Of a stretch of DNA of 64,000 nt, positions 1 to 64,000 are shown one piece after another. A model generated the notes under the pieces. That model was not told the origin of the DNA. It did not search any database and saw only the letters and a list, made by a program, of their open reading frames with translations. The stretch comes from Echinarachnius parma (Eukaryota; Echinodermata; Echinoidea; Clypeasteroida; Echinarachniidae): NCBI GenBank assembly GCA_037951105.1, contig JBAMJV010010658.1, positions 1 to 64,000 of the forward strand, read 5' to 3'. The stretch's first letter is position 1. Every line of letters begins with the position of its first letter. The position numbers and the translations under genes were made by a program.

Positions 1-136
1 AACAAACAAAAACCCACACAAACACAAAGGAAATTCAGATATTAAAAATGCAAATGTGTAGAATATTTTGAATTCATTAGAAATCTTTATTCACAAATAC
101 TTTAGTGGTTGCAAAATGCTGCTTCTAGGAATTTGC

Positions 137-229
137 TTAACCCATTGAGGACTGGTCCCGAAATATTTCGGGCTTGAGTCTATGGAGAATGCGTGTTATA
201 CCAAAATCAATTTGTCCTCAACGGGTTAA
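137..229. mobile_element. 93-bp TTAACCCATT palindromic-ended MITE, copy 1
   Basis: TTAACCCATTGAGGACTGGT at the left and GTCCTCAACGGGTTAA at the right. Two more copies lie at 3097-3187 and 5109-5201. Confidence 0.75.
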
Positions 230-415
230 TATGATATTGTGATTTCATAATTTCCATTTCATGGTTACATATAACAGGACAAGACGAGCATACACATACC
301 TTGACAATAATAAAACAAAATGTATCAATATAAATCAAAATTTAACACCATTTTACCTGAAAATAAAAAATTGAAAACATTTTGGAACATTAACAAAAAT
401 AAGTTATCACAATAT

Positions 416-555
416 GGCCCCGTTGCAGAAAGAGTTGTAAAGTTGCAATAAATTGAAAGTCAGAAAATATGCACATTTGAACCAATCAGATTTGCACACT
501 TGCTGACTTGCAGTTAATTACAACTTTAAAATTAATTGCAAAACTGCAACGGCCC
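416..555. mobile_element. GGGCCCCGTTGCAGAAAG MITE, copy 1
   Basis: GGCCCCGTTGCAGAAAGAG at the left, GCAAAACTGCAACGGCCC at the right, AACCAATCAGATTTGCACA inside. Confidence 0.75.
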
Positions 556-2157
556 AGCTCCCATACCAAACATGTTATTAAGTATAATTAAACAGGTAAT
601 TGTCACTAAATCCTCTGTGGAAAAAAAATAGCTCATAACATTCAACGTAGCACGTAACACTTCATAAAAGTAATTAAAAATGTTTTCAAGCTTTTTACTC
701 TATTGAAATTAGTTCTCAGCTGTATAGTACAGTTGTATAGCATATTTCTCAGGATGAATACAAAGGTTAGTTGGTTGTTATTTGGTTTTTAAAGATGCGA
801 ACGATCAATTATGATTATTTTCATCTGTGACCTCCCTTTATCAGCGCCATAAACGCGGCCCTGGTTCGAAGCCGGGCAAATTAGTGTAAAGAGTGGAGCT
901 CTGACCTCTGTGCCAGAACTCCTCTTGGCAATTCATTCTTTCAGTACTACTTTACATAGGTCAATTGATGCATTTAAATTAAAATTAATAATCGCATAGT
1001 TGGGGCATAACAATCAAACATGCAATGCAATATAAATAAAGCTGTTCAAACAATTACTTTCCCAACTCATCCCAACTAAAGAAATATCGACATTATACAG
1101 TATGCTGTGTATTATACTAAATTTCTATACTATTTCTATTTCAATAATTGATATGATTTGGAATAATCTTTAACCTAAAGAGCATTTATATCTACATACA
1201 ACAATTCTACAAGAAATATACCTTCATTATACAAGACTTATTACACTCACTTTTTGTATCTAATTTTTACTGGATGTAAGAACAACGCCCGTATAAGATT
1301 AAGTTTTATTGTTAACCCAAATAACAGAATAACCTGCTTATAATTTATGTACAAAATGTTACAAGAGATACCAACATTATATGAGGTTTCATACACTTTT
1401 TTGTTTAAATCACATATTGGAGGACGCCTTTGAATGTTTAAACAGATAAATGGCGCCATACAAATGCTGTGGATCATCATCATCATCATCTACTAAATAG
1501 TGTTGGATGTAAGCACAATCCCTTTTTAAGATTCAGTTTCATCAATATTCTTATGATTTCTACGAAATGATGCAGTTTGCACTTATTAGAAAAGCATTGT
1601 CAACTCCATTTGTCACTGTTTTCATTACAAAGCTCTCACCAAAAGAGATACATTTTCAGATAAACAATTCACATACTTACAAATTGCACAATCCATTATC
1701 AAAAATATGTAGAATCTTTCCTTGTATTAATTTGATAAGCTTCACAGTACAAACCTAAGACCATTGAGTCTGCACATGCATGTTTACTCTTGGTAATATG
1801 TGGGTTACGACTTAATACATCAAGTAACCACAGTATGGTTGATCAATTAAGGGAATGAAAAGTTCTGGTGAATTAATCAAGAAACATCAGAACACTTTAT
1901 TTAAAAAGTTCTGGTCTAACTGAATTGTACAGGCTAAAACTATTACGCTTACAATGTGTGAATAGAAGAATATTAAATATCACATTTGGGGTTTATGTCT
2001 ATGGCCACAATGTTTATATTCAAATCCGACAAATATCTTTATTATTTCATAGTATAGGCAAAGCTTAGGCCTACAATTAAAGGGACTTAGTAACATTGTC
2101 CAAATCCTCAAAATCCAATCAGAATTATAGCGGTTCCCTCATACCTTGTTGTATTCG

Positions 2158-2724
2158 TATTAAAGGGCAATGAAACCCAAGCAAAATGTTGCTTTCATAG
2201 TCTTGAAGAGATTAAGAAGAATAATCTCTGAAAGTTAGAGCATAATCGGGTAGGAAACAAGAAAACTACGGCTCTTTGAAGATGTCCATTTATTCCTATG
2301 GGGAACTCAAATTGGCAACGCACTCTGATAAGTGTGTGGACAACTCCCCATATGTTTTGTACACAAATTTTCCCATTTTTACAGTTTTCTTCATAGTCAC
2401 ATTTTTCCATTCCCCCAACTCATGATATGTTATGTATAAAAGCATTCTACAAAACATATGTTGAACTCGAACGAAGGGTAAACATAAATTTTGAGAAAAT
2501 TGAACAAAACAGAAATTTTGTGTACAAAATATATGGGGACTTGTCCACAACTTTGCCAGAGTGCGTTGCCAATTTGAGTCACTCGAAGAAATACATGGCT
2601 CTTTTCAAAGAGCCATAGTTTTCTTATTTCTTGACCGATTGTGCTCAAATTTTCAGAGACTATTCATTACATTTAGTGTCTTATAGTGCATACAACAATT
2701 TGTCTGGATTTCATTGTCCTTTAA
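2158..2724. mobile_element. TTAAAGGGCAATG long foldback MITE
   Basis: TTAAAGGGCAATGAAACC at the left and GGATTTCATTGTCCTTTAA at the right, with long inverted arms (GGCTCTTTGAAGA / TCAAAGAGCC; AAATTGGCAACGCACTCTG / AGTGCGTTGCCAATTTGAG). Confidence 0.8.
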
Positions 2725-2844
2725 CAAAAAAAAGCATGGGACCGGTTTCGGTTTTTCAAATTTCCCTTTCGTTAAAAAGATATTTACGATTGAAGTGTTC
2801 AGATGTTAAACTATCCAATGGATCTTCGAAATCGTGTACAAAGT

Positions 2845-3060
2845 CAGTGCAATGAGTTAGTGAATATCACTTTGCATTTTTGCTCATTACTTGGCCATAT
2901 AACATCCATCTAACTTTTTCACACAATACCCAGTGGACATATCAGATAACAATATACATTGAATCAACCATTCATCACTTTTTGCATATGTCAACAAAGT
3001 TACTAGATCCCTTTAATTCTCAAACAAATACACATACATTAAATGCCAGTACAAATGCGT
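2845..3060. repeat. interspersed repeat shared with 59652-59820
   Basis: TCAGTGCAATGAGTT, ACTTTGC, TTGGCCATATA, TCCAT, CAGTGGACATA and ACTTTTTGC occur in the same order in both places, so they are two copies of an unclassified repeat. Confidence 0.65.
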
Positions 3061-3096
3061 AGTATTAATTTGCACAGTACTGATTTGCAAGAAATG

Positions 3097-3187
3097 AACC
3101 CATTCAGGACTGGTCCTGTAAATACTTGAGCTGATGTCTATGGAGAACACATGTTATAGCAAAATCAATCAGTCCTAAATGGGTTAA
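3097..3187. mobile_element. TTAACCCATT MITE, copy 2
   Basis: AACCCATTCAGGACTGGTC to AGTCCTAAATGGGTTAA. Same orientation and length as copy 1. Confidence 0.75.
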
Positions 3188-4149
3188 AATATGAATGCAC
3201 ATATCAACGAGTATGTTGGAAATCCTAAATCATTAATGATTTACCTTATCATATAATAATAAAAGCACCTTATTATATATCAAAGTTGTAAACTACATCT
3301 ATTTTTCAAATATAATTAGTCCTCTATCTGATGAACATCTAATCAAGTAGTGTGTTACACTTCTAGTAATAAATTAAATAGGATTTTTAGGTTAAATAAC
3401 ATTTATCAATTTAAACATGTATATTATTTTGAAGAATTTTGCACATGCACTTTTAAAAGTAAGATTGAATACACAAATATGTTTAAAATAAATATGTATT
3501 TAAAGAGCTATAGACTCGATTGTAATTTTCTTTTCATTCCAAATTGGGAAGTGAATTTCATTCATAGTGCAATATCCTTCATCTTTACGTTACAAACTTA
3601 TAGAAGAAAACAGAACATTTACTTTAATATGACGACACATACATAGTCTGAGACTACATTTAACAGAGATTTACACTAACAGGGATTAAAGGTTAATTAA
3701 TTACTTTTTATTTTACTAAACAGAAAACTATTTTGTTTTTTTATTGGACATCCATATGACATCTCAATTATGACGCCAAAGCGATATCCTGCCAATGACA
3801 GATTCCACCTATGGTAGATTAAGAGTCAGTAAATTACACTACATATTTAGTACAGAAAATATACATATTTTGGTACAATATATATATATATAATTGGTGA
3901 CAAAAATATAAACTCTGCACCAATAGATACATTCATAATGAAAAAGAGATTACTACAAAATACTCCTGCATAATGCTGTAATAGTCATATTGCAATACTA
4001 AATGCAGTCAAACTGATCAATAAAGACCACCTTGCGTATGTAGAGATATGTAGTTCAGTCAAACCTGTCTGGGTTGCCACTTTCTATAACAGTCCACCTG
4101 TCTATAGTGGCCACCATGAGGTGTTTTTTTTTTGTATTGTTTACTCTGC

Positions 4150-4600
4150 TTAAGCATCATCTTCTGTCTTTAATAGCCCCATGCAAGTGTCAAAGTGAGG
4201 TGGCATCACCTGGCCTTTGTAGGCAGGTAGTCTTTATATACAGGAGGTCATTATAATAGGTTTTAGCATCTCTTTCTAATTGAATATTTCAGCATAAACC
4301 CTCTGGCTTAGTGCCATGTGAGTGAGGTGGTACCACTTGGTCACTGTCGGCAGGTGGTCTTAACAGATTGACCGTATTTATCAATAATATTTAAATGATT
4401 TCCAACCTTACACACTGCCATGCCTAGGAGGTGGGACCACATGGTCTTTGTAAACAGGTGGTCTTTATAGTCAGTAGATCATTATAACAGGTCAGACTGC
4501 ATTTATTTATATGATTTGATATGTCCACACCTTACACACCGCCCTCTATCTTGTTGCCATGTTTGGAAGGCGGGACGACCTGACGGCAAGAGGGGCCTTT
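4150..4600 (-). repeat. tandem units overlapping the GNS terminal exon and 3'UTR
   Basis: The 3' end of the last exon (GTCCCGCC, then CATGGC, then GTGTGTAAGG) is echoed three times downstream at about 4400-4465, 4290-4365 and 4150-4210, each with a CCACCT core, CATGG and a following AT-rich stretch. Either these are decayed copies of the exon end plus 3'UTR, or exon and 3'UTR both touch a general repeat with the phrase GGTCTTTATAGACAGGTGG, which also occurs near 42240-42380. Confidence 0.4.
4502..4507 (-). promoter_or_regulatory. candidate GNS poly(A) signal
   Basis: AATAAA on the minus strand, 25 nt after the GNS stop. This is unusually close, so a later signal may be used instead. It is weak evidence in AT-rich DNA. 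Confidence 0.25.
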
Positions 4601-4720
4601 GCACATGCTCAGAAGAATCAGCTTCTCATTTTGTTGGGTGACAAACTTTGGGTCAAGCTTCCCCACAATGTTGGCGAGCTGGTGGGGGTCCGCCGTCATG
4701 TTGTAGAACTCCTGGAAGTT
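4532..4720 (-). CDS. GNS: GNS exon 12: C-terminus and stop
   Basis: A 189-nt terminal exon after GGTTCAG, coding [19 protein letters not shown], then KLDPKF, then [11 protein letters not shown], and ending in TAA at 4532-4534. It matches human EVYNLTADPDQITNIA and MLQSCSGPTCR. A possible poly(A) signal AATAAA lies just beyond the stop at 4502-4507. Confidence 0.9.
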   Translation of the reverse strand, partial: NFQEFYNMTADPHQLANIVGKLDPKFVTQQNEKLILLSMCKGPSCRQVVPPSKHGNKIEGGV

Positions 4721-7700
4721 CTGAACCAGGGAATGAAAGACAAGAGGAGGGGATTGTTATTCACCATTGATTCTATAGAGGGTGGTTTTGAGAGACTCAC
4801 TTACACAAATACAATACTAGAAAGTCTAGAAGCCCAACTAAATAAATCATATGACATTTTGGGATATGCCCCTAAGTTCGTTACAGGAGGAACAAAAATG
4901 TGTATAAATACATGCAAATGAGTTGTAACTTCATTTGTTTCACTTGATTAAAAAATGTAATTAAATTCAGGTTGCATTTGTGAGCACACAGTAAGAAAAA
5001 GAAGCAGCAGAATAGAGTGTGTAAATGCGCACTTCCTCTTGTGCTCCAGTCACATGAGATGGGCATGCAACTAAATGCGCTTTGAATGTTTCCATGGTGG
5101 CTATCTTATTAACCCATTCAGGACTGGTCCAGAAAATACTCGTGCTAGGGTCCAAGCAGAATACATGTTATAGTAAATTAAATCCGTCCTCAATGGGTTA
5201 ACATGCATTTTTTGCTGACATTGTATTGTATTTTGCTGTATTTGTTTAATTTTTGCCTCCTGTGTGGAACTTGTGGGCGTGGTCTTACTGTCCATGGTTA
5301 ACAGCATAGGATTCTTTTAGTTGGGCTTCTTGCTTTTTTAGTATTGTATTTTTATGGTAAGCACTTAGAAAAGTGTACTCTATCACGACAATGCAGTATT
5401 TTTTTACAAGCAGGAGTACTAGGTATTGCAGCCTAAATGAATGTCAGTGGAACGGCTTTAGACCAGGTACAAAAGGACACACATGACAACCCATTAAACT
5501 ATGGATCATTACAAAAACTACGGTGTTGAGTCAATCAAAAATATATTCTTTCTGATACGTGTAGAATTTGACTCTTCATTCTTTATCATATCAGATCATG
5601 AAAGTCAGGGTAGATGCAGTCTTCCCTGTAGATAAGTTGAGTATGAGAACTCACTGCTAATTTGTTCTTTAAAGGGGTAGTTTAGTTTTGGTAGAGAGGG
5701 TGCTACACATCACAATTTTTCTGTGAGGTAATGAAAAACTGAGTGTCGAATTTGAGAGAACATGCAATTTTAATGGCAGAATAAACTTTATTTGGTCAAA
5801 ATCGGTCCAGAAACGGCTGAAATATCAATAAATATATATGATCTTATAATTATTTGGGGCCCAAATAATTAGATGATTTTTAGAAAAAAAATTTAAAAAT
5901 GCATAAACTTTTTCAAAAGTTTTCAAAAGCGTTTTTAAAAAGTTGTTGATGATCTCTCTATTTAATCATGATTTCAATAAAACATCACATGCATAATTTT
6001 GTATGAAAAATGGTTAAAACCAATGCCTTTTTAGAGAGCGCCCTCTTGTGTTTTAATGGCTCTTTTTGAATGATAATGGACTTTTTACTTAGTCATTTGC
6101 AATTTTGTATACCTTTCTAGCATGGTGGAGTTATAACTATTAGTTTATAATGTTACTGTCCAGGTTTGGATACTAAAGTTCAGCCTTGCCAAAACTGTAC
6201 TACCCCTTTAACAGCGCTTTCTAAATGTTATTTATTTCAAATTTTACTATCATTAAAGCCAGGCACTACATTCATATTCAATCCATTTTTTACTCTGATA
6301 GTTGCTATAACACATCAAGAAATAAACCCCAAATCAAAAGTCTTCCCCTGTAGATTTTATCCTCGGCACAAATAACCATTTTTAGCTTGTTTCAAGTCAT
6401 CCAATTTATTCATATTTTTAAAAACTGAAACTATAGTTGAAAAAATATATTCATATAAAAAAAACTAACATAAAAATATGTCTATTGCACTATAAATTTT
6501 TGTTAAATCATGATGTTTTCTCTTCAAATGAAGTACCTTGTTATCCTAAAGTTACAGTAGGTGTAGTTCTCCCCTGTACATTTTATCCTGGGCACAATTA
6601 TCTATTGTTTAATTTGTTTCAAGTCATCTAATTTATTCATATCAATTTCCTCTTTTTGAAACTGTAGTTGAAATAATATTATGTTCATATACAAAAGCAC
6701 CAACATAAAAAATATGTATATTGCATTATAACATTGAAAACAAAATCACATATTTTTCTTTTCAAATGAAGTACCTCATCATCCTGAAAGTTACAGTAGA
6801 TGTAGTCCTCCCCTGTAGATAGTGTCCTAACACAGGAGTAGGTATTGTTCTTGGAATCTTCACACACACAGCTCGGAAAGCAAGACTAAGTCCAAGAAAC
6901 AGAGCTACGTTAAAGTTTCTCTCCAATGGAAAGGTCGATTGATTTGTTACCAATCACATTCAAAGTATGCTTCATTTTATTTTATGGAATAGGTGCAAAG
7001 GGTTGCAGTGAAGGAATATAACTGTTTGTGCATTTGTGTGTGAGCATGATTATGCATGAGAAGTGGGAAGGAATACATGCAAAGACCATGCAAGGTAAAT
7101 AAACAACAAATTTGTTAAAAAGCAATTTACAAAGAAACTCGGCAGGGTAGTAGATTCAGCATTGTGCACTGCAGCTCATTAACATGAATTAAACCATGAC
7201 TCAAATGGCGGGAGGTTATTTCCCACAATCACAATGTCTACAATTATGAAAATGTTTGCTTGAGCATTTTTTTCTTATTTTTTCTGGTGCGAGAGCCCTT
7301 TTTGCAAGAACATTTCACCTGAGGTCTGTTCAATATTCATGTTTGATCGCAAATAGAGACTAACCCTTTTATCTCAGCTTATCGATTTCCCTTTCTGTTC
7401 ATCCGTATTAAATAAACATCTCAAGCTTTGGAATTGTCACAAACAAAATCTAAATTGTTCTCTAATTTTCAAAAAGACTCCTGAGAGGTTTCTTTTTTAA
7501 CAATTTGAAATGATGTAACAGTTTTCAGAGCTGCAGTGCAGGCATTATCTATCTCTAACAATGCAGGGCTCGAAATTAGCACTTGTCTGCTGGCAACTGA
7601 TGATAATCATCAATGAATCGAACATTTTTCTTATCATTTTGTATTAGTTTAGGAACCAACAAATTTAGGGCCATAAACATAAAAAAGAATCATGATTTCA

Positions 7701-10292
7701 TCAATCCCACTTCAAAGTCATGATTGTATTAGTCCAGCCAGGATTAAGGTTAATTTCAAGCTGTGCATTACAAAGCGGTGCTATGCATTGTACCTCACTG
7801 TCACTGAATTCACAGTACATGCCATTGTTATCTGCCTGAATGCTACGTAGGCAGGTGTAGGTGTTGTTGCGACTGTCCTCACACACGCATGATGGCTGGC
7901 AGTTCTGAATAGCAAAGTGAGTGGGTGAAGTGTTTATAATATGATTAAATAAATGTGAATCATGCATTCACATAGATATGCCAGCAAATTAGAAATCAAA
8001 AGCCTTAAAACTAAGAATATAATTTCACCAGGAGCATAATATTCTTTCCAATGTTGGCCAGAAATATGTAAAGACTTATCGTTCCCTAGCTCATTTTTGC
8101 ATACTATTTTTGTCATATGATTATCTCCATTTTGGTATAACTGTATTTCTCATTTTAATTGAAACAAAGGTTTGAAGCTAAAAAAATGAATGGATAAATC
8201 TCTTATTTCCAAACTGTTCTAGTCAAATGTCAAATTTGTAGAAATATCTATCAAACTTGGATGTGCATGTTATAAGACAAGTAACTTATAACTTTAAATA
8301 CCCCCCTCCCCCAAAGAGTAACAATGATAAATTATGTACACCGACAGCCTTCATATCCCTAAGCATGCCATTCCCCCTTGTGTTCAATCAGAATCTCCTG
8401 TCTCTATGAGACTGACAAAGACAATTTGCCTTTGCTGCTAGATTGGCTGCTGAAATTTATCTAAGTAACGCCCTCCCCCCCCCCCCCAAAAAAAAAAAAA
8501 GAAAAAAAAGAAGACAATTTTGACGATGCAATGCTTACATCAAGAAATTCTGTATGTGGACAGCCTGTATAGCCTTGGGCACGCCACTCCCCCTGGTGTT
8601 CTATCAGAACCTCCTGTCTCCAAGGGACTGAGGAAGACCATTTGTCTTTGCTGCTAGCTTGGCTGGCTTTGGGGATCTGGCAAGCGTGAGGGGCGGATGA
8701 GCAGAGATAATGGTGAAGGGGGGGGCGGGAGGTAGACAATTGATGAAGAGGGAGGATAGGTTGAAAGTAAATGGATAGTGGGTAAGGTAATATACATAGA
8801 GAAAGGAGGGTAGAGAAGGAAGTTAGTAATTAGATGGTGAAACAAAAGAAGGGTAGATATCTTATTAAAGAGATAAAGAGAAGGAGGATAAATGATGAAT
8901 AGAGAGAGGGGGAAAGGTAGATACTCACAATGCAAGAAGAGTGGAGGAGAAGGTAGTAAATGATGAGGTATACAGGTAGTTAGTAAATAGAGTGTGGGGA
9001 AACAGTTGTAGAAATGAGAATGGACAGGAAATATGGGAATCGAACAGAGAAAAGGAAGAAAGTGAATACAGAGAAGGAAGATAGATGGACATGCATAGAA
9101 AAGAGATGGGGATGTAGATAGTGAATGGGTGAGGGGAAGGGAGGGAGACAGATGAATCATAGAAGGAGTGGGGCACACATGGATTAATATTCAGGCAAGC
9201 AGGGTATATTCAAGCATAGCAGGGTAGTTGTGAGGTTAGTAGAGGTGAATTGTTTTAGTGTGAAGATAGTGGTGTGGAGTAGCAGGGAGATATGAAGGAA
9301 GTTGAGGGAAGGGGAATGAAAAATAAATATAATGTGATCAGCCTGTGATGTGAGGACAGTCGAAACAACCTGCAATCCTCCCAAACCATTACCACACATG
9401 CCTTCACTGACTCTGCTAATAATCACACAGATACTGTATGAGAAGATGTGCAGCCGCATGAAGATATCACACAGTTATCAATAACACTGACATTTTGACT
9501 GTAATTCCATTTATTTACTAGTTTCCAGAAGTGAAGAACTCTTTCAGAACATCTACATTGTACATGCTAAATCATAAAATGGGAACAAGCGCAGATATAT
9601 AATGTACTTTTACAATAAATGACAAATGTCAGTTGAGGATTGTGTGCAGCAATGGTTTGGAAGGAGGGTCAACAGAGCGGGCCAAACAGGCACCATTCTT
9701 GACCGAAACAATAATAATATGAGGCTTTCATGACTGTTCAGGATTGTATGGAAATATATATATTCATAACATATAACTACAATCCCATCAGCCTGTAAAT
9801 CAACACAGAATGTAAAGGAAGAGCCATTTTATCACAAATGTGAACAATTCTTTTTAAATTTTATGCTGATTTGTAAAAATATTACATCAAAACAAATTCA
9901 TACATATAATGGTAAAATGAGCATGAATCCTTAATATATCACGATTATAACACAAATTTCCATTATTTGATACTCGCTTCGATTACATACATTGGTTCTA
10001 TATTGGACTAACTGTGAAAAATGATGTAGTATGCCATTTTGGTTCTTTAAGTTTTCAGGATTGATCACAGCACTATCTAACTCTTCCCTTCATTCTATGT
10101 TGACTCACAAAATAAATACAATATCTTTCTCCAAGACACAATACCTCTGAAAGTGGCTTATAATAATTTTGGAAGAATTGAAGAAATATTGTTTTTTAAG
10201 TGGATTTGGACATATTTTTTAAATTTCCAATTTTAATAGACAGATTAATTTTGAGTTTGTGTAAGCCAAAAAATATCACCAAAGTGAATTTG

Positions 10293-10333
<41 letters not shown>

Positions 10334-13300
10334 TTTTGAGCACTGTTGTGTGAATACATTGTGAACAAACAGCTCAATTAAAGGGGGAAAAATGCACATA
10401 TTTTGTGCCCTAAAATTGACCAGGGAAACAATATTCCACCGAGAGACAGCATATTTGTTTGTCTTTATGTTTTGTAAAACTGCAGGGATGATGTTTACAG
10501 GCTGCTTACAGAAGTATTGTGTCCTGGACAAGATTTAAGATGATTTTAATCTCAAGATGGCAGTCAAGTAACAACCCTTCATACTCCTTGAGTGTGGACA
10601 ACTCTGTTCCATTTGGAATGTAAGCTAAAATCATAATTGGAAAAGTCCCAGAAAACATGAATATTGGCCCAACTCATTGAATGGTTCTGACGGTAAACAT
10701 TTCAACTCTAATTATCATTCTTTTGTCAATTTCAAGGCAGTTCTTGTCAACCCTTTACCTTATAAGTTATCATATATTCTTTCACATTGTTGGGGATAAA
10801 GACGCATTTATTTGCATTTTTTTCTGTGGGGCGTTTCCCGATATTGCTATTTAAATTCAAACATGGTTCACGTTATCAGGTTATTATGCATGGAACAACT
10901 CTAGGGCTCTGAAATGGAGCTAAATAAATATGCAACAATGAAATGATAAGCACCATTTTAAAGCCCTAGAAATGGAACAGAGTTGGCAAACTGTGAGTAT
11001 GAGGGGTTATTGGTCCTGATAGAGTCGGCCATCTTGGATGTCTTACACATAACCCGATTGTGCCTTTACAGCCCACATTGTCGGTTGTATTGTACTCTCC
11101 AAAGTGTTCTATAAGTACACCACTCCTCCACGGAACCTTCGTACGATTTACAGGTTTCTATGGGGTAAAGAAATCAAAAGAAAAGTTTGTAAAGGTTTAC
11201 TTCAAGCAAGATAGAGTCAGCCATTTTTGATGTCTTACACATAATCCGGCTGAGCCAATAAAGCCCACATTGGCAGGTTTGATGTACCATTCCCTGTGAT
11301 GAGGAGTCATACATCATTCCAGAGCACTGGAGCTCTGATGTTACATTTTGAGAAGGTAGAAAATCAAAAGAAGGTTAAGAGGGATATACATGTATCTCAA
11401 TCAAGATAGTGTCAGCCACTTTGGATGTCTTATGCCAGGCCTGGTTTGCCATCACAGCTTACATTGCTATGTGTGTGGTACAATCTGATTGCAGGTGAGA
11501 GAATTCAGTGTGATACGATAAGTGAAGAAAAGACACAATACATCAGTCAGAAAATAAATTAAGGTCTTTCATTATAATTTTGCCATTTGCCCGTAAGAGT
11601 TGAATAAAAACATTCTTTAAAATACATCTCTCTTGAATTAAGTTGTTGTATATTTATTTAATTTAAAACACAAAAACAGGTTAAACAGCTGCATAAAATA
11701 GGCATGGTTTTATTGTTTCCTTTAAATCACCAAATAATTATTGTCTGTGAGTAGTTTGAAAAATTGATTTGAATTTCCTAATTCTAATTGCTAGCCAGAG
11801 CCTACAAGAAGAAATAATGGACAGATTTGAAATTGTTTATCAAAAAACAAGGTAATATTTGTCAAGATGGGATATTTTTAAAACAAAATATTTTCACTAA
11901 CCAGTTGAGGTATGAGTGACATTCCATCCACCTCTGAGGGAGCGCTTCCTGTTGCCATGTCAACGATGGTGGGCATGATGTCAATGTTTGCCGCAATGTT
12001 GTTGTTCGTTGACCCTGCTGGGATGCCCGGCCCTCTCACGATTAGCGGCACTCTGATGTCAAATTCGTAGAGTTGTCGCTTGTCATTAGGCAGGGAGAAC
12101 TGGCCTAAAAATCGAGTGAAATATGAGTGATAATAATGATTATTAACAGATTTATTGGAAGATAGTTCCTCCTCTTACAGAACTTGTATCATTTCAACAC
12201 AAGTAAATGGGCATTAGAGGCAGAAACTGTTAGTGAAAATTTTACTATTATTTTGGAAGTGTACACATTTTATTTTTAGAAATCAACTTCCCTGTAAACT
12301 CTTTCAAAAGAGAGGCCTCTCCCTAGCAAAAATGTTGCGTTTTATGACTGAACGTGTAACTTTTATATGGGAATGCCATTGTCAAGCATGCTGCCACACG
12401 TGTGCAGTAAAACAAAACAAAAGGATGATTGTTTTCTTTGGGGAATGCTTTTTGCCATCTGAAAAAGTAACAACGTCAAATATTATATATCAGAGGATGT
12501 TACAACTATGATAAGTTTAGCGTTTTCTACCAAGACGCGATTATGGCATGACCAAAATAATAATTTTCCATGCAATGGCTTAGTGCATCCGTTCTTGTTG
12601 TCATGCTGTGGGCATGTCTTGGTAAAGAATGCCATAAGTTCTCACCTAAGTGGAAGCCATTGTCCGAGGAGAAGATGATGTATGTTTTATCCAAGAGCTT
12701 CTTGCTATCCAGAAGAGTCACAACGTTCTTCACCATGTCATCCACGGACAACAGAGTCCTCCATCTGTGGGAGAGTGTGAAGAGAAAAAAAGGAGTCAGC
12801 AATAATCAAGAGCTCCACACTGACTTCTTTGTGCCAGTAAGACAAGTAAAATAATTTCTTCTCAATTTTGTGTGTCTTGAAATAAATATTTACTGTATTG
12901 TAGTGGTCATAAGGAAGAACATTTGACATGGTGTACCGTAAACCCTCTTCAACTACGCCAAATGCTTTTTTTTTTGCCTACTGTTACTGATAAGTGCATA
13001 ATTCATGTCACTATTAGGAGTATTACGTAGTGACAGGTGTTAGGAATTATGCATATATCAGTATAAACAAGTATCCTGCCTTTAGTTTCTCTTTATTTTA
13101 TCTTTGCAACAACGAGGAAGTCGACTACCAAGTACTTGAATACATTACGTCATAATGTAAATGTACAAAATCCTGTGAAGTACTGACCGTTTTCTGAAAG
13201 CATCGTCCAGATAGGTTATGGAGTCATTTGACATCGGGTTGGGGGCTTTTCTTATTAACCAGTGCTTGTCCTAGGAAAGGCAAACATTAGAGAAATTCAT

Positions 13301-16300
13301 AATGAAGAGTGAAATATACTGAACATTATTATCTACATGTATAACAAGAATTTTATCTTAGCCTAATTCTTGTCATAATCTTTCCAAGTAAACATATAAA
13401 TTGTGAGATATGAAGTGTCCTTGTAATCATAATAATAATAATGATAGAGATTAATAGTTATGTTCAACAATAATTTTCATTATATCTATAGTAAAAACAA
13501 ATCATAAGAACAACCAACCAAAAAATTACATGGGGCGACGGGCGATTCGCCCCCTAAACCTTTGAAATCGCCCCCGTGAGCCATGGCATGGGGGCAAAAA
13601 AAAAAAAAAATGGCCCTCGTGAAAAAAAAGTATTTTTTGGCCTGAGAACAACAATAATAATTATAAATAAACAGTACTCAGTTATTTTGTACATGTCTGG
13701 CATATTTGCCAGTAGTTACAAATTTGGACATAAACTAAAGGCTACAATTGAAAAGGCACTACATGACCATTATTAAATGTATAAGATGGTGTGACAATCA
13801 AATTGTTTTAATTTTTCTACCAACTTATTAGTGAACATTAAATCATGGGCCTGGCAGGGTCTTCTTAACAGTAAACTGCTCCATGCACTGGGGAGTGCAA
13901 TCAAAAGGTGCATGAAACTCGAATTGAAGGCATAGAGGTGGTAAACATACAAAGTATTTTCAGGTATCTAGCAGCAGAGTGAACATTGAAGCTAGGGCCC
14001 CTCGGAGCCTTCTTATCAGTAAACTGCTTCATGTACTGGGGGGCGGAGTCAAAGGGAGCAATTGATAAACTTACTGCAGCGTGAACATTGAAGCTAGGGC
14101 CCCTGGGAGCCTTCTTATCAGTAAACTGCTTCATGTACTGTGGGGCGGAGTCAAAGGGAGCATGGCAGGCAGGAGTCGACATCATCATGAAGAAAGGACA
14201 ATTCGCATCTTGCTTCTGGAGGAAGTCCATGGACCGATTATTCTGAAGAAAAAAAAAAAGACAAACTAAGGCCAAAAAAAAAAAATTGTTTGATTGGAGT
14301 AACGGGCAACCAAAAATTAGGGTAGGTCGGAAGGGATTTTTTCTTCTTTTTTTTTTTCTTTTTTTTTTCTTCGCACAAATACACAAAAACACACACATAA
14401 CACATCGCAATTGCAAATTCTATTGCAATTTTTTATTTATTTTTAAAAATTATTTTTGTTTTAAATAAAATTCAGAAAAAACCTCTAGGGTCGGTATTTT
14501 TAGGGGCGGGCGGGTTACGCCAATCCAACCATTTATTTTTCATGGCCTAATGGTGAAAGAGACAATTCAAATACATAACGCACTTCCTCTTTTTTTCAAT
14601 ATCACCCCTGAAAGCAAGTCAAATTTGTATTCACAATTGATCAACTAGATGATTGAACTTTGCTAAACATCTCAGCATATCCTAGCCTGTTTCAATATCA
14701 CCCCTGAAAGCAAGTCAAATTTGTATTCACAATTGATCAACTAGATGATTGAACTTTGCTAAACATCTCAGCATATCCTAGTCTCTTTACAGTGGTTTAA
14801 GGAATAAAGGTTATATTTTATAAATAAACACATTTTATATTACCCTATGATCATAAAATAACATACTAATCGTACATTTGATCCCTTTAGATGATCTGCT
14901 AGAGATTGGCAAATAAGAAGGCCAAAGGGTCCCTGACAATTCCTATTAAAAATAATGTTGGAATATCACAGGATATTGTCATTTATTACCCTAATATAAT
15001 CCACTCATACATACAATATACATATATGGTTGATACATGCACATCCTGACAATGTGTTCAATATGGGGATATCATTAAGGTCAAATCTTAATTTAAAATA
15101 AATAAATATAAAAAAGAGTAGAAAACTTACGATGATATCCGTAAGGTAGTCCTTATGATAGTCGTCTCCATGCTTCTCCTCCTCACCATTCACTGACAAG
15201 GAGTAGTTGTAGTATTTGGAATTATATTGCTAGAGGAGAGAAAGAAAACAAAATGGAGGATATCAACTATTGAACACTGTAAAATATTCACTAACCAGTT
15301 ACTTGCTGTATCTTGAAATTGAATTGCTGTGAGCAAGAAACAATGATAATAATAATAATCATGGACATTTGCATCTATAACGCATATATTGCAAAAAGCC
15401 CCTCAGCTTAAAATATTAACATGAAATTAACAAATCTAAATTAAAGGGTATAGACATATGTGTGTATATACACAAAGAAATGATGGAAAGCAACTATTAA
15501 ACACTGTAAAATAGTTACTTACTTCTAGTTTCTCAAATTATATTGATGCAAGAAAAGAAGAATTTAAGCATATAACCTATAAAATAATCACAATATGATG
15601 GAAGAAAGAAAAACACCAATGCACTGTCAAATATTTGCATACTCTACTCAGACAAAGAGTTATACTTATTGATAATGAAAACATAACTAAGTGCACACTT
15701 GTTAAATGATTCAGTTTGTTGAGGCAGCCGGTTCTGGGGATATAGTTTGGTGCACTCAAATATAAATAGTCTGATTTGACTGAAATCAGTTGCCTAACCA
15801 GGCCACCAGGAAATTTTGCAATTTAAGAGAGCCTTGCGTAGATCTGGGCTTGAAATAAGCAGTGGATGTCTGAACAAAAAAACATACGGCTTCAAGCGTG
15901 TCTTTATTCAGGGTTCACCAAGTTCCAGTTTCATGTCATCAACATTTTAAAAGGTTTTGATCTAACTTGCCTTGGATCAGATTATCAGAAGAAAAGTTTT
16001 CTTTAGTACTAACAATTTTAAACTGAGGAACAAAATGTGGGAAATGAATAAATAAACAAATGAATAAATTATAAAATGAATACATACAAATATATGAATA
16101 AAACCATTAATTTTCTTGTTGTGAGAATGATACATACCAATCCAATCCACTGGTCCCAGCCTGGGGGGATGTGTGCAATTCCACCAACTTTGGGACTTCC
16201 ATACTAACACAAGGAAAAAAGAGGGAAAATAAACATTGTTAAATTAAGAACTAAATATTATTATGTGCTTTTAACTTGTGCTTCCAGGAACTGGGTGGGC

Positions 16301-19300
16301 TATGAGTCTATGGGGATTTCAGAATCTTGAAGTGAACAGGTTAATTTTGCATTCATTCATGACGATATATTTATATAAAATGCTGATCAATAAAACGCTG
16401 GAATGCTTTAAGTCTTTCAGTCTCATCGTGGTTTTAATTAAAGATAGCAAAAATCAACTCTTCAAACTACAAAGATCATTGAAACAGAAAAACCCACTCA
16501 ATTTACATGTAAATAAAATTCAAATAAAGGCATATATCTGTACTAGTAGCATGTAGCCTGGTGAGCAAATTATGCTAAATAAACCTTTTTTGCTAAAATG
16601 ATTATTGGTTCAACCTGTTTTTGTTTGTGTTTTTTTGGGGGGAGGGGGAGGGGGTAAATAACTCATTTAATCATTAATTTTCAAGTAGGTCATAATCAGG
16701 AATCTGGTCTTGGTCAGAATTTGTTAATAAGGGCAAGACAACATAAAGGGGGTAAAAGAGCAATGAAAATGGAAGTAACACAACCTTATCTCTTCTCAAA
16801 TATGTGACGTCTTCAAAGTAAACACTAGTTGTTTGTCAAGTTTCTAGACACATCACAGTGCATAGGATGTTTATGTGAAACCAGAAATTTATCACGCAAA
16901 GGCCTCATGTTGTCAAGTGTATCTTGAAACAGTCCATACAATAACATCTTTTTCTTTTTTCATGCGGAGGAAATAAAATGTGAAACCAGTCATTTGTCAA
17001 GTGTTTTTTAAAACTGTCCATACAACAATTTATGTTCCTTTTGTCATGCTTTCATGACTATATTTGTAATAGCAATGTACAAATGCACTGAGGCTATATG
17101 GAAGTTTTAGTTTAATGAATGTCAGTTTCAATTTCCAAAGACATCTTTGATTTTGTTTGTTGATAAGTAGCATCAGTTGTCCATTTAATTAGATTGCATT
17201 TCACAGACATCATAATTGTATGCAACTAAGAACTCACATTTTTACAAATAGTACAAATCCCATAAATGTAAATGAAAGAATGTGATCAACTTGATCAGAT
17301 TTGCTAAACAGCAACTGCAACAACCACAAGGCAAACAAACTACATTAATATGTGAGCCTAGTATCAGACGTAAATTATCATTAAAGGGGAAACAAACTGT
17401 GGCATGTTCGCTTACTGTTACTGATAAGTGCATAATTCATGTCACTTCTAATCGTATATTTCCTCTTGGGTATCAATAATTATGGAAATAATTAATGTTT
17501 TTGAAACTACTATTATCTGTTTTACTGAACACTGTAGGCTGCCATGTTTTTCCAACTGTACCATATGAAACGTCATCTGACCTTGCACTAACAAAAGCAG
17601 GTTACATAACCACTGACATTGCAGCAAATTCTACAACAGTAGTTACATTACCTGCTTTTGTTAGTGCACTGTCAGATGACGTTTCTGCGGTACTGTTAAA
17701 AAACATGGCAGCCTCCAGTGGTAAGTCAAAACAGTTGATAGTGGTTTCAAAAACATTGATTATTTCGTTCCCCTTTAACAAGGCCTTCTTTTACGATACA
17801 TTTTAAGTATCAAGTAATAAATACATTAACAACATTTTGCTTTTCATCACTCTACATCTAGAACATACATGTCTATGATGGAAGTAAATGTGCTCTTTGG
17901 CCCCCTAAAAGAAAAGCTTTTGGGAAAGTCCAAGGTATTTGTTCCCAAGGGGGTGAATTTTCATCTTCACCCATCGAGTGAAACTTGATGTCATTTTAAA
18001 GCTAAGATATTGAATTTTAATAATTTGAAAACAAAAATTAAAAACTTGTCTCCAATAAGTAGAAACAATCAAATATATTTGCATAAAATGTAAATCACCG
18101 TAACACGTGGGACATCTGAATTAAAGACAAATTAAATCATATTTAAAATGCTTGTAATGATTATTTACTTATTATTGGCTTGACCTGATGTCATTACCAG
18201 AAGGAAGTTGGATTATGATTTTCAGCTTGTTATCTCATTCAATATGCAAATAAGATGCGTTCCAAAATTAGCATGTCCCACGCGTTACATTTTTACATCT
18301 TATTATTTCGATTACTCGTTAATCAAAAGGTTTATTTTTCTGGAACTCTACAAAGTTCTAATTTACCTTGGGGGACATCCATAACATAGCAACAAAAAGT
18401 TATCACATTTACCTAATTAGCATAAATCAATAATTAGACTTTGTCACGCGTGGGACATTTTGTAACGCGTGGGACAATCTATACAGTAAAGCATTTGGGT
18501 TTTTGAAAATCTTGTTTTGGCCTATTGGCTTATTTACGATCATTCCGTAACACACGAGGATATTTGCCTGCCACTTTACAAGTTTTTTCTTTGAAGTCTT
18601 GCGCAACTTTTGAGACCAAATTCATGACAAACAACTGTACCCTTACAAAGGCACATGACTTTTTCGAAGTGGAAGTCAATCTGGAAATTGCATAATTTTG
18701 TGATTTATGTACAAATCCTATGGAAAAAAGTGTTTTTTTATAGGATTGATTATAACTCAATAATTTCTCATTTAAATCACTGCAAATAATTAATATTAGG
18801 ACAAATATTGTTTGACAGTGGTGAATAATTGATTTCATAAAAAAAAAATGTAAAAATGGAAGTTGAAAAACAAAGAAATACATAAATAAAATATTAGTTT
18901 TTGCAACTTTTGTTTTTAAATGTTGTTAGGAAATGTCATAAAGAACATTTATGCATAAGATGAGCATTTTCCAACCTCAAATTCTTGATATATCTATAAT
19001 AAGGGCAAATTGGGGGTGGGCCTATGTAAAACACATGGTAGAAAAATGTCCCACGCGTTACAATACAATTTTTTTTTTAATTGACGATGTGTGAAACTCT
19101 AAAGTTTTGAGATGATGAAATTTCATATTCTGGTAGAGCACAAGATGCACATTAAGACCATACCAAGCATGTTTTGATATTGTATATAAATTCAGAGGAA
19201 TTCACATTCAAAGTCAACGTTAAAAAATACCAACTTTTTCTGGTCCCACGCGTTACGCTATCAAAAAGTCGCATAAATTATTAATGCATGGTGGATTTCA

Positions 19301-21478
19301 AAATTTGTTTTGGCATTTGATAGAATTTGATCCAAAGAATCTAAAATGTAAAACAAATTGGTGTTTCAATATTTCTTATAAGAGTAAGCTCTCTTTTTCG
19401 CTCTGATGTCCCACGCGTTACAGCTACAAAATAGCTTGGACTTGCCCTTTTAGGGAGAGCCCTGAAGAGCCTTACCTGGTTGAGGTATTTGCCAGCAAAG
19501 AAGGTGGTATATCCAGCTTTCTTCACGTACGTCGCAATGGTCTTCTTCTCTGGGCCCTGTTGCCAGGCAACGCTGCTGCAGTTGCCATCAATGGAGTTGT
19601 TCATGGCGCCATGGTTGTGGATGTAGTTCCCTGTCAGGATGCTAGACCGACTCGGACAACACAGGGGGCTGCTTGTAAACTGTGGAAGCAAATTCATTGC
19701 CACATCATCAACATGTGCAGGACATAAAGCAATGGCCCAGGTGCTAATGTCCACAATAAACTGTTATTTGCCGACTAGAAACTCTTGTATTACCCAACAA
19801 AGAATTGAGCTACAAGTACAAGGCACTGTTGATTGTGGTTATTCACGGGTACCCGAAGTTTAAATAATTCTGCCAGTCAGAAACTCATTTTCATAATTTA
19901 TTTAAGCTTCTTCTTTCTTGTTGCGATGCTCCCAGAAAAAAGGCAAGATTGAAGTGCAATGCCGCGAGCACCAGCAGGAGATCAGTTGGAGTGGGTCGTA
20001 GACCATCATGTTGCCTAATTCTTCAGAAATGCTATTAAAATCTAGTCTAAATAAACAACCATCTTTTAAATTAAAATTAAAATACACATTTTGTGACTCA
20101 CCATATTATTGAATGTCATTCCTTGTTTCCCCAGCAGACTGAGGGTGTTGGCCATTGGGGTCTGAAAAAAAAAAAAAAACACACACACACCTAAAATTAA
20201 AACTGTAAATCATAAATGTGCTAGATCTGCAAGCGTATTCAGCACAGTGCTAGTGCCTATCTAGTATCTTGTTCACTACATTTAAATTATAATACATGTC
20301 CAATTAGATTCTAGATCTAGTTAAATACTTCATAAATGGCAAAATATTTCTTAAATAGTTGCAGAGCAGGGCAGGTCCAAGCTTTTGTCCCCTCTGGGGG
20401 TCAAATTTCATCTTTATGTATATATAACAAACTATACATCATTTTAAAGCTGAAACTATGAATTTTATGAATCTGATAAAAAAAATAAAAATTTATCAAA
20501 ATACGAAGAATGCCAAGGTCACGAACTACGATTTGTATTAATTAGCGTGACGTACGGGACATTACATTTTTATTTTTGTATCTCATTTGAATTATCTTTT
20601 TCAAATTAAATATCTCAGGACATGTAGACCATCATGCTAGAAAATAGGAAAAAAATATAAAAACTTTCAAAATTAATTAATTATGCAAATGAGGTAGGGT
20701 CCAAAGTGTGATGTCCCGTACGTCACAATTTTGAACATAATTTGTTTAATTTTAACTACGAAAATAATTATTTTTTTTTAAAGATATTCTAGGAAGTTCT
20801 AATTTAGATGAATACCTAACAAAAATAGGTTTAACAAAAATTTAAAAAATTCTGTGTTGATTACATAATCAAATTAAGAAATGTGACGTACGGGACAAGT
20901 GTGTGACGTACGGGACAACCCCATATAAAACCACTGCAAGATGTGAAAAAGAAAATGACCAAAAGGTATACAGGGATATATGAACATTCCAACTGGGTCC
21001 CTTCTAGGAATTTACTTGTACTACTGAATTTGATGTAATTACCGTAAAACTCCGTGTATAAGACGCACTTTTTTTCTGTCGGAAAATTTTCAAAGTGGGG
21101 GGTGCGTCTTGTACACAGGTACAGCAACAAAAAAAAATTTGAATTTTTGTTGGGACACCCTGTATTCATGTTTAATGCATATTACACTGGTCTAGGGCAT
21201 GACAAGAGCTTGATATAAAGGGGAACATTTATCAAAATATACCTTTTTTCTACATAAATGATAGTGGTTAGCAAAACAAAATGCAAGTTTTTAAGCAGTA
21301 ACACTGCTACTAATTGAATATTCAGATATTCATGAGTAGCAGCACTCATTTAATATTCAATTTTCTAAACAGTGGTTCTACATTTTTCTCAACAAAAAAG
21401 TTATTAATGAATTTAGTGTTTTGCATATTTAATGAGCATTGCTACCTCATGAATATATGTATATTCATGAAAAAAAAT

Positions 21479-21510
<32 letters not shown>

Positions 21511-23571
21511 GATTTTTTTTTTTTTTTTTTTTTAGAAAGTTGGGGGTGCGTTTTATACACGAGTGCGACTTATACACGGAGTTTTACGGTAGTCTTCAAG
21601 CCAGACCCCTGGTATTATCAACTTTGGTATTTTGCCAGTTGATGTCCCAAACATTGGCAGGATGCAAATATGTAAATCATAATAGTGTACTTGTTCCTGG
21701 AATGAGTCTAATGAAATGATATGGTAGTAGATGCACCATAAGCTGGCTTTTACAACTCATAGATGCTGCAAGCAAGAATAATTTTTTGACGGGGGTGTGC
21801 CGCACGGAACTCTGAAATGGGGGTCTGAAGAGCTAACTACAAGCACAAAATATAGGGTCTTTGGAGCTAGAAAATCCCTTAAATGCACAAAATATCGGGT
21901 CTTTGGAGCTACAAAATCCCTCAAACGCACAAAATATAGGGTCTTTGGAGCTACAAAATCCCTGAAAGGGGAGTGAAGGGGTCTAAGGAGCAGACTTAAA
22001 CTACAAAATACATAGACTCGGAGATTCCAAATACCTACGGAAACCCTCAAAAAGGCTCAAATTGTGGTCCAAGGACTAAGGAGCCGAACTAGAAGAAGAA
22101 TAATGGATTTGGCGCTACTCAAATACAAAGCCAAGTCATTCCGGGGGTCTATGGAGCCAAACTAGAAGAAGAATAAAGGATTGTCGCTACTCAACTACCT
22201 AGTCTTTTAAGCGGCACATACCCGTCTTACATTATACATGAGTGCCCCCTGTGTTTCAATCAAGTTTAAATAAAAGTTTTCAAGTTCATCTTCTTCATTA
22301 ATTTTCATTTAAATACATTAAGCAATGTTGAATGGAATGGATGAAAGAAATGAGAAAAGAAGCATGACTGCACATGATAGATGTGTGTATGAATGTAATT
22401 CAAATTTTGTTTCTTTATTAAAGTAATATTTTTATTGATTTACCTCATAAATTAACTCAGAGAATATTAAGTAATGGTCAGAGGATTTAATTGGGTTCTA
22501 AAACACTCTAATTGTCACTGATTTAAGTTAAAATTGTTCACATTGAACAAATTTTGACGAAAATTCTTCATTTCAATGAATTTTCCCATAGGGAAAAGTT
22601 GTCCCGTACGTCACATACACACATTTATGTTTTGGTATATTACATAACAACGAAAGGTCAGAAAAATATGGTAATACTTGTGATTAATGCTTTATTCCAT
22701 AATGAATTAAGATATCAGTACCATAAATCTCATAACTTAATAAATTCAGAGAACTTTTACGATGAACTTATTTTTGAAAAAGTCAGAAATTCTCTGGTCC
22801 CGTACGTCACGCAGCACATTAATTACATTAAAAATTAATTTAAGAATTGGTCAGAACTAAAACTTTCCACAAATGAACTAGCCCATAATAGCCACAGACT
22901 CATACCAAAAGATAGCCATATAAATAATTTCATCCATTGTTATTTCTTGTTTAAAGTCTCTGAATGTCCCGTACGTCACAATCCAAATAGCTTGGACCTG
23001 CCCAGCAGTGATCTTTTCACTTTCATACAGCACAATCTAAAATCTGAAAGTGAATTTGAAAGAAAAGGTGATTAAAGGATGACAAGGTGGCAATCCATTC
23101 CGAGACATGCCCATGAGGAAAGCCATTAATTACTTGAACTTGAGTGGTTTTTACCAAGATATCTTTTCAGATATTATTTGGACACCGCTTTCTGCATTTT
23201 GATTTATTTTGGCAGACAAAATTACAAAAGTAACTAACTGAGCTCTTCACGACATACACTCAGTCTCAGATAAACACCAGAAATGTGAATCATTATAGAC
23301 AAAATTTTAAAACTGAACTCACAATAGCTCCCATTGTAACGTCCTGATCATCCGTGAGAATAAACACAATATTCGGTTTATCAATATTCGCTTGCTGCTT
23401 CTTTTCATAGGGCGGAACCCCATTGTTGCCCACCGGGCGGTTCGGGGTAGGTTTGGTGCCGTGTGCCGCTGGAGATGAAAGCGTCGCTGCAGTGTCGAGG
23501 AACAGAAATATTACGACGAAAAGCCCACCGATCGTGGCTCTTTTCAGTCCTAAATTTGATGATCCTGCCAT
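4532..23571 (-). CDS. GNS: N-acetylglucosamine-6-sulfatase, whole gene (12 exon positions)
   Basis: The enzyme removes 6-sulfate from N-acetylglucosamine ends of heparan and keratan sulfate in the lysosome. Exons in transcript order: 23323-23571, 20102-20161, 19476-19679, 16138-16203, 15131-15229, 14075-14242, 13188-13270, 12646-12764, 11902-12104, then 11047-11157 or 8539-8676, then 7794-7904 or 6775-6885, then 4532-4720. All joins use GT/AG and keep phase, giving 562 aa (or 553 with the shorter tenth exon), against about 552 aa for human GNS as recalled. Seen in the protein: an N-terminal hydrophobic signal, metal-binding TDDQD at about 73-77, the formylglycine signature CCPSR at 110-114, GKYLN at about 166-170, SDNG at about 343-346 and DKRQLYEFD at about 357-365. 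DNG and [12 protein letters not shown] favour GNS over the extracellular SULF enzymes. The duplicated exons and ghost copies are listed separately. Confidence 0.92.
5109..5201. mobile_element. TTAACCCATT MITE, copy 3
   Basis: TTAACCCATTCAGGACTGGT to GTCCTCAATGGGTTAA, inside GNS intron sequence upstream of the last exon. Confidence 0.75.
5669..6211. mobile_element. TTAAAGGGGTAGT TIR MITE
   Basis: TTAAAGGGGTAGTTTAGTTT and AAAACTGTACTACCCCTTTA then A. It lies in the GNS intron between exons 11b and 12. Confidence 0.75.
6215..6890 (-). repeat. tandem array of GNS exon 11b with flanking intron
   Basis: Three head-to-tail units of unequal length: an intact unit with exon 11b (6698-6890), a decayed unit (6456-6697, exon echo at about 6522-6608) and an older partial unit (about 6320-6455). 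Shared landmarks are CCCCTGTAGAT, TTTATCCTNGGCACAA, CAAGTCATCNAATTTATTC and AACATAAAAATATGT. The decayed units have lost the reading frame. Confidence 0.75.
6775..6885 (-). CDS. GNS: GNS alternative exon 11b
   Basis: A 111-nt phase-0 exon coding [20 protein letters not shown] and YCNFQDDE, with CTTAG acceptor and GTACTT donor. It is slightly closer to human GNS (CFP-CVCED--NNTY-CVRT) than 11a. Two decayed copies follow at 6456-6697 and 6320-6455. Use of one exon or the other is inferred; including both would also keep frame. Confidence 0.8.
7794..7904 (-). CDS. GNS: GNS alternative exon 11a
   Basis: A 111-nt phase-0 exon coding [18 protein letters not shown] and YCEFSDSE, with ATTCAG and GTACAA borders. 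It matches human CFPDCVCEDAYNNTYACV. It has exactly the length and phase of exon 11b and agrees with it at 20 of 37 residues. Confidence 0.82.
8335..8447 (-). pseudogene. ghost copy of GNS exon 10b
   Basis: Minus-strand reading gives QSSSKGK, then [14 protein letters not shown], then GYEGC, aligning with [19 protein letters not shown] and GYTGC of exon 10b. The tryptophan of PWR is replaced by a TAG stop and a second TAG follows HA, so it cannot serve as a coding exon. Confidence 0.8.
8539..8676 (-). CDS. GNS: GNS alternative exon 10b
   Basis: A 138-nt open exon (46 aa), phase 0 on both sides, coding [20 protein letters not shown] and ending [10 protein letters not shown], with TGCCAG before it and GTAAGC after it. 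It follows exon 9 in frame just as exon 10a does. A decayed copy lies downstream at 8335-8447. Confidence 0.8.
8690..9180 (+). repeat. purine-rich (GA) tract of about 490 bp
   Basis: The plus strand is mostly A and G (GAGGGAGGATAGG, GAGAAAGGAGGG, AAGGGAGGGAGACAG). Open frames across it reflect skewed composition only. It lies in the intron just upstream of exon 10b. Confidence 0.7.
9181..10540. other. intron stretch with no recognised feature
   Basis: AT-rich intron between GNS exons 10a and 10b. Apart from the poly(A) run I see nothing to annotate. Confidence 0.5.
10291..10329 (+). repeat. poly(A) run
   Basis: About 39 A with no LINE or SINE body recognisable on its 5' side. Possibly a worn retroposon tail or simple slippage. 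Confidence 0.7.
10541..11041. mobile_element. foldback element beside GNS exon 10a
   Basis: The left arm ATCTCAAGATGGCAGTCAAG, CCTTCATACTC, AACTCTGTTCCATTT is mirrored at 10970-11041 (AAATGGAACAGAGTTGGC, GAGTATGAGGGGTTA, GGCCATCTTGGAT). The right arm overlaps the exon 10a array landmark. Confidence 0.6.
11019..11540 (-). repeat. three-unit tandem array of GNS exon 10a
   Basis: The landmark GATAG(A/T)GTC(A/G)GCCA occurs at 11019, 11211 and 11405 (192 and 194 bp apart). The first unit holds intact exon 10a. The second (exon echo about 11239-11345) keeps CCAATGTGGGC and the TTATGTGTAAGACAT donor but has lost frame. The third (about 11430-11530) is more worn. Confidence 0.75.
11047..11157 (-). 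CDS. GNS: GNS alternative exon 10a
   Basis: A 111-nt open exon, phase 0 on both sides, coding [20 protein letters not shown] and ending GCKGTIGLC, between a CCATAG acceptor and a GTAAGA donor. It aligns with human [20 protein letters not shown] and with exon 10b (shared VPWR, VLIEH, GE). It keeps candidate N-glycosylation sites NRT and NTT that 10b lacks. It is the first unit of a three-unit tandem array (spacing 192 and 194 bp) whose other two units have decayed. Using 10a gives 553 aa. Mutually exclusive use with 10b is inferred. Confidence 0.75.
11902..12104 (-). CDS. GNS: GNS exon 9
   Basis: A 203-nt exon coding [30 protein letters not shown] and [13 protein letters not shown], ending [11 protein letters not shown], phase 0. 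It holds the conserved active-site lysine near residue 358. Acceptor TTTTAG, donor GTTAGT. Two alternative exons can follow in frame. Confidence 0.9.
12646..12764 (-). CDS. GNS: GNS exon 8: SDNG metal site
   Basis: A 119-nt exon coding [15 protein letters not shown] and [13 protein letters not shown]. The DNG (about residues 344-346) is the second metal-binding motif of sulfatases. DNG rather than DHG fits GNS. Acceptor CCACAG, donor GTGAGA. Confidence 0.92.
12974..13075. mobile_element. short foldback related to the TTAAAGGGG elements
   Basis: TACTGTTACTGATAAGTGC, then AATTCATGTCACTA, is followed by the inverted TAGTGACAGG, then AATTATGCATATATCAGTA. The outer part matches the ends of the larger elements at 17381 and 40993, so this is probably an internally deleted relative. 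Confidence 0.6.
13188..13270 (-). CDS. GNS: GNS exon 7
   Basis: An 83-nt exon coding [16 protein letters not shown] and [11 protein letters not shown], ending two bases into the next codon. Acceptor CCTAG, donor GTCAGT. The join rebuilds FRKRWRTLL, as in human FRKRWQTLL. Confidence 0.9.
13840..14062 (-). pseudogene. two ghost copies of the 3' half of GNS exon 6
   Basis: 13967-14062 repeats [20 protein letters not shown] and GPSFNVH almost exactly but has no acceptor and lacks the GT donor. 13840-13920 is older ([13 protein letters not shown], then a stop before FNVH). Both lie downstream of the real exon in the intron. Confidence 0.85.
14075..14242 (-). CDS. GNS: GNS exon 6
   Basis: A 168-nt phase-0 exon (56 aa) containing [20 protein letters not shown] and [12 protein letters not shown], with CTTCAG before it and GTAAGT after it. 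Human GNS has [20 protein letters not shown] here. The 3' half is duplicated twice downstream as ghosts. Confidence 0.9.
14267..14549. mobile_element. small TIR element (MITE-like) in GNS intron 5
   Basis: The left end TAAGGCCAAAAAA, then GATTGGAGTAACGGGC, is mirrored by the right end GCGGGTTACGCCAATCC, then CATGGCCTAA. TA flanks are compatible with a mariner-type target duplication. There is no coding capacity. Confidence 0.6.
14594..14784. repeat. near-identical 96-bp tandem duplication in a GNS intron
   Basis: Two adjacent copies beginning TTCAATATCACCCCTGAAAG and ending AGCATATCCTAG differ at only one or two bases, so the duplication is recent. It contains no exon sequence that I can see. 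Confidence 0.9.
15131..15229 (-). CDS. GNS: GNS exon 5
   Basis: A 99-nt phase-0 exon (33 aa) with [13 protein letters not shown] and [14 protein letters not shown], very close to the same stretch of human GNS. Acceptor CTCTAG, donor GTAAGT. Remnants of its 5' end recur just downstream in the intron at 15300-15555. Confidence 0.9.
15300..15555 (-). pseudogene. remnants of GNS exon 5 acceptor region
   Basis: The exon 5 start and its upstream intron (AATTATATTGCTAGAGGAG, then AACTATTGAACACTGTAAAATA) recur as GAAATTGAATTGCTGTGAG near 15320-15340 and as CAAATTATATTGATGC plus AACTATTAAACACTGTAAAATA near 15490-15550. These are short decayed copies. Confidence 0.55.
16138..16203 (-). CDS. GNS: GNS exon 4
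   Basis: A 66-nt phase-0 exon coding YGSPKVGG and [12 protein letters not shown], matching YGAPDAGG--HVPLGW in human GNS. It is bordered by TTAG and GTATGT. Confidence 0.88.
17381..17778. mobile_element. TTAAAGGGG foldback MITE
   Basis: It begins TTAAAGGGGAAAC and ends GTTCCCCTTTAA. Interior arms are inverted around AACAAAAGCAGGTTAC / ACCTGCTTTTGTT and CTGCCATGTTTTT / AAAACATGGCAG. The TTAA ends fit a TTAA-targeting superfamily such as piggyBac or Kolobok. It has no open frame. Confidence 0.75.
17922..19447. mobile_element. GGGC-TIR DNA element 1 with GTCCCACGCGTTAC array
   Basis: The right end ATAGCTTGGACTTGCCC is the inverse of the left GGGAAAGTCCAAGGTATTT, with TTTT as a possible 4-bp target duplication. 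Seven copies of GTCCCACGCGTTAC (one or two with single changes) lie at 18100(-), 18275(+), 18443(-), 18462(-), 19048(+), 19243(+) and 19408(+), with a worn eighth at about 18546(-). No transposase frame is seen. It inserted in GNS intron 3 close to exon 3. Layout matches elements at 20369 and 45620. Confidence 0.85.
19476..19679 (-). CDS. GNS: GNS exon 3: catalytic formylglycine site
   Basis: A 204-nt phase-0 exon (68 aa). It holds [15 protein letters not shown], whose first cysteine (residue 110) is the one converted to formylglycine in this family, followed by NYIHNHG and ending FFAGKYLNQ. Borders are CCACAG acceptor and GTAAGG donor. A DNA element ends at 19447, only 28 bp beyond the donor. 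Confidence 0.93.
20102..20161 (-). CDS. GNS: GNS exon 2
   Basis: This is a 60-nt phase-0 exon coding [20 protein letters not shown], with TTTCAG before it and GTGAGT after it. It matches the TP-L---G--GMTF stretch between the metal site and the catalytic cysteine of human GNS. Confidence 0.9.
21042..21589. mobile_element. TA-flanked TIR MITE nested in element 2
   Basis: Left end CCGTAAAACTCCGTGTATAA and right end TTATACACGGAGTTTTACGG are inverted copies flanked by TA, as in mariner-type insertions. The inside holds two long A/T runs near 21485-21533 and no frame. Confidence 0.85.
21757..22230. repeat. 43-bp tandem repeat and related phrases
   Basis: The unit GCACAAAATATAGGGTCTTT then GGAGCTACAAAATCCCT occurs three times at about 21843-21968. 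Looser phrases (GGGGTCTAAGGAGC, GGGTCTATGGAGCC) follow to 22160. No gene is seen here. Confidence 0.8.
23323..23571 (-). CDS. GNS: GNS exon 1: start codon, signal peptide, first metal-binding Asp pair
   Basis: The ATG at 23571 opens an 83-codon exon ending ATGGGAGCTATT before a GTGAGT donor, phase 0. Residues about 14-27 ([12 protein letters not shown]) form a hydrophobic core fitting a signal peptide or anchor. [11 protein letters not shown] near the end is the first sulfatase motif and supplies calcium ligands at about residues 74-75. Confidence 0.9.
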
Positions 23572-25879
23572 TTTCCTGATGAAGCAAGACGACTCACGTA
23601 ACTTTTCGTGAAGTATTACTCTGACAAATTTAGGAAAATAACCGAACTTTACTTATCCTTCTTCTGACTTAGCAGAGAAGATTCGGTCACGAGAGCACCG
23701 GCAACAGTGCTTCCACAAATGATGTTTAATTTAAGAACATCGATGATAATGCATATGGTCATGTGTCATGAGCTGAGGTCGCCTCCTTTTGCGTTACATG
23801 CCGATTTGGGCTTCTGCGGGACAATGTTTCAGTTGAGAGCAAATATTTTCTGAAGAACTCCCCCTATCCTATCAAAAGTATACATTTTCTGAAAGGAAAT
23901 TTCACAAGGAATCCAAATATGCACTCAGAAATAACACTAGGTGTATACTTATTTTGTTATAAAATCAAAATGTGAAATTTTGTTTCCAGTTACAGAGGTC
24001 AATATTTTCCATGATAATTTTTCCTGAGGTAGCTCTAGACAACTAATGATAATGTTTTCATGCAGAGCACACTTAGACCTTTACAGCAATATAATATTGT
24101 ATGGGGTTCATGTTTATTTTGTGTGAGATATTTTCACTCATACTTTATGAAAAAAATGAAAAAAATAATCAATAATTTTCACTGTGTAAAAGTCACTAAA
24201 GGATTATAATATAGAGGGCAGGCCTAATTGTATTGAGAAATGATACAGTTTGATAAGTAAGCTTTAATATGATACCAAATTAGTAGTTTTACACCAAGTC
24301 TTAGTGAAGAAATTAACGTTTTAAAACAAAAACCACAAAACGTTTCAGTCCAGATTGTGCCCCCAGCTCCTCATAGAGTTTGTACAGGTAACCCCCAATT
24401 TTCTGTGTTTGTGTTGATTTGGTTTAAAAACAAACAAGCAGATACACTTTTCAATGATCAAACATTATAGTTCAATGTTTAAGCTTTCATTTGATACCTA
24501 CATTGTAACTATACATCTAGTTTTGACAAAGTTATTAACGTTTTTAAAAAAAATGCACTTCGAGAGGCATTTTCCCATAGACTTTGTACACGGGCGCCGC
24601 TTCCTGCGGCGCCGCTTCCTGCGCCACCCTCTGGCTCCAACATTCAAATAGCTGTACCTCCACTTTGGAAGGAGGTATACATTTAAAACTTTGCAGAAAG
24701 CTAGCACTCTCATAGCTCTTTAAAATGATACCAAATTTGTTTTAAAAGGTTTTCTGGTTTTGAAAATAATAAAGAAAATGGTAGTAAAAAAACCCAAAAT
24801 GTAACGGCGCCACCCTATTTGGAGGTGAGTTCATGACGCATGACCATATATGTACAGGAAGCACTTTTCAACTTGAATCATCACTTCGCGTGTATGTTTT
24901 AAACTCCCTTGGGAGCATTCTAGCCAGGCAGCCTATTACATGTGTGCACAAATTGTAACAGATATCCTCCATTTATTTAAATCTGATTACACTGCGGAGA
25001 TTCGGATGCCCCACCTCAGGTGTGGTAGCGATTTAAAGGGGGGGGGGGGGGGGGGGTATGGGGCCTTTGCAACGGTTTTGGGCGGAGTACGTATGGCTTT
25101 TTTTTTTTCTTTTCTTTTTTGCGTGGTTAGAATACATAAAAAGTGACTGAAAATGTATTTAATGAAACCATATTTTATCTCCAAAGCATCCCCATCTGGC
25201 AGCTGTACACCAGACATTGGTGTGGTGATGGGAAAAGGGTGTGGATTGTGTTTTACTTGCGATTCTTTGCACTAGTAGTGGAATGATACAGAAATTAGCA
25301 AAACGTTCTATTCATGTTTTTTTTGGTGTGTGTTATTTCCACAAATTAAAAAAAATATATATAATATTATAACATTTCATAATACAAGCAGAATTTACTT
25401 AACAGTGTAAGAGAAATCTAACTAAGCACATACCAAATATATAATACAGCAAATAAATAAATTAAAAAATAACGTATTATGTGCTAATTATGGAGTGATT
25501 CACTATAAAGTGAAAAGGGTTATAATAATAATATACCGTATACGTGTGTATTGTTTGGTCTCCATTTTGTTATGTGATTGTAGACGGATGGTTAATATAA
25601 TGTGCGTTATTTGATGGCTTAGTCGGTCTTACACATTTCTATGTCATGTTTTACTTGGTATTTATGCACATGACTGTGAAAAGAAGAAAAAAAATGATGA
25701 CTGCTTGTTAACTTTTCAAAAGCCTTATTATAACATTGATTGATATCACTCTTCTACAGTGCCATAAAATAACCTTTTTGGAAGTTCTTACGGTAAGTTT
25801 TTTTTTTTAGAATGAAAACGTGGAAATTAAACAAAAATATGCATGATAATCAATATAGCCATTGTTTTAATTAATAGGG
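23572..25879. other. upstream flank of GNS
   Basis: This should hold the GNS promoter and 5'UTR. I see no convincing TATA box. Notable items are a 14-bp direct duplication GCGGCGCCGCTTCCT near 24590-24625 and a poly(G) tract at about 25037-25057. No gene is recognised. Confidence 0.5.
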
Positions 25880-27610
25880 GCTGCGGCCCAAAGCCCCTCT
25901 CAGATCTGTATACATGCACTTGCGGATCAATTCCAAAGTGTATTTACCAGAGATGAAGGAGACGAGCTGCCTGCCATGCCTGATAGCCCATATCCAGATA
26001 TGCCAGACATCGAGATTGATATAAATGGTGTTGAGAAACTGTTATCTACCATAAATACATCGAAAGCTATAGGACCAGATGGGATCCCCAACCAGGCTCT
26101 GAAATTAGCAGCTAAGGAACTTGCCCCCATGGTAGCTTTCATATTTCATCAATCCATCACGTCTGGGGAACTGCCACTTGATTGGAGGCGAGCCAACATC
26201 AGTCCTATCTACAAGAAAGGTGCAACCACAGATCCAGCAAACTACAGACCGGTATCACTCACATGTACGTGCTGCAAGCTGCTGGAGCATATTGTGGACA
26301 GCCAGATGATGAGGCATTTGAGTAAGTTTAACATCATAGCCGACAACCAGCATGCCTTTCGGAAGAAGAGATCATGTGAGACTCAACTTATTCTCACTAC
26401 TCATGATCTTCTGCAAAATATAGACAACAGAATTCCCACAGACGTAGGAGTGCTTGACTTTTCAAAAGCTTTCGATGTCATTCCACACAAGAGGCTGCTT
26501 CTTAAGCTAGGTCATTATGGAATCCGGAACAAGACAAGGGACTGGATAAAATCATTTATAACCAATCGCTCTCAGCGTGTGATGGTAAATGGAACTGCAT
26601 CCGACTGGAAACCTGTGTTAAGTGGCACCCCTCAGGGTACAGTCTTAGGCCCTCATCTCTTCCTCATATTTATAAATGACATACATGAGAACATATCCAG
26701 CACGGTCCGCTTATTTGCTGATGATTGCCTCGTCTACAACACCATCACGTCTGCTGTGGACCAACTCCAACTGCAAGAGGACTTAGACAAACTGGTTGAC
26801 TGGGCACAAACCTGGGGCATGAGATTCAATCCATCTAAATGCAAGAATGTGAAGATTTCTCGTAGGAGGCAGGAAGAACCTACAAAGTATACATTGATGG
26901 GAGTTGACCTTGAGGAAAAGAAGGAAATCCAGTACCTAGGAGTCCAAATTCAACATGATCTCCGATGGAACAAACAGACCGCACATGCAACCTTCAAGGC
27001 AACGAGGGTGTTGAACTTCATCAGAAGAAATTTCCACCACTGTACACCGCATGTCAAGGAAAAGCTGTACATGTCATTAGTGAGACCTCATCTAGAATAT
27101 GCTTCTGCTTCATGGGACCCATACACACAGAAGAACATAAATGGCATAGAAAGAGTGCAAAATAGGGCAGCAAGATTTGTGTCCAACACATACGGGGAAA
27201 ATACAAGCATCACTGCCATTCTTAAAGAGCTTAAGTGGACTGCGCTTCAAGACAGAAGGAAATGTCATCGCCTAACCTGCTTTCAAAAGATGCTGAACGG
27301 AAACCTGGACATCAAACATGAGGACTTCATTCAACCCAAAATTGACAGAAACCGAAGGGGCCATTCTCTACAGTATCAACAGCAACACACAAACTCTGAG
27401 GCGTTCGCAAATTCATTTTTCGTCCGTACAACCACTGAATGGAATAAGCTACTTCAATCTACAGTAAACCAGCCCTCACTTCATACATTCCAGAATGCGC
27501 TTGCTAAGGACCCTTCTGTCCTTAGGGGCTAACCACTCTCTCGGACCCACCTCCAGTTAAAACTCCTATGGAGTGTTTTGGAGGAATAAACTACCAAGTA
27601 CCAAGTACAA
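25880..27610 (+). mobile_element. 5'-truncated CR1-like LINE with open reverse transcriptase frame
   Basis: The frame is open from about 25900 to the TAG... stop codon TAA at 27530-27532 (first ATG at 25976, about 518 aa from there). Reverse transcriptase motifs are seen in order: KAIGPDGIPNQ, ANISPIYKKG, NYRPVSLTC, VLDFSKAFDVIPH, GTPQGTVLGPHLF, RLFADDCLVY and EIQYLGVQI. The C-terminal part has LYMSLVRPHLEYAS-WDP and ERVQNRAARFV, typical of CR1/Jockey-type LINEs. The endonuclease and ORF1 are missing, so it is a dead-on-arrival 5' truncation. The 3' end is a short TACCAAG repeat near 27590-27610. It looks young because no stop interrupts it. Confidence 0.9.
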
Positions 27611-28624
27611 GTAGGCCTATACTATTAGGGTAATCTTAACATGTATATAATAATTCTCTTTATACACTTTATTCGTATATAAGAAGGCTAATTAATTTTT
27701 GTAAATAAAGTATACGTTATCATATATTGTATTATGTTATCCTATTATGCCCCTCCCCACCCCGTTTGATCCCCAAATACAATTGAAATGTGTTATATAA
27801 TCCATTAACTTCAGAAGGTTTTTCCTAAAGTGATATTTGAGACTTCATTTTATCATTGTAAGATTATTTTGACTGATGTGAGTGATATTTTCCTAGAAAA
27901 AATACTTTGTGATAAACATGCATGGACACTGGTGTACGATTTTATCACTATAGCTATTGATTTTGACTACAATCGAAAATGTTCCGGAACGCTTTTGAAT
28001 TTAATAATGAATACCTCCATAATAAGGAATATAATTTATTAGACAAATGAACACCCAATTCCCCAATTCATTCTTCTGTTGCCATATCCAAACAACAATG
28101 TTAAAGAGAAGTGTACAAGTTTCAAATGATTTGGGTTGAATTTGAGAGAGTTAATGGATCACTTTAACATTATTAATGCGTACATGTGCAGTTGCATTTT
28201 AATTTTTTTTTAAATAGTTTTAATTCATTAATAACCAGATAAGCGAACGAGAAAGGAACATACATTAATTCAGTCTCTTCGCTCCATTGACATAGCCACA
28301 AATCACGCCACTACATGCGGTAAAGCATAATTGTATTACAATAACATTGTCTTAAATTATATCATAATCATTTCATTTAAATAAATATACACACACAACA
28401 TACAAACATTAACATAAACACATACAAAAAAGAAATAAAGAGACTTGTAGTCATTGATTTCGTTTCCAATCATTTTATTTTTGACATATATTGTCGCCAT
28501 CAATCGTATTTATTCCAGAACCAAGAAAAAGTCGAATATTATTTTGTTTCAACCTAATGCGTATTTTAAAAAAACGCCGTGCTCACATTACATACAATAT
28601 ACTTCAACATTGATTAGGTAATAC

Positions 28625-28962
28625 CCCAGCTAGCCACCTGACGTCGGGCCGATGTCGGAAGTTGGTTGGCGGATGTCGGCATATCGCCGTTGGCTCGAGG
28701 TTAAAATGTCCGCCAGCCCAACATCGTCACGACGTCATTTTTGTGATATATTGGCATAACGTCATTTTCCGACAATGGCCCAACATCATGTCATGAGATG
28801 ATGTTGGGCCATTGTCGGAAAATGACGTTATGCCAATATATCACAAAAATGACGTCGTGACGATGTTGGGCTGGCGGACATTTTAACCTCGAGCCAACGG
28901 CGATATGTCGACATCCGCCAACCAACTTCCGACATCGGCCCGACGTCAGGTGGCTAGCTGGG
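28625..28962. mobile_element. near-perfect 338-bp palindrome (young foldback element)
   Basis: Two arms of about 165 bp, starting CCCAGCTAGCCACCTGACGT and mirrored exactly at the other end, differ by about one base (GTCGGCATATC against GTCGACATATC). Centre is near 28793. It is rich in CpG and ACGTC compared with its AT-rich surroundings. Near identity of the arms implies a recent insertion or gene conversion between them. Confidence 0.9.
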
Positions 28963-29235
28963 ACCATACCTCTTTGATTATACAAGCGATCCGATGTAAC
29001 AGTTGGTATAGTTGCAATTTTGTAATGATCTTGGTTTAGCTAGGAGGGGCGCACGGGAGGCGTGTGCCCCCCCATTAATTTGAAGAAAAAAGCAATACAA
29101 ATATAGCTATAGGGTAAACTTTACAAGACTAGACAATAACAGAGCCATATATATTATACAGCTCTGGACAATAAATACAAAGAGCGCCCCCACCTCCAAT
29201 CCTATAGGACCACGCAAAATCATTTGTAAATCACT

Positions 29236-29263
29236 GACCTCTACTAGTAGAGGTCAGTGTTTG
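29236..29263. mobile_element. 28-bp perfect palindrome between 9-bp direct repeats
   Basis: The sequence reads TTTGTAAAT, then CACTGACCTCTACT and its exact inverse AGTAGAGGTCAGTG, then TTTGTAAAT. The 8-9 bp direct repeat and the CACTG/CAGTG ends look like a minimal hAT-type insertion reduced to its termini. Confidence 0.55.
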
Positions 29264-29290
29264 TAAATTGGAGACAAATAGGCGTACCCA

Positions 29291-29327
29291 GGGGGGGGGG
29301 GGGGGGTTCAACCCCCCCCCCCCCCCC
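29291..29327. repeat. G16-TTCAA-C16 hairpin
   Basis: Sixteen G, a five-base spacer and sixteen C, forming a perfect hairpin on either strand. Length may be affected by assembly, since homopolymers are error-prone. Confidence 0.8.
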
Positions 29328-29574
29328 TTGACCACTTTTAACGCATCTCGGGTCCACTTTTTAGTGGTCTCGACCGTCATAACAAAATGGTCTCGGTCCC
29401 AAGGACACAACTTAACAAGTGGTACCAGTCTTGGCCTCAACATTTTTTGACGTATCCTTGTCTCTGCCAGAGGCTCCCACCATAATAATCTATATAATAA
29501 AAAAAAAAAATCCACTTTTCGGCTGCGGAACGTTGAATGTCTAATTTCTGTGCTATTTTGGGATGGTGTTTTTA

Positions 29575-30107
29575 AAAATCTAATCCATTAGTTTTTGCTT
29601 GTTGTCCGCATGTGCCTGTGTTGCAAGTCAACTATTTTCTCAGTGTGCGAGGAAAGCTCTACAGCCATGACAGCCGACTCGTTTACCACCGCCATGCTCG
29701 CACGAAAATCGATGTCCAGTCCCTAACGGGTCCCTAACTAGCTGCAGTGTTTTTAACCCTTAATTAACTAATCCAATAGTTTTTGCTTGTTGTCCGTCTA
29801 TCTCTGTGTGTCAAGTAGAATATTTTCTCAGATTATGAGAATCGTTCTGCAAGCAGCTCACACATGATGACTACGAGTACGGCATGTACAGACACTCAGA
29901 CAGAGAGGTCCATGCGGTCCATGCGTACATTTCTCAGTGTCCTTTGACTAATCCATAAGTCATGTTAGTTGTTGTTTGGTTTCCGTCTATGTCTGTCTTG
30001 CAAGTCGACTATTTTCTGTATGAGGATCGCTCTGCAGCTGACTTGTTTCCCACAGCCATGGCGACTCCGTACGGACATAGAGGTCCAGTCCTCGTTCTCA
30101 CGTCGGA
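29575..30107. repeat. three diverged tandem units of about 185 bp
   Basis: Units start at about 29575, 29765 and 29947 and share CTAATCCA(A/T)(T/A)AGT, TTGTTGTCCG, TATTTTCT and TCTGCA. The 5' side reads ATCTATATAATAAAAAA, which resembles one end of some Helitron/Helentron-type elements, but no hairpin or replication protein is seen, so the class is open. Confidence 0.6.
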
Positions 30108-30473
30108 AAGATGACTCGTACTCCCCGACCTCATATCTGAGAGAGGGAATGATATAGAGAGGGGTAAAATATTTAATTTGACTGATCAATGTTCAAATGT
30201 AATATAAATTTGCGACAAGAAGTTTTAATTAAGCTTCATAACAAACTAAATCTGTTTAACTTGAGAATGTGTTGGGCCATTCAGCCGAGTCTACGTGGTT
30301 GCGTTTTAGGTTCTTATTATTATTTTATTTATTCATAATATATATTTTCCCGATTGATTAACTCATGTATTTATTTATCAATATCATCATACATTTCGTA
30401 TTCGTTTATGAATTCATGAATTTACCTAGCTATATCACAATTGTGTTTGAGCATCAATACTCTATTCAAGAAC

Positions 30474-30725
30474 CTACTCATCATCTCTTCCGCGTGCCGC
30501 CCAAGAGCGGCGTTTGTCCTGCGAGTTGGGCGCGGCGAGACCCCCGCCCTCATCGGCCGACACCAAGGTCGGAGGCGCCAAACTCTTAGAGAAGTTTGTA
30601 TTTGAGGTCTCAATGGTAGTTGCCTGGGGGCAGTCGAACGTGATGGAAGCTGAGTATTCCTTCTGGTACCTGACCAGTCTCCTTGGACCAAGACATCGCT
30701 CTACGTGAAGCACTATCATTGCCCA
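30474..30725 (-). CDS. TRPV exon 14 (copy a): TRP helix, C-terminal tail and stop
   Basis: Opens [20 protein letters not shown] then [14 protein letters not shown] after CATGCAG, joining EWKRQ to W as in other TRPVs, and runs 83 codons to a stop at 30474. The tail after about codon 40 is low in complexity and GC-rich. It is the only copy of five that keeps the Trp, the frame and a long tail. A possible AATAAATAAAA signal lies at 30324-30333. Confidence 0.75.
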   Translation of the reverse strand, partial: WAMIVLHVERCLGPRRLVRYQKEYSASITFDCPQATTIETSNTNFSKSLAPPTLVSADEGGGLAAPNSQDKRRSWAARGRDDE

Positions 30726-33700
30726 CTGCATGGGGAAAAGAGGAAACGAAATGGTCGATTTAAAGATTAATCATCTTTTCAAACCATGCTCTTAGAGAAG
30801 TTTGTATTTGAGGTCTCAATGGTGGTTGCCTGGGGCAGTCGAACGTGATGGAAGCTGAGTATTCCTTATGGTACCTGACCAGTCTCCTTGGACCAAGACA
30901 TCGCTCTACGTGAAGCACTATCATTGCCCACTGCATGGGGAAAAGAGGAAACGAAATGGTCGATTTAAAGATTAATCATCTTTTCAAACCATGCTCTTAG
31001 AGAAGTTTGTATTAAGGTCTCAATGGTGGTTGCCTGAGGGCAGTCGAACGTGATGGAAGCCGAGTATTCCTTATGGTACCTGACCAGTCTCCTTGGACCG
31101 AGACATCGCTCTACGTGAAGCACTATCATAGCTCACTGCATGGGGAAAATAAAAAATGGCTAATTTAAAGAGCAATCTCCTTTGCAAAGAACGCTGTTTA
31201 AAGATGGTGCGTTAAGCGGACCAAGACACAACTATACGTGAAGCACTATCATAGCCCACTGCATTGGGAAAACATGAAAAATTAAACAATAGAAAATGGC
31301 TGATTTAACAGTTTAAAGAGCAATCTCTTTTTCCAAAAAAGTAGTTTAAAGATGGGGATGGAAACTAAGAATTCCTTCTGGTACTTGATCAGTCTCTTTG
31401 GTCCACGATATCGCTCTACGTGAAACACTATCGTTGCCTGTAATGTATACTGCATGGGAAAGGAAAACAAAATGCTTCGATTTCTAATGATTATATTATA
31501 AGCCCAATGACTTACCTGTCTTTTCCATTCCATAACGGCTCTGGCCATGATCTCCGTGTACGTCTTTGCCATCATGGCGATCAGCATGTTGAGTAGCAGG
31601 ATCGGGACGAGGATGGCGAACAGGAAGATCAGAATCCCGATAATTCTCGGGTCTTTGGATTTCTTCATCGTGGATATCACCTGGAATCATAAGCATTGTC
31701 AAGGAAGCGTTGAGAATTTAAAATACTGGAATCATTGTCATGGTAACATTGAACAAAATAATGCCATGAGCTATAGTTTGTCTTCATATTTTAGTCAATG
31801 GAGATACTGATACGAATATTGAAGTTAATGATATAAAACCACTAATGCAGCTTTATTTACAAGATTTAGCCTACTTTACCCACTTTGAAAGACTGTGGAA
31901 CGAAATGATATCTCCCTTTTTCTGAATTCAAACAGATGGTTCTCGAAGGTGGAGCAGACGCCAGCTAATCAAGCTTTTAATGGTTTCCAATATATATTTG
32001 TTTATCACGTTTATTTTTTTTACTGGAATGACCATTATTTCCAGTTATCCTTTAGAACTCAATGACCAGAATTTCTAAAAATATGTTTTATCTATTGATA
32101 ATCAACAATACCCAAAAGTATCTTCCCTACAGAAAAGACAGACAAAAGGAGTTAGTGATGCAGTTTCGTGCCCCCCCCCCCACCCCCGTAGCTACGTCAC
32201 TGACATGGGACACTCACCCCGCTGTATCTCCCAAAAGTCATGAGGAATGTGGTTGATATGGCGTCATACCACGATGCAAACTCATCCAATCCGCCCGCGA
32301 TGTAAAACACTGAAATAATAACAAATCATACAAATATTCATATGAATTGTTACTGTTGAATCTTATGTATGATAAAAAGCCATCTAAAATGTCCAATAAG
32401 GGCACTCATGCTGCACCATTTTGTTTATTATTCTCTTAAGGTAATGGGATTACAAGGACAGTAAACATTTAAAAGACTATTAAAGAAACAATTATTTGTC
32501 GATATTGTAGACTGTCAGATGATGTGCCATTATATGAAAATGTTTCCTAATTGTATTTTTTTAAATACATTTTTTTTGTCTTACTTTATCTACAATGTTT
32601 TTTTATTTTTTTTATTGTGATTCATTTTGCTACAGAATAAGCTTTGTTTTGCAACTAAGGAATCAATTCTACAAGCCTACTTGTTTATTTTATGATTCCC
32701 CCACCTCTGTTTCTACATATACCTGCAACCAATCATGCATTTGTTGTTCATGCACATATTATATTGTATTTGTTATTTGTGTAAGTGGAAATAAATTGCA
32801 ATTGAAATTGAAAAATGGATTGCTTTTGTCAACTACCAGCTGTTTTTCACAGAAATCTAATATGAAAACAGTAATGTACCCACATGTTTGCACCTGAATC
32901 ATACCTGCCTTATGGGTTCAAAATAAATTATGATTTTAACAATCTACATGATGCCTGAAAACTAATTGTTACAAAGCGAACATTGAAGCGGCATGACGAA
33001 ATTATTCATCACTTCCAAAAAACAATACCTCGCTTGAGCATGTTGAGTATGATGTTAATTCATCTTTAATTTTGGCTATATAGTTATCTTTATTTCAATT
33101 TATGTACAAATTGTCAGACAATATTGTAATTCAGGTAAATTATTAGAACATTATGATTATATTAAACAGCGCTATTCACGCATCATAGCGCTTTGCATTA
33201 CCATCAAGCTACATATTTCCTAACCAAATTTGTTTTTGTTTGTTAACGAACGCTTTCGGTGGCACACTTCAGAATCAAACCGGCCTCATAGGTGCGTCGT
33301 TCCTTACCCGTTGCGAACATGCATAGGAAGAAGGTGTAGAGTATGGAGAACTTTGCGATGTCCCCTATACACATCCTGCCCAGCATCACGACCATCGGGC
33401 CAAGGCTTTGATGAGCCCTAGATGTAAGAACAAAATAATATAAAACGATAGAAGAACAAAATTTATATTGAAAATACAAATGAGGGTATATTTTCGACTT
33501 AATGTTTGCAAGTTAATGAGATGGATGGTGAGGCCAGTGATAGGGAGGGAGGATGAGAGTGGGAGAGGGGGGTGGGGGGGGGGGGGGGGGAGAGAGAGGG
33601 GGAGGGGGGATATACGGGGGAGTGAGGAAGAGAGAGGGGAATAACAACGATGGGCACGGAGGGCATGTGCCCCCAGTCATTTGCCATAGCAATACAAAAA

Positions 33701-36700
33701 CATACGTTGACAATCCTTTAAAACAAAATAAATACATAGTAAAGGGTCCCCCAATAATTCGGGTGCCCCCTCCCCCAATCAGAAATTTCATCTATTCGTA
33801 CATGAAAGTTAGCAAAATTAATATCAATAATGAATGATACTTGATTATGATTGTGCACAGTTTTCGCTAGTATAGATTAGCTTTGAATATCATATCTCCA
33901 TTAGTAAAAACTGTCAATACTATTGGGAAAACTATAATCATAATATCATTATTATTTATGTAGTAATTAACAAACGATTTTGCTCAATATTACAGTCGAC
34001 AATAATTTATCATATCGTCCATTCTAAAATAAGTTCTTGTTGAACAAATTAATAATAATGATAGGTTCGACTTATTTAGAGCCTAATATAATACAATATA
34101 TGAATCAATTAGTACATATTGCAAATACATTGATATATATTAAATGTAATAAAATATTAATCTAAATCCACCATATGACGTAATACCTGTAGAAGTAGAC
34201 GAGATAGAGCCATGACAACGGGATTGCCATGGTGATGAGGATGTCCTCATACCATCCATGTCCGGTGAACCTCAGAGGGATGCAGATCAAGAAGAGAAGA
34301 GTTGCTACCATCACAAGACCCTTCTCTGGCAGCTCAACCTGTTTAAGTTTATGAAACCAAAAATATCATAAATAATATGATGTTATCTACAGTATATATA
34401 TAATCAATATAAGTAGTAATATGAGAGGTATATCAGTAACTTTGACCCCATCACAAATGTTTTTAAGCTTTATTTAACCAGAACTTTGTACTATCCCTTA
34501 GTCCATTAACTTGCTATAGTAACATAATAATTAAATGGATTTAGATTCAACAAATGTCTCTCTAAGTATATATGGAGATATTTATAATTGATCGAAAAGC
34601 GTGCCAGGAACGCTTTTTGTAGGCAAAACCAATGGAGAGTTGGTAAAAAAAATCGGACAAAAAATGTCCCCATCTTCACTATAGGTATAAACAGTGTTGT
34701 GTGTGTGTGTTTTTTTTATAACCATCACACATGATTCAGAAAAATCTAAACTGCCATATAATCTCACATGAACAAACAGACGTATGAGGATATCGGCAGT
34801 ACGTGTATTATTTGTGGGCCGTATATATTTATGGTTACCAAGCTGTTTGCGTAGCTCTTGAGTGATCTCCTGGAGTGGATCTCCTGTCCAGCTTCAACCA
34901 ACCTCTGAGTACAGATCAAGATCACCACAGCTTCGGCCACATGCTTTACCTGTACAGTTCGAAAAAAGTGTTTATAAGTTTATACAGAGGAATCTTATTT
35001 TGGAAACATAGTTCGTATTCAATTAAAATCGCGCTAATTTCTATTTATTTTTAGAAGGACGTTATGATTATGCCTTGGGCCACCCTTTAACGTCACAATC
35101 CGAGAGATGCAGAGTAGCTTTTCGAACCCAGGCTGATTCGTGAGAGGAGGGGTATGACCACTAGGCCAGATCAGCTATAGAAGAATAGAATTTCGAGCTT
35201 ACTTATATCACAGCAAACATATTTTTGTCATCTCTTTATTTATATAGATGAGAAAGAGCAAATAAAATGACGTTATGTTCATAGCGTCTAGCATGAGCAA
35301 TTGAATTGGCCTTCTAGCATCTAGCCTTCTAGCATAGTGGTCAGACCACCGGTCTATCAATGCGTAGGTCTCTGGTTTGATTCCCATGAGCGCCCATTTT
35401 AGCTACTCTTTTTTTATCAACAAAATATTTCAGGTCAATTTTCCTTTTTAAATTTGTATTATCGCAGATAATCGGTGAATGATCAATATAACTCATACCA
35501 CTGTTTTCCACGTTGTTTCGGGCTTTGTTCTTACAGCAAGGACACATGAAATCGCCGAGAGTTGTACCAACGTGATTATGAACTTGAAGATCAACCTTTT
35601 CTGCAACAAGAGAGAACGGGGAAATCATGAATTAAATGAAAAATAACTATTTGCATTACATAAAACATGTTACATTTATTCTCTCAGCATTGTCATGGAT
35701 AACAATCTTACGCACCTAAAAAGATGTCATGCACCATAATCAGTCAGATCACTAAAATGTATGAAGGGTTTCAGGCTTCGTTCTAAGAGCAAGGACATAC
35801 GTATATAATTACCCAAAATTGACCAAAGTGATAATGAACTTGAAGATCAGTCTTTGCTTCAACAGGAGAGAACGGGAACATGATGAATGAAGAACATTGG
35901 AATTATGATGATACATCATGTTATCTGCAGCATTGTCGTGTATATAAATATGACGCCCCCAGATGGCATGTCCCTAATCAGTAAGAACTCACTACTCAGT
36001 GACGTAGCTACTTGCCCCCTCCAATAACGTTACAAAACAATACAGATCATAAGGGTAAAATAAAGAAATACTAAATACATACCCCATATCAGTCCGACCA
36101 CGCTACGCCAATGATAGAAAAATGTGTGGTCATTATTATACAGAATATTCTGAATGAGCTGGTGTTCGATTAATAATGAAGTTCAAGATATGTATTATCA
36201 AATTCTGGCGATTCAGATAAGATGCTTAAAGTTCGATGTTACCATCATTTTACAGATAACGAGACATGACTCGATTGTGGTATACCTTTGCGTATCGTTT
36301 CCATTTCTCCTGCAGAAGGTAGTTGACGACCTGGACTTCGAGCATCTTGAGATGCTGCGCCTGACCACAGCGCACGATGGTCATCAGGGCTGACCTCTCA
36401 TCTGGGGTTAAACAAAAAAAGGATGCATTTATTATTGAAATTAGTAATGGAATATCTATGAAGATTAAACAACAAATAACAAAATCAACCATGCACTAAG
36501 TCTAAGGTGTCTATTTGGGTCCAATATAGTCAATACCTAGATGAGGGTAAGCCACATAGGACAGTGATCCGTGTGTCCAATCCGTGCGACAATTAGAATC
36601 TTCTCGAAGAGCCACCAGTATTTTGGTTGTATTACTATTAGGTCAAGGAAAATATTCAACTACTTACTGAGGTGTCAGTTGGGTCCTATATAGAGTCAAG

Positions 36701-39700
36701 ACCAAGTAGATGGTAGGCCACGTAGGACCAGGCGCGCCGGAAGCAGTTTTGGATTGGTGGGGCAAAATTCCAAGGGCTCTCACAATTTTTGTGTGTAGGG
36801 GCTCATGCCCAACCACACTCTGGGAGCTTTTGCATTTTCGGACTTGAAATTGTACAATCTGGTGCATACCTAGATAGAAAATTCGGCTGTATTTGGGAAA
36901 GCGTGATATGATTTGATCGACCAGAAAGTTTTAATATATTTTTCACGTAGAAAACAAATAATTGACACACGAATAAATATGTACCCCCAAACACACACAC
37001 AACAACATAAACCATAATTATGCAACATTATGTCTGATCCAACAACATACAGCCAATAATGAGTCCCGAGGGAGCAAAGCACCTGAGGGCTGGGGCAAGG
37101 AGGGATGGGGAGGGTTTGGGAGGGGTAGATCCCCCTCCTACGGTAAGAAAGATTTTGCATTTATGGACTTGAAATTGTGCAATCTGGTGCATACCTAGAT
37201 AGGAAATTCGGGCTTAAGATTAACTGATTCTGGGAAAGCGTGTCATGATTTGATATATTTTCACGAAGAAAACAAATTAATTGACGCACTAATAAATATG
37301 CACCCAAACTCACACATAAATATTGTATTTAGTGTCTATACACAGTTCCAACATAAACCATATGGCGCATGTATGATCCAACAACATGGCCTACAGCCAA
37401 TAATGAATCCCGAGGAAGCGAAGCGACCGAGGGCTTGGGCATAGCCAGAGGGGGAGGGTTTGGGAGGGGCTATCCCCTTCCCACGGGGAAAATGTTGCAT
37501 TTATATACTTGAAATGGTGCAATTTGGTGCACGCGTTAAACAAAAAAAGAATAAAATGTCTATGCTCTCATCAGATGTTTACAATAAACTGAGCTAATCT
37601 GTTCGCGCGCGAAGCCCTAACCCTAATCCTAACCAACCCTAACCCTAACCCTAACCCTAACCCACTCCTTTTCCCTCTCTTTTTTGGGAGGGGGGGGGGG
37701 GCAAAATTGCGTTTTGCCCCCCACTTTTTGGATTGGGGGGCGGCCGCCTCCCTGCCCCCCCCCCCCCCCCCCACTTCCGGCGCCTATGCGTAGGGCAGTA
37801 GTCGATCGGTCCATTGCTTTTGATGATCCTCGAGATTCAGAATCTTCTCGAAGGGCCTCTGGACAGTTTATCGGTTCTACATGCATGTATTGTATCATCA
37901 TTGTTGTAAGTGTCACATTAATGATTTATCTATGGACGATCAATTAGAAAATAAAATCAACTACGTACTGTGTCCGTTCGGTCCTATAGGGTCCAGACCA
38001 AATAGAGGGTAGACAACGTATGACAGTGGTCCATAGGAATTGCCTCTGACTGCCGAGATTCAGAAGATTCTCGAAGAGCCTCCGACGGTCTAAATACTTT
38101 GCATTACCGGTACCACATTGGAACTAATATTAATGAAAGGTCAATTAAAATAATAACGTACTGAGGTGTCCGTTCGGTCCGATGAAGCTTCTCGTAGAGC
38201 CTCCGGTGGTTTGGTTATATTGTATTATCATTGTATTATCAAAGTGTCACATTTAGGAATTGTCAATGCACAATATATTAGATAATAAGATCATATACGT
38301 ACTCACGTGTCCGTTGGGTCCGATGGAGTCCAGACCAAGTAGAGGGTATGTCACCTAGGACAGAGGTCCGCAGGTCCATTTTTTCTAATTGCTGTCGAGA
38401 TTCAGAATCTTCTCGAAGAGCCACCAGTATTTTTGGTTATATTAGGTCAAGGAAAATATTAAAATACTTACTGAGGTGTCCGTTGGGTCCGATGGAGTCT
38501 AGACCAAGTAGAGGATAGGCCACGTAGGACAGAGGTCCGTAGGTCCATTGCTTCTGACTGCCGAGATCAAGCAGCTTCTCGAAGAGCTGACATCGACCGA
38601 GGCAGAATGAGAGCTCTAGCGGGGTCTGGCCCGCCTCGTTGCGGATTTCGATGCTGGCTGGCTGGATGGAGTGCCAGATCACGTGCGACAGCATCTTCTG
38701 TTTATTGATGAAAAAATATGAACATTCATTAAATATTTGATAGAACCCATGAACGTATTGTAAAAGATATAACAAAATGTATATTGTCAAATATTTCAAA
38801 AAGGTAAGTGTATATTTTCCACTTACGAACATTACGTTGATATAATAAAGTCATCAGTTGTGTAAAATTCATGCTTGAATCAATTAAACTAAGACATCGA
38901 CAAAATGCTAGTCTGTCGATGCAGAATCAATCATCAAATCATGAAATCAATCTATATTTCGTTCTTATCTAGGGTTACACCAAATCGTATAGATTTTGCC
39001 CATTTCCGGGTCCAATTTACATATATTTTGGTATAACACCTATTTTCTATTGAACCCAGCCTAATACACATGAACACGTGCCCCTCCACTTCCCCTCAAT
39101 ATGACAAAACAATAGAAACATAGGGGTAACAATGACTAGTTAAGAGTGCCCCTAATAATTAACGTTCTCCCAATCCGTCCGACCAAGCTACGCCATTGAG
39201 ATCCGATATAATTCCTAACTCGCACCAGCTGGTTGTGGATGACCACCATGTGGAGCACGGTGTTGCCGTACGAGTCCTGGTCGTCATGGTTCACCTTCCC
39301 CCTGGTCGTCACCTGCCCTCGTCGCTCCACCCTCAAGCTCTCCTCGATCAGGAAGTCGTAGATGGCCTTGTCACCGATGCTGGCGGCGAAGGCCAGGGGA
39401 AACTCCCCGTAGTACGCCCGCCCCTCACCCGTGATCTCCTGCCCCATGTCTGCTATACCTTGTCGAGAATGACACAATTGGTTTGATTTGATTTAAATGT
39501 ATTTTCATATTTCGCAATCACAAATTTATTCAAATATGAAGTAAACACACAAAGCAAGACATTCGTGACAACAGAATACACTCTCAGTTGATTTAATTTG
39601 CTATTTAATTCTGTTTGACATTTATTTGGTATTACTTAATAGTTGATGTATTGCATCTATTGATGTTTTTATGAAGAATGTGAATAAACTGAAATGAAAA

Positions 39701-40399
39701 AAAAAATGAAATACAACTTAAGATACACAGATATACGATAAACCGCTTTAAATTACGTAATCAATCAATACAAAGTTCAGCAACATAATTAATAGTGAAA
39801 TAGAGGGGAGACAATGAGAAACAGACCATCCGAGAAAAAAAAATGGTAAAACCATTTGATTGTGGGCACCCAATTAATAAGGAGGCAGTTACGGGAGGAG
39901 GTTTATATTGACTATTACAGAGAAGTGGGTGATACAGAGATGTAGCCACTTTTATGTAAATTATGATGACAAATTGAATGCCATCCATTTTAAAACAAAT
40001 ATGAAAACAAAATGGGAAATTTGTATCAACAGCAACACATTTTACTGTCGGATATGAAAAGCAAATGAAAAGTGCGACATCTCAGTAAGTGAGAATTGAA
40101 TGTTTTTTTACCTTCTGCTATCAGTGTCTTAGAAGGGCGGAAGAACCTCCCCATGGCCCGCTGCTGAAGGTTGGCTCCACTGCGGCATAGCAACCGGACA
40201 GACTGCAGGTCGTGGTTGACGATAGCGATGTGGAGCGACGACTCGCCTTCATCACATAAGAAAACAACAATAAAGTTGAGATATTGAGCGAAGAAATCAC
40301 GGTTCATTGATGATTCTTCATCGTCAGCATCACCACTGCCTCCATCATGATCATGATCATCAACATCACCATCACCATCACCATCACCATCACCATCAC

Positions 40400-40438
<39 letters not shown>

Positions 40439-43400
40439 TGTCGCCATAATTTTCAATGTCGCCCATTATCACTCACTAGTAATACTAACACAACCACCAT
40501 TATCATAATAATCACCATCATCATCATTGTTGCTCATAGACATAATTAAGCAATAACAATTATTGTTTTCTACACTCTACGTTCTTATTATTGCTATCCT
40601 CAAATATTGTATAATGAAAATGATAATCAGGAACACAATCATCGACATCAATTTTGTTTAGTGGTTGTAACCGTACCGTAGTAATGTGCATCCTCATAGA
40701 CGTCAAGGCATAGCTTCGGGAAGAGGTTGAGGAGGTGGTGGGCGATGTCGATGTGGACCTCGGTGTTGTTGAGGAAGCACAGGTGCAGGGACGTCTCCCC
40801 GACCTCGCCCCGCTGGTTGATGTCCCAGCAAATTTGTCGAGCCTCGTACGTGCAGTCGAACTCCGATAGGAACCAGCGATCGAGCTCCCTCATCAACTCC
40901 TTGTTCGTACGACTGCGCTCGGGCTAGAATGTCAATGTACAGAGCAGTTTCAAGATGCTGAACCATAGTAGCCAGTGTTATGTATCATCTGATTAAAGGG
41001 GAGCCCAACGCTGGCATATTTACTTACTGTTACTGATAAGTGCATAATTCCAGTCACTTCTAGTCGTATATTTCCTCTTGGGTATCACTAATAAAGGAAA
41101 TAATCAATGTTTTACAAACTAATATCAACTTTTTGATAGACCACTGGAGGCTGCCATGTTTTTTCAACTGTACCATATGAACGTCATCTGACCTTTCACC
41201 AACAAAAGCGGGTTACGTAACCACTGACATAGCAGCAGATTCAACAACAGCGTTTGTATAATCCTCTTTTTTTAGTGCACGCTTAGATGCGCTCAGATGA
41301 CGGTACCGATTGAAAACGTGACAGACCCCCAGTGGTCAGTCAAAACAGTTAATAGTGGTTTTTAAAAAACATCGATTATATGAGTGATACCCAAAAGGAA
41401 ATATACGACTAGGGCCCCGTTGCAGAAAGGGATACAATCGGTTGTAAGTCAGAAAATTCGCGCGTTTCAACCAATCAGATTTGCGCATTTAGAACACATG
41501 ATCTGAATTACAAACATGACAATGATTAATTTTTACTTACAATCAATCGATTGTATCTCTCTCTGCAGCGGGGTCCAGGAGTATTAGGAAGAATGCACTT
41601 ATCAGTAAAAGTAAGCGAACATTCCAGTGTATCATTTCCTTTTAAATGCAATTATAAGAAACAATAATAATTCAGATTTTAAAAACATGTTAGATGAAAC
41701 ATGCGACATGGCATATCTCATTGAAGATAAAGTTACATTTGCCAAAAGTAGCATCCATCTCAATTTATGTAGGCCACACTTCTACTAAAGAAGTGAAAAC
41801 TATACAGAAGAGGCTAGTCCGCTGGTGACTCCGTGCATTTAATTTTCCATTCTTCATTCTAATAGAAAAGTAAAACAAAATCAAGATCGCAGTTTTTGGT
41901 GTTTGTTATTAACAACGCCTCTAGCATTTTCACGGTGATATATCCTGCTTCTTAATATTGTCAGCAACAGGTTTGACATTACCTGACACACTAGAAGCAT
42001 TGGCCTACGGCATTATTAAAACGGTTCAAGACGTTTCAAGTAGTGCATTTAGGGGAGGACAAAATGCAGTAGGATCATTAGGGCTTGAGATATTTTTTGC
42101 TGGGGGTGGTGGTGGGGGTGGGGGGAATTAAGAACCTTTGTGCCTACCCCCCTTTTTATCGCCAACCATATTGTATGGGAAATGAGGGATAACAGGGGAA
42201 ATTACACAATGATGATACAATCAAACATGTGACCACCTAAGGGTGACCGTAGAAAATTGGCCACTACAAACAGGTGACATCTACATACAGGTTCACTAAT
42301 AATGTTTGTCACTGGAAGGGATCACTTTTGGTGGCCATTATAGGCAGGTTGGCTGCTGTCGACAGGTGATCACGAATACAGTTTTGATTGTTTTTTTTAT
42401 TTGGATGTGTGGATATTTATAATGTAATCGATCTCTCTCGTTGGCCACATCTTTACCCCCCTCCCCCCCCCCCCCCACCTTCGTTCCCCACCCCGAGGTC
42501 TAGGTTGAGTACCCTACCGGATCTAAATGCTTATACAGCACGACATTCATGCTACTTTTGAGAAGTGTATTATAATACCCTGAACAATTATCACTCCATC
42601 TATCGGATATCCGTAGACGCATGCGATCTAAATAATGCATAACCTCATTTCCGAAGCGGCGAAGTTTGCGTGATATTTATGTGATCACTGTCATTATATA
42701 GACATCACAAGCAGTAAGTCGATAGTACATTACATAGAGCGGAGGGAAGTGTGATTACATCTTTATTTATGTTTTTTGTAGACTGCTGAAAATTGCTTAT
42801 CCACTATAAAGAATTTTGTAATAAAATGAGTAAACGTAAGCCGAGCTATCGAATCTAGCAGATCCTTCGTCTGGGATGAATGAAAAAAAGTTATTGTAAA
42901 TATTTGCAGTTCCTGTTCTTTTCCTCTCTTTCTCTCTCTTTCCTTAACTCTCATTGAATTGTTCAAATGGCGTCGAAATTATTTGTTCTAAATTGGAAGC
43001 GTTAATATAATATTTGTCACCAATTTTAATTTAGTGTACATAATATGGAATAATTTATGAAATTATAATTTCTCTATTTCGCTTTCTCCCCTTTCTCTAT
43101 CGCTTTCCCTATCAAGTGAGGATGAGGGCGTCTTTTTAGCTGAGTCATGTTTTAATTTCACTCCGTTTTCTCTTAAGTTCGATCCTGATTTTCACCTTTA
43201 GATATGTTTTGGAACAGTGTGGTGTATTATTTGTGATATTGTGAACTTGTGAACCCTACCATCACCAGTATGCAACAACAAGCCAGCCCCGCCACCAGAC
43301 CAACAACGCTCACTTCCCAACACCCACACCTCCAATATTCTATCTTCCGCATACTAATCTACAAGCTTCGACAGCACCAATACCTTTCCATCCATCACAC

Positions 43401-46400
43401 ACTACAGCAGGAATAAACACCCGACACCACGACGAATTTCCACCACTACCTACCCAACATCACCCAAATCAACCAGCCCCACCTGGCACTCGTGCTCCTC
43501 CACCACGTTCGCAGTCTCACCATCCCCAACCAGCACCCCCTGGAACATCATCTCCCCAGCAATACCAGCGTTTACCACATGCTTCCACATACAAATCATA
43601 TGCAACAGTCACCCAAACCGTACCGCATCTCCACCCAGCAATCTCTACCCTGTCTACACCTTCATGCTGTTTCTGTGGCGAGCAAAACCATCGATCAAAT
43701 TCATGCAGACATGGTATGTACTTACAATGCCGTTATTGCATGACTCTGGGCCATAAAGAAAAAATGTGCCCTTATTAGGCCAAGAAGAGAGAGCCCCAAA
43801 TTATAATATGTATACTCAAGAATTTGATCTCCATAATGAAACAATTACTTCAGTTGATATTGACTCGAATTTGTCTTTGAATGACAATTCTTCTCTCTCA
43901 AACTCTCTTTCGGATAATATTGATGATGACTCTAGTACATCTAGTTCAGTAGATGAAGATCCAATTTTAATTCAAATTTTAAATCAACTTAATAATTACA
44001 AAGGTTTAAAAATAGCTCATTTAAATGTGCGTAGCCTTTATCCCAAAATAGATGAAATACGTGTTGTTGTTATTAGTCTTCACTTAGATGTCATGTGCAT
44101 TTCTGAAACTTGGTTAAATGAAAGTATTAGTGACGGTGAAATTGCTATTGATGGTTATTCTATTGTAAGAAAAGACAGAGAAAATCAAAGAGGAGGAGGT
44201 GTTTGTTTATATTATACAAATACATTATGTGCAATAAACAGAAATGATATTATTGTTAGTTTTAATATTGAAGCACTATTACTGGAAATTAAATGTAATA
44301 AAACTAATGTGCTAATTACTTGTGTATATCGCCCTCCTTCCTCTGGAGCTGAATTTTATGAAACTTTGTATTCATTACTTGAAAGTCTCTTTATGGAGAA
44401 TAAGGAATTGATAATGCTTGGTGATTTTAATGTTGATTATACAACTTCCAGTAGCACAAACATTACTTTAATTGAATCAATATTTTCTTTAAAACAACTT
44501 ATAACCAAACCTACCCGTATTACGATGTCTTCTTCCACTTGCATTGATCTTATTTTCACATCAATGCCTGATAATCATATAGTTACCGATGTAGGTGAAA
44601 TCTCCTTGAGTGATCATTATATGATATATACTTGTGTTGATTGTGATACAAAAAATAATACTCATCGTACTGTTCGATGTAGAGACTTTAATCATTTTGA
44701 TAATGACGCTTTTATTGAAGAAGTACGCAACTGTGATATTTTGATTAATATTATGCACTATTTTGATGAAAACTCTATCTCTCATAATGATATTTGGCTT
44801 TTATGGAAACAAGCATTTTTGAATATCTGTGATAAATATGCTCCAATTAAATTGATACGTGTAAAAAGCAGATATAGCCCTTGGATCACTCCAGACATTA
44901 TTAAGTTGATACACAAACGTGATTATTTAAAAGCAAAAGCTAAAAACAACCCACCTCTATTTAAACAATATCAAAAAATAAGAAACAAAGTGACAAATGT
45001 AATTAAATATGCCAAAGGGAGTTATTCAACATTAGTTTGTGATAAATATAAAGGTTATCCAAAGAAATTATGGAAAGAACTACATAAGGCCACTGGAAAT
45101 TCTAAATTTGTCCAAGACACTCAATGTGATATTGGCCCCGATGATTTGAATGATTATTTTGTTACAGTTGGTCAAGATATTTCCGATTCTTTTGCTAATG
45201 CCCCTCTTACGTGGAAAAATCCTAAATGTGTATACGAATTTAAATTTCATGATTTTGTTGCTGATGATGTACTTAAATTGTTGAAACAATTATCTAATGA
45301 TAGCAACCTTGATATTTTAGATATTGATTGTAAACTTTTGAAACTTGTCGCACCTTTTTTGGCTGAATCTATTACTGCATTATTCAATTATTCAATTCAT
45401 ACTGGATTTATTTTTGATGACTTAAAATATGCTAAGGTCACCCCAATTTATAAAGGAAAAGGGCATAAAGATACTAGTTCTAATTATCGGCCTATATCTG
45501 TTGTTTCCCATATAGCTAAGATTTTAGAAAAGTTGGTACAGACTCAATTTCATTCATATTTATTGACTCATGATATGATTACTTGTGAACAATCAGCCTT
45601 TATGAAAAATAATTCCACAGGGCAATTCCACGCCAAAGTGGACATTTGACCAAAAAATTTACAAGCATTTTTATGATACAAATTTGGTATCAAATCAAAG
45701 CTTAAATTCTATATTTTTGGAATTCAATGAGAAAATTTTAGTTTTACATAATTTTAGTTGTTTTTTTATAATAACTTTATAACCATAATTGAACCCCACA
45801 AATTTGACATTTTTGTGAAAAAGTGTTTTGATCCTGTGTTTGTTTTATATTTCCCCAGTTAAGCCTAAAAACCATTATTCTGACTCCTGAGATATGACCA
45901 TTTCGTAAAATAGTAAATTTTTATGATTTATTTGATTTGTTATGCTTCAATGACTTCTTATTTTCAGCCTATGAAAATGTCCTTCCGTTACCGAAAAATC
46001 AATATTTTTAATTTTGTGGCTCACATAATTGTTAGAGAGCAGACCAATCTTCAGTGCAAAGCAAGTTCAAGTAGGCCTTCCCATTGCTAACAATTGTATT
46101 ACTCATTGTTTCTTCGTTAATTAATAAATAACAAAAGAAAATGTCCTTCCGTTACCATACACATGGTAACAGATGGACAAGGTACCTCATATTACATATT
46201 ATGACAAAATTTATGTTCAAAAATTTGTCTCTCATATATGAAAACCCAAAATAATGAGACAATACCTGCAATGGCCAGCTATCAGTGGCGTAGCGTGGTC
46301 AGACTAGTAATTTTCTGTGTTTCAACCAATCAGATTTGTGCATTTAGAACATTTGATCTGGCTCACAATTGATTTTATCCCTTTCTGCAACAGGGCCCTT

Positions 46401-49400
46401 GTACCATGATGCCATTTGTCTGGATTTCTATTGTATGGGGATTAGTAGGTCTATTTAACTGTGGTGAGCCAGGGTGTGAATAGGCTCTGATCATGACTTT
46501 GAATAGGTTTTTTTGTATACAATACACCCCTATAGAATTCTTGGACATGGGTGTAGGTCTAAAATAATTACATTTTACATGAAATTTGCAAACTAAAAAC
46601 AAGGCTGTAGAAAAAGCAAGAAATAACATATCTCCAATTCTTTCATATGTTGTAGTAATTATATCAAGCCAAGATTTAAGCAAAAAAAAATATTTTTTTA
46701 AAGGTGATTTGACATGGAATGACCCTACTGTGTCATATCATACATTATAGTCCATTATGTCCTTCCGTTACCGAACATTGGTCCGCTTTGTGTGAAATAA
46801 CTCAAATATCTGTGGACAAATTTTAATCAAAGAACAAGTAAATTCTTCTTAACCCTTCAGAGAATGAAATGTGTACCCTTAAAATATTTTGTATTATTTA
46901 ATATCACAGAGTTTTAGTTAAAACTGATTTGATAACAAAACCTCGTCCATTTTAGTGTCCTTCCGTTACCGACCTCATTTGTATGCATATTCAATATTGT
47001 GCGGAGATTTAAAAAAATAAAAATTATGGGACCTTAAAACTGTATGTTTTGGAAGTATTGTTAGCAAAATAGACTGTTCTAACAACACAAGTATTTAAAA
47101 ATGTCTTTCTTAAAGTTGACAATTTGTGTCTGAGTGTCCTTCCGTTACCATGGATTGACCATGAATAAGAGCAATTGGAGCATGAAATATAGTAAGAAAA
47201 AAATAGAAATGTAAATGCTTGTGATGTCCATATGCTATCTATGATACAAACTCATTTTAGACCACAAAAGAGATGTTTCCTTCTCATAAATGGTCTTTAC
47301 ATTTCAAAATTAATTTTATTGTACAATTCCAATAGACTTTTCAGAGGTCCTTCCGTTACCGTCCTTCCGTTACCGAACACTGGAGTAATTAATTTCTCAT
47401 AATTAATATACCAATGTAGATATTTTTCTTAAAAGGTGGTGTTATACTCTGTGAACATAAGGAAATTGACTAGTAGCCAACTTAACATGATAAACCTCGT
47501 AACTTCACGAAGATTGGGTCATAACTAAAAAAATTGAAAATCCATGTCCATTTTGGCGTCCTTCCGTTACCGGCCTCATTAGTGTCCATATCTAATTTAC
47601 ATAATGCGGTCAAAATTTTAGAAATAGTGGAAATCAAAGGTGTCCCAACAAGGATCAAAGACATGCCATTTAGAATAAAAAATCAAAAGCAGGATCCTGG
47701 AATTATTTGATTGAAGTTCCAAAATTGTGTCTGAATGTCCTTCCGTTACCGTGGAATTGCCCCACAGTAACTAGCTTACATCGAGTAGTAGATGATTGGT
47801 ATGATTCTATTAATGCCCATGAAGTAGTGGGTGTGTGCTTCCTTGATATTTCTAAATGCTTTGATACAATTTCCCATGATTTATTGATTCTTAAATTGCA
47901 ACATTATGGTTTAAATAGCACTGAATTAAAATGGTTTCAGAGTTACTTGACTAATAGAAAGCAAATTGTAAATTTGAATGGTACATTATCGCAGGCCAAA
48001 TCAGTAACTATTGGAATCCCTCAAGGCGGTGTTCTAGGACCCGACCTATTTGTATTATTTATAAATGATATTACCCAAAGTGTTAATTCTTGTACATGTA
48101 ATATATTTGCTGATGACGTTGCAATCTATGCTTCCGGTGACAATATGAATGTTATTCAATCCTATTTACAAAAAGGTATAAATGAAATTAATAAATGGTA
48201 CATAAATAATAGATTAAAAATTAATGTTGATAAGACAAATGTAATGGTTATAAGATCCCGTCATACTAGATTATTATCTAAAGATCTTAATATTACACTT
48301 AATGGTAACCAAATTCAACAAGTAGATTGTGTAAAGTATTTAGGAGTATATGTTGAATGCAACTTATTATGGGATAATCATGTTAAGCACTTATGTAAAA
48401 GTCTCTCATATAAGTTATTTTCTTTGAGAAGATTAAGTACATCATTCGATACACAAATTTTAAATGTTCTTTATAAAACGACAATATTACCATGTATAGA
48501 TTATGCATGTTCCGTATGTGGAAATTGTTCTGTAAAAAATAGAGATTTAATTTATCGTTTACAAAAAAGAGCTGCACGGATAGTATCTAAGAAATTTAAC
48601 CCCATGGAAGTTGATAGTAATGAACTGATAAGAAATTTGAAATGGCAAAGTTTTGAAACACGTAGAGATTATTTTTTAAATGTTCTGATGTATAAATGTA
48701 TTCATGGTGACGCGCCAGAAAGATTATGTAATGAAATTGAAATGTACTTTGATCGTCACGGCTTTAATACACGTAACGCTGATTCGTTAAACGTTGTAAT
48801 ACCGAAACCCCAAATTGAATTATTCAAACAGTCATTCAAATATTCTGGAGCAAATATATGGAATGATTTATTAATTGAACAACAAAATCTTCCTTCACTC
48901 AATTTGTTTAAAGTTCACTATAAGCGTCGCCTTTTTTGAGGTCAACTTCCCCTGTGCTATTTATTTGGGATGCAATTAGTCAGTATGTTATGTATTTCTG
49001 TACTTCGTAATTTATTGTGCACCATGCTATATGTATATTTTATTATATTTTGGTATTCAAATACACCTACAGCTGCTCAGGTGGACTTTTTTTTGGAGTT
49101 TGATATATTTGGTAATATTCAATTATTGTATTGGCAGTATTGAACGTTCCAGTTCCCATTATATAAACATGTGTACCACGATGCATGGGTTGATTGTCTT
49201 GTGGGAGTATGATGGGTGTGTGGTGGGTGTGTCAGGAGGTGTTGATTGTGCGGTGATAGAATGCATTGATGTGAACGATTGTATTGTGTCCCTGTGTGTA
49301 CGTGTTTTAGTGAGTGCACTATGGTCTGGTGTGCTTTGGATGACGTGCTTTGTGGAACATATGTATGTATATGGGTATATTCGTTGGAACGCGTTTGTGG

Positions 49401-52400
49401 CCATTTTTTGATAGTTTTAAATAAATGTATTTTTATTTTTGTAATTAAATATATGTCATACCCTAGCAGCTGTGGTTTTTGCGATTTTAAATTGATGATT
49501 GATACTGTTTTTTTTAAATGTCAAAATGTATATGCATGTATTTTTATACACAGGACCATGTTTTAAAACAGTGTATATATACTGACCATGTTATCCTGTA
49601 TAAATATGTTCAATAAATAAATAAATAAATAAGTGGGACCCCAAGGAAGAACAGCGGTTTGTCTTTTTAATTCTGCTGAATTGGGTCTCCCGTTGCACTT
49701 CATTGCTGTATTTATTGTTGTGATTTCAGAAATAAACAAACAAATAAACAAACAAACAAACAAACAAACAAACAAACAAACAAACAAACAAACAAACAAA
49801 CAAACAAACAAACAATCTACAGACACCGAAGAACAAAAATGTCTTCCAATTAAAATTGTCAATAAGTAAACTATCATAGTACTGTATGTGGATGATGTTC
49901 TTATTAAATGTTAACATTACAGGGATGTACATGTCCACGTACTTGTTTACCATGTTACTAAATGCTCTGGGCCGTATGATTACAATTATATTATTTGATT
50001 GGCATGATGTTATATGATATAATAAATAATGATATCCATTTACGCCTCTCTTGCATTGGCCAATGTTGACGTATAGTGTGGTCGTACTGATATGGGGCGG
50101 GGGGGGGGGGGGGGGGGGGGAGGGGGGGGGGCAACTTATATATTTCTTTATGCCCCCCCCCCCCATGTTTTGTATACACGTATTCGTGAAATTTACCATG
50201 TACATTGCTGTATGGAAATGATAATAGGTCATTGATTTAAAGTAAATATATCATTATATATTTAGCGTGTAAAGTATGCAGTTTATGAATATTTTATGCG
50301 TGCCTTAAATTTGACCTGATCTTGATACTTATTGTATTATGAATAATTCATCGAGCGCAATATATCCACTGATACATGTGATAAGATTTATTAATGTCCT
50401 GTACTGGTCAAACTGTTATTTATTGCTCTCTTGATAACAGGACACGGTCATTAAAATTTCATCAGTGATAATGTATAGATTAGCATTTAAGTCGCAAACA
50501 TTAATAACATAATAGTAATATCAAAACTGTAGTAGGGATGTGGTGCTCGGGGGCTGCTAAAATATTGATACGCATTCTCATTCAAGTGGCAAATTGTCAG
50601 TTTTCATCGGTCTAATATTGCCCTTGGCCCCTTGGACGACGCGGTTTTAACTGCAAGGGACATCCTGTCAACAAATACGTTAATGACATAAATAAAATAA
50701 TGACTTAAAAAGTCTCTGCCTTGGTAGGGGGGCATCCCTCGGCTCTGCATGTTTGCCCCCCCCCCTCAATATTCCCGCAAACGTGTTTGCTCTTTGCTCC
50801 ATGATGATAACAAGAGCACATTTGTGCTGGCTGCCAATTAACTACCAAATGAGACACTGTTTCGAGGACATGTTCAGAATCCCATTATCTGATTTATTCG
50901 ACGGATTTTACTAATCAACATTAGAGTGCTAAAGTGACGCAGCGTGGAATTAAACTCAGTATTATATGCACACGATACGCGTGGCCTATTTCTCCTCGAG
51001 GTTCACCTTTCAACAGTGATTTTTTTGTTTTGTTCCAGAAAACGATATATTACTCATTGCATCAACGCTAGTGTTTTATAGCAAAAATCAAGGACGATGC
51101 TTGCGTGCGTACGTGTGTGTTTAGATTTGTGTTTGTTTGTGTGTATATGCGTATGAATGTATATATGTATGTGTGTGTGTGCGTATGTGCGTGCGTGCGT
51201 ATGTGTGTATGTGTCTGTGTATTTATATGTTTGTATATATGCGTGTGTGTGCGTGTATATATATGTGTATGTGTGTTTGTTTGCGTGTGTGCGTGTGCGT
51301 GTATGCACGAATATGTGTGTATGTATGTATGTACATGTGAGAGTGTGTGTGTATGCATCTAAGTATTTATGTTTGTGCATCTGTTTTTTGTAGTGCGTGC
51401 TTGTGTGCGTGTGTGTATGTAAACGTCGCTAGTCAACTAAAACGCCTTGTTATAAATTGAACGACATCATAACGCTAAGCTGAATTGGTATTGCAGTCTT
51501 TCGATCAGTTTCATGGGTCATTGCGAGCATCTCTTTACAAAATATTGATAGACCTTATTATAATTACGATACAGAGACGTGACGTTCTCCTGGCGATATT
51601 GCAATGTTACCCTCTATATCCTATCCATAAATATGATTTGTTCGTCCGTTTGTGAAATGTATGAATGACTGAGTCTTAATGTACATCATTGGCTAACCCC
51701 CCCCCCCCCCCCCCCCCCCACTTACCCCATTGCGAAGATAAAATAAATACCCCCTTTAATGTTAGACAAGGTGTAATCAATTTCCATATCAATTTATTTG
51801 AACCGATCATCAAAGCTTGCAAAATGATCTGTCACGATAATCCGCGACACAATTTACCTCCACCAACTCCACTACGTCTTGAGTTACCATGGACGTACGA
51901 GCCTAAGGATGTTTTATTTGCACTTCTTGTTGGGGGAGGGCGGGGGGGGGGGGGGGGGGGGGACCTGACCAGACTTCGTATTCCACGAACTTATCTATTC
52001 AAATTTTTCCCATTGTAAAATGCGTACCATGGAAGAGGTGAGAGCGGAAAGTAGTTTGTTAAAACTCCCTAACTGGTTACTCTATTTCCGGAAAATAAGA
52101 ACAAATCTAAAACATCTGGGGGAGGGGACTGCATCATCAAAGGCCCCTCCCCCCTTAAATAAGCGAGTGGCGGCTACGACCGATTGGTTTGTGTCTGCGG
52201 CAATTCAACCGGAGATACAACACGTTAATGGAGAAACAAGTGTCTCTGAGAGCGCCCAATGAACCCCTTGAGCGTGTTGAGTTTTCCGTTTGTGTCGTGC
52301 TACGAATGCTGATGAGCGCTTGTGTCGCTTTCAATTCTAATTCGATGAACTTTCCTTCTTCATTAGTGAAGAAACCATATATTGTAAAGTAACATGTCAT

Positions 52401-55400
52401 TTTAATTTTCTCCCGCAATATATATTCCATTGGCTAAAACAAAGGGAACTAAAAACCCAAAATGGGGAGGGGATCAAGAATCTGCATGACTGTCATGAAT
52501 AACGTTTGTTTATTCGTATTATTTTCGAAGGATCCACAATTTTACAAGCTCTGCTTTTAACCTTTTTTGGTTTTTAGTGAATCCCTCTGTTTCTCATCAA
52601 TTAAATTGTGTTATTTTGTTAATGAATATATTTAATGTATATGTAAATTTACCTTGTAATGTTGTTAATTAAATATATTTTATATGATTGGAAACACACA
52701 TAACATATTGAATGTAATTGAATTCTAGCTCAAATTGCACATTAAGCATAATGCGGGTGAAAGCACGTAAGCCATACATTCCAATTCGAGAGCCAGAACA
52801 TTACACATAACTATACTTTGTATCTGTAAAGAGTTATATTTCATTACGCCCCTCACCAATTACGTGCCCTGTTTATCAACTACTGCATTGTAAGACGCCA
52901 CTGGAATCTATCATGGTTTGGATAACAGTGGAATCAAATAGTGTGGGAATCGAACTTCAGGATCTTGCTACCTTATCACGTTTCTTCTTATCGAATTTCT
53001 AGTCTCTGCTAAACTCAAACCATGAGCCACTGTTCTCGATGAAATTCGTTTCTCCTGTAATTAAAATGAGGCCCTTTTCGCGTTCAATGTTCATGAGACC
53101 TTTTACACATGCCAGATCAAGCCAATCATGTATGCGAATTAGATATATTAATACAAACTTACAAATGTTGCTTACAAAGCCTGTGGTAGAGAGTGGACGA
53201 ATAGAAAACGAAATGGAATTTGATGTTAGCAGAATTATATTTCTTTAGTCTCTACTCTCTCGTATCTGACTCAAGTCGAGATATAAATAGGCATATTAAT
53301 CTCTCTGCGTTCAGTTTGTTAGATTACAATTGTCATAATAATATAAAAACGGTGAATTGTATTGTCTACATAAACAAACTTGGCCTCCACTGACAAATTT
53401 AAACAATATTATATACATTTACATGACAAAATATACAGAATGAAGTGCAATATAAATAAACATGAGAAGAAGATATACAATACTAAAAGTAATCGTGAGA
53501 ACAAGAGTTTAAATTTAATATAGGTTTTCCCGCTCAATTTTGCGATTGTGTCATTCGAATTGATAAAAGGAGCAAACGAATTCGCGCGATTTGCGATCGC
53601 CGTGTCAAAGCAGCATTCGAATTCGTAAATAGTCGTTCAATATCGCGTCTGAACAAGTGAATTTAAACAAAGAGCATACCTTTTCATCAATGGTCATTCA
53701 AAATCGCACGTAGTTCACGCTGGCGCTACTGCACATTCGCGAATTCGAGTGCCCATAAATGAACTATCGTGTCTATTCACGAAACCGTATGCGTATGCAT
53801 GAATTCGTTTGCACTTATTCGGAATTTGAAAGACCGATACCAACGATTACACGGCAATGCGTGAATTTGAATGACCCTTAATGAATTCGATTGAAAAAAG
53901 TGTAAAATTGAGCGGGAAAACCTATAGTTTAAGTGTGTTTATATATGGTATATCCTTACCGCATCTGCCTTCGTGGTCGCCCACCAGAACTTGGCATACT
54001 CCAGTTTGCTGAGAATCTTCCCAGCACCCTTATTGCACAGACACCGCTCGAACTTCCTCACAAGCAGCTTGCGGAACTCTTCATCGCTCTCCCGCCCCTC
54101 GTACAGGTCAATCAGGGTACCCACCTATCATGAGCAAACATATTTGTTAGAGTTTTAGGCAAAAACTTATAAATCAAATTTGAATTAATTCGAGATAATA
54201 GTGATTGAAATTACTAACAAACAATGAACTTAACTAGAAAATGAGTGATACTTTTGATATTTTGTAATGAGTAAAGTATCATTTTAGGACAATCATTTTC
54301 GTTACGTCACACGGTCATGTATTATAAAAATGACGTTTATTGGTTTTCATATAAACTCTTAATTAGTTTGTTTGCTTTATTTATGTTTCATACACATGAT
54401 CATATATGCATAATCTTAACATAAATTTCCACATACATACAGAAGTAATAAGTACACAAAATACGATGCATCATAATCATCTTCATCATCATCTAAATGT
54501 ACGGCATACCTACCCCGCCCATGTAAACGTGGTTGTACATCGGGTTGGTGTGTTGGCCGAGGTTCTCCCGATACATACGCGTTACATAAATTATCACTAT
54601 CATCATCATTATCATCACCATCACCATCATCACCATTATCACTATCATCATCATCACCACCATCATCACCATCAATATCATCATCCTCACCATCATCACT
54701 ATCATCATCACCATCACCATCGTCATCACAATTATCATCATTATCACCATCATCATCACCATCATCACCATCATCATCATCATCATCATTATCACCATAA
54801 TTATCACCATCATCCCCATCATCATCATGATTATCATCACCATCATCACCACCATCGTCATAATTATCACCATCATCACCATCATCATCATGTCACCATC
54901 ATCACCATCCTCACCATCATCATCATCATCATCATCATCATTACCACCATCATCTTCATTTTCACTATCATCACTATCATCGTCCCCATCATCTTCATTT
55001 TCACAATCATCACTAGCATCGTCACCACCATCATTATCACCATCGTCACCATCATCATCATGTCACCATCATCACCATCCTCACCATCATCATCATCATC
55101 ATCATCATCATTACCACCATCATAATCATCTTCATCATCATCTAAATGTACGGCATACCTACCCCGCCCATGTAAACGTGGTTGTACATCGGGTTGGTGT
55201 GTTGGCCGAGGTTCTCCCGATACATACGCGTTACATAAATTATCACTATCATCATCATTATCATCACCATCACCATCATCACCATTATCACTATCATCAT
55301 CATCACCACCATCATCACCATCAATATCATCATCCTCACCATCATCACTATCATCATCACCATCACCATCGTCATCACAATTATCATCATTATCACCCTC

Positions 55401-56025
55401 ATCATCACCATCATCACCATCATCATCATCATCATCATTATCACCATAATTATCACCATCATCACCATCATCATCATGATTATCATCACCATCATCACCA
55501 CCATCGTCATAATTATCACCATCATCACCATCATCATCATGTCACCATCATCACCATCCTCACCATCATCATCATCATCATCATCATCATTACCACCATC
55601 ATCTTCATTTTCACTATCATCACTATCATCGTCCCCATCATCTTCATTTTCACAATCATCACTAGCATCGTCACCACCATCATTATCACCATCGTCACCA
55701 TCATCATTTTCACCATCATCACCACCATCATCATCACCATTATCACCATCATCATCATCCCCACCATCATAATCATCTTCATCATCATCCCCACCATCAT
55801 AATCATCTTCATCATCATCTAAATGTACGGCATACCTACCCCGCCCATGTAAACGTGGTTGTACATCGGGTTGGTGTGTTGGCCGAGGTTCTGCCGCTGC
55901 CATGGCTCGAGCTGCAAGTCGACCTCCGGGGGCTGGCGTCGAGACCCAGATCGGAACGCTCGGGCGAAGGCGGTGTGCAGACGGACGTTGAGCCACCGGT
56001 AGCGAGATCGTCCCGTCGTCGTCAT
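30474..56025 (-). CDS. TRPV cation channel (Nanchung/Inactive/OSM-9 type), whole gene
   Basis: A predicted non-selective, calcium-permeable channel subunit of the plasma membrane, of the kind used in mechano- and chemosensory cells. Exons: 55840-56025, 53960-54124, 40677-40923, 40112-40246, 39220-39458, 38472-38697, 36286-36401, 35535-35600, 34839-34949, 34187-34338, 33308-33417, 32218-32309, 31516-31680, 30474-30725. All joins keep frame, giving about 753 aa. Ankyrin repeats span about 118-400 ([56 protein letters not shown]). S1 to S6 span about 440-650, with pore helix and filter [11 protein letters not shown] and S6 [15 protein letters not shown]. The TRP helix follows as [15 protein letters not shown]. 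The first and last exons are tandemly copied. Assignment to TRPV is firm; which TRPV subtype is inference. Confidence 0.9.
30787..31449 (-). pseudogene. four more copies of the TRPV terminal exon (b, c, d, e)
   Basis: Copy b (30787-30930) is about 97% like copy a but has one C fewer, shifting frame after ITFDCP. Copy c (30992-31135) turns the first Trp into TGA. Copy d (31195-31258) is short with a stop after VLHV. Copy e (about 31340-31449) lacks the Trp but stays open: [19 protein letters not shown] then QKEF. Copies a, b and c are 205 bp apart and nearly identical, so they are recent. Copy e could act as an alternative 3' exon. Confidence 0.85.
31516..31680 (-). CDS. TRPV exon 13: S6 and start of TRP helix
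   Basis: A 165-nt phase-0 exon coding [38 protein letters not shown] and EWKRQ. Near-diagnostic TRPV S6. Donor GTAAGT. The following intron stays open in frame into terminal-exon copy e, so intron retention would also give a protein. Confidence 0.92.
32218..32309 (-). CDS. TRPV exon 12: pore loop
   Basis: A 92-nt exon coding [20 protein letters not shown] then [10 protein letters not shown]. The pore helix leads into TFGRYS at the filter, where many TRPVs have TxGD or TxGE. The arginine in place of an acidic residue is worth noting for ion selectivity. Borders: TTTCAG and GTGAGT. Confidence 0.88.
33308..33417 (-). CDS. TRPV exon 11: S4-S5 linker and S5
   Basis: A 110-nt exon coding [20 protein letters not shown] then [13 protein letters not shown], matching the TGPFV-M---M--GD---F pattern of TRPV S5. 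Borders: CATCTAG and GTAAGG. Confidence 0.9.
33640..33783. mobile_element. member of a GTGCCCCC / GTAGCGTGG repeat family
   Basis: GCATGTGCCCCCAGTCATTT then CCCCCAATAATTCGGGTGCC. Related sequence is at 35995-36113, 39070-39197 and 57380-57530. Confidence 0.5.
34187..34338 (-). CDS. TRPV exon 10: S3 and S4
   Basis: A 152-nt exon coding [20 protein letters not shown] then [19 protein letters not shown]. The [12 protein letters not shown] end is close to TRPV S4. It ends two bases into a codon at GTATTA. Confidence 0.9.
34839..34949 (-). CDS. TRPV exon 9: S2
   Basis: A 111-nt phase-0 exon coding [20 protein letters not shown] then [17 protein letters not shown]. The hydrophobic VAEAVVILI is placed as S2. 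The acceptor could also lie six bases further in. Confidence 0.8.
35113..35178 (-). repeat. tRNA-like SINE head
   Basis: The minus strand has an A-box-like GGCCTAGTGGTCATAC and a B-box-like GGGTTCGAAA at tRNA spacing. No cloverleaf acceptor pairing is evident, so it is read as a tRNA-derived SINE fragment. Confidence 0.4.
35318..35393 (+). repeat. second tRNA-like SINE head
   Basis: TAGCATAGTGGTCAGACC followed by GGTCTCTGGTTTGATTCCC gives A-box and B-box matches on the plus strand, facing the copy at 35113. Read as a SINE fragment rather than a functional tRNA gene. Confidence 0.4.
35535..35600 (-). CDS. TRPV exon 8: S1
   Basis: A 66-nt phase-0 exon coding [20 protein letters not shown] then LA, a hydrophobic segment placed as S1. 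Only this frame joins both neighbours without a stop. Borders: TTGCAG and GTAAGA. Confidence 0.82.
35777..35872 (-). pseudogene. ghost copy of TRPV exon 8 and flanks
   Basis: TCTAAGAGCAAGGACATAC, GATAATGAACTTGAAGATCA and CAACAGGAGAGAACGGG repeat the real exon and its upstream intron (CTTACAGCAAGGACACATG, GATTATGAACTTGAAGATCA, CAACAAGAGAGAACGGG). The donor GT is lost. Confidence 0.8.
35995..36113. mobile_element. small TIR element with CAGTGACGTAGC end
   Basis: Begins CAGTGACGTAGCTACTTGCC and ends CAGTCCGACCACGCTACGCC then AATG. The inverted GGCGTAGC ends are common in hAT-type MITEs. Confidence 0.55.
36286..36401 (-). CDS. TRPV exon 7: pre-S1 linker
   Basis: A 116-nt exon coding [20 protein letters not shown] and [15 protein letters not shown]. 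It matches the TRPV SALF-IV----EHL-LLE---LL--KW stretch before S1. Borders: CCCCAG and GTATAC. Confidence 0.9.
36729..37788. mobile_element. hAT-like non-autonomous element carrying a telomere-repeat tract
   Basis: Ends are CAGGCGCGCCGGAAG and CTTCCGGCGCCTATG, flanked by CGTAGGAC / CGTAGGGC, an 8-bp near-duplication of the hAT type. The interior has about two and a half tandem units of roughly 330 bp (phrases TTGAAATTGTGCAATCTGG, CGAGGGAGCAAAGC, GGGAGGGTTTGGGAGGGG) and a CCCTAA run. No transposase frame. Confidence 0.7.
37615..37663 (+). repeat. interstitial telomere-type repeat (CCCTAA)n
   Basis: About eight CCCTAA units with two imperfect ones, inside the hAT-like element. The minus strand reads TTAGGG, the common animal telomere repeat. 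Confidence 0.9.
37966..38420 (-). pseudogene. three ghost copies of TRPV exon 6 (3' part)
   Basis: Copies at about 38297-38420, 38153-38208 (internally deleted) and 37966-38092 repeat the donor side of exon 6 (GGACAC--GTCC, GGTCCGATGGAGTCNAGACC, TTCTCGAAGAGC). All share GAGATTCAGAATCTTCTCG-like sequence where the real exon has GAGATCAAGCAGCTTCTCG, so they spread from one already-diverged copy. Confidence 0.85.
38472..38697 (-). CDS. TRPV exon 6: last ankyrin repeat and linker
   Basis: A 226-nt exon coding [32 protein letters not shown] and [20 protein letters not shown], after AAACAG and before GTAAGT. QWTYGP is a strong TRPV marker. Its 3' part is echoed by five ghosts downstream. Confidence 0.92.
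39070..39197. mobile_element. relative of the 35995 element
   Basis: Contains ACGTGCCCCTCCACTTCCCC, an AAACAATA-rich middle and GTCCGACCAAGCTACGCC near the right end. It abuts TRPV exon 5 in the intron. Confidence 0.5.
39220..39458 (-). CDS. TRPV exon 5: ankyrin repeats
   Basis: A 239-nt exon coding [40 protein letters not shown] and [19 protein letters not shown]. The stretch between LIEES and DSYGN is longer and more basic than in flies as I recall. The acceptor after GACAAG is preferred; CAG nine bases on is an alternative. Donor GTTAGG. Confidence 0.9.
40112..40246 (-). CDS. TRPV exon 4: ankyrin repeat
   Basis: A 135-nt exon coding [19 protein letters not shown] and [16 protein letters not shown]. 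The join with exon 3 rebuilds [13 protein letters not shown], as in other TRPVs. Donor GTAAAA. Confidence 0.9.
40368..40439. repeat. CATCAC/CAT microsatellite
   Basis: A pure triplet/hexamer run in the intron between TRPV exons 3 and 4, the same triplet as the large array at 54.5-55.8 kb. Confidence 0.9.
40677..40923 (-). CDS. TRPV exon 3: first ankyrin repeats
   Basis: A 247-nt exon coding [35 protein letters not shown] and [19 protein letters not shown], ending one base into the next codon. GETSLHLC and the LLN-FP--C-DVYE stretch are diagnostic of Nan/Iav/OSM-9 TRPVs. Borders: TTCTAG and GTACGG. Confidence 0.92.
40993..41645. mobile_element. TTAAAGGGG foldback MITE, second copy
   Basis: Starts TTAAAGGGGAGCC and ends CATTTCCTTTTAA, sharing TTACTGTTACTGATAAGTGC, CTTCTAGTCGTATATTTCC and CTGCCATGTTTTT with the copy at 17381. 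It is interrupted by the MITE at 41412-41577. Confidence 0.75.
41412..41577. mobile_element. GGGCCCCGTTGCAGAAAG MITE nested in the TTAAAGGGG element
   Basis: Inverted ends GGGCCCCGTTGCAGAAAG and CTCTCTGCAGCGGGGTCC, with AACCAATCAGATTTGCGCA in the middle. Same family as 416-555, 63376-63539 and the fragment at 46306-46399. Confidence 0.75.
43245..43778 (+). CDS. LINE ORF1: proline/histidine-rich protein with two CCHC knuckles
   Basis: The frame is open from a stop at 43242 to TAG at 43776-43778. The body is rich in Pro, His, Gln and Thr. The end holds [14 protein letters not shown] and [14 protein letters not shown], both CX2CX4HX4C knuckles expected to bind RNA. No ATG occurs early in the frame, so the start is missing, non-ATG or upstream of a break. 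Confidence 0.75.
   Translation, partial: TCEPYHHQYATTSQPRHQTNNAHFPTPTPPIFYLPHTNLQASTAPIPFHPSHTTAGINTRHHDEFPPLPTQHHPNQPAPPGTRAPPPRSQSHHPQPAPPGTSSPQQYQRLPHASTYKSYATVTQTVPHLHPAISTLSTPSCCFCGEQNHRSNSCRHGMYLQCRYCMTLGHKEKMCPY
43808..45619 (+). CDS. LINE ORF2, first part: endonuclease and start of reverse transcriptase
   Basis: Frame open from before 43766, overlapping the ORF1 end by about 12 bp; first ATG at 43808. APE-type endonuclease motifs: [36 protein letters not shown] and SLSDHYMIY. Then [10 protein letters not shown] and [19 protein letters not shown] of the reverse transcriptase. It stops at codon ACA where the DNA element begins; removing the insert and one 4-bp duplicate leaves one continuous frame of about 994 aa with the second part. 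Confidence 0.9.
45620..47762. mobile_element. GGGC-TIR DNA element 3 with GTCCTTCCGTTACC array
   Basis: Ends GGGCAATTCCACG and CGTGGAATTGCCC, with CACA on both sides as a 4-bp target duplication within the LINE codons TCC ACA GTA. Nine forward copies of GTCCTTCCGTTACC at 45979, 46143, 46759, 46957, 47136, 47347, 47361, 47558 and 47737, plus a worn reverse copy at 46164. The right 1.2 kb is two 601-bp units. It carries a MITE fragment at 46306-46399. No transposase frame is seen. Confidence 0.87.
46306..46399. mobile_element. GGGCCCCGTTGCAGAAAG MITE, right-half fragment
   Basis: TTTCAACCAATCAGATTTG to CCCTTTCTGCAACAGGGCCC. The left half is missing. It sits inside GGGC-TIR element 3. Confidence 0.7.
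47767..48939 (+). CDS. LINE ORF2, second part: reverse transcriptase
   Basis: Resumes at GTAACTAGC ([15 protein letters not shown]), then [48 protein letters not shown] and VKYLGVYVE, ending in a stop at 48939. No frame break is seen, so the LINE was intact here when the DNA element landed. Confidence 0.9.
   Translation, partial: VTSLHRVVDDWYDSINAHEVVGVCFLDISKCFDTISHDLLILKLQHYGLNSTELKWFQSYLTNRKQIVNLNGTLSQAKSVTIGIPQGGVLGPDLFVLFINDITQSVNSCTCNIFADDVAIYASGDNMNVIQSYLQKGINEINKWYINNRLKINVDKTNVMVIRSRHTRLLSKDLNITLNGNQIQQVDCVKYLGVYVECNLLWDNHVKHLCKSLSYKLFSLRRLSTSFDTQILNVLYKTTILPCIDYACSVCGNCSVKNRDLIYRLQKRAARIVSKKFNPMEVDSNELIRNLKWQSFETRRDYFLNVLMYKCIHGDAPERLCNEIEMYFDRHGFNTRNADSLNVVIPKPQIELFKQSFKYSGANIWNDLLIEQQNLPSLNLFKVHYKRRLF
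49735..49815. repeat. (AAAC)n microsatellite
   Basis: About nineteen AAAC units. Long repetitive frames on both strands here are artefacts of it. Confidence 0.9.
50097..50165. repeat. poly(G) tract followed by poly(C)
   Basis: About 40 G with two interruptions, then 20 bp of other sequence, then C14. One of several G-run/C-run pairs in the window. Confidence 0.75.
51100..51420. repeat. GT-rich microsatellite
   Basis: TGTGTG, TGCGTG and TGTATG dinucleotide-type repeat over about 320 bp. Cys/Val/Tyr or His/Thr frames here are artefacts. Confidence 0.92.
51421..53518. other. TRPV intron stretch, no gene seen
   Basis: Contains a poly(C) tract at about 51699-51719 and a poly(G) tract near 51940-51961. 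Short open frames show no recognisable domain. Confidence 0.5.
53519..53926. mobile_element. TATAGGTTTTCCC TIR element with ATTCGAATT array
   Basis: Ends TATAGGTTTTCCCGCTCAAT and ATTGAGCGGGAAAACCTATA are exact inverses. The interior repeats CATTCGAATT(G/C) and its variants many times. A larger relative is at 61942-62864. No frame. Confidence 0.85.
53960..54124 (-). CDS. TRPV exon 2
   Basis: A 165-nt phase-0 exon coding [20 protein letters not shown], then [11 protein letters not shown] and [12 protein letters not shown], after TGATAG and before GTAAGG. It lies N-terminal to the ankyrin repeats. It is separated from exon 3 by 13 kb. Confidence 0.8.
54514..54576 (-). CDS. second copy of TRPV exon 1 end with ATG
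   Basis: Identical in layout to the copy at 55163-55225 and 649 bp from it: ATG at 54576, [25 protein letters not shown] donor. It is the copy nearest exon 2. Confidence 0.4.
55163..55225 (-). CDS. copy of TRPV exon 1 end with its own ATG (candidate alternative first exon)
   Basis: Within the CAT-repeat array the last 62 bp of exon 1 and its donor recur unchanged. Upstream bases differ so that an in-frame ATG at 55225 precedes [19 protein letters not shown] and the same GTAGGT donor. It could splice to exon 2 in frame, giving a shorter N-terminus. Whether a promoter exists is unknown. Confidence 0.4.
55840..56025 (-). CDS. TRPV exon 1
   Basis: The ATG at 56025 is the first in frame after a TAA nine bases upstream. 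It codes [13 protein letters not shown] and ends [13 protein letters not shown] before a GTAGGT donor, phase 0, joining in frame to exon 2. The N-terminal basic stretch is not conserved in family members I know, so this start is moderately supported. The exon is GC-rich against its surroundings. Confidence 0.65.
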
Positions 56026-56589
56026 ATTTAGCAATTAATCCTTTTAATCCCAGATGATGATATTTACATGATTCACCAAGTGCCCATAAACAATACAACA
56101 TAGATGTCCACTGTAAACTTCGTACTTTAGATAGAAAGTTTCTTCAATTATTGTGATTAGTATAGAACATGTAGAGGAGGTGTTAATAACTTAATAACAC
56201 AACAAAATTACGAATACATCTGCAAAAATGTTATTGGATATTTGTTGCGTTGTCTATACTCCTCCGATGTGGCATAAACTGTTATTCTACATGTAGGTGT
56301 GTAGGTGATATCGACTGGTGATTGCCGAGTATTATCCTGCGCCGCCACAATTTTATGCTAACGTTTCTCTCGTGCGCAAACATTGAGAAGATAATGGATG
56401 TTAAAAGAGCTTGCCATTCGTGCGATGGTAAATAAGGGAGAACACCGAAATGACAGCAGGATGTGTATTTCATTGCTCACGCATCAGTCTTGAGCGAAAA
56501 AAAGAAGCCGCATTATACAATCCAACATCTCGCCATAGACTTATGCTCAGACGCTATTGGATCCCAAGTGGCTGCCTTTATATACGCAC

Positions 56590-56839
56590 TATGTCGTATA
56601 TAGGGGGGGGGGGGGGGGGGGGTGCACAATAATTATTGCCTCGTCCTTTCTCCTCTCCCTATTGTGAATAAAAGCATTATATAATGTACAAAATAAATGC
56701 AAAAGACCCATTTTAACCGTTTCCATACTAGATGTTGACAATCCCATGGAGTTAATACACAGAGAATCAGATTCACGTAGGCAAGTGGGTAATTTGGTAC
56801 AAGAAGATATGCTCCTGCATATAATGTGATACCCTAGCT

Positions 56840-56872
<33 letters not shown>
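56590..56872. repeat. segment bounded by poly(G) and poly(C)
   Basis: TATATA then G21 at the left and about C32 at the right enclose 220 bp without similarity to other parts of the window that I can see. Confidence 0.6.
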
Positions 56873-56874
<2 letters not shown>

Positions 56875-59651
56875 CCTCATCCCTATACAATCCCACACGG
56901 GTAATACACACGTTCCCTTTAATAGGCAAGAAGTTTAATTGGAACAAGTTCATACCTCCATTGTGACCCCCCCCCCCCCCCCCGCCCCACACACACACCC
57001 CTCCTAATACGTATACCTACCTGCTTGTATTAACCCTGCCTACAATATCACAATGTTCCATATTCCCTCGGTCGCTTTTATGGTTAATGAAACACATAGT
57101 ATTAGGGTAAATTGCCCTAAAACAAGAAGAGTTCGTTTGCAATTCGAATGACCACTTACCTGCTTACCATGCTTACGGCATCTCGTTCGTGTCATGCATG
57201 TTGAGCACGATTCCCCGAGAGAGACATCTTACATTCGGGTTCACATCTAGCTAGTAGCTGCGTTGCGCGGGCATCCTTTTCAAATATTTTCTTTTTTTAG
57301 GGAGATGGGGCAATTTTTGAGGACACACTCTTACATTTTTGTGTTGCTCTTCAATTTTAATTGTTTTGTCAAACTTAAGGTTGGCACGGGGCCACATACC
57401 CCCAGTTAATTGACAAAACAAATAAAGAACATTAGGATAAATTCTTTCAAATATAAAACAATACAAATAGCGTGTTCCCAATCATTCGTGTGCCCCTACC
57501 CTCTCCTAAAATCAGTCTGACCACGCCCCCTGGTAACTAGGCATTAATGACGCCATTAAGTTAATTATTTTGCCCAGAGTAGCAGGGAGATTTGTATATA
57601 AGGGGTCCCATGGGCCGAAACCTTCGGAGAAAATTGCACTTGAAATCATTTAGATGTAATTGTCCTATAGCGGTGATGATAATGGGGTTGAAAAGTCAGG
57701 GTGAAAATAATTATAATCTTTGTCTGCATCTGTAATTTGCATTTACTAAATTACTCTTGTTTTTGCGGCCATGATCATGAGAATAAAGAGTCAGAATGCA
57801 TTGCTCCCAAAGGAATAGAAACTACACGTCATGTGCCGATTGATTGTGAGTGTGTCCGATAACTGGAGTAATAATATAATTTTAAAGCGCTTAGAGATGA
57901 TGATCAATCATATTAGGCGCTAAAAAAATCGAGTATATTATTATTCTAATCATTATCGTCGTCATTTAACGTTATCGTCATCAATTTCAGTTCCGTTCAG
58001 TTTATTTCACATCTCTGTAAAAATAAAATAAAAACAACTCATGGCCAAAATAGCTGATTACGTAACTTTCAAAATATCATAATATCGACTGATAACAGGA
58101 AGACGTTTATAATTGCAGTTACAATCCGAAGACGGATATTCAGTGGCACAATTTAACATTCATAAAGTCCCAACACATGTTCCAGGATTGATTTAATTTG
58201 CTTGTGAGATGCAATGGCACACACACACACAAATTAAAATTTATCAGGAAGCTCAGATCGTCAGAAAGATTAATACAACTTTCAAATTAATGAGGATTAA
58301 ACAAGCTCTAGATTATTTCGACAGTTATGGTTATAACAGCCACTCAAATACAGACACTTTATTACTGATGTGGAACCATGGTTCAGCGACACGAGGAGCG
58401 GAATTATGGATAAGAGATGGACATGATTATTTGAGTCCACAATCTACAAGTTAGGTCCATGAACGTTATTTACTGTATAATTATAGTATACATTGCATTT
58501 AGTTAAAGGGGACCACCAGGCAAAGAACAACACATAATTATATTTTTTGGTACCGTTTTGTGATATCAAATAGATACCCAACATTTTGCACAGGGTTGTG
58601 TAATTCATGAACAAAGCAATTAATTTCCACCACTTACGGAACCACTACTATTCCCTGGTTCCGTACGGGCCAAACATTTGCGAGTGCGCCAATGCTATTC
58701 ACGCGTACCTTTGGAGACAATAGAATCCCGGGCGATTCGTTCGCTCTGGACAAGTAGTCTCGTACATGCAGACCCATGAACGCATGCTTTAGAATGGTGA
58801 TGCGTTTTCTAATTATATATTTTTTTCTGGAAACATATTTTTGTGAACTTTGTTGATGGAATGGAATACTAAAGATGTTACCTTTCATTTATAAGAATAT
58901 TATTTTTGGGTGCATGGTGGTACACATGTATTAGAATTTGTTGGAAATGAAACTAAACTAAACTGATCAGTTTACGTAAAACAGTATTGCTCCACAATTT
59001 TTTTTTTAAATGATAAACATATTCCAAAATGTTCCTTTGAGAGGGTGTAATATGTCTTTTGAATGCACCATTTTGTCGGATTTATAAAACAATAGCATGT
59101 TTAGTTATGCGTGAATATCACAACCAATTTGAAACTTTCTCTACCCATTTGCCTTGTTATCGGCTAAATTGTGCCCTTGCTTAGAAGTGCATAATCAAAT
59201 GTGAAGGAGAGTAATATATATATGTTTTTACTCCCATGCAATACATACTGTTTGTACAATAAAAACGTTTAATGACTCGGAGGCGATTTGCCAAACGCGA
59301 TGATATCAAATCCATATTTAAGGTCCTATTCCAGTTAGCCCCTTTTATACAATGGGGATATAGCTTAATTGTAAAGTTTTGTGTTTGAATGCATATAGGC
59401 AATATTTGCAGAGTAAATGTGACATTAATATCATGTAAAACAGGTATGAAAAACTAGTTCTTCATGATACAATCTTGATTAATTAATTCCTTTTAAGTAT
59501 CGTCATGCAATGTTCTAAAAATCATACGAAAGGCTAAGAAACGTGTTTTTACTTGACCTCAATGTATGAACCACTGGCATATTTTCCCCATGTTAACCAC
59601 TGCTGTTGAGTCTGCTGCTTTGTCGGCGATTACGTATCTAATTTTACTAAT
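56873..59651. other. upstream flank of TRPV, no gene seen
   Basis: Holds a poly(C) tract at about 56967-56983 and one old MITE relative (57380-57530). A plus frame at 58209-58454 has no recognisable domain. Confidence 0.5.
57380..57530. mobile_element. relative of the 35995 element
   Basis: GGCACGGGGCCACATACCCC, then CAAAACAAATAAAG, then TCAGTCTGACCACGCC. Same layout, older. Confidence 0.45.
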
Positions 59652-59820
59652 CAGTGCAATGAGTTGGCGAATATAACTTTGCTTTTTTGCCATAAGTTGG
59701 CCATATAGTATCCATTTGACCTGAACTCTTCACACACTACTCACTGGACATACGGTATCAGGTCATAACAATACACATTCCATTAATTCGTGGGGTATCT
59801 CAACTTTTTGCCAATGGACT
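59652..59820. repeat. second copy of the 2845 repeat
   Basis: TCAGTGCAATGAGTTGG through CACTGGACATACGG to CAACTTTTTGCC. Confidence 0.65.
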
Positions 59821-59824
59821 TTCT

Positions 59825-60119
59825 AAGCGAATGGGAATAATGTGTTTGACAGTCCAAGAATTATGTCGATCCTTGGTGTGATCCCTTCCCAATTGTATAC
59901 GGGGGGCTTCTCTCATCCATGTAGTAAGTTTATTATCATATTTAGTGACAATGTAACGTTCTCTCCCGTTGATTGTGTGGTGTTCTTGTGCAACATGGTC
60001 ACCATGGTGGTTTCTGCATGCTATACAAGTCATCCCTCAGTGACTATGCTTCACAAGACGAGACATCCACAGTAAACTGAAACATGTGAAATTATCACCA
60101 AATATGATAATAAACTAAA
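59825..60119. repeat. inverted pair of a decayed coding fragment
   Basis: The minus strand of 59825-60033 reads ACRNHHGDHVAQEHHTINGR, then YIVTKYDNKLTTWMREAP. The plus strand from about 60045 has a matching CTTCACAAGACGAGACATCC and AAATATGATAATAAACT, then breaks at the element starting 60120 and resumes at 60600 with WMREAFRSQFQ. Two head-to-head copies of one fragment; possibly the end of a Penelope-like or other retroelement protein, which is uncertain. Confidence 0.5.
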
Positions 60120-60599
60120 CCCCTGACAAAAAGTTCCGCAATTCAAGTTTGAGCGTTCATATCTCTCTTATTACTTTATAACCGTTCAAGAATTCGGTAT
60201 CATTGGAAAGCTTGTATTACTCCTTTTACATTGATATGTCATTTATTGTGAATATTTATTATTGAATGTGCATGACATCCGAATATGGGGCAAAGTCAAA
60301 AGTTAAATGTTGCAAAATACATTAATATTGTAAATATATACAGTTTAACCTCATTTTGTTGGGAGAATAAAGTGTTCTGAATGATGTTCAGTCGGTCATG
60401 CGTGAAAGTCAATGGCGTATTATCATCTTATTTGTAGGATGAGATGTGTCTTTATGATTTTGAAATGGTGCAATAACGTTTTTGTATGTTGTTTGGAAGA
60501 TGCATTGCGTTTTATTGACAGATTGAGAAATTATCATTATGTTTGATTTGTACACTGATATGAACGCTCAAACTTGAATTGCGGAACTTTTTGTGAGGG
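60120..60599. mobile_element. 480-bp TIR element with 44-bp near-perfect ends
   Basis: CCCCTGACAAAAAGTTCCGC, then AATTCAAGTTTGAGCGTTCA, is mirrored at the right end (TGAACGCTCAAACTTGAATT, then GCGGAACTTTTTGTGAGGGG) with one mismatch. It splits the coding fragment described at 59825. No frame. Confidence 0.85.
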
Positions 60600-61941
60600 G
60601 TCTATATGGATGAGAGAAGCCTTCCGTAGTCAATTTCAAAGGATCGTGAAGTCTTCAAACGAATTATTCCTATTCTATCAGATAGTCTCTCGGCATAAAG
60701 TAGAATTCCCCCACCAACGTCGAAGCCGGGACAATCTGATGAAGTTCGCAGAAACCATCGATATATAAATTGTATTTTATATCGATGGCAGAATCTAGTT
60801 ACGAAATGCTTACTAATTGTATTTTGCTCCATCTTTATTCTGAGTATGTAATAAGAATTCTAAAAAGACAAACATATCTATAAAAAAAAGTTTCATTCAC
60901 AATTCCATTAGAAAATCAATAACAGCAAAACCATACTGTTTTACAAAACCCTTTTAAATCACACTTTTATTCAGTCGAGTTCACGAATTATTTTCCTCGC
61001 GAATATCCATATTCCGTACAATTCACGTATCTTTTTTTTTCTGAGCGAGGAACACGAGGAGTTTGCAAGAGAATGTGCGAGGGGCCCTGTTACATTTTCA
61101 GGAGTTCATACTTAGAAATATGGACAATAATGAGTGAACCTTATGAATTATAATACGAAACAATATCATACATGAATACAAATGCATCAACAGAATAGGT
61201 TCCAAAGACCAATTAAAGAAATAACATAAAAATACAAATTCATATATACCTAGTATATCTTTAGATGAAAATATAGACCAAGTAGCTAACACTATAAACT
61301 AATAAAATAAATCTAACATGTGAAAGTGAACATTTACAATTCAGATTGACTGACTTGTAATATATTCATAAAGATGTAACGTAAGAATCTGCAATATCCA
61401 TTAACCAGATTAAAGAAATAGTAAAGTTCTGGTTTGAAAGACGCTTAAACCCCCGCTAATTTGCGAGATAGAGGAACACTACGTGTATGAATAGCTAAAA
61501 CACATCATTAAAAATCACAATTACACAATTTGTGAATAATTATTCACTTAAAATTAACAATGCTTGGTTTCATATTAAAGAAGAACATGTGCTGGTCAAT
61601 ATCGCTAGATAATTATGTACACATAATTATAGTCGATTGTTTGCAATTTGTCAACATATATATATATATATATTATATCAGTTTACAAACTTTACATTGG
61701 GCATTAGACGGATATTCCACCCCACACATTGTAATCACCAATCTCAATCTTATTTCATACACATTTTTATCATAATATTATAAAGAAGTCAAATTATTAT
61801 TATAGATGAACTCAATTTCGTATATGAATGCATACAATAATAACTACTTGCACATTAAATACAAACAGATTCAATATTCATCCACTAAAAATAATCACAA
61901 ATGTAACATACATTTGTACATGTACATTTATATAATTATAT

Positions 61942-62864
61942 TATAGGTTTTCCCGGTAAAATTCGTCAAAACAGCAGCCAAACTGTCGTTTCGATCATTC
62001 CAACAAGAGTGATTATTTTCAAATGCTGAATTTTGCTATATTCATTTTCACTTTAAGAGCATTCAAATTTGTTAATAGGCATTTCATTTTGTACTCATGT
62101 TCATTAAAATTAGTTATTTTATCGTTCAAATTAACACTGCACAATCGTCATTCAATTTTGCGCAGGTAATCTAGAGCAAGAAATTTGTACCTCAATCAAC
62201 ATTTAAATTGGTTTGGTATAAAAATATTCATGTTTTATATTATATTTGCATTTGTTTTCAATTTGATTTTATCGATAATAAAGTTTCATATACCATTGTG
62301 CTAATTAAAATACATATATTCCCCCAAAGCATGATAAGTACACATTGTGCATGCGAATCACAGCGATTCTTATAAGGAATATAATCTTATTCATTTCAAC
62401 AAACTATCTTTAAATGAAGGTTTATAAATCTATTCTTCATTCGATGTATCTATCTATTTCATCATTATTCATCATATTGATACTTCTTTGTTTTGTTTCA
62501 TTCATTTCATTCAAGCACCCCGCCCTATACATGTTTATTTTCTTTTCTCATGTACATGATTAGTTTACGCTATGACGAATTACAATGCACATTTTTTACA
62601 CTTGCTCGCCTATTGACGAAATTGAAAGCCCGAATGCCCACGACAAAATTAGATGCTCTTTGAACTATTTTTTTTCAAATTGTATGCTCCTTTTTAATTT
62701 CATTTTTGCCGGAATTTCTGATCGCGTGCTTTAAAAGTTAAATTTAATGACCATTTTAGTCAATCAAATGAAGATCCAAATCGTCAGTCAATTTCGTGCT
62801 AATTTGACTGATCGAATCGTTAGTTTGGCTGCTGCTTTGACGAATTTGACGGGGAAAACCTATA
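61942..62864. mobile_element. TATAGGTTTTCCC TIR element, larger copy
   Basis: Left TATAGGTTTTCCCGGTAAAA then TTCGTCAAA; right TTTGACGAATTTGACGGGG then AAAACCTATA. The interior is full of CATTCAAATT- and AATTTGACGA-like words, an AT-shifted version of the array in the copy at 53519. Confidence 0.8.
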
Positions 62865-63375
62865 TTTCATGTAATCAACCAAATTATTTAGTTGTGCTAT
62901 TCACAATTTACATTCATATTCAAATACAGTATGAGCTCAGTATAATATATTTCTTAAAATATATAATATGATATTCTAAATGGGAAGCAAAGTACATGAA
63001 GTGAATTATAATTAAGGCAACATATGAGGATCAATTAAAATTTAGGATATCAAGATTAGACACCTTTCAAAACGTAACGGAACACGACTTTAATCTACGT
63101 AAAATATTTATACTTGTTATTGACTAACGTTTATTTTAAAATAAAAATGGTTGTGTTGATTCTTATTTAGGAACAAAAGGCGCGAAAACAATGACATTAT
63201 AATACGAATGTTGATTAAAAATATCAACATGGGTTGTGCACGATACTTCTATACAAATTACTTGAACAATAAAGCTCACTCAAATTTGTTCTGGTAAGAT
63301 TAGAAAAGTATAAACGCATTATACAGTACTATAATATTACGATGGCTATACATCATATAAAGGTTATCTTCAGAA

Positions 63376-63539
63376 GGGCCCAGATACAGAAAGAGATACA
63401 ATCGATTTTAAGTTACAATTAAGTGTAAGTTAGGAAATTTGTAAGTTTCAACCAATCATATTTGCGCATTTCGAACATATGATCTGACTTAATTTAATTT
63501 TAACTTACAATCGATTGTATCTCTCTCTGCAACGGATCC
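63376..63539. mobile_element. GGGCCCCGTTGCAGAAAG MITE, copy 4
   Basis: GGGCCCAGATACAGAAAGAG and TCTCTCTCTGCAACGGATCC ends, TTTCAACCAATCATATTTGC inside. Confidence 0.72.
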
Positions 63540-63707
63540 AAGGACTTTGCATACAAAATGGAGTCCTAAATACACGAAACACCATCGAAATAGCAAGCCC
63601 TTTAATATTCTAGAAGTGTAAGCTTGCGCGTTGGTAATACATTTAGAATTTGCCTCACAAAATACTTGCCCTTCCTTTGACATAAACATATTATATGAAT
63701 GTAAGAA

Positions 63708-64000
63708 TGTGAAGCATTCGGAATAACCTTCGGAATAACGAACCCGATTTTATTTTCGGAGTAACGAACCTTCGGAATAACGAACCTGATTTCATTTTAG
63801 GAATAGCGAACCTTCGGAATAACGAACCGTCGGAATAACGAACCTTCGGAATAACGAACCTTCGGAATAATGCAACAAATGTTTGGATTAACGAACCCTA
63901 TTTCATTTTAGGATTAACGAACCCTCAGGTATACGAAATTTGCGTGTTCGGAATAAGGAACCTTCGGAATAAAGAACCTTCGGAATAACGAACCTTCGGA
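63708..64000 (+). repeat. TTCGGAATAACGAACC tandem/dispersed repeat, runs off the window
   Basis: At least fourteen copies or variants of TTCGGAATAACGAACC, some as GGATTAACGAACCCT, with two TTTCATTTTAGGA spacers. It is probably the interior or end of a DNA element whose other end lies outside. Confidence 0.85.

Follow-up and report, generated by a model that had tools for sequence, protein, structure and literature searches.

Private motifs, i.e., repeated subterminal sites whose sequence is peculiar to one element, have been described in plants, both in CACTA transposons (PMC8978399, PMC2613891) and in VANDAL elements (PMC5735166), so that the statement of an earlier note on the present DNA that no described family has this property does not hold. 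In the CACTA element Jozin of Chenopodium, the motif reads TATTTGTAACTA, TATTTGTAACGG, or TATTTGCGTCAC and is present in 19 to 23 copies per element, which are 83 to 100% similar within one element (PMC8978399); subfamilies of the soybean CACTA element Tgm differ at six motif positions (PMC2613891), and the motifs of the Arabidopsis VANDAL elements vary between related elements (PMC5735166). Element-encoded proteins acting on such sequences are TNPA, which recognizes the subterminal repeats of En/Spm (PMC2613891), and VANC6, which acts on repeated motifs (PMC5735166); the BED domain of Hermes provides a further precedent (PMC10368747).

Within the window, i.e., the whole 64,000-nucleotide stretch of DNA analyzed, three elements designated E1, E2, and E3 are transposons by structure (Table 1). 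Their 4-bp target duplications are perfect in all three cases, being TTTT, AGCA, and CACA, respectively, as the earlier note had read them. The inverted ends comprise 13 bp and are of the GGGC type, one of them beginning with GGGA; they agree at 13/13 positions in E2 (both sides GGGCAGGTCCAAG) and E3 (both sides GGGCAATTCCACG), and the family end pattern was written as GGGCANNTCCA. The GGGC termini claimed previously were thus borne out as a type, but the left end of E1 is GGGAAAGTCCAAG and not GGGCAAG. When GGG...CCC pairs separated by 200 to 5,000 bp were sought across the window, under the requirement that the 4-bp duplication be perfect and that no fewer than 11 of the 13 end bases be complementary, four pairs qualified, namely, E1, E2, E3, and a low-complexity pair (16748-17905). 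E3 is located inside an open reading frame for a LINE endonuclease/reverse transcriptase, and the LINE frame is open once the flanks of E3 are joined. A sulfatase-like exon on the minus strand, as judged by eye, has its apparent splice donor approximately 28 bp from the right edge of E1. Neither an autonomous copy nor a transposase was seen in the window; four of the 43 open reading frames of at least 45 amino acids in the elements were scanned, and none of the four reached a Pfam cut-off. An acyltransferase match in an E3 reading frame (E value of 0.0017; 17.9 bits versus a cut-off of 31) was taken as chance.

Table 1. Positions of the elements, their ends, and the motif sites in the window
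Feature	Position	Strand	Sequence	Remarks
E1	17922..19447	.		1526 bp; without transposase seen; TSD TTTT (17918-17921 / 19448-19451)
E1 left terminal inverted repeat	17922..17934	+	GGGAAAGTCCAAG	one mismatch to E1 right end
E1 right terminal inverted repeat	19435..19447	-	GGGCAAGTCCAAG (read on -)	12/13 match to left
E1 site 1	18100..18113	-	GTCCCACGTGTTAC	1 mismatch
E1 site 2	18275..18288	+	GTCCCACGCGTTAC	
E1 site 3	18443..18456	-	GTCCCACGCGTGAC	1 mismatch
E1 site 4	18462..18475	-		exact
E1 site 5	19048..19061	+		exact
E1 site 6	19243..19256	+		exact
E1 site 7	19408..19421	+		exact
E2	20369..23003	.	ends GGGCAGGTCCAAG	2635 bp; TSD AGCA (20365-20368 / 23004-23007)
E2 site 1	20547..20560	-	GTCCCGTACGTCAC	
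E2 site 2	20713..20726	+		exact
E2 site 3	20883..20896	-		exact
E2 site 4	20903..20916	-		exact
E2 site 5	22601..22614	+		exact
E2 site 6	22797..22810	+		exact
E2 site 7	22966..22979	+		exact
E3	45620..47762	.	ends GGGCAATTCCACG	2143 bp; TSD CACA (45616-45619 / 47763-47766)
Inferred original E3 unit	45620..47160	.	decayed terminus ATGGATTGACC	1541 bp
E3 inner right end	46751..47160	.		decayed; homologous to 47352-47762
E3 outer right end	47352..47762	.		
E3 site	45979..45992	+	GTCCTTCCGTTACC	
E3 site	46143..46156	+		exact
E3 site	46165..46178	-	GTCCATCTGTTACC	2 mismatches
E3 site, inner right end	46759..46772	+		exact
E3 site, inner right end	46957..46970	+		exact
E3 site, inner right end	47136..47149	+		exact
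E3 site, extra copy	47347..47360	+		exact; in tandem with 47361..47374
E3 site, outer right end	47361..47374	+		exact
E3 site, outer right end	47558..47571	+		exact
E3 site, outer right end	47737..47750	+		exact

Each element possesses its own 14-bp motif, with seven sites in E1 (five exact, two with one mismatch), seven in E2 (all exact), and ten in E3 (nine exact, one with two mismatches), in line with the 7 to 10 repeats noted before. Outside the elements, the window contains no site with up to two mismatches; at three mismatches, three sites appear outside (19522, 30657, and 58658) and one more within E2 (21797). The window holds 12 matches to GTCCNNNNCGTYAC and nine to GTCCNNNCGTYAC, compared with a mean of 0.04 for each in 100 shuffles. 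The difference between the E1 and E2 motifs is concerted. Specifically, columns 6, 7, 8, and 12 are changed in all seven site pairs, exclusively by transitions; columns 6 to 8 are uniform inside E1 and inside E2, and column 12 is uniform except for one E1 site. If the sites had drifted independently at the spacer rate, approximately 6e-6 fully uniform, differing columns would be expected, and the proposal that the sites had changed in concert is thus supported. Between the elements, the outer GTCC and most of CGTYAC are conserved and the center differs; the E3 motif aligns best when its spacer is shortened by one base (GTCC-TTC-CGTTAC; alignment by eye). The motif sites bear CpG, whereas the elements are otherwise CpG-poor.

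The sites are arranged on a grid that is statistically shared by E1, E2, and E3. Spacing is mostly 164 to 211 bp, some pairs being as close as 14 to 22 bp; one such pair, in E3, is arranged head to tail (47347, 47361). E1 and E2 each contain four plus and three minus sites in the order -,+,-,- then +,+,+, and E3 contains nine plus and one minus. Offsets from the left end are 178/353/521/540 in E1 and 178/344/514/534 in E2, and those from the right end are 386/191/26, 389/193/24, and 388/191/12 in E1, E2, and E3, respectively; order and offsets had been given correctly in the earlier note, including the left offsets none/359/523 of E3, apart from the third left site in E3, which lies at 545 and not at 544. 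E3 lacks the site at 178, and its site at 523 is reversed relative to the E1/E2 counterpart; six of seven grid positions are within 15 bp in comparisons with E1 as well as with E2. Circular shifts of the whole E3 grid at tolerances of 5 to 20 bp gave P values of 0.002 to 0.012 against E1 and 0.008 to 0.059 against E2. For the inferred 1541-bp E3 unit, which was picked after the data had been seen, the grid is within 30 bp of that of E1 at six sites; of 1,000,000 uniform placements, 18 reach a 30-bp match at any six of the seven E1 sites. An origin of the grid from one duplicated site-bearing unit was addressed by 324 local comparisons of inter-site segments, with a position at the offset expected standing in for the missing 178 site of E3. 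In this insensitive comparison, whose 22 listed results do not include the homologous right ends of E3, self-inverted stretches scored best within elements (z up to 6.3), and the first inter-site segments of E2 and E3 gave a z of 5.0 (score of 21 versus a shuffle maximum of 19). An origin from one unit is thus possible but not demonstrated.

The ends of E1 and E2 are homologous. With motifs masked and terminal repeats included, z is 11.5 for the left ends (317/461) and 4.2 for the right ends (225/351). The two left segments without the 13-bp left repeat still gave z values of 8.7 and 4.3; the right segments without the terminal repeat, taken one by one, are weakly similar (2.4 and 1.0). The 150 bp immediately inward of the innermost sites gave no sign of homology (z of 0.8 and -2.2), and consequently the sites span the conserved ends. 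E3 belongs to the same family less surely. Between E1 and E3, no spacer homology was detected (total z of 1.1 for the inner and 0.7 for the outer right end, with 33/200 and 51/200 shuffles reaching the observed score), and between E2 and E3 it is weak (z of 2.6 and 3.2; 2/200 and 1/200 shuffles), so that the common descent of E3 rests on the grid, the ends, and the outer motif bases. Given these values and the range of the circular-shift P values (0.002 to 0.059), E3 might be unrelated to E1 and E2, which themselves share descent, its ends and grid having arisen by convergence or chance. We regard this as rather unlikely in view of the end type (GGGCA..TCCA), duplication length, and outer motif bases common to all three, of the positions within 15 bp of those in E1 and E2, and of the 1541-bp unit, which matches the E1 grid over its full length; it would concern E3 only and be compatible with the explanation preferred below for E1 and E2.

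E3 carries a second right end that was absent from the first reading, and it resembles an E1-like grid plus an extra right end. The inner and outer right ends have diverged to a spacer identity of 205/347 (59%), but their motifs are identical, with 0/42 motif bases differing, for which the chance at spacer identity is 2.5e-10.

On the sample of these three copies in one window, the sites of E1, E2, and E3 are probably the targets of an element-encoded protein whose specificity shifted together with the sites. A competing mechanism, also named in the earlier note, is gene conversion between the sites of one element, by which the motif would be homogenized with the partner unchanged; near-uniformity within and divergence between elements are the usual signature of concerted evolution, and repeat units of VANDAL21 have often diverged jointly inside tandem arrays (PMC5735166). 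The 10-bp flanks of the sites, however, are not homogenized: identity is 0.44 for same-position pairs between elements, compared with 0.33 and 0.32 for within-element pairs and 0.34 for different-position pairs between elements. Permutation P values were 0.117, 0.059, 0.023, 0.024, and 0.061 for flanks of 3, 5, 8, 10, and 15 bp, respectively. Site flanks thus follow position and not element, which speaks moderately against conversion; in addition, the sites are mostly 164 to 211 bp apart and occur in both orientations in E1 and E2, and conversion tracts would need to stop at the motif edges. We therefore consider conversion quite improbable, and a shift in specificity with a partner protein, the other mechanism offered before, fits better, with the flank test being of moderate weight (P of 0.02 to 0.12).

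A partner supplied by the host appears less likely. The sites could bind a host transcription factor or insulator protein that drives or shelters the element, with different lineages having adopted different factors. The minus strand of the E2 motif contains TGACGTA, which we take to resemble a CRE half-site, and the prevailing spacing is of nucleosome scale; a switch of factor, however, would be expected to alter whole motifs and positions, whereas here the outer bases (GTCC and most of CGTYAC) persist and the center differs at identical columns in all sites, which makes this reading improbable. Sequence-specific host repressors are engaged in arms races with other elements, and the sites might be targets of such a repressor that differ because each lineage escaped. 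Escape requires loss, however, and would not call for 7 to 9 new copies that are nearly identical, and the motifs are identical where the spacers of the E3 right ends have diverged; we judge this account highly improbable.

Under the preferred explanation of a specificity shift in an element-encoded protein, E1, E2, and, less surely, E3 would belong, as non-autonomous copies, to a single loosely knit family of cut-and-paste DNA transposons with GGGC...GCCC ends and a 4-bp target duplication, apparently in an animal host. The grid of subterminal 14-bp sites would occupy ends of approximately 550 bp (left) and 420 bp (right). An autonomous partner most likely supplies the protein that binds these sites, be it the transposase or an accessory factor comparable to TNPA or VANC. 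Each of the separate source lineages may have had its own partner with shifted DNA-binding specificity, and all sites of a lineage would have followed base by base, as ends with mismatched sites are proposed to have been mobilized less well. Protein binding of the sites, the element-encoded nature of the partner, and selection rather than conversion as the force keeping the sites alike are what we infer. More speculatively, and in our estimation rather unlikely, the grid could serve as a permanent nucleoprotein scaffold that has a site per approximately 164 to 211 bp at both ends, whose geometry was kept far longer than its sequence and whose letters were swapped jointly at a change of partner, giving each lineage a private key. 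In this reading, the intact sites beside the decayed E3 terminus and the CpG-bearing sites in CpG-poor elements would suggest that the array may also serve functions outside end cleavage, e.g., chromatin opening or anti-silencing. If so, it would be an animal counterpart of the VANC/TNPA systems, built on an array that is not tandem and whose positions are fixed.

Should the pattern occur genome-wide, it would constitute a natural record of how a DNA-binding protein changed its specificity with at least seven sites following in place. The layout of E1 to E3 would then allow one to ask how protein-DNA pairs shift jointly without loss of function, the expectation being a distinct partner protein for every motif class and failure of exchanges between classes.

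In other collections, the end and motif patterns had no matches among viral contigs in three of three scans, and an end/motif pattern had none among prokaryotic genome contigs in the first scan; the collections being viral and prokaryotic, absence there says little about an animal element. A generic double-site pattern in the second scan of the genome contigs yielded 34 stretches, all bacterial or archaeal, 30 of which have two to three core matches and four of which have more (L001 and L027 have six, L025 five, and L028 four). The matches run head to tail with periods of approximately 17 to 36 bp; exceptions are one extra match each in L014, L019, L026, and L028 and, in L002, a match lying 46 bp off. 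Judged by site layout alone, none of the 34 has a dispersed two-orientation arrangement, and all were dismissed as unrelated.

Target duplications and ends set E1 to E3 apart from several superfamilies. The duplication is 8 bp for hAT and TTAA for piggyBac, Kolobok, and Sola3; Chapaev duplicates 4 bp and Academ 3 to 4 bp, and Ginger1 ends begin with TG (TG...CA type) and Chapaev ends with CAC. P elements duplicate 8 bp (PMC10983969), Ginger1 4 bp (PMC10045372), and Sola2 4 bp, AT-rich such as AWWT in the examples (PMC3627910). The 4 bp in three of three elements disagree with hAT and P elements, and the targets TTTT, AGCA, and CACA disagree with a TTAA specificity; Ginger1 fits in length, but the ends here are GGG...CCC. 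For Sola2, the length agrees; of the targets, AGCA and CACA are not AT-only. Among the literature matches listed (titles and abstracts), no GGGC-ended animal elements with private motifs are described.

Among the closest systems are those of plants. Like CACTA/En-Spm elements, which combine terminal repeats with a 12- to 20-bp subterminal motif occurring in both direct and inverted orientation, E1, E2, and E3 all have a repeated subterminal motif in both orientations, and in CACTA, too, the motif is near-uniform per element and differs between related elements, being partly shared (PMC8978399, PMC2613891). CACTA elements, however, have CACTA instead of GGGC (once GGGA) ends, a 3-bp instead of a 4-bp duplication, and approximately 19 to 28 closely spaced sites instead of 7 to 10 dispersed ones; the examples are from plants, whereas E1 to E3 apparently reside in an animal host, without a transposase seen in the window. 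In VANDAL elements, too, non-coding DNA contains short repeated motifs, which change from one element family to the next along with a protein that the element encodes, but these motifs often form tandem repeats gaining and losing copies (PMC5735166), whereas the sites of E1 to E3 are dispersed with conserved positions, and no VANC-like gene was seen in the window. In Hermes, a hAT element, subterminal repeats are bound by a separate BED DNA-binding domain of the transposase, but these are short AAGT repeats near the tips, unlike the dispersed 14-bp sites (PMC10368747). What is unusual in E1 to E3 is the turnover of the motif in place on a dispersed, conserved grid, in what is apparently an animal family.

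Three gene-less DNA transposon copies, E1, E2, and E3, were found with the ends, flanking duplications, and motifs described in the earlier note (see table). The 64-kb window was scanned for GGG...CCC pairs at distances of 200 to 5,000 bp, requiring an exact 4-bp duplication and complementarity at 11 or more of the 13 end bases; four pairs were obtained, i.e., the three elements and one low-complexity pair. E3 interrupts a LINE ORF, with endonuclease domain matches on its left flank and a reverse transcriptase match on its right flank; if E3 and one CACA are removed, the frame at the junction is open and the flanking ORFs are in phase. Taken together, the ends, the duplications, and the restored LINE frame establish that E1, E2, and E3 arrived by transposition, each insertion duplicating 4 bp of its target. 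The sequence of the window probably comes from an animal. A sulfatase match passes the Pfam cut-off, two LINE reverse transcriptases are present, and one ORF was read as a TRP-like channel, its matches to Ion_trans and PKD_channel falling short of the Pfam cut-offs.

Coordinates of the transposon copies and of other features in the window
Feature	Position	Sequence features	4-bp flanks	Reading
E1	17922-19447	ends GGGAAAGTCCAAG/GGGCAAGTCCAAG	TTTT	
E2	20369-23003	end GGGCAGGTCCAAG on both sides	AGCA	
E3	45620-47762	end GGGCAATTCCACG on both sides	CACA	
Stretch nested in E2 core	21040-21591	552 bp, inverted ends (TACCGTAAAACTCC...)		looks like a TA-type MITE
Dispersed repeat in E3 core	46288-46377	CAACCAATCAGATTTG...; relatives at 444-521, 41433-41510, 63414-63491		
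LINE ORF hit by E3	43757-45649	404-aa relative in public data, 99% identity over 62% of query		young LINE possible; alternatively, the relative may just come from the same organism
Direct repeats	30627-31461	205 bp, up to 99% identical, overlapping the minus-strand TRP-like ORF (by reading)		possible tandem exon duplication
Three repeats	37958-38561	~98 bp, 60-87% identical to reference copy, duplicating an exon-like stretch		perhaps part of the TRP-like channel gene
Near-perfect palindrome	28616-28971	178-nt arms, 97% complementary, no spacer		
Repetitive stretch	54462-55822	CAT/CAC-rich		
300-nt segment, twice within that repetitive stretch	54469-54768, 55118-55417	100% identity, 649 bp apart		
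Array to window end	63721-64000	unit ~16 bp (GGAATAACGAACCTTC)		satellite-like

Each element carries a private motif: GTCCCACGCGTTAC in E1 (seven sites, five exact and two with one mismatch), GTCCCGTACGTCAC in E2 (exact at all seven sites), and GTCCTTCCGTTACC in E3 (nine exact sites and one with two mismatches). Allowing up to two mismatches, no motif site was found outside the elements in the entire window; three such sites appeared at three mismatches. The core GTCC-N4-CGTYAC had 12 matches in the window and the core GTCC-N3-CGTYAC had 9; shuffled sequences gave an average of 0.04 matches for either core. Outside the motifs, the CpG observed/expected ratio is 0.43 in E1, 0.48 in E2, and 0.23 in E3 (whole window, 0.68); all three motifs contain one or two CpGs, and in one of the two mismatched E1 sites the C of a CpG is replaced by T. 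Methylation of the elements and a methylation-related role for the sites would both fit this pattern, which proves neither.

With motifs masked and terminal repeats retained, the left ends of E1 (556 bp) and E2 (550 bp) are identical at 317 of 461 aligned positions (z, 11.5); in the right 420 bp, 225 of 351 positions agree (z, 4.2). After removal of the 13-bp left repeat, the left segments still reach z values of 8.7 and 4.3; the right segments taken singly give 2.4 and 1.0, right-end homology being weak without the terminal repeat. No homology was detected in the 150 bp immediately interior to the innermost sites (z, 0.8 and -2.2). Within the motif, columns 6, 7, 8, and 12 differ between E1 and E2 in all seven same-position pairs, each difference being a transition; columns 6 to 8 are uniform within both elements, and column 12 is so apart from a single E1 site. 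Of the remaining ten columns, nine show no variation at any site, and column 9 deviates at one E1 site. Since independent site drift at the spacer rate predicts only about 6e-6 uniformly differing columns, the sites of E1 and E2 changed together, as the earlier note had proposed. Gene conversion between sites within an element could homogenise a motif, but this is an unlikely account: conversion would carry the flanks along, whereas these follow position instead. Across the seven E1-E2 site pairs, identity over 10 bp on each side is 0.44 at the same position, compared to 0.34 at different positions, 0.33 within E1, and 0.32 within E2 (permutation P values of 0.117, 0.059, 0.023, 0.024, and 0.061 at 3, 5, 8, 10, and 15 bp, respectively). 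The comparison, moderate in strength, points to sites altered base by base under a shared constraint.

E3 possesses two right ends, at element positions 1132-1541 and 1733-2143, which are identical at 205 of 347 positions outside the motifs (z, 6.7) and at 42 of 42 bases in their three motif pairs (chance at spacer identity, 2.5e-10). The terminus of the inner end is decayed, which suggests that the motifs there persisted after this end had ceased to function as one. Treated as a 1541-bp unit (a definition adopted post hoc, with the data in view), E3 has six sites (359, 523, 545, 1139, 1337, and 1516) matching E1 sites at 353, 521, 540, 1126, 1321, and 1486; only 18 of 1,000,000 uniform placements came equally close to any six of the seven E1 sites. 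Circular shifts of the whole of E3 gave P values of 0.002 to 0.012 against E1 and 0.008 to 0.059 against E2, varying with tolerance; the result of the grid comparison hinges on how unit and tolerance are set. E3 lacks the site at offset 178, and its site at 523 is reversed. Spacer homology is not detectable between E3 and E1 (z, 1.1 and 0.7) and weak between E3 and E2 (z, 2.6 and 3.2).

For these three elements in one window, the explanation we lean toward is that an element-encoded partner protein shifted its specificity and the sites followed. Short ends would serve for cleavage, and the separate subterminal array, presumably bound by this partner, would serve a second domain or second protein; a change in the specificity of the binding protein, with mobilisation of matching ends only, could then yield a private motif per lineage. 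No autonomous copy encoding such a partner was seen in the window. The earlier view that no described family has this property does not hold, as private motifs are known in Jozin, Tgm, and VANDAL elements. The 12-bp motif of Jozin CACTA elements reads TATTTGTAACTA, TATTTGTAACGG, TATTTGCGTCAC, and TATTTGCGTCAC in four Chenopodium species, with 19, 19, 23, and 21 copies, respectively (PMC8978399); the soybean Tgm1 and Tgmt* family motifs differ at six positions, co-evolution with the binding protein being raised by the authors (PMC2613891); and both motifs and VANC proteins differ between VANDAL families (PMC5735166). Among the literature matches listed, no animal family combined GGGC ends, 4-bp duplications, dispersed private sites, and a grid of site offsets outlasting the spacer. 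In combining short ends, a separate subterminal array, and a motif core that differs between elements, E1 to E3 resemble transposons with ends bound by a second domain or second protein, such as En/Spm, where the binding protein is TNPA (PMC2613891), and Hermes, where a BED domain binds (PMC10368747).
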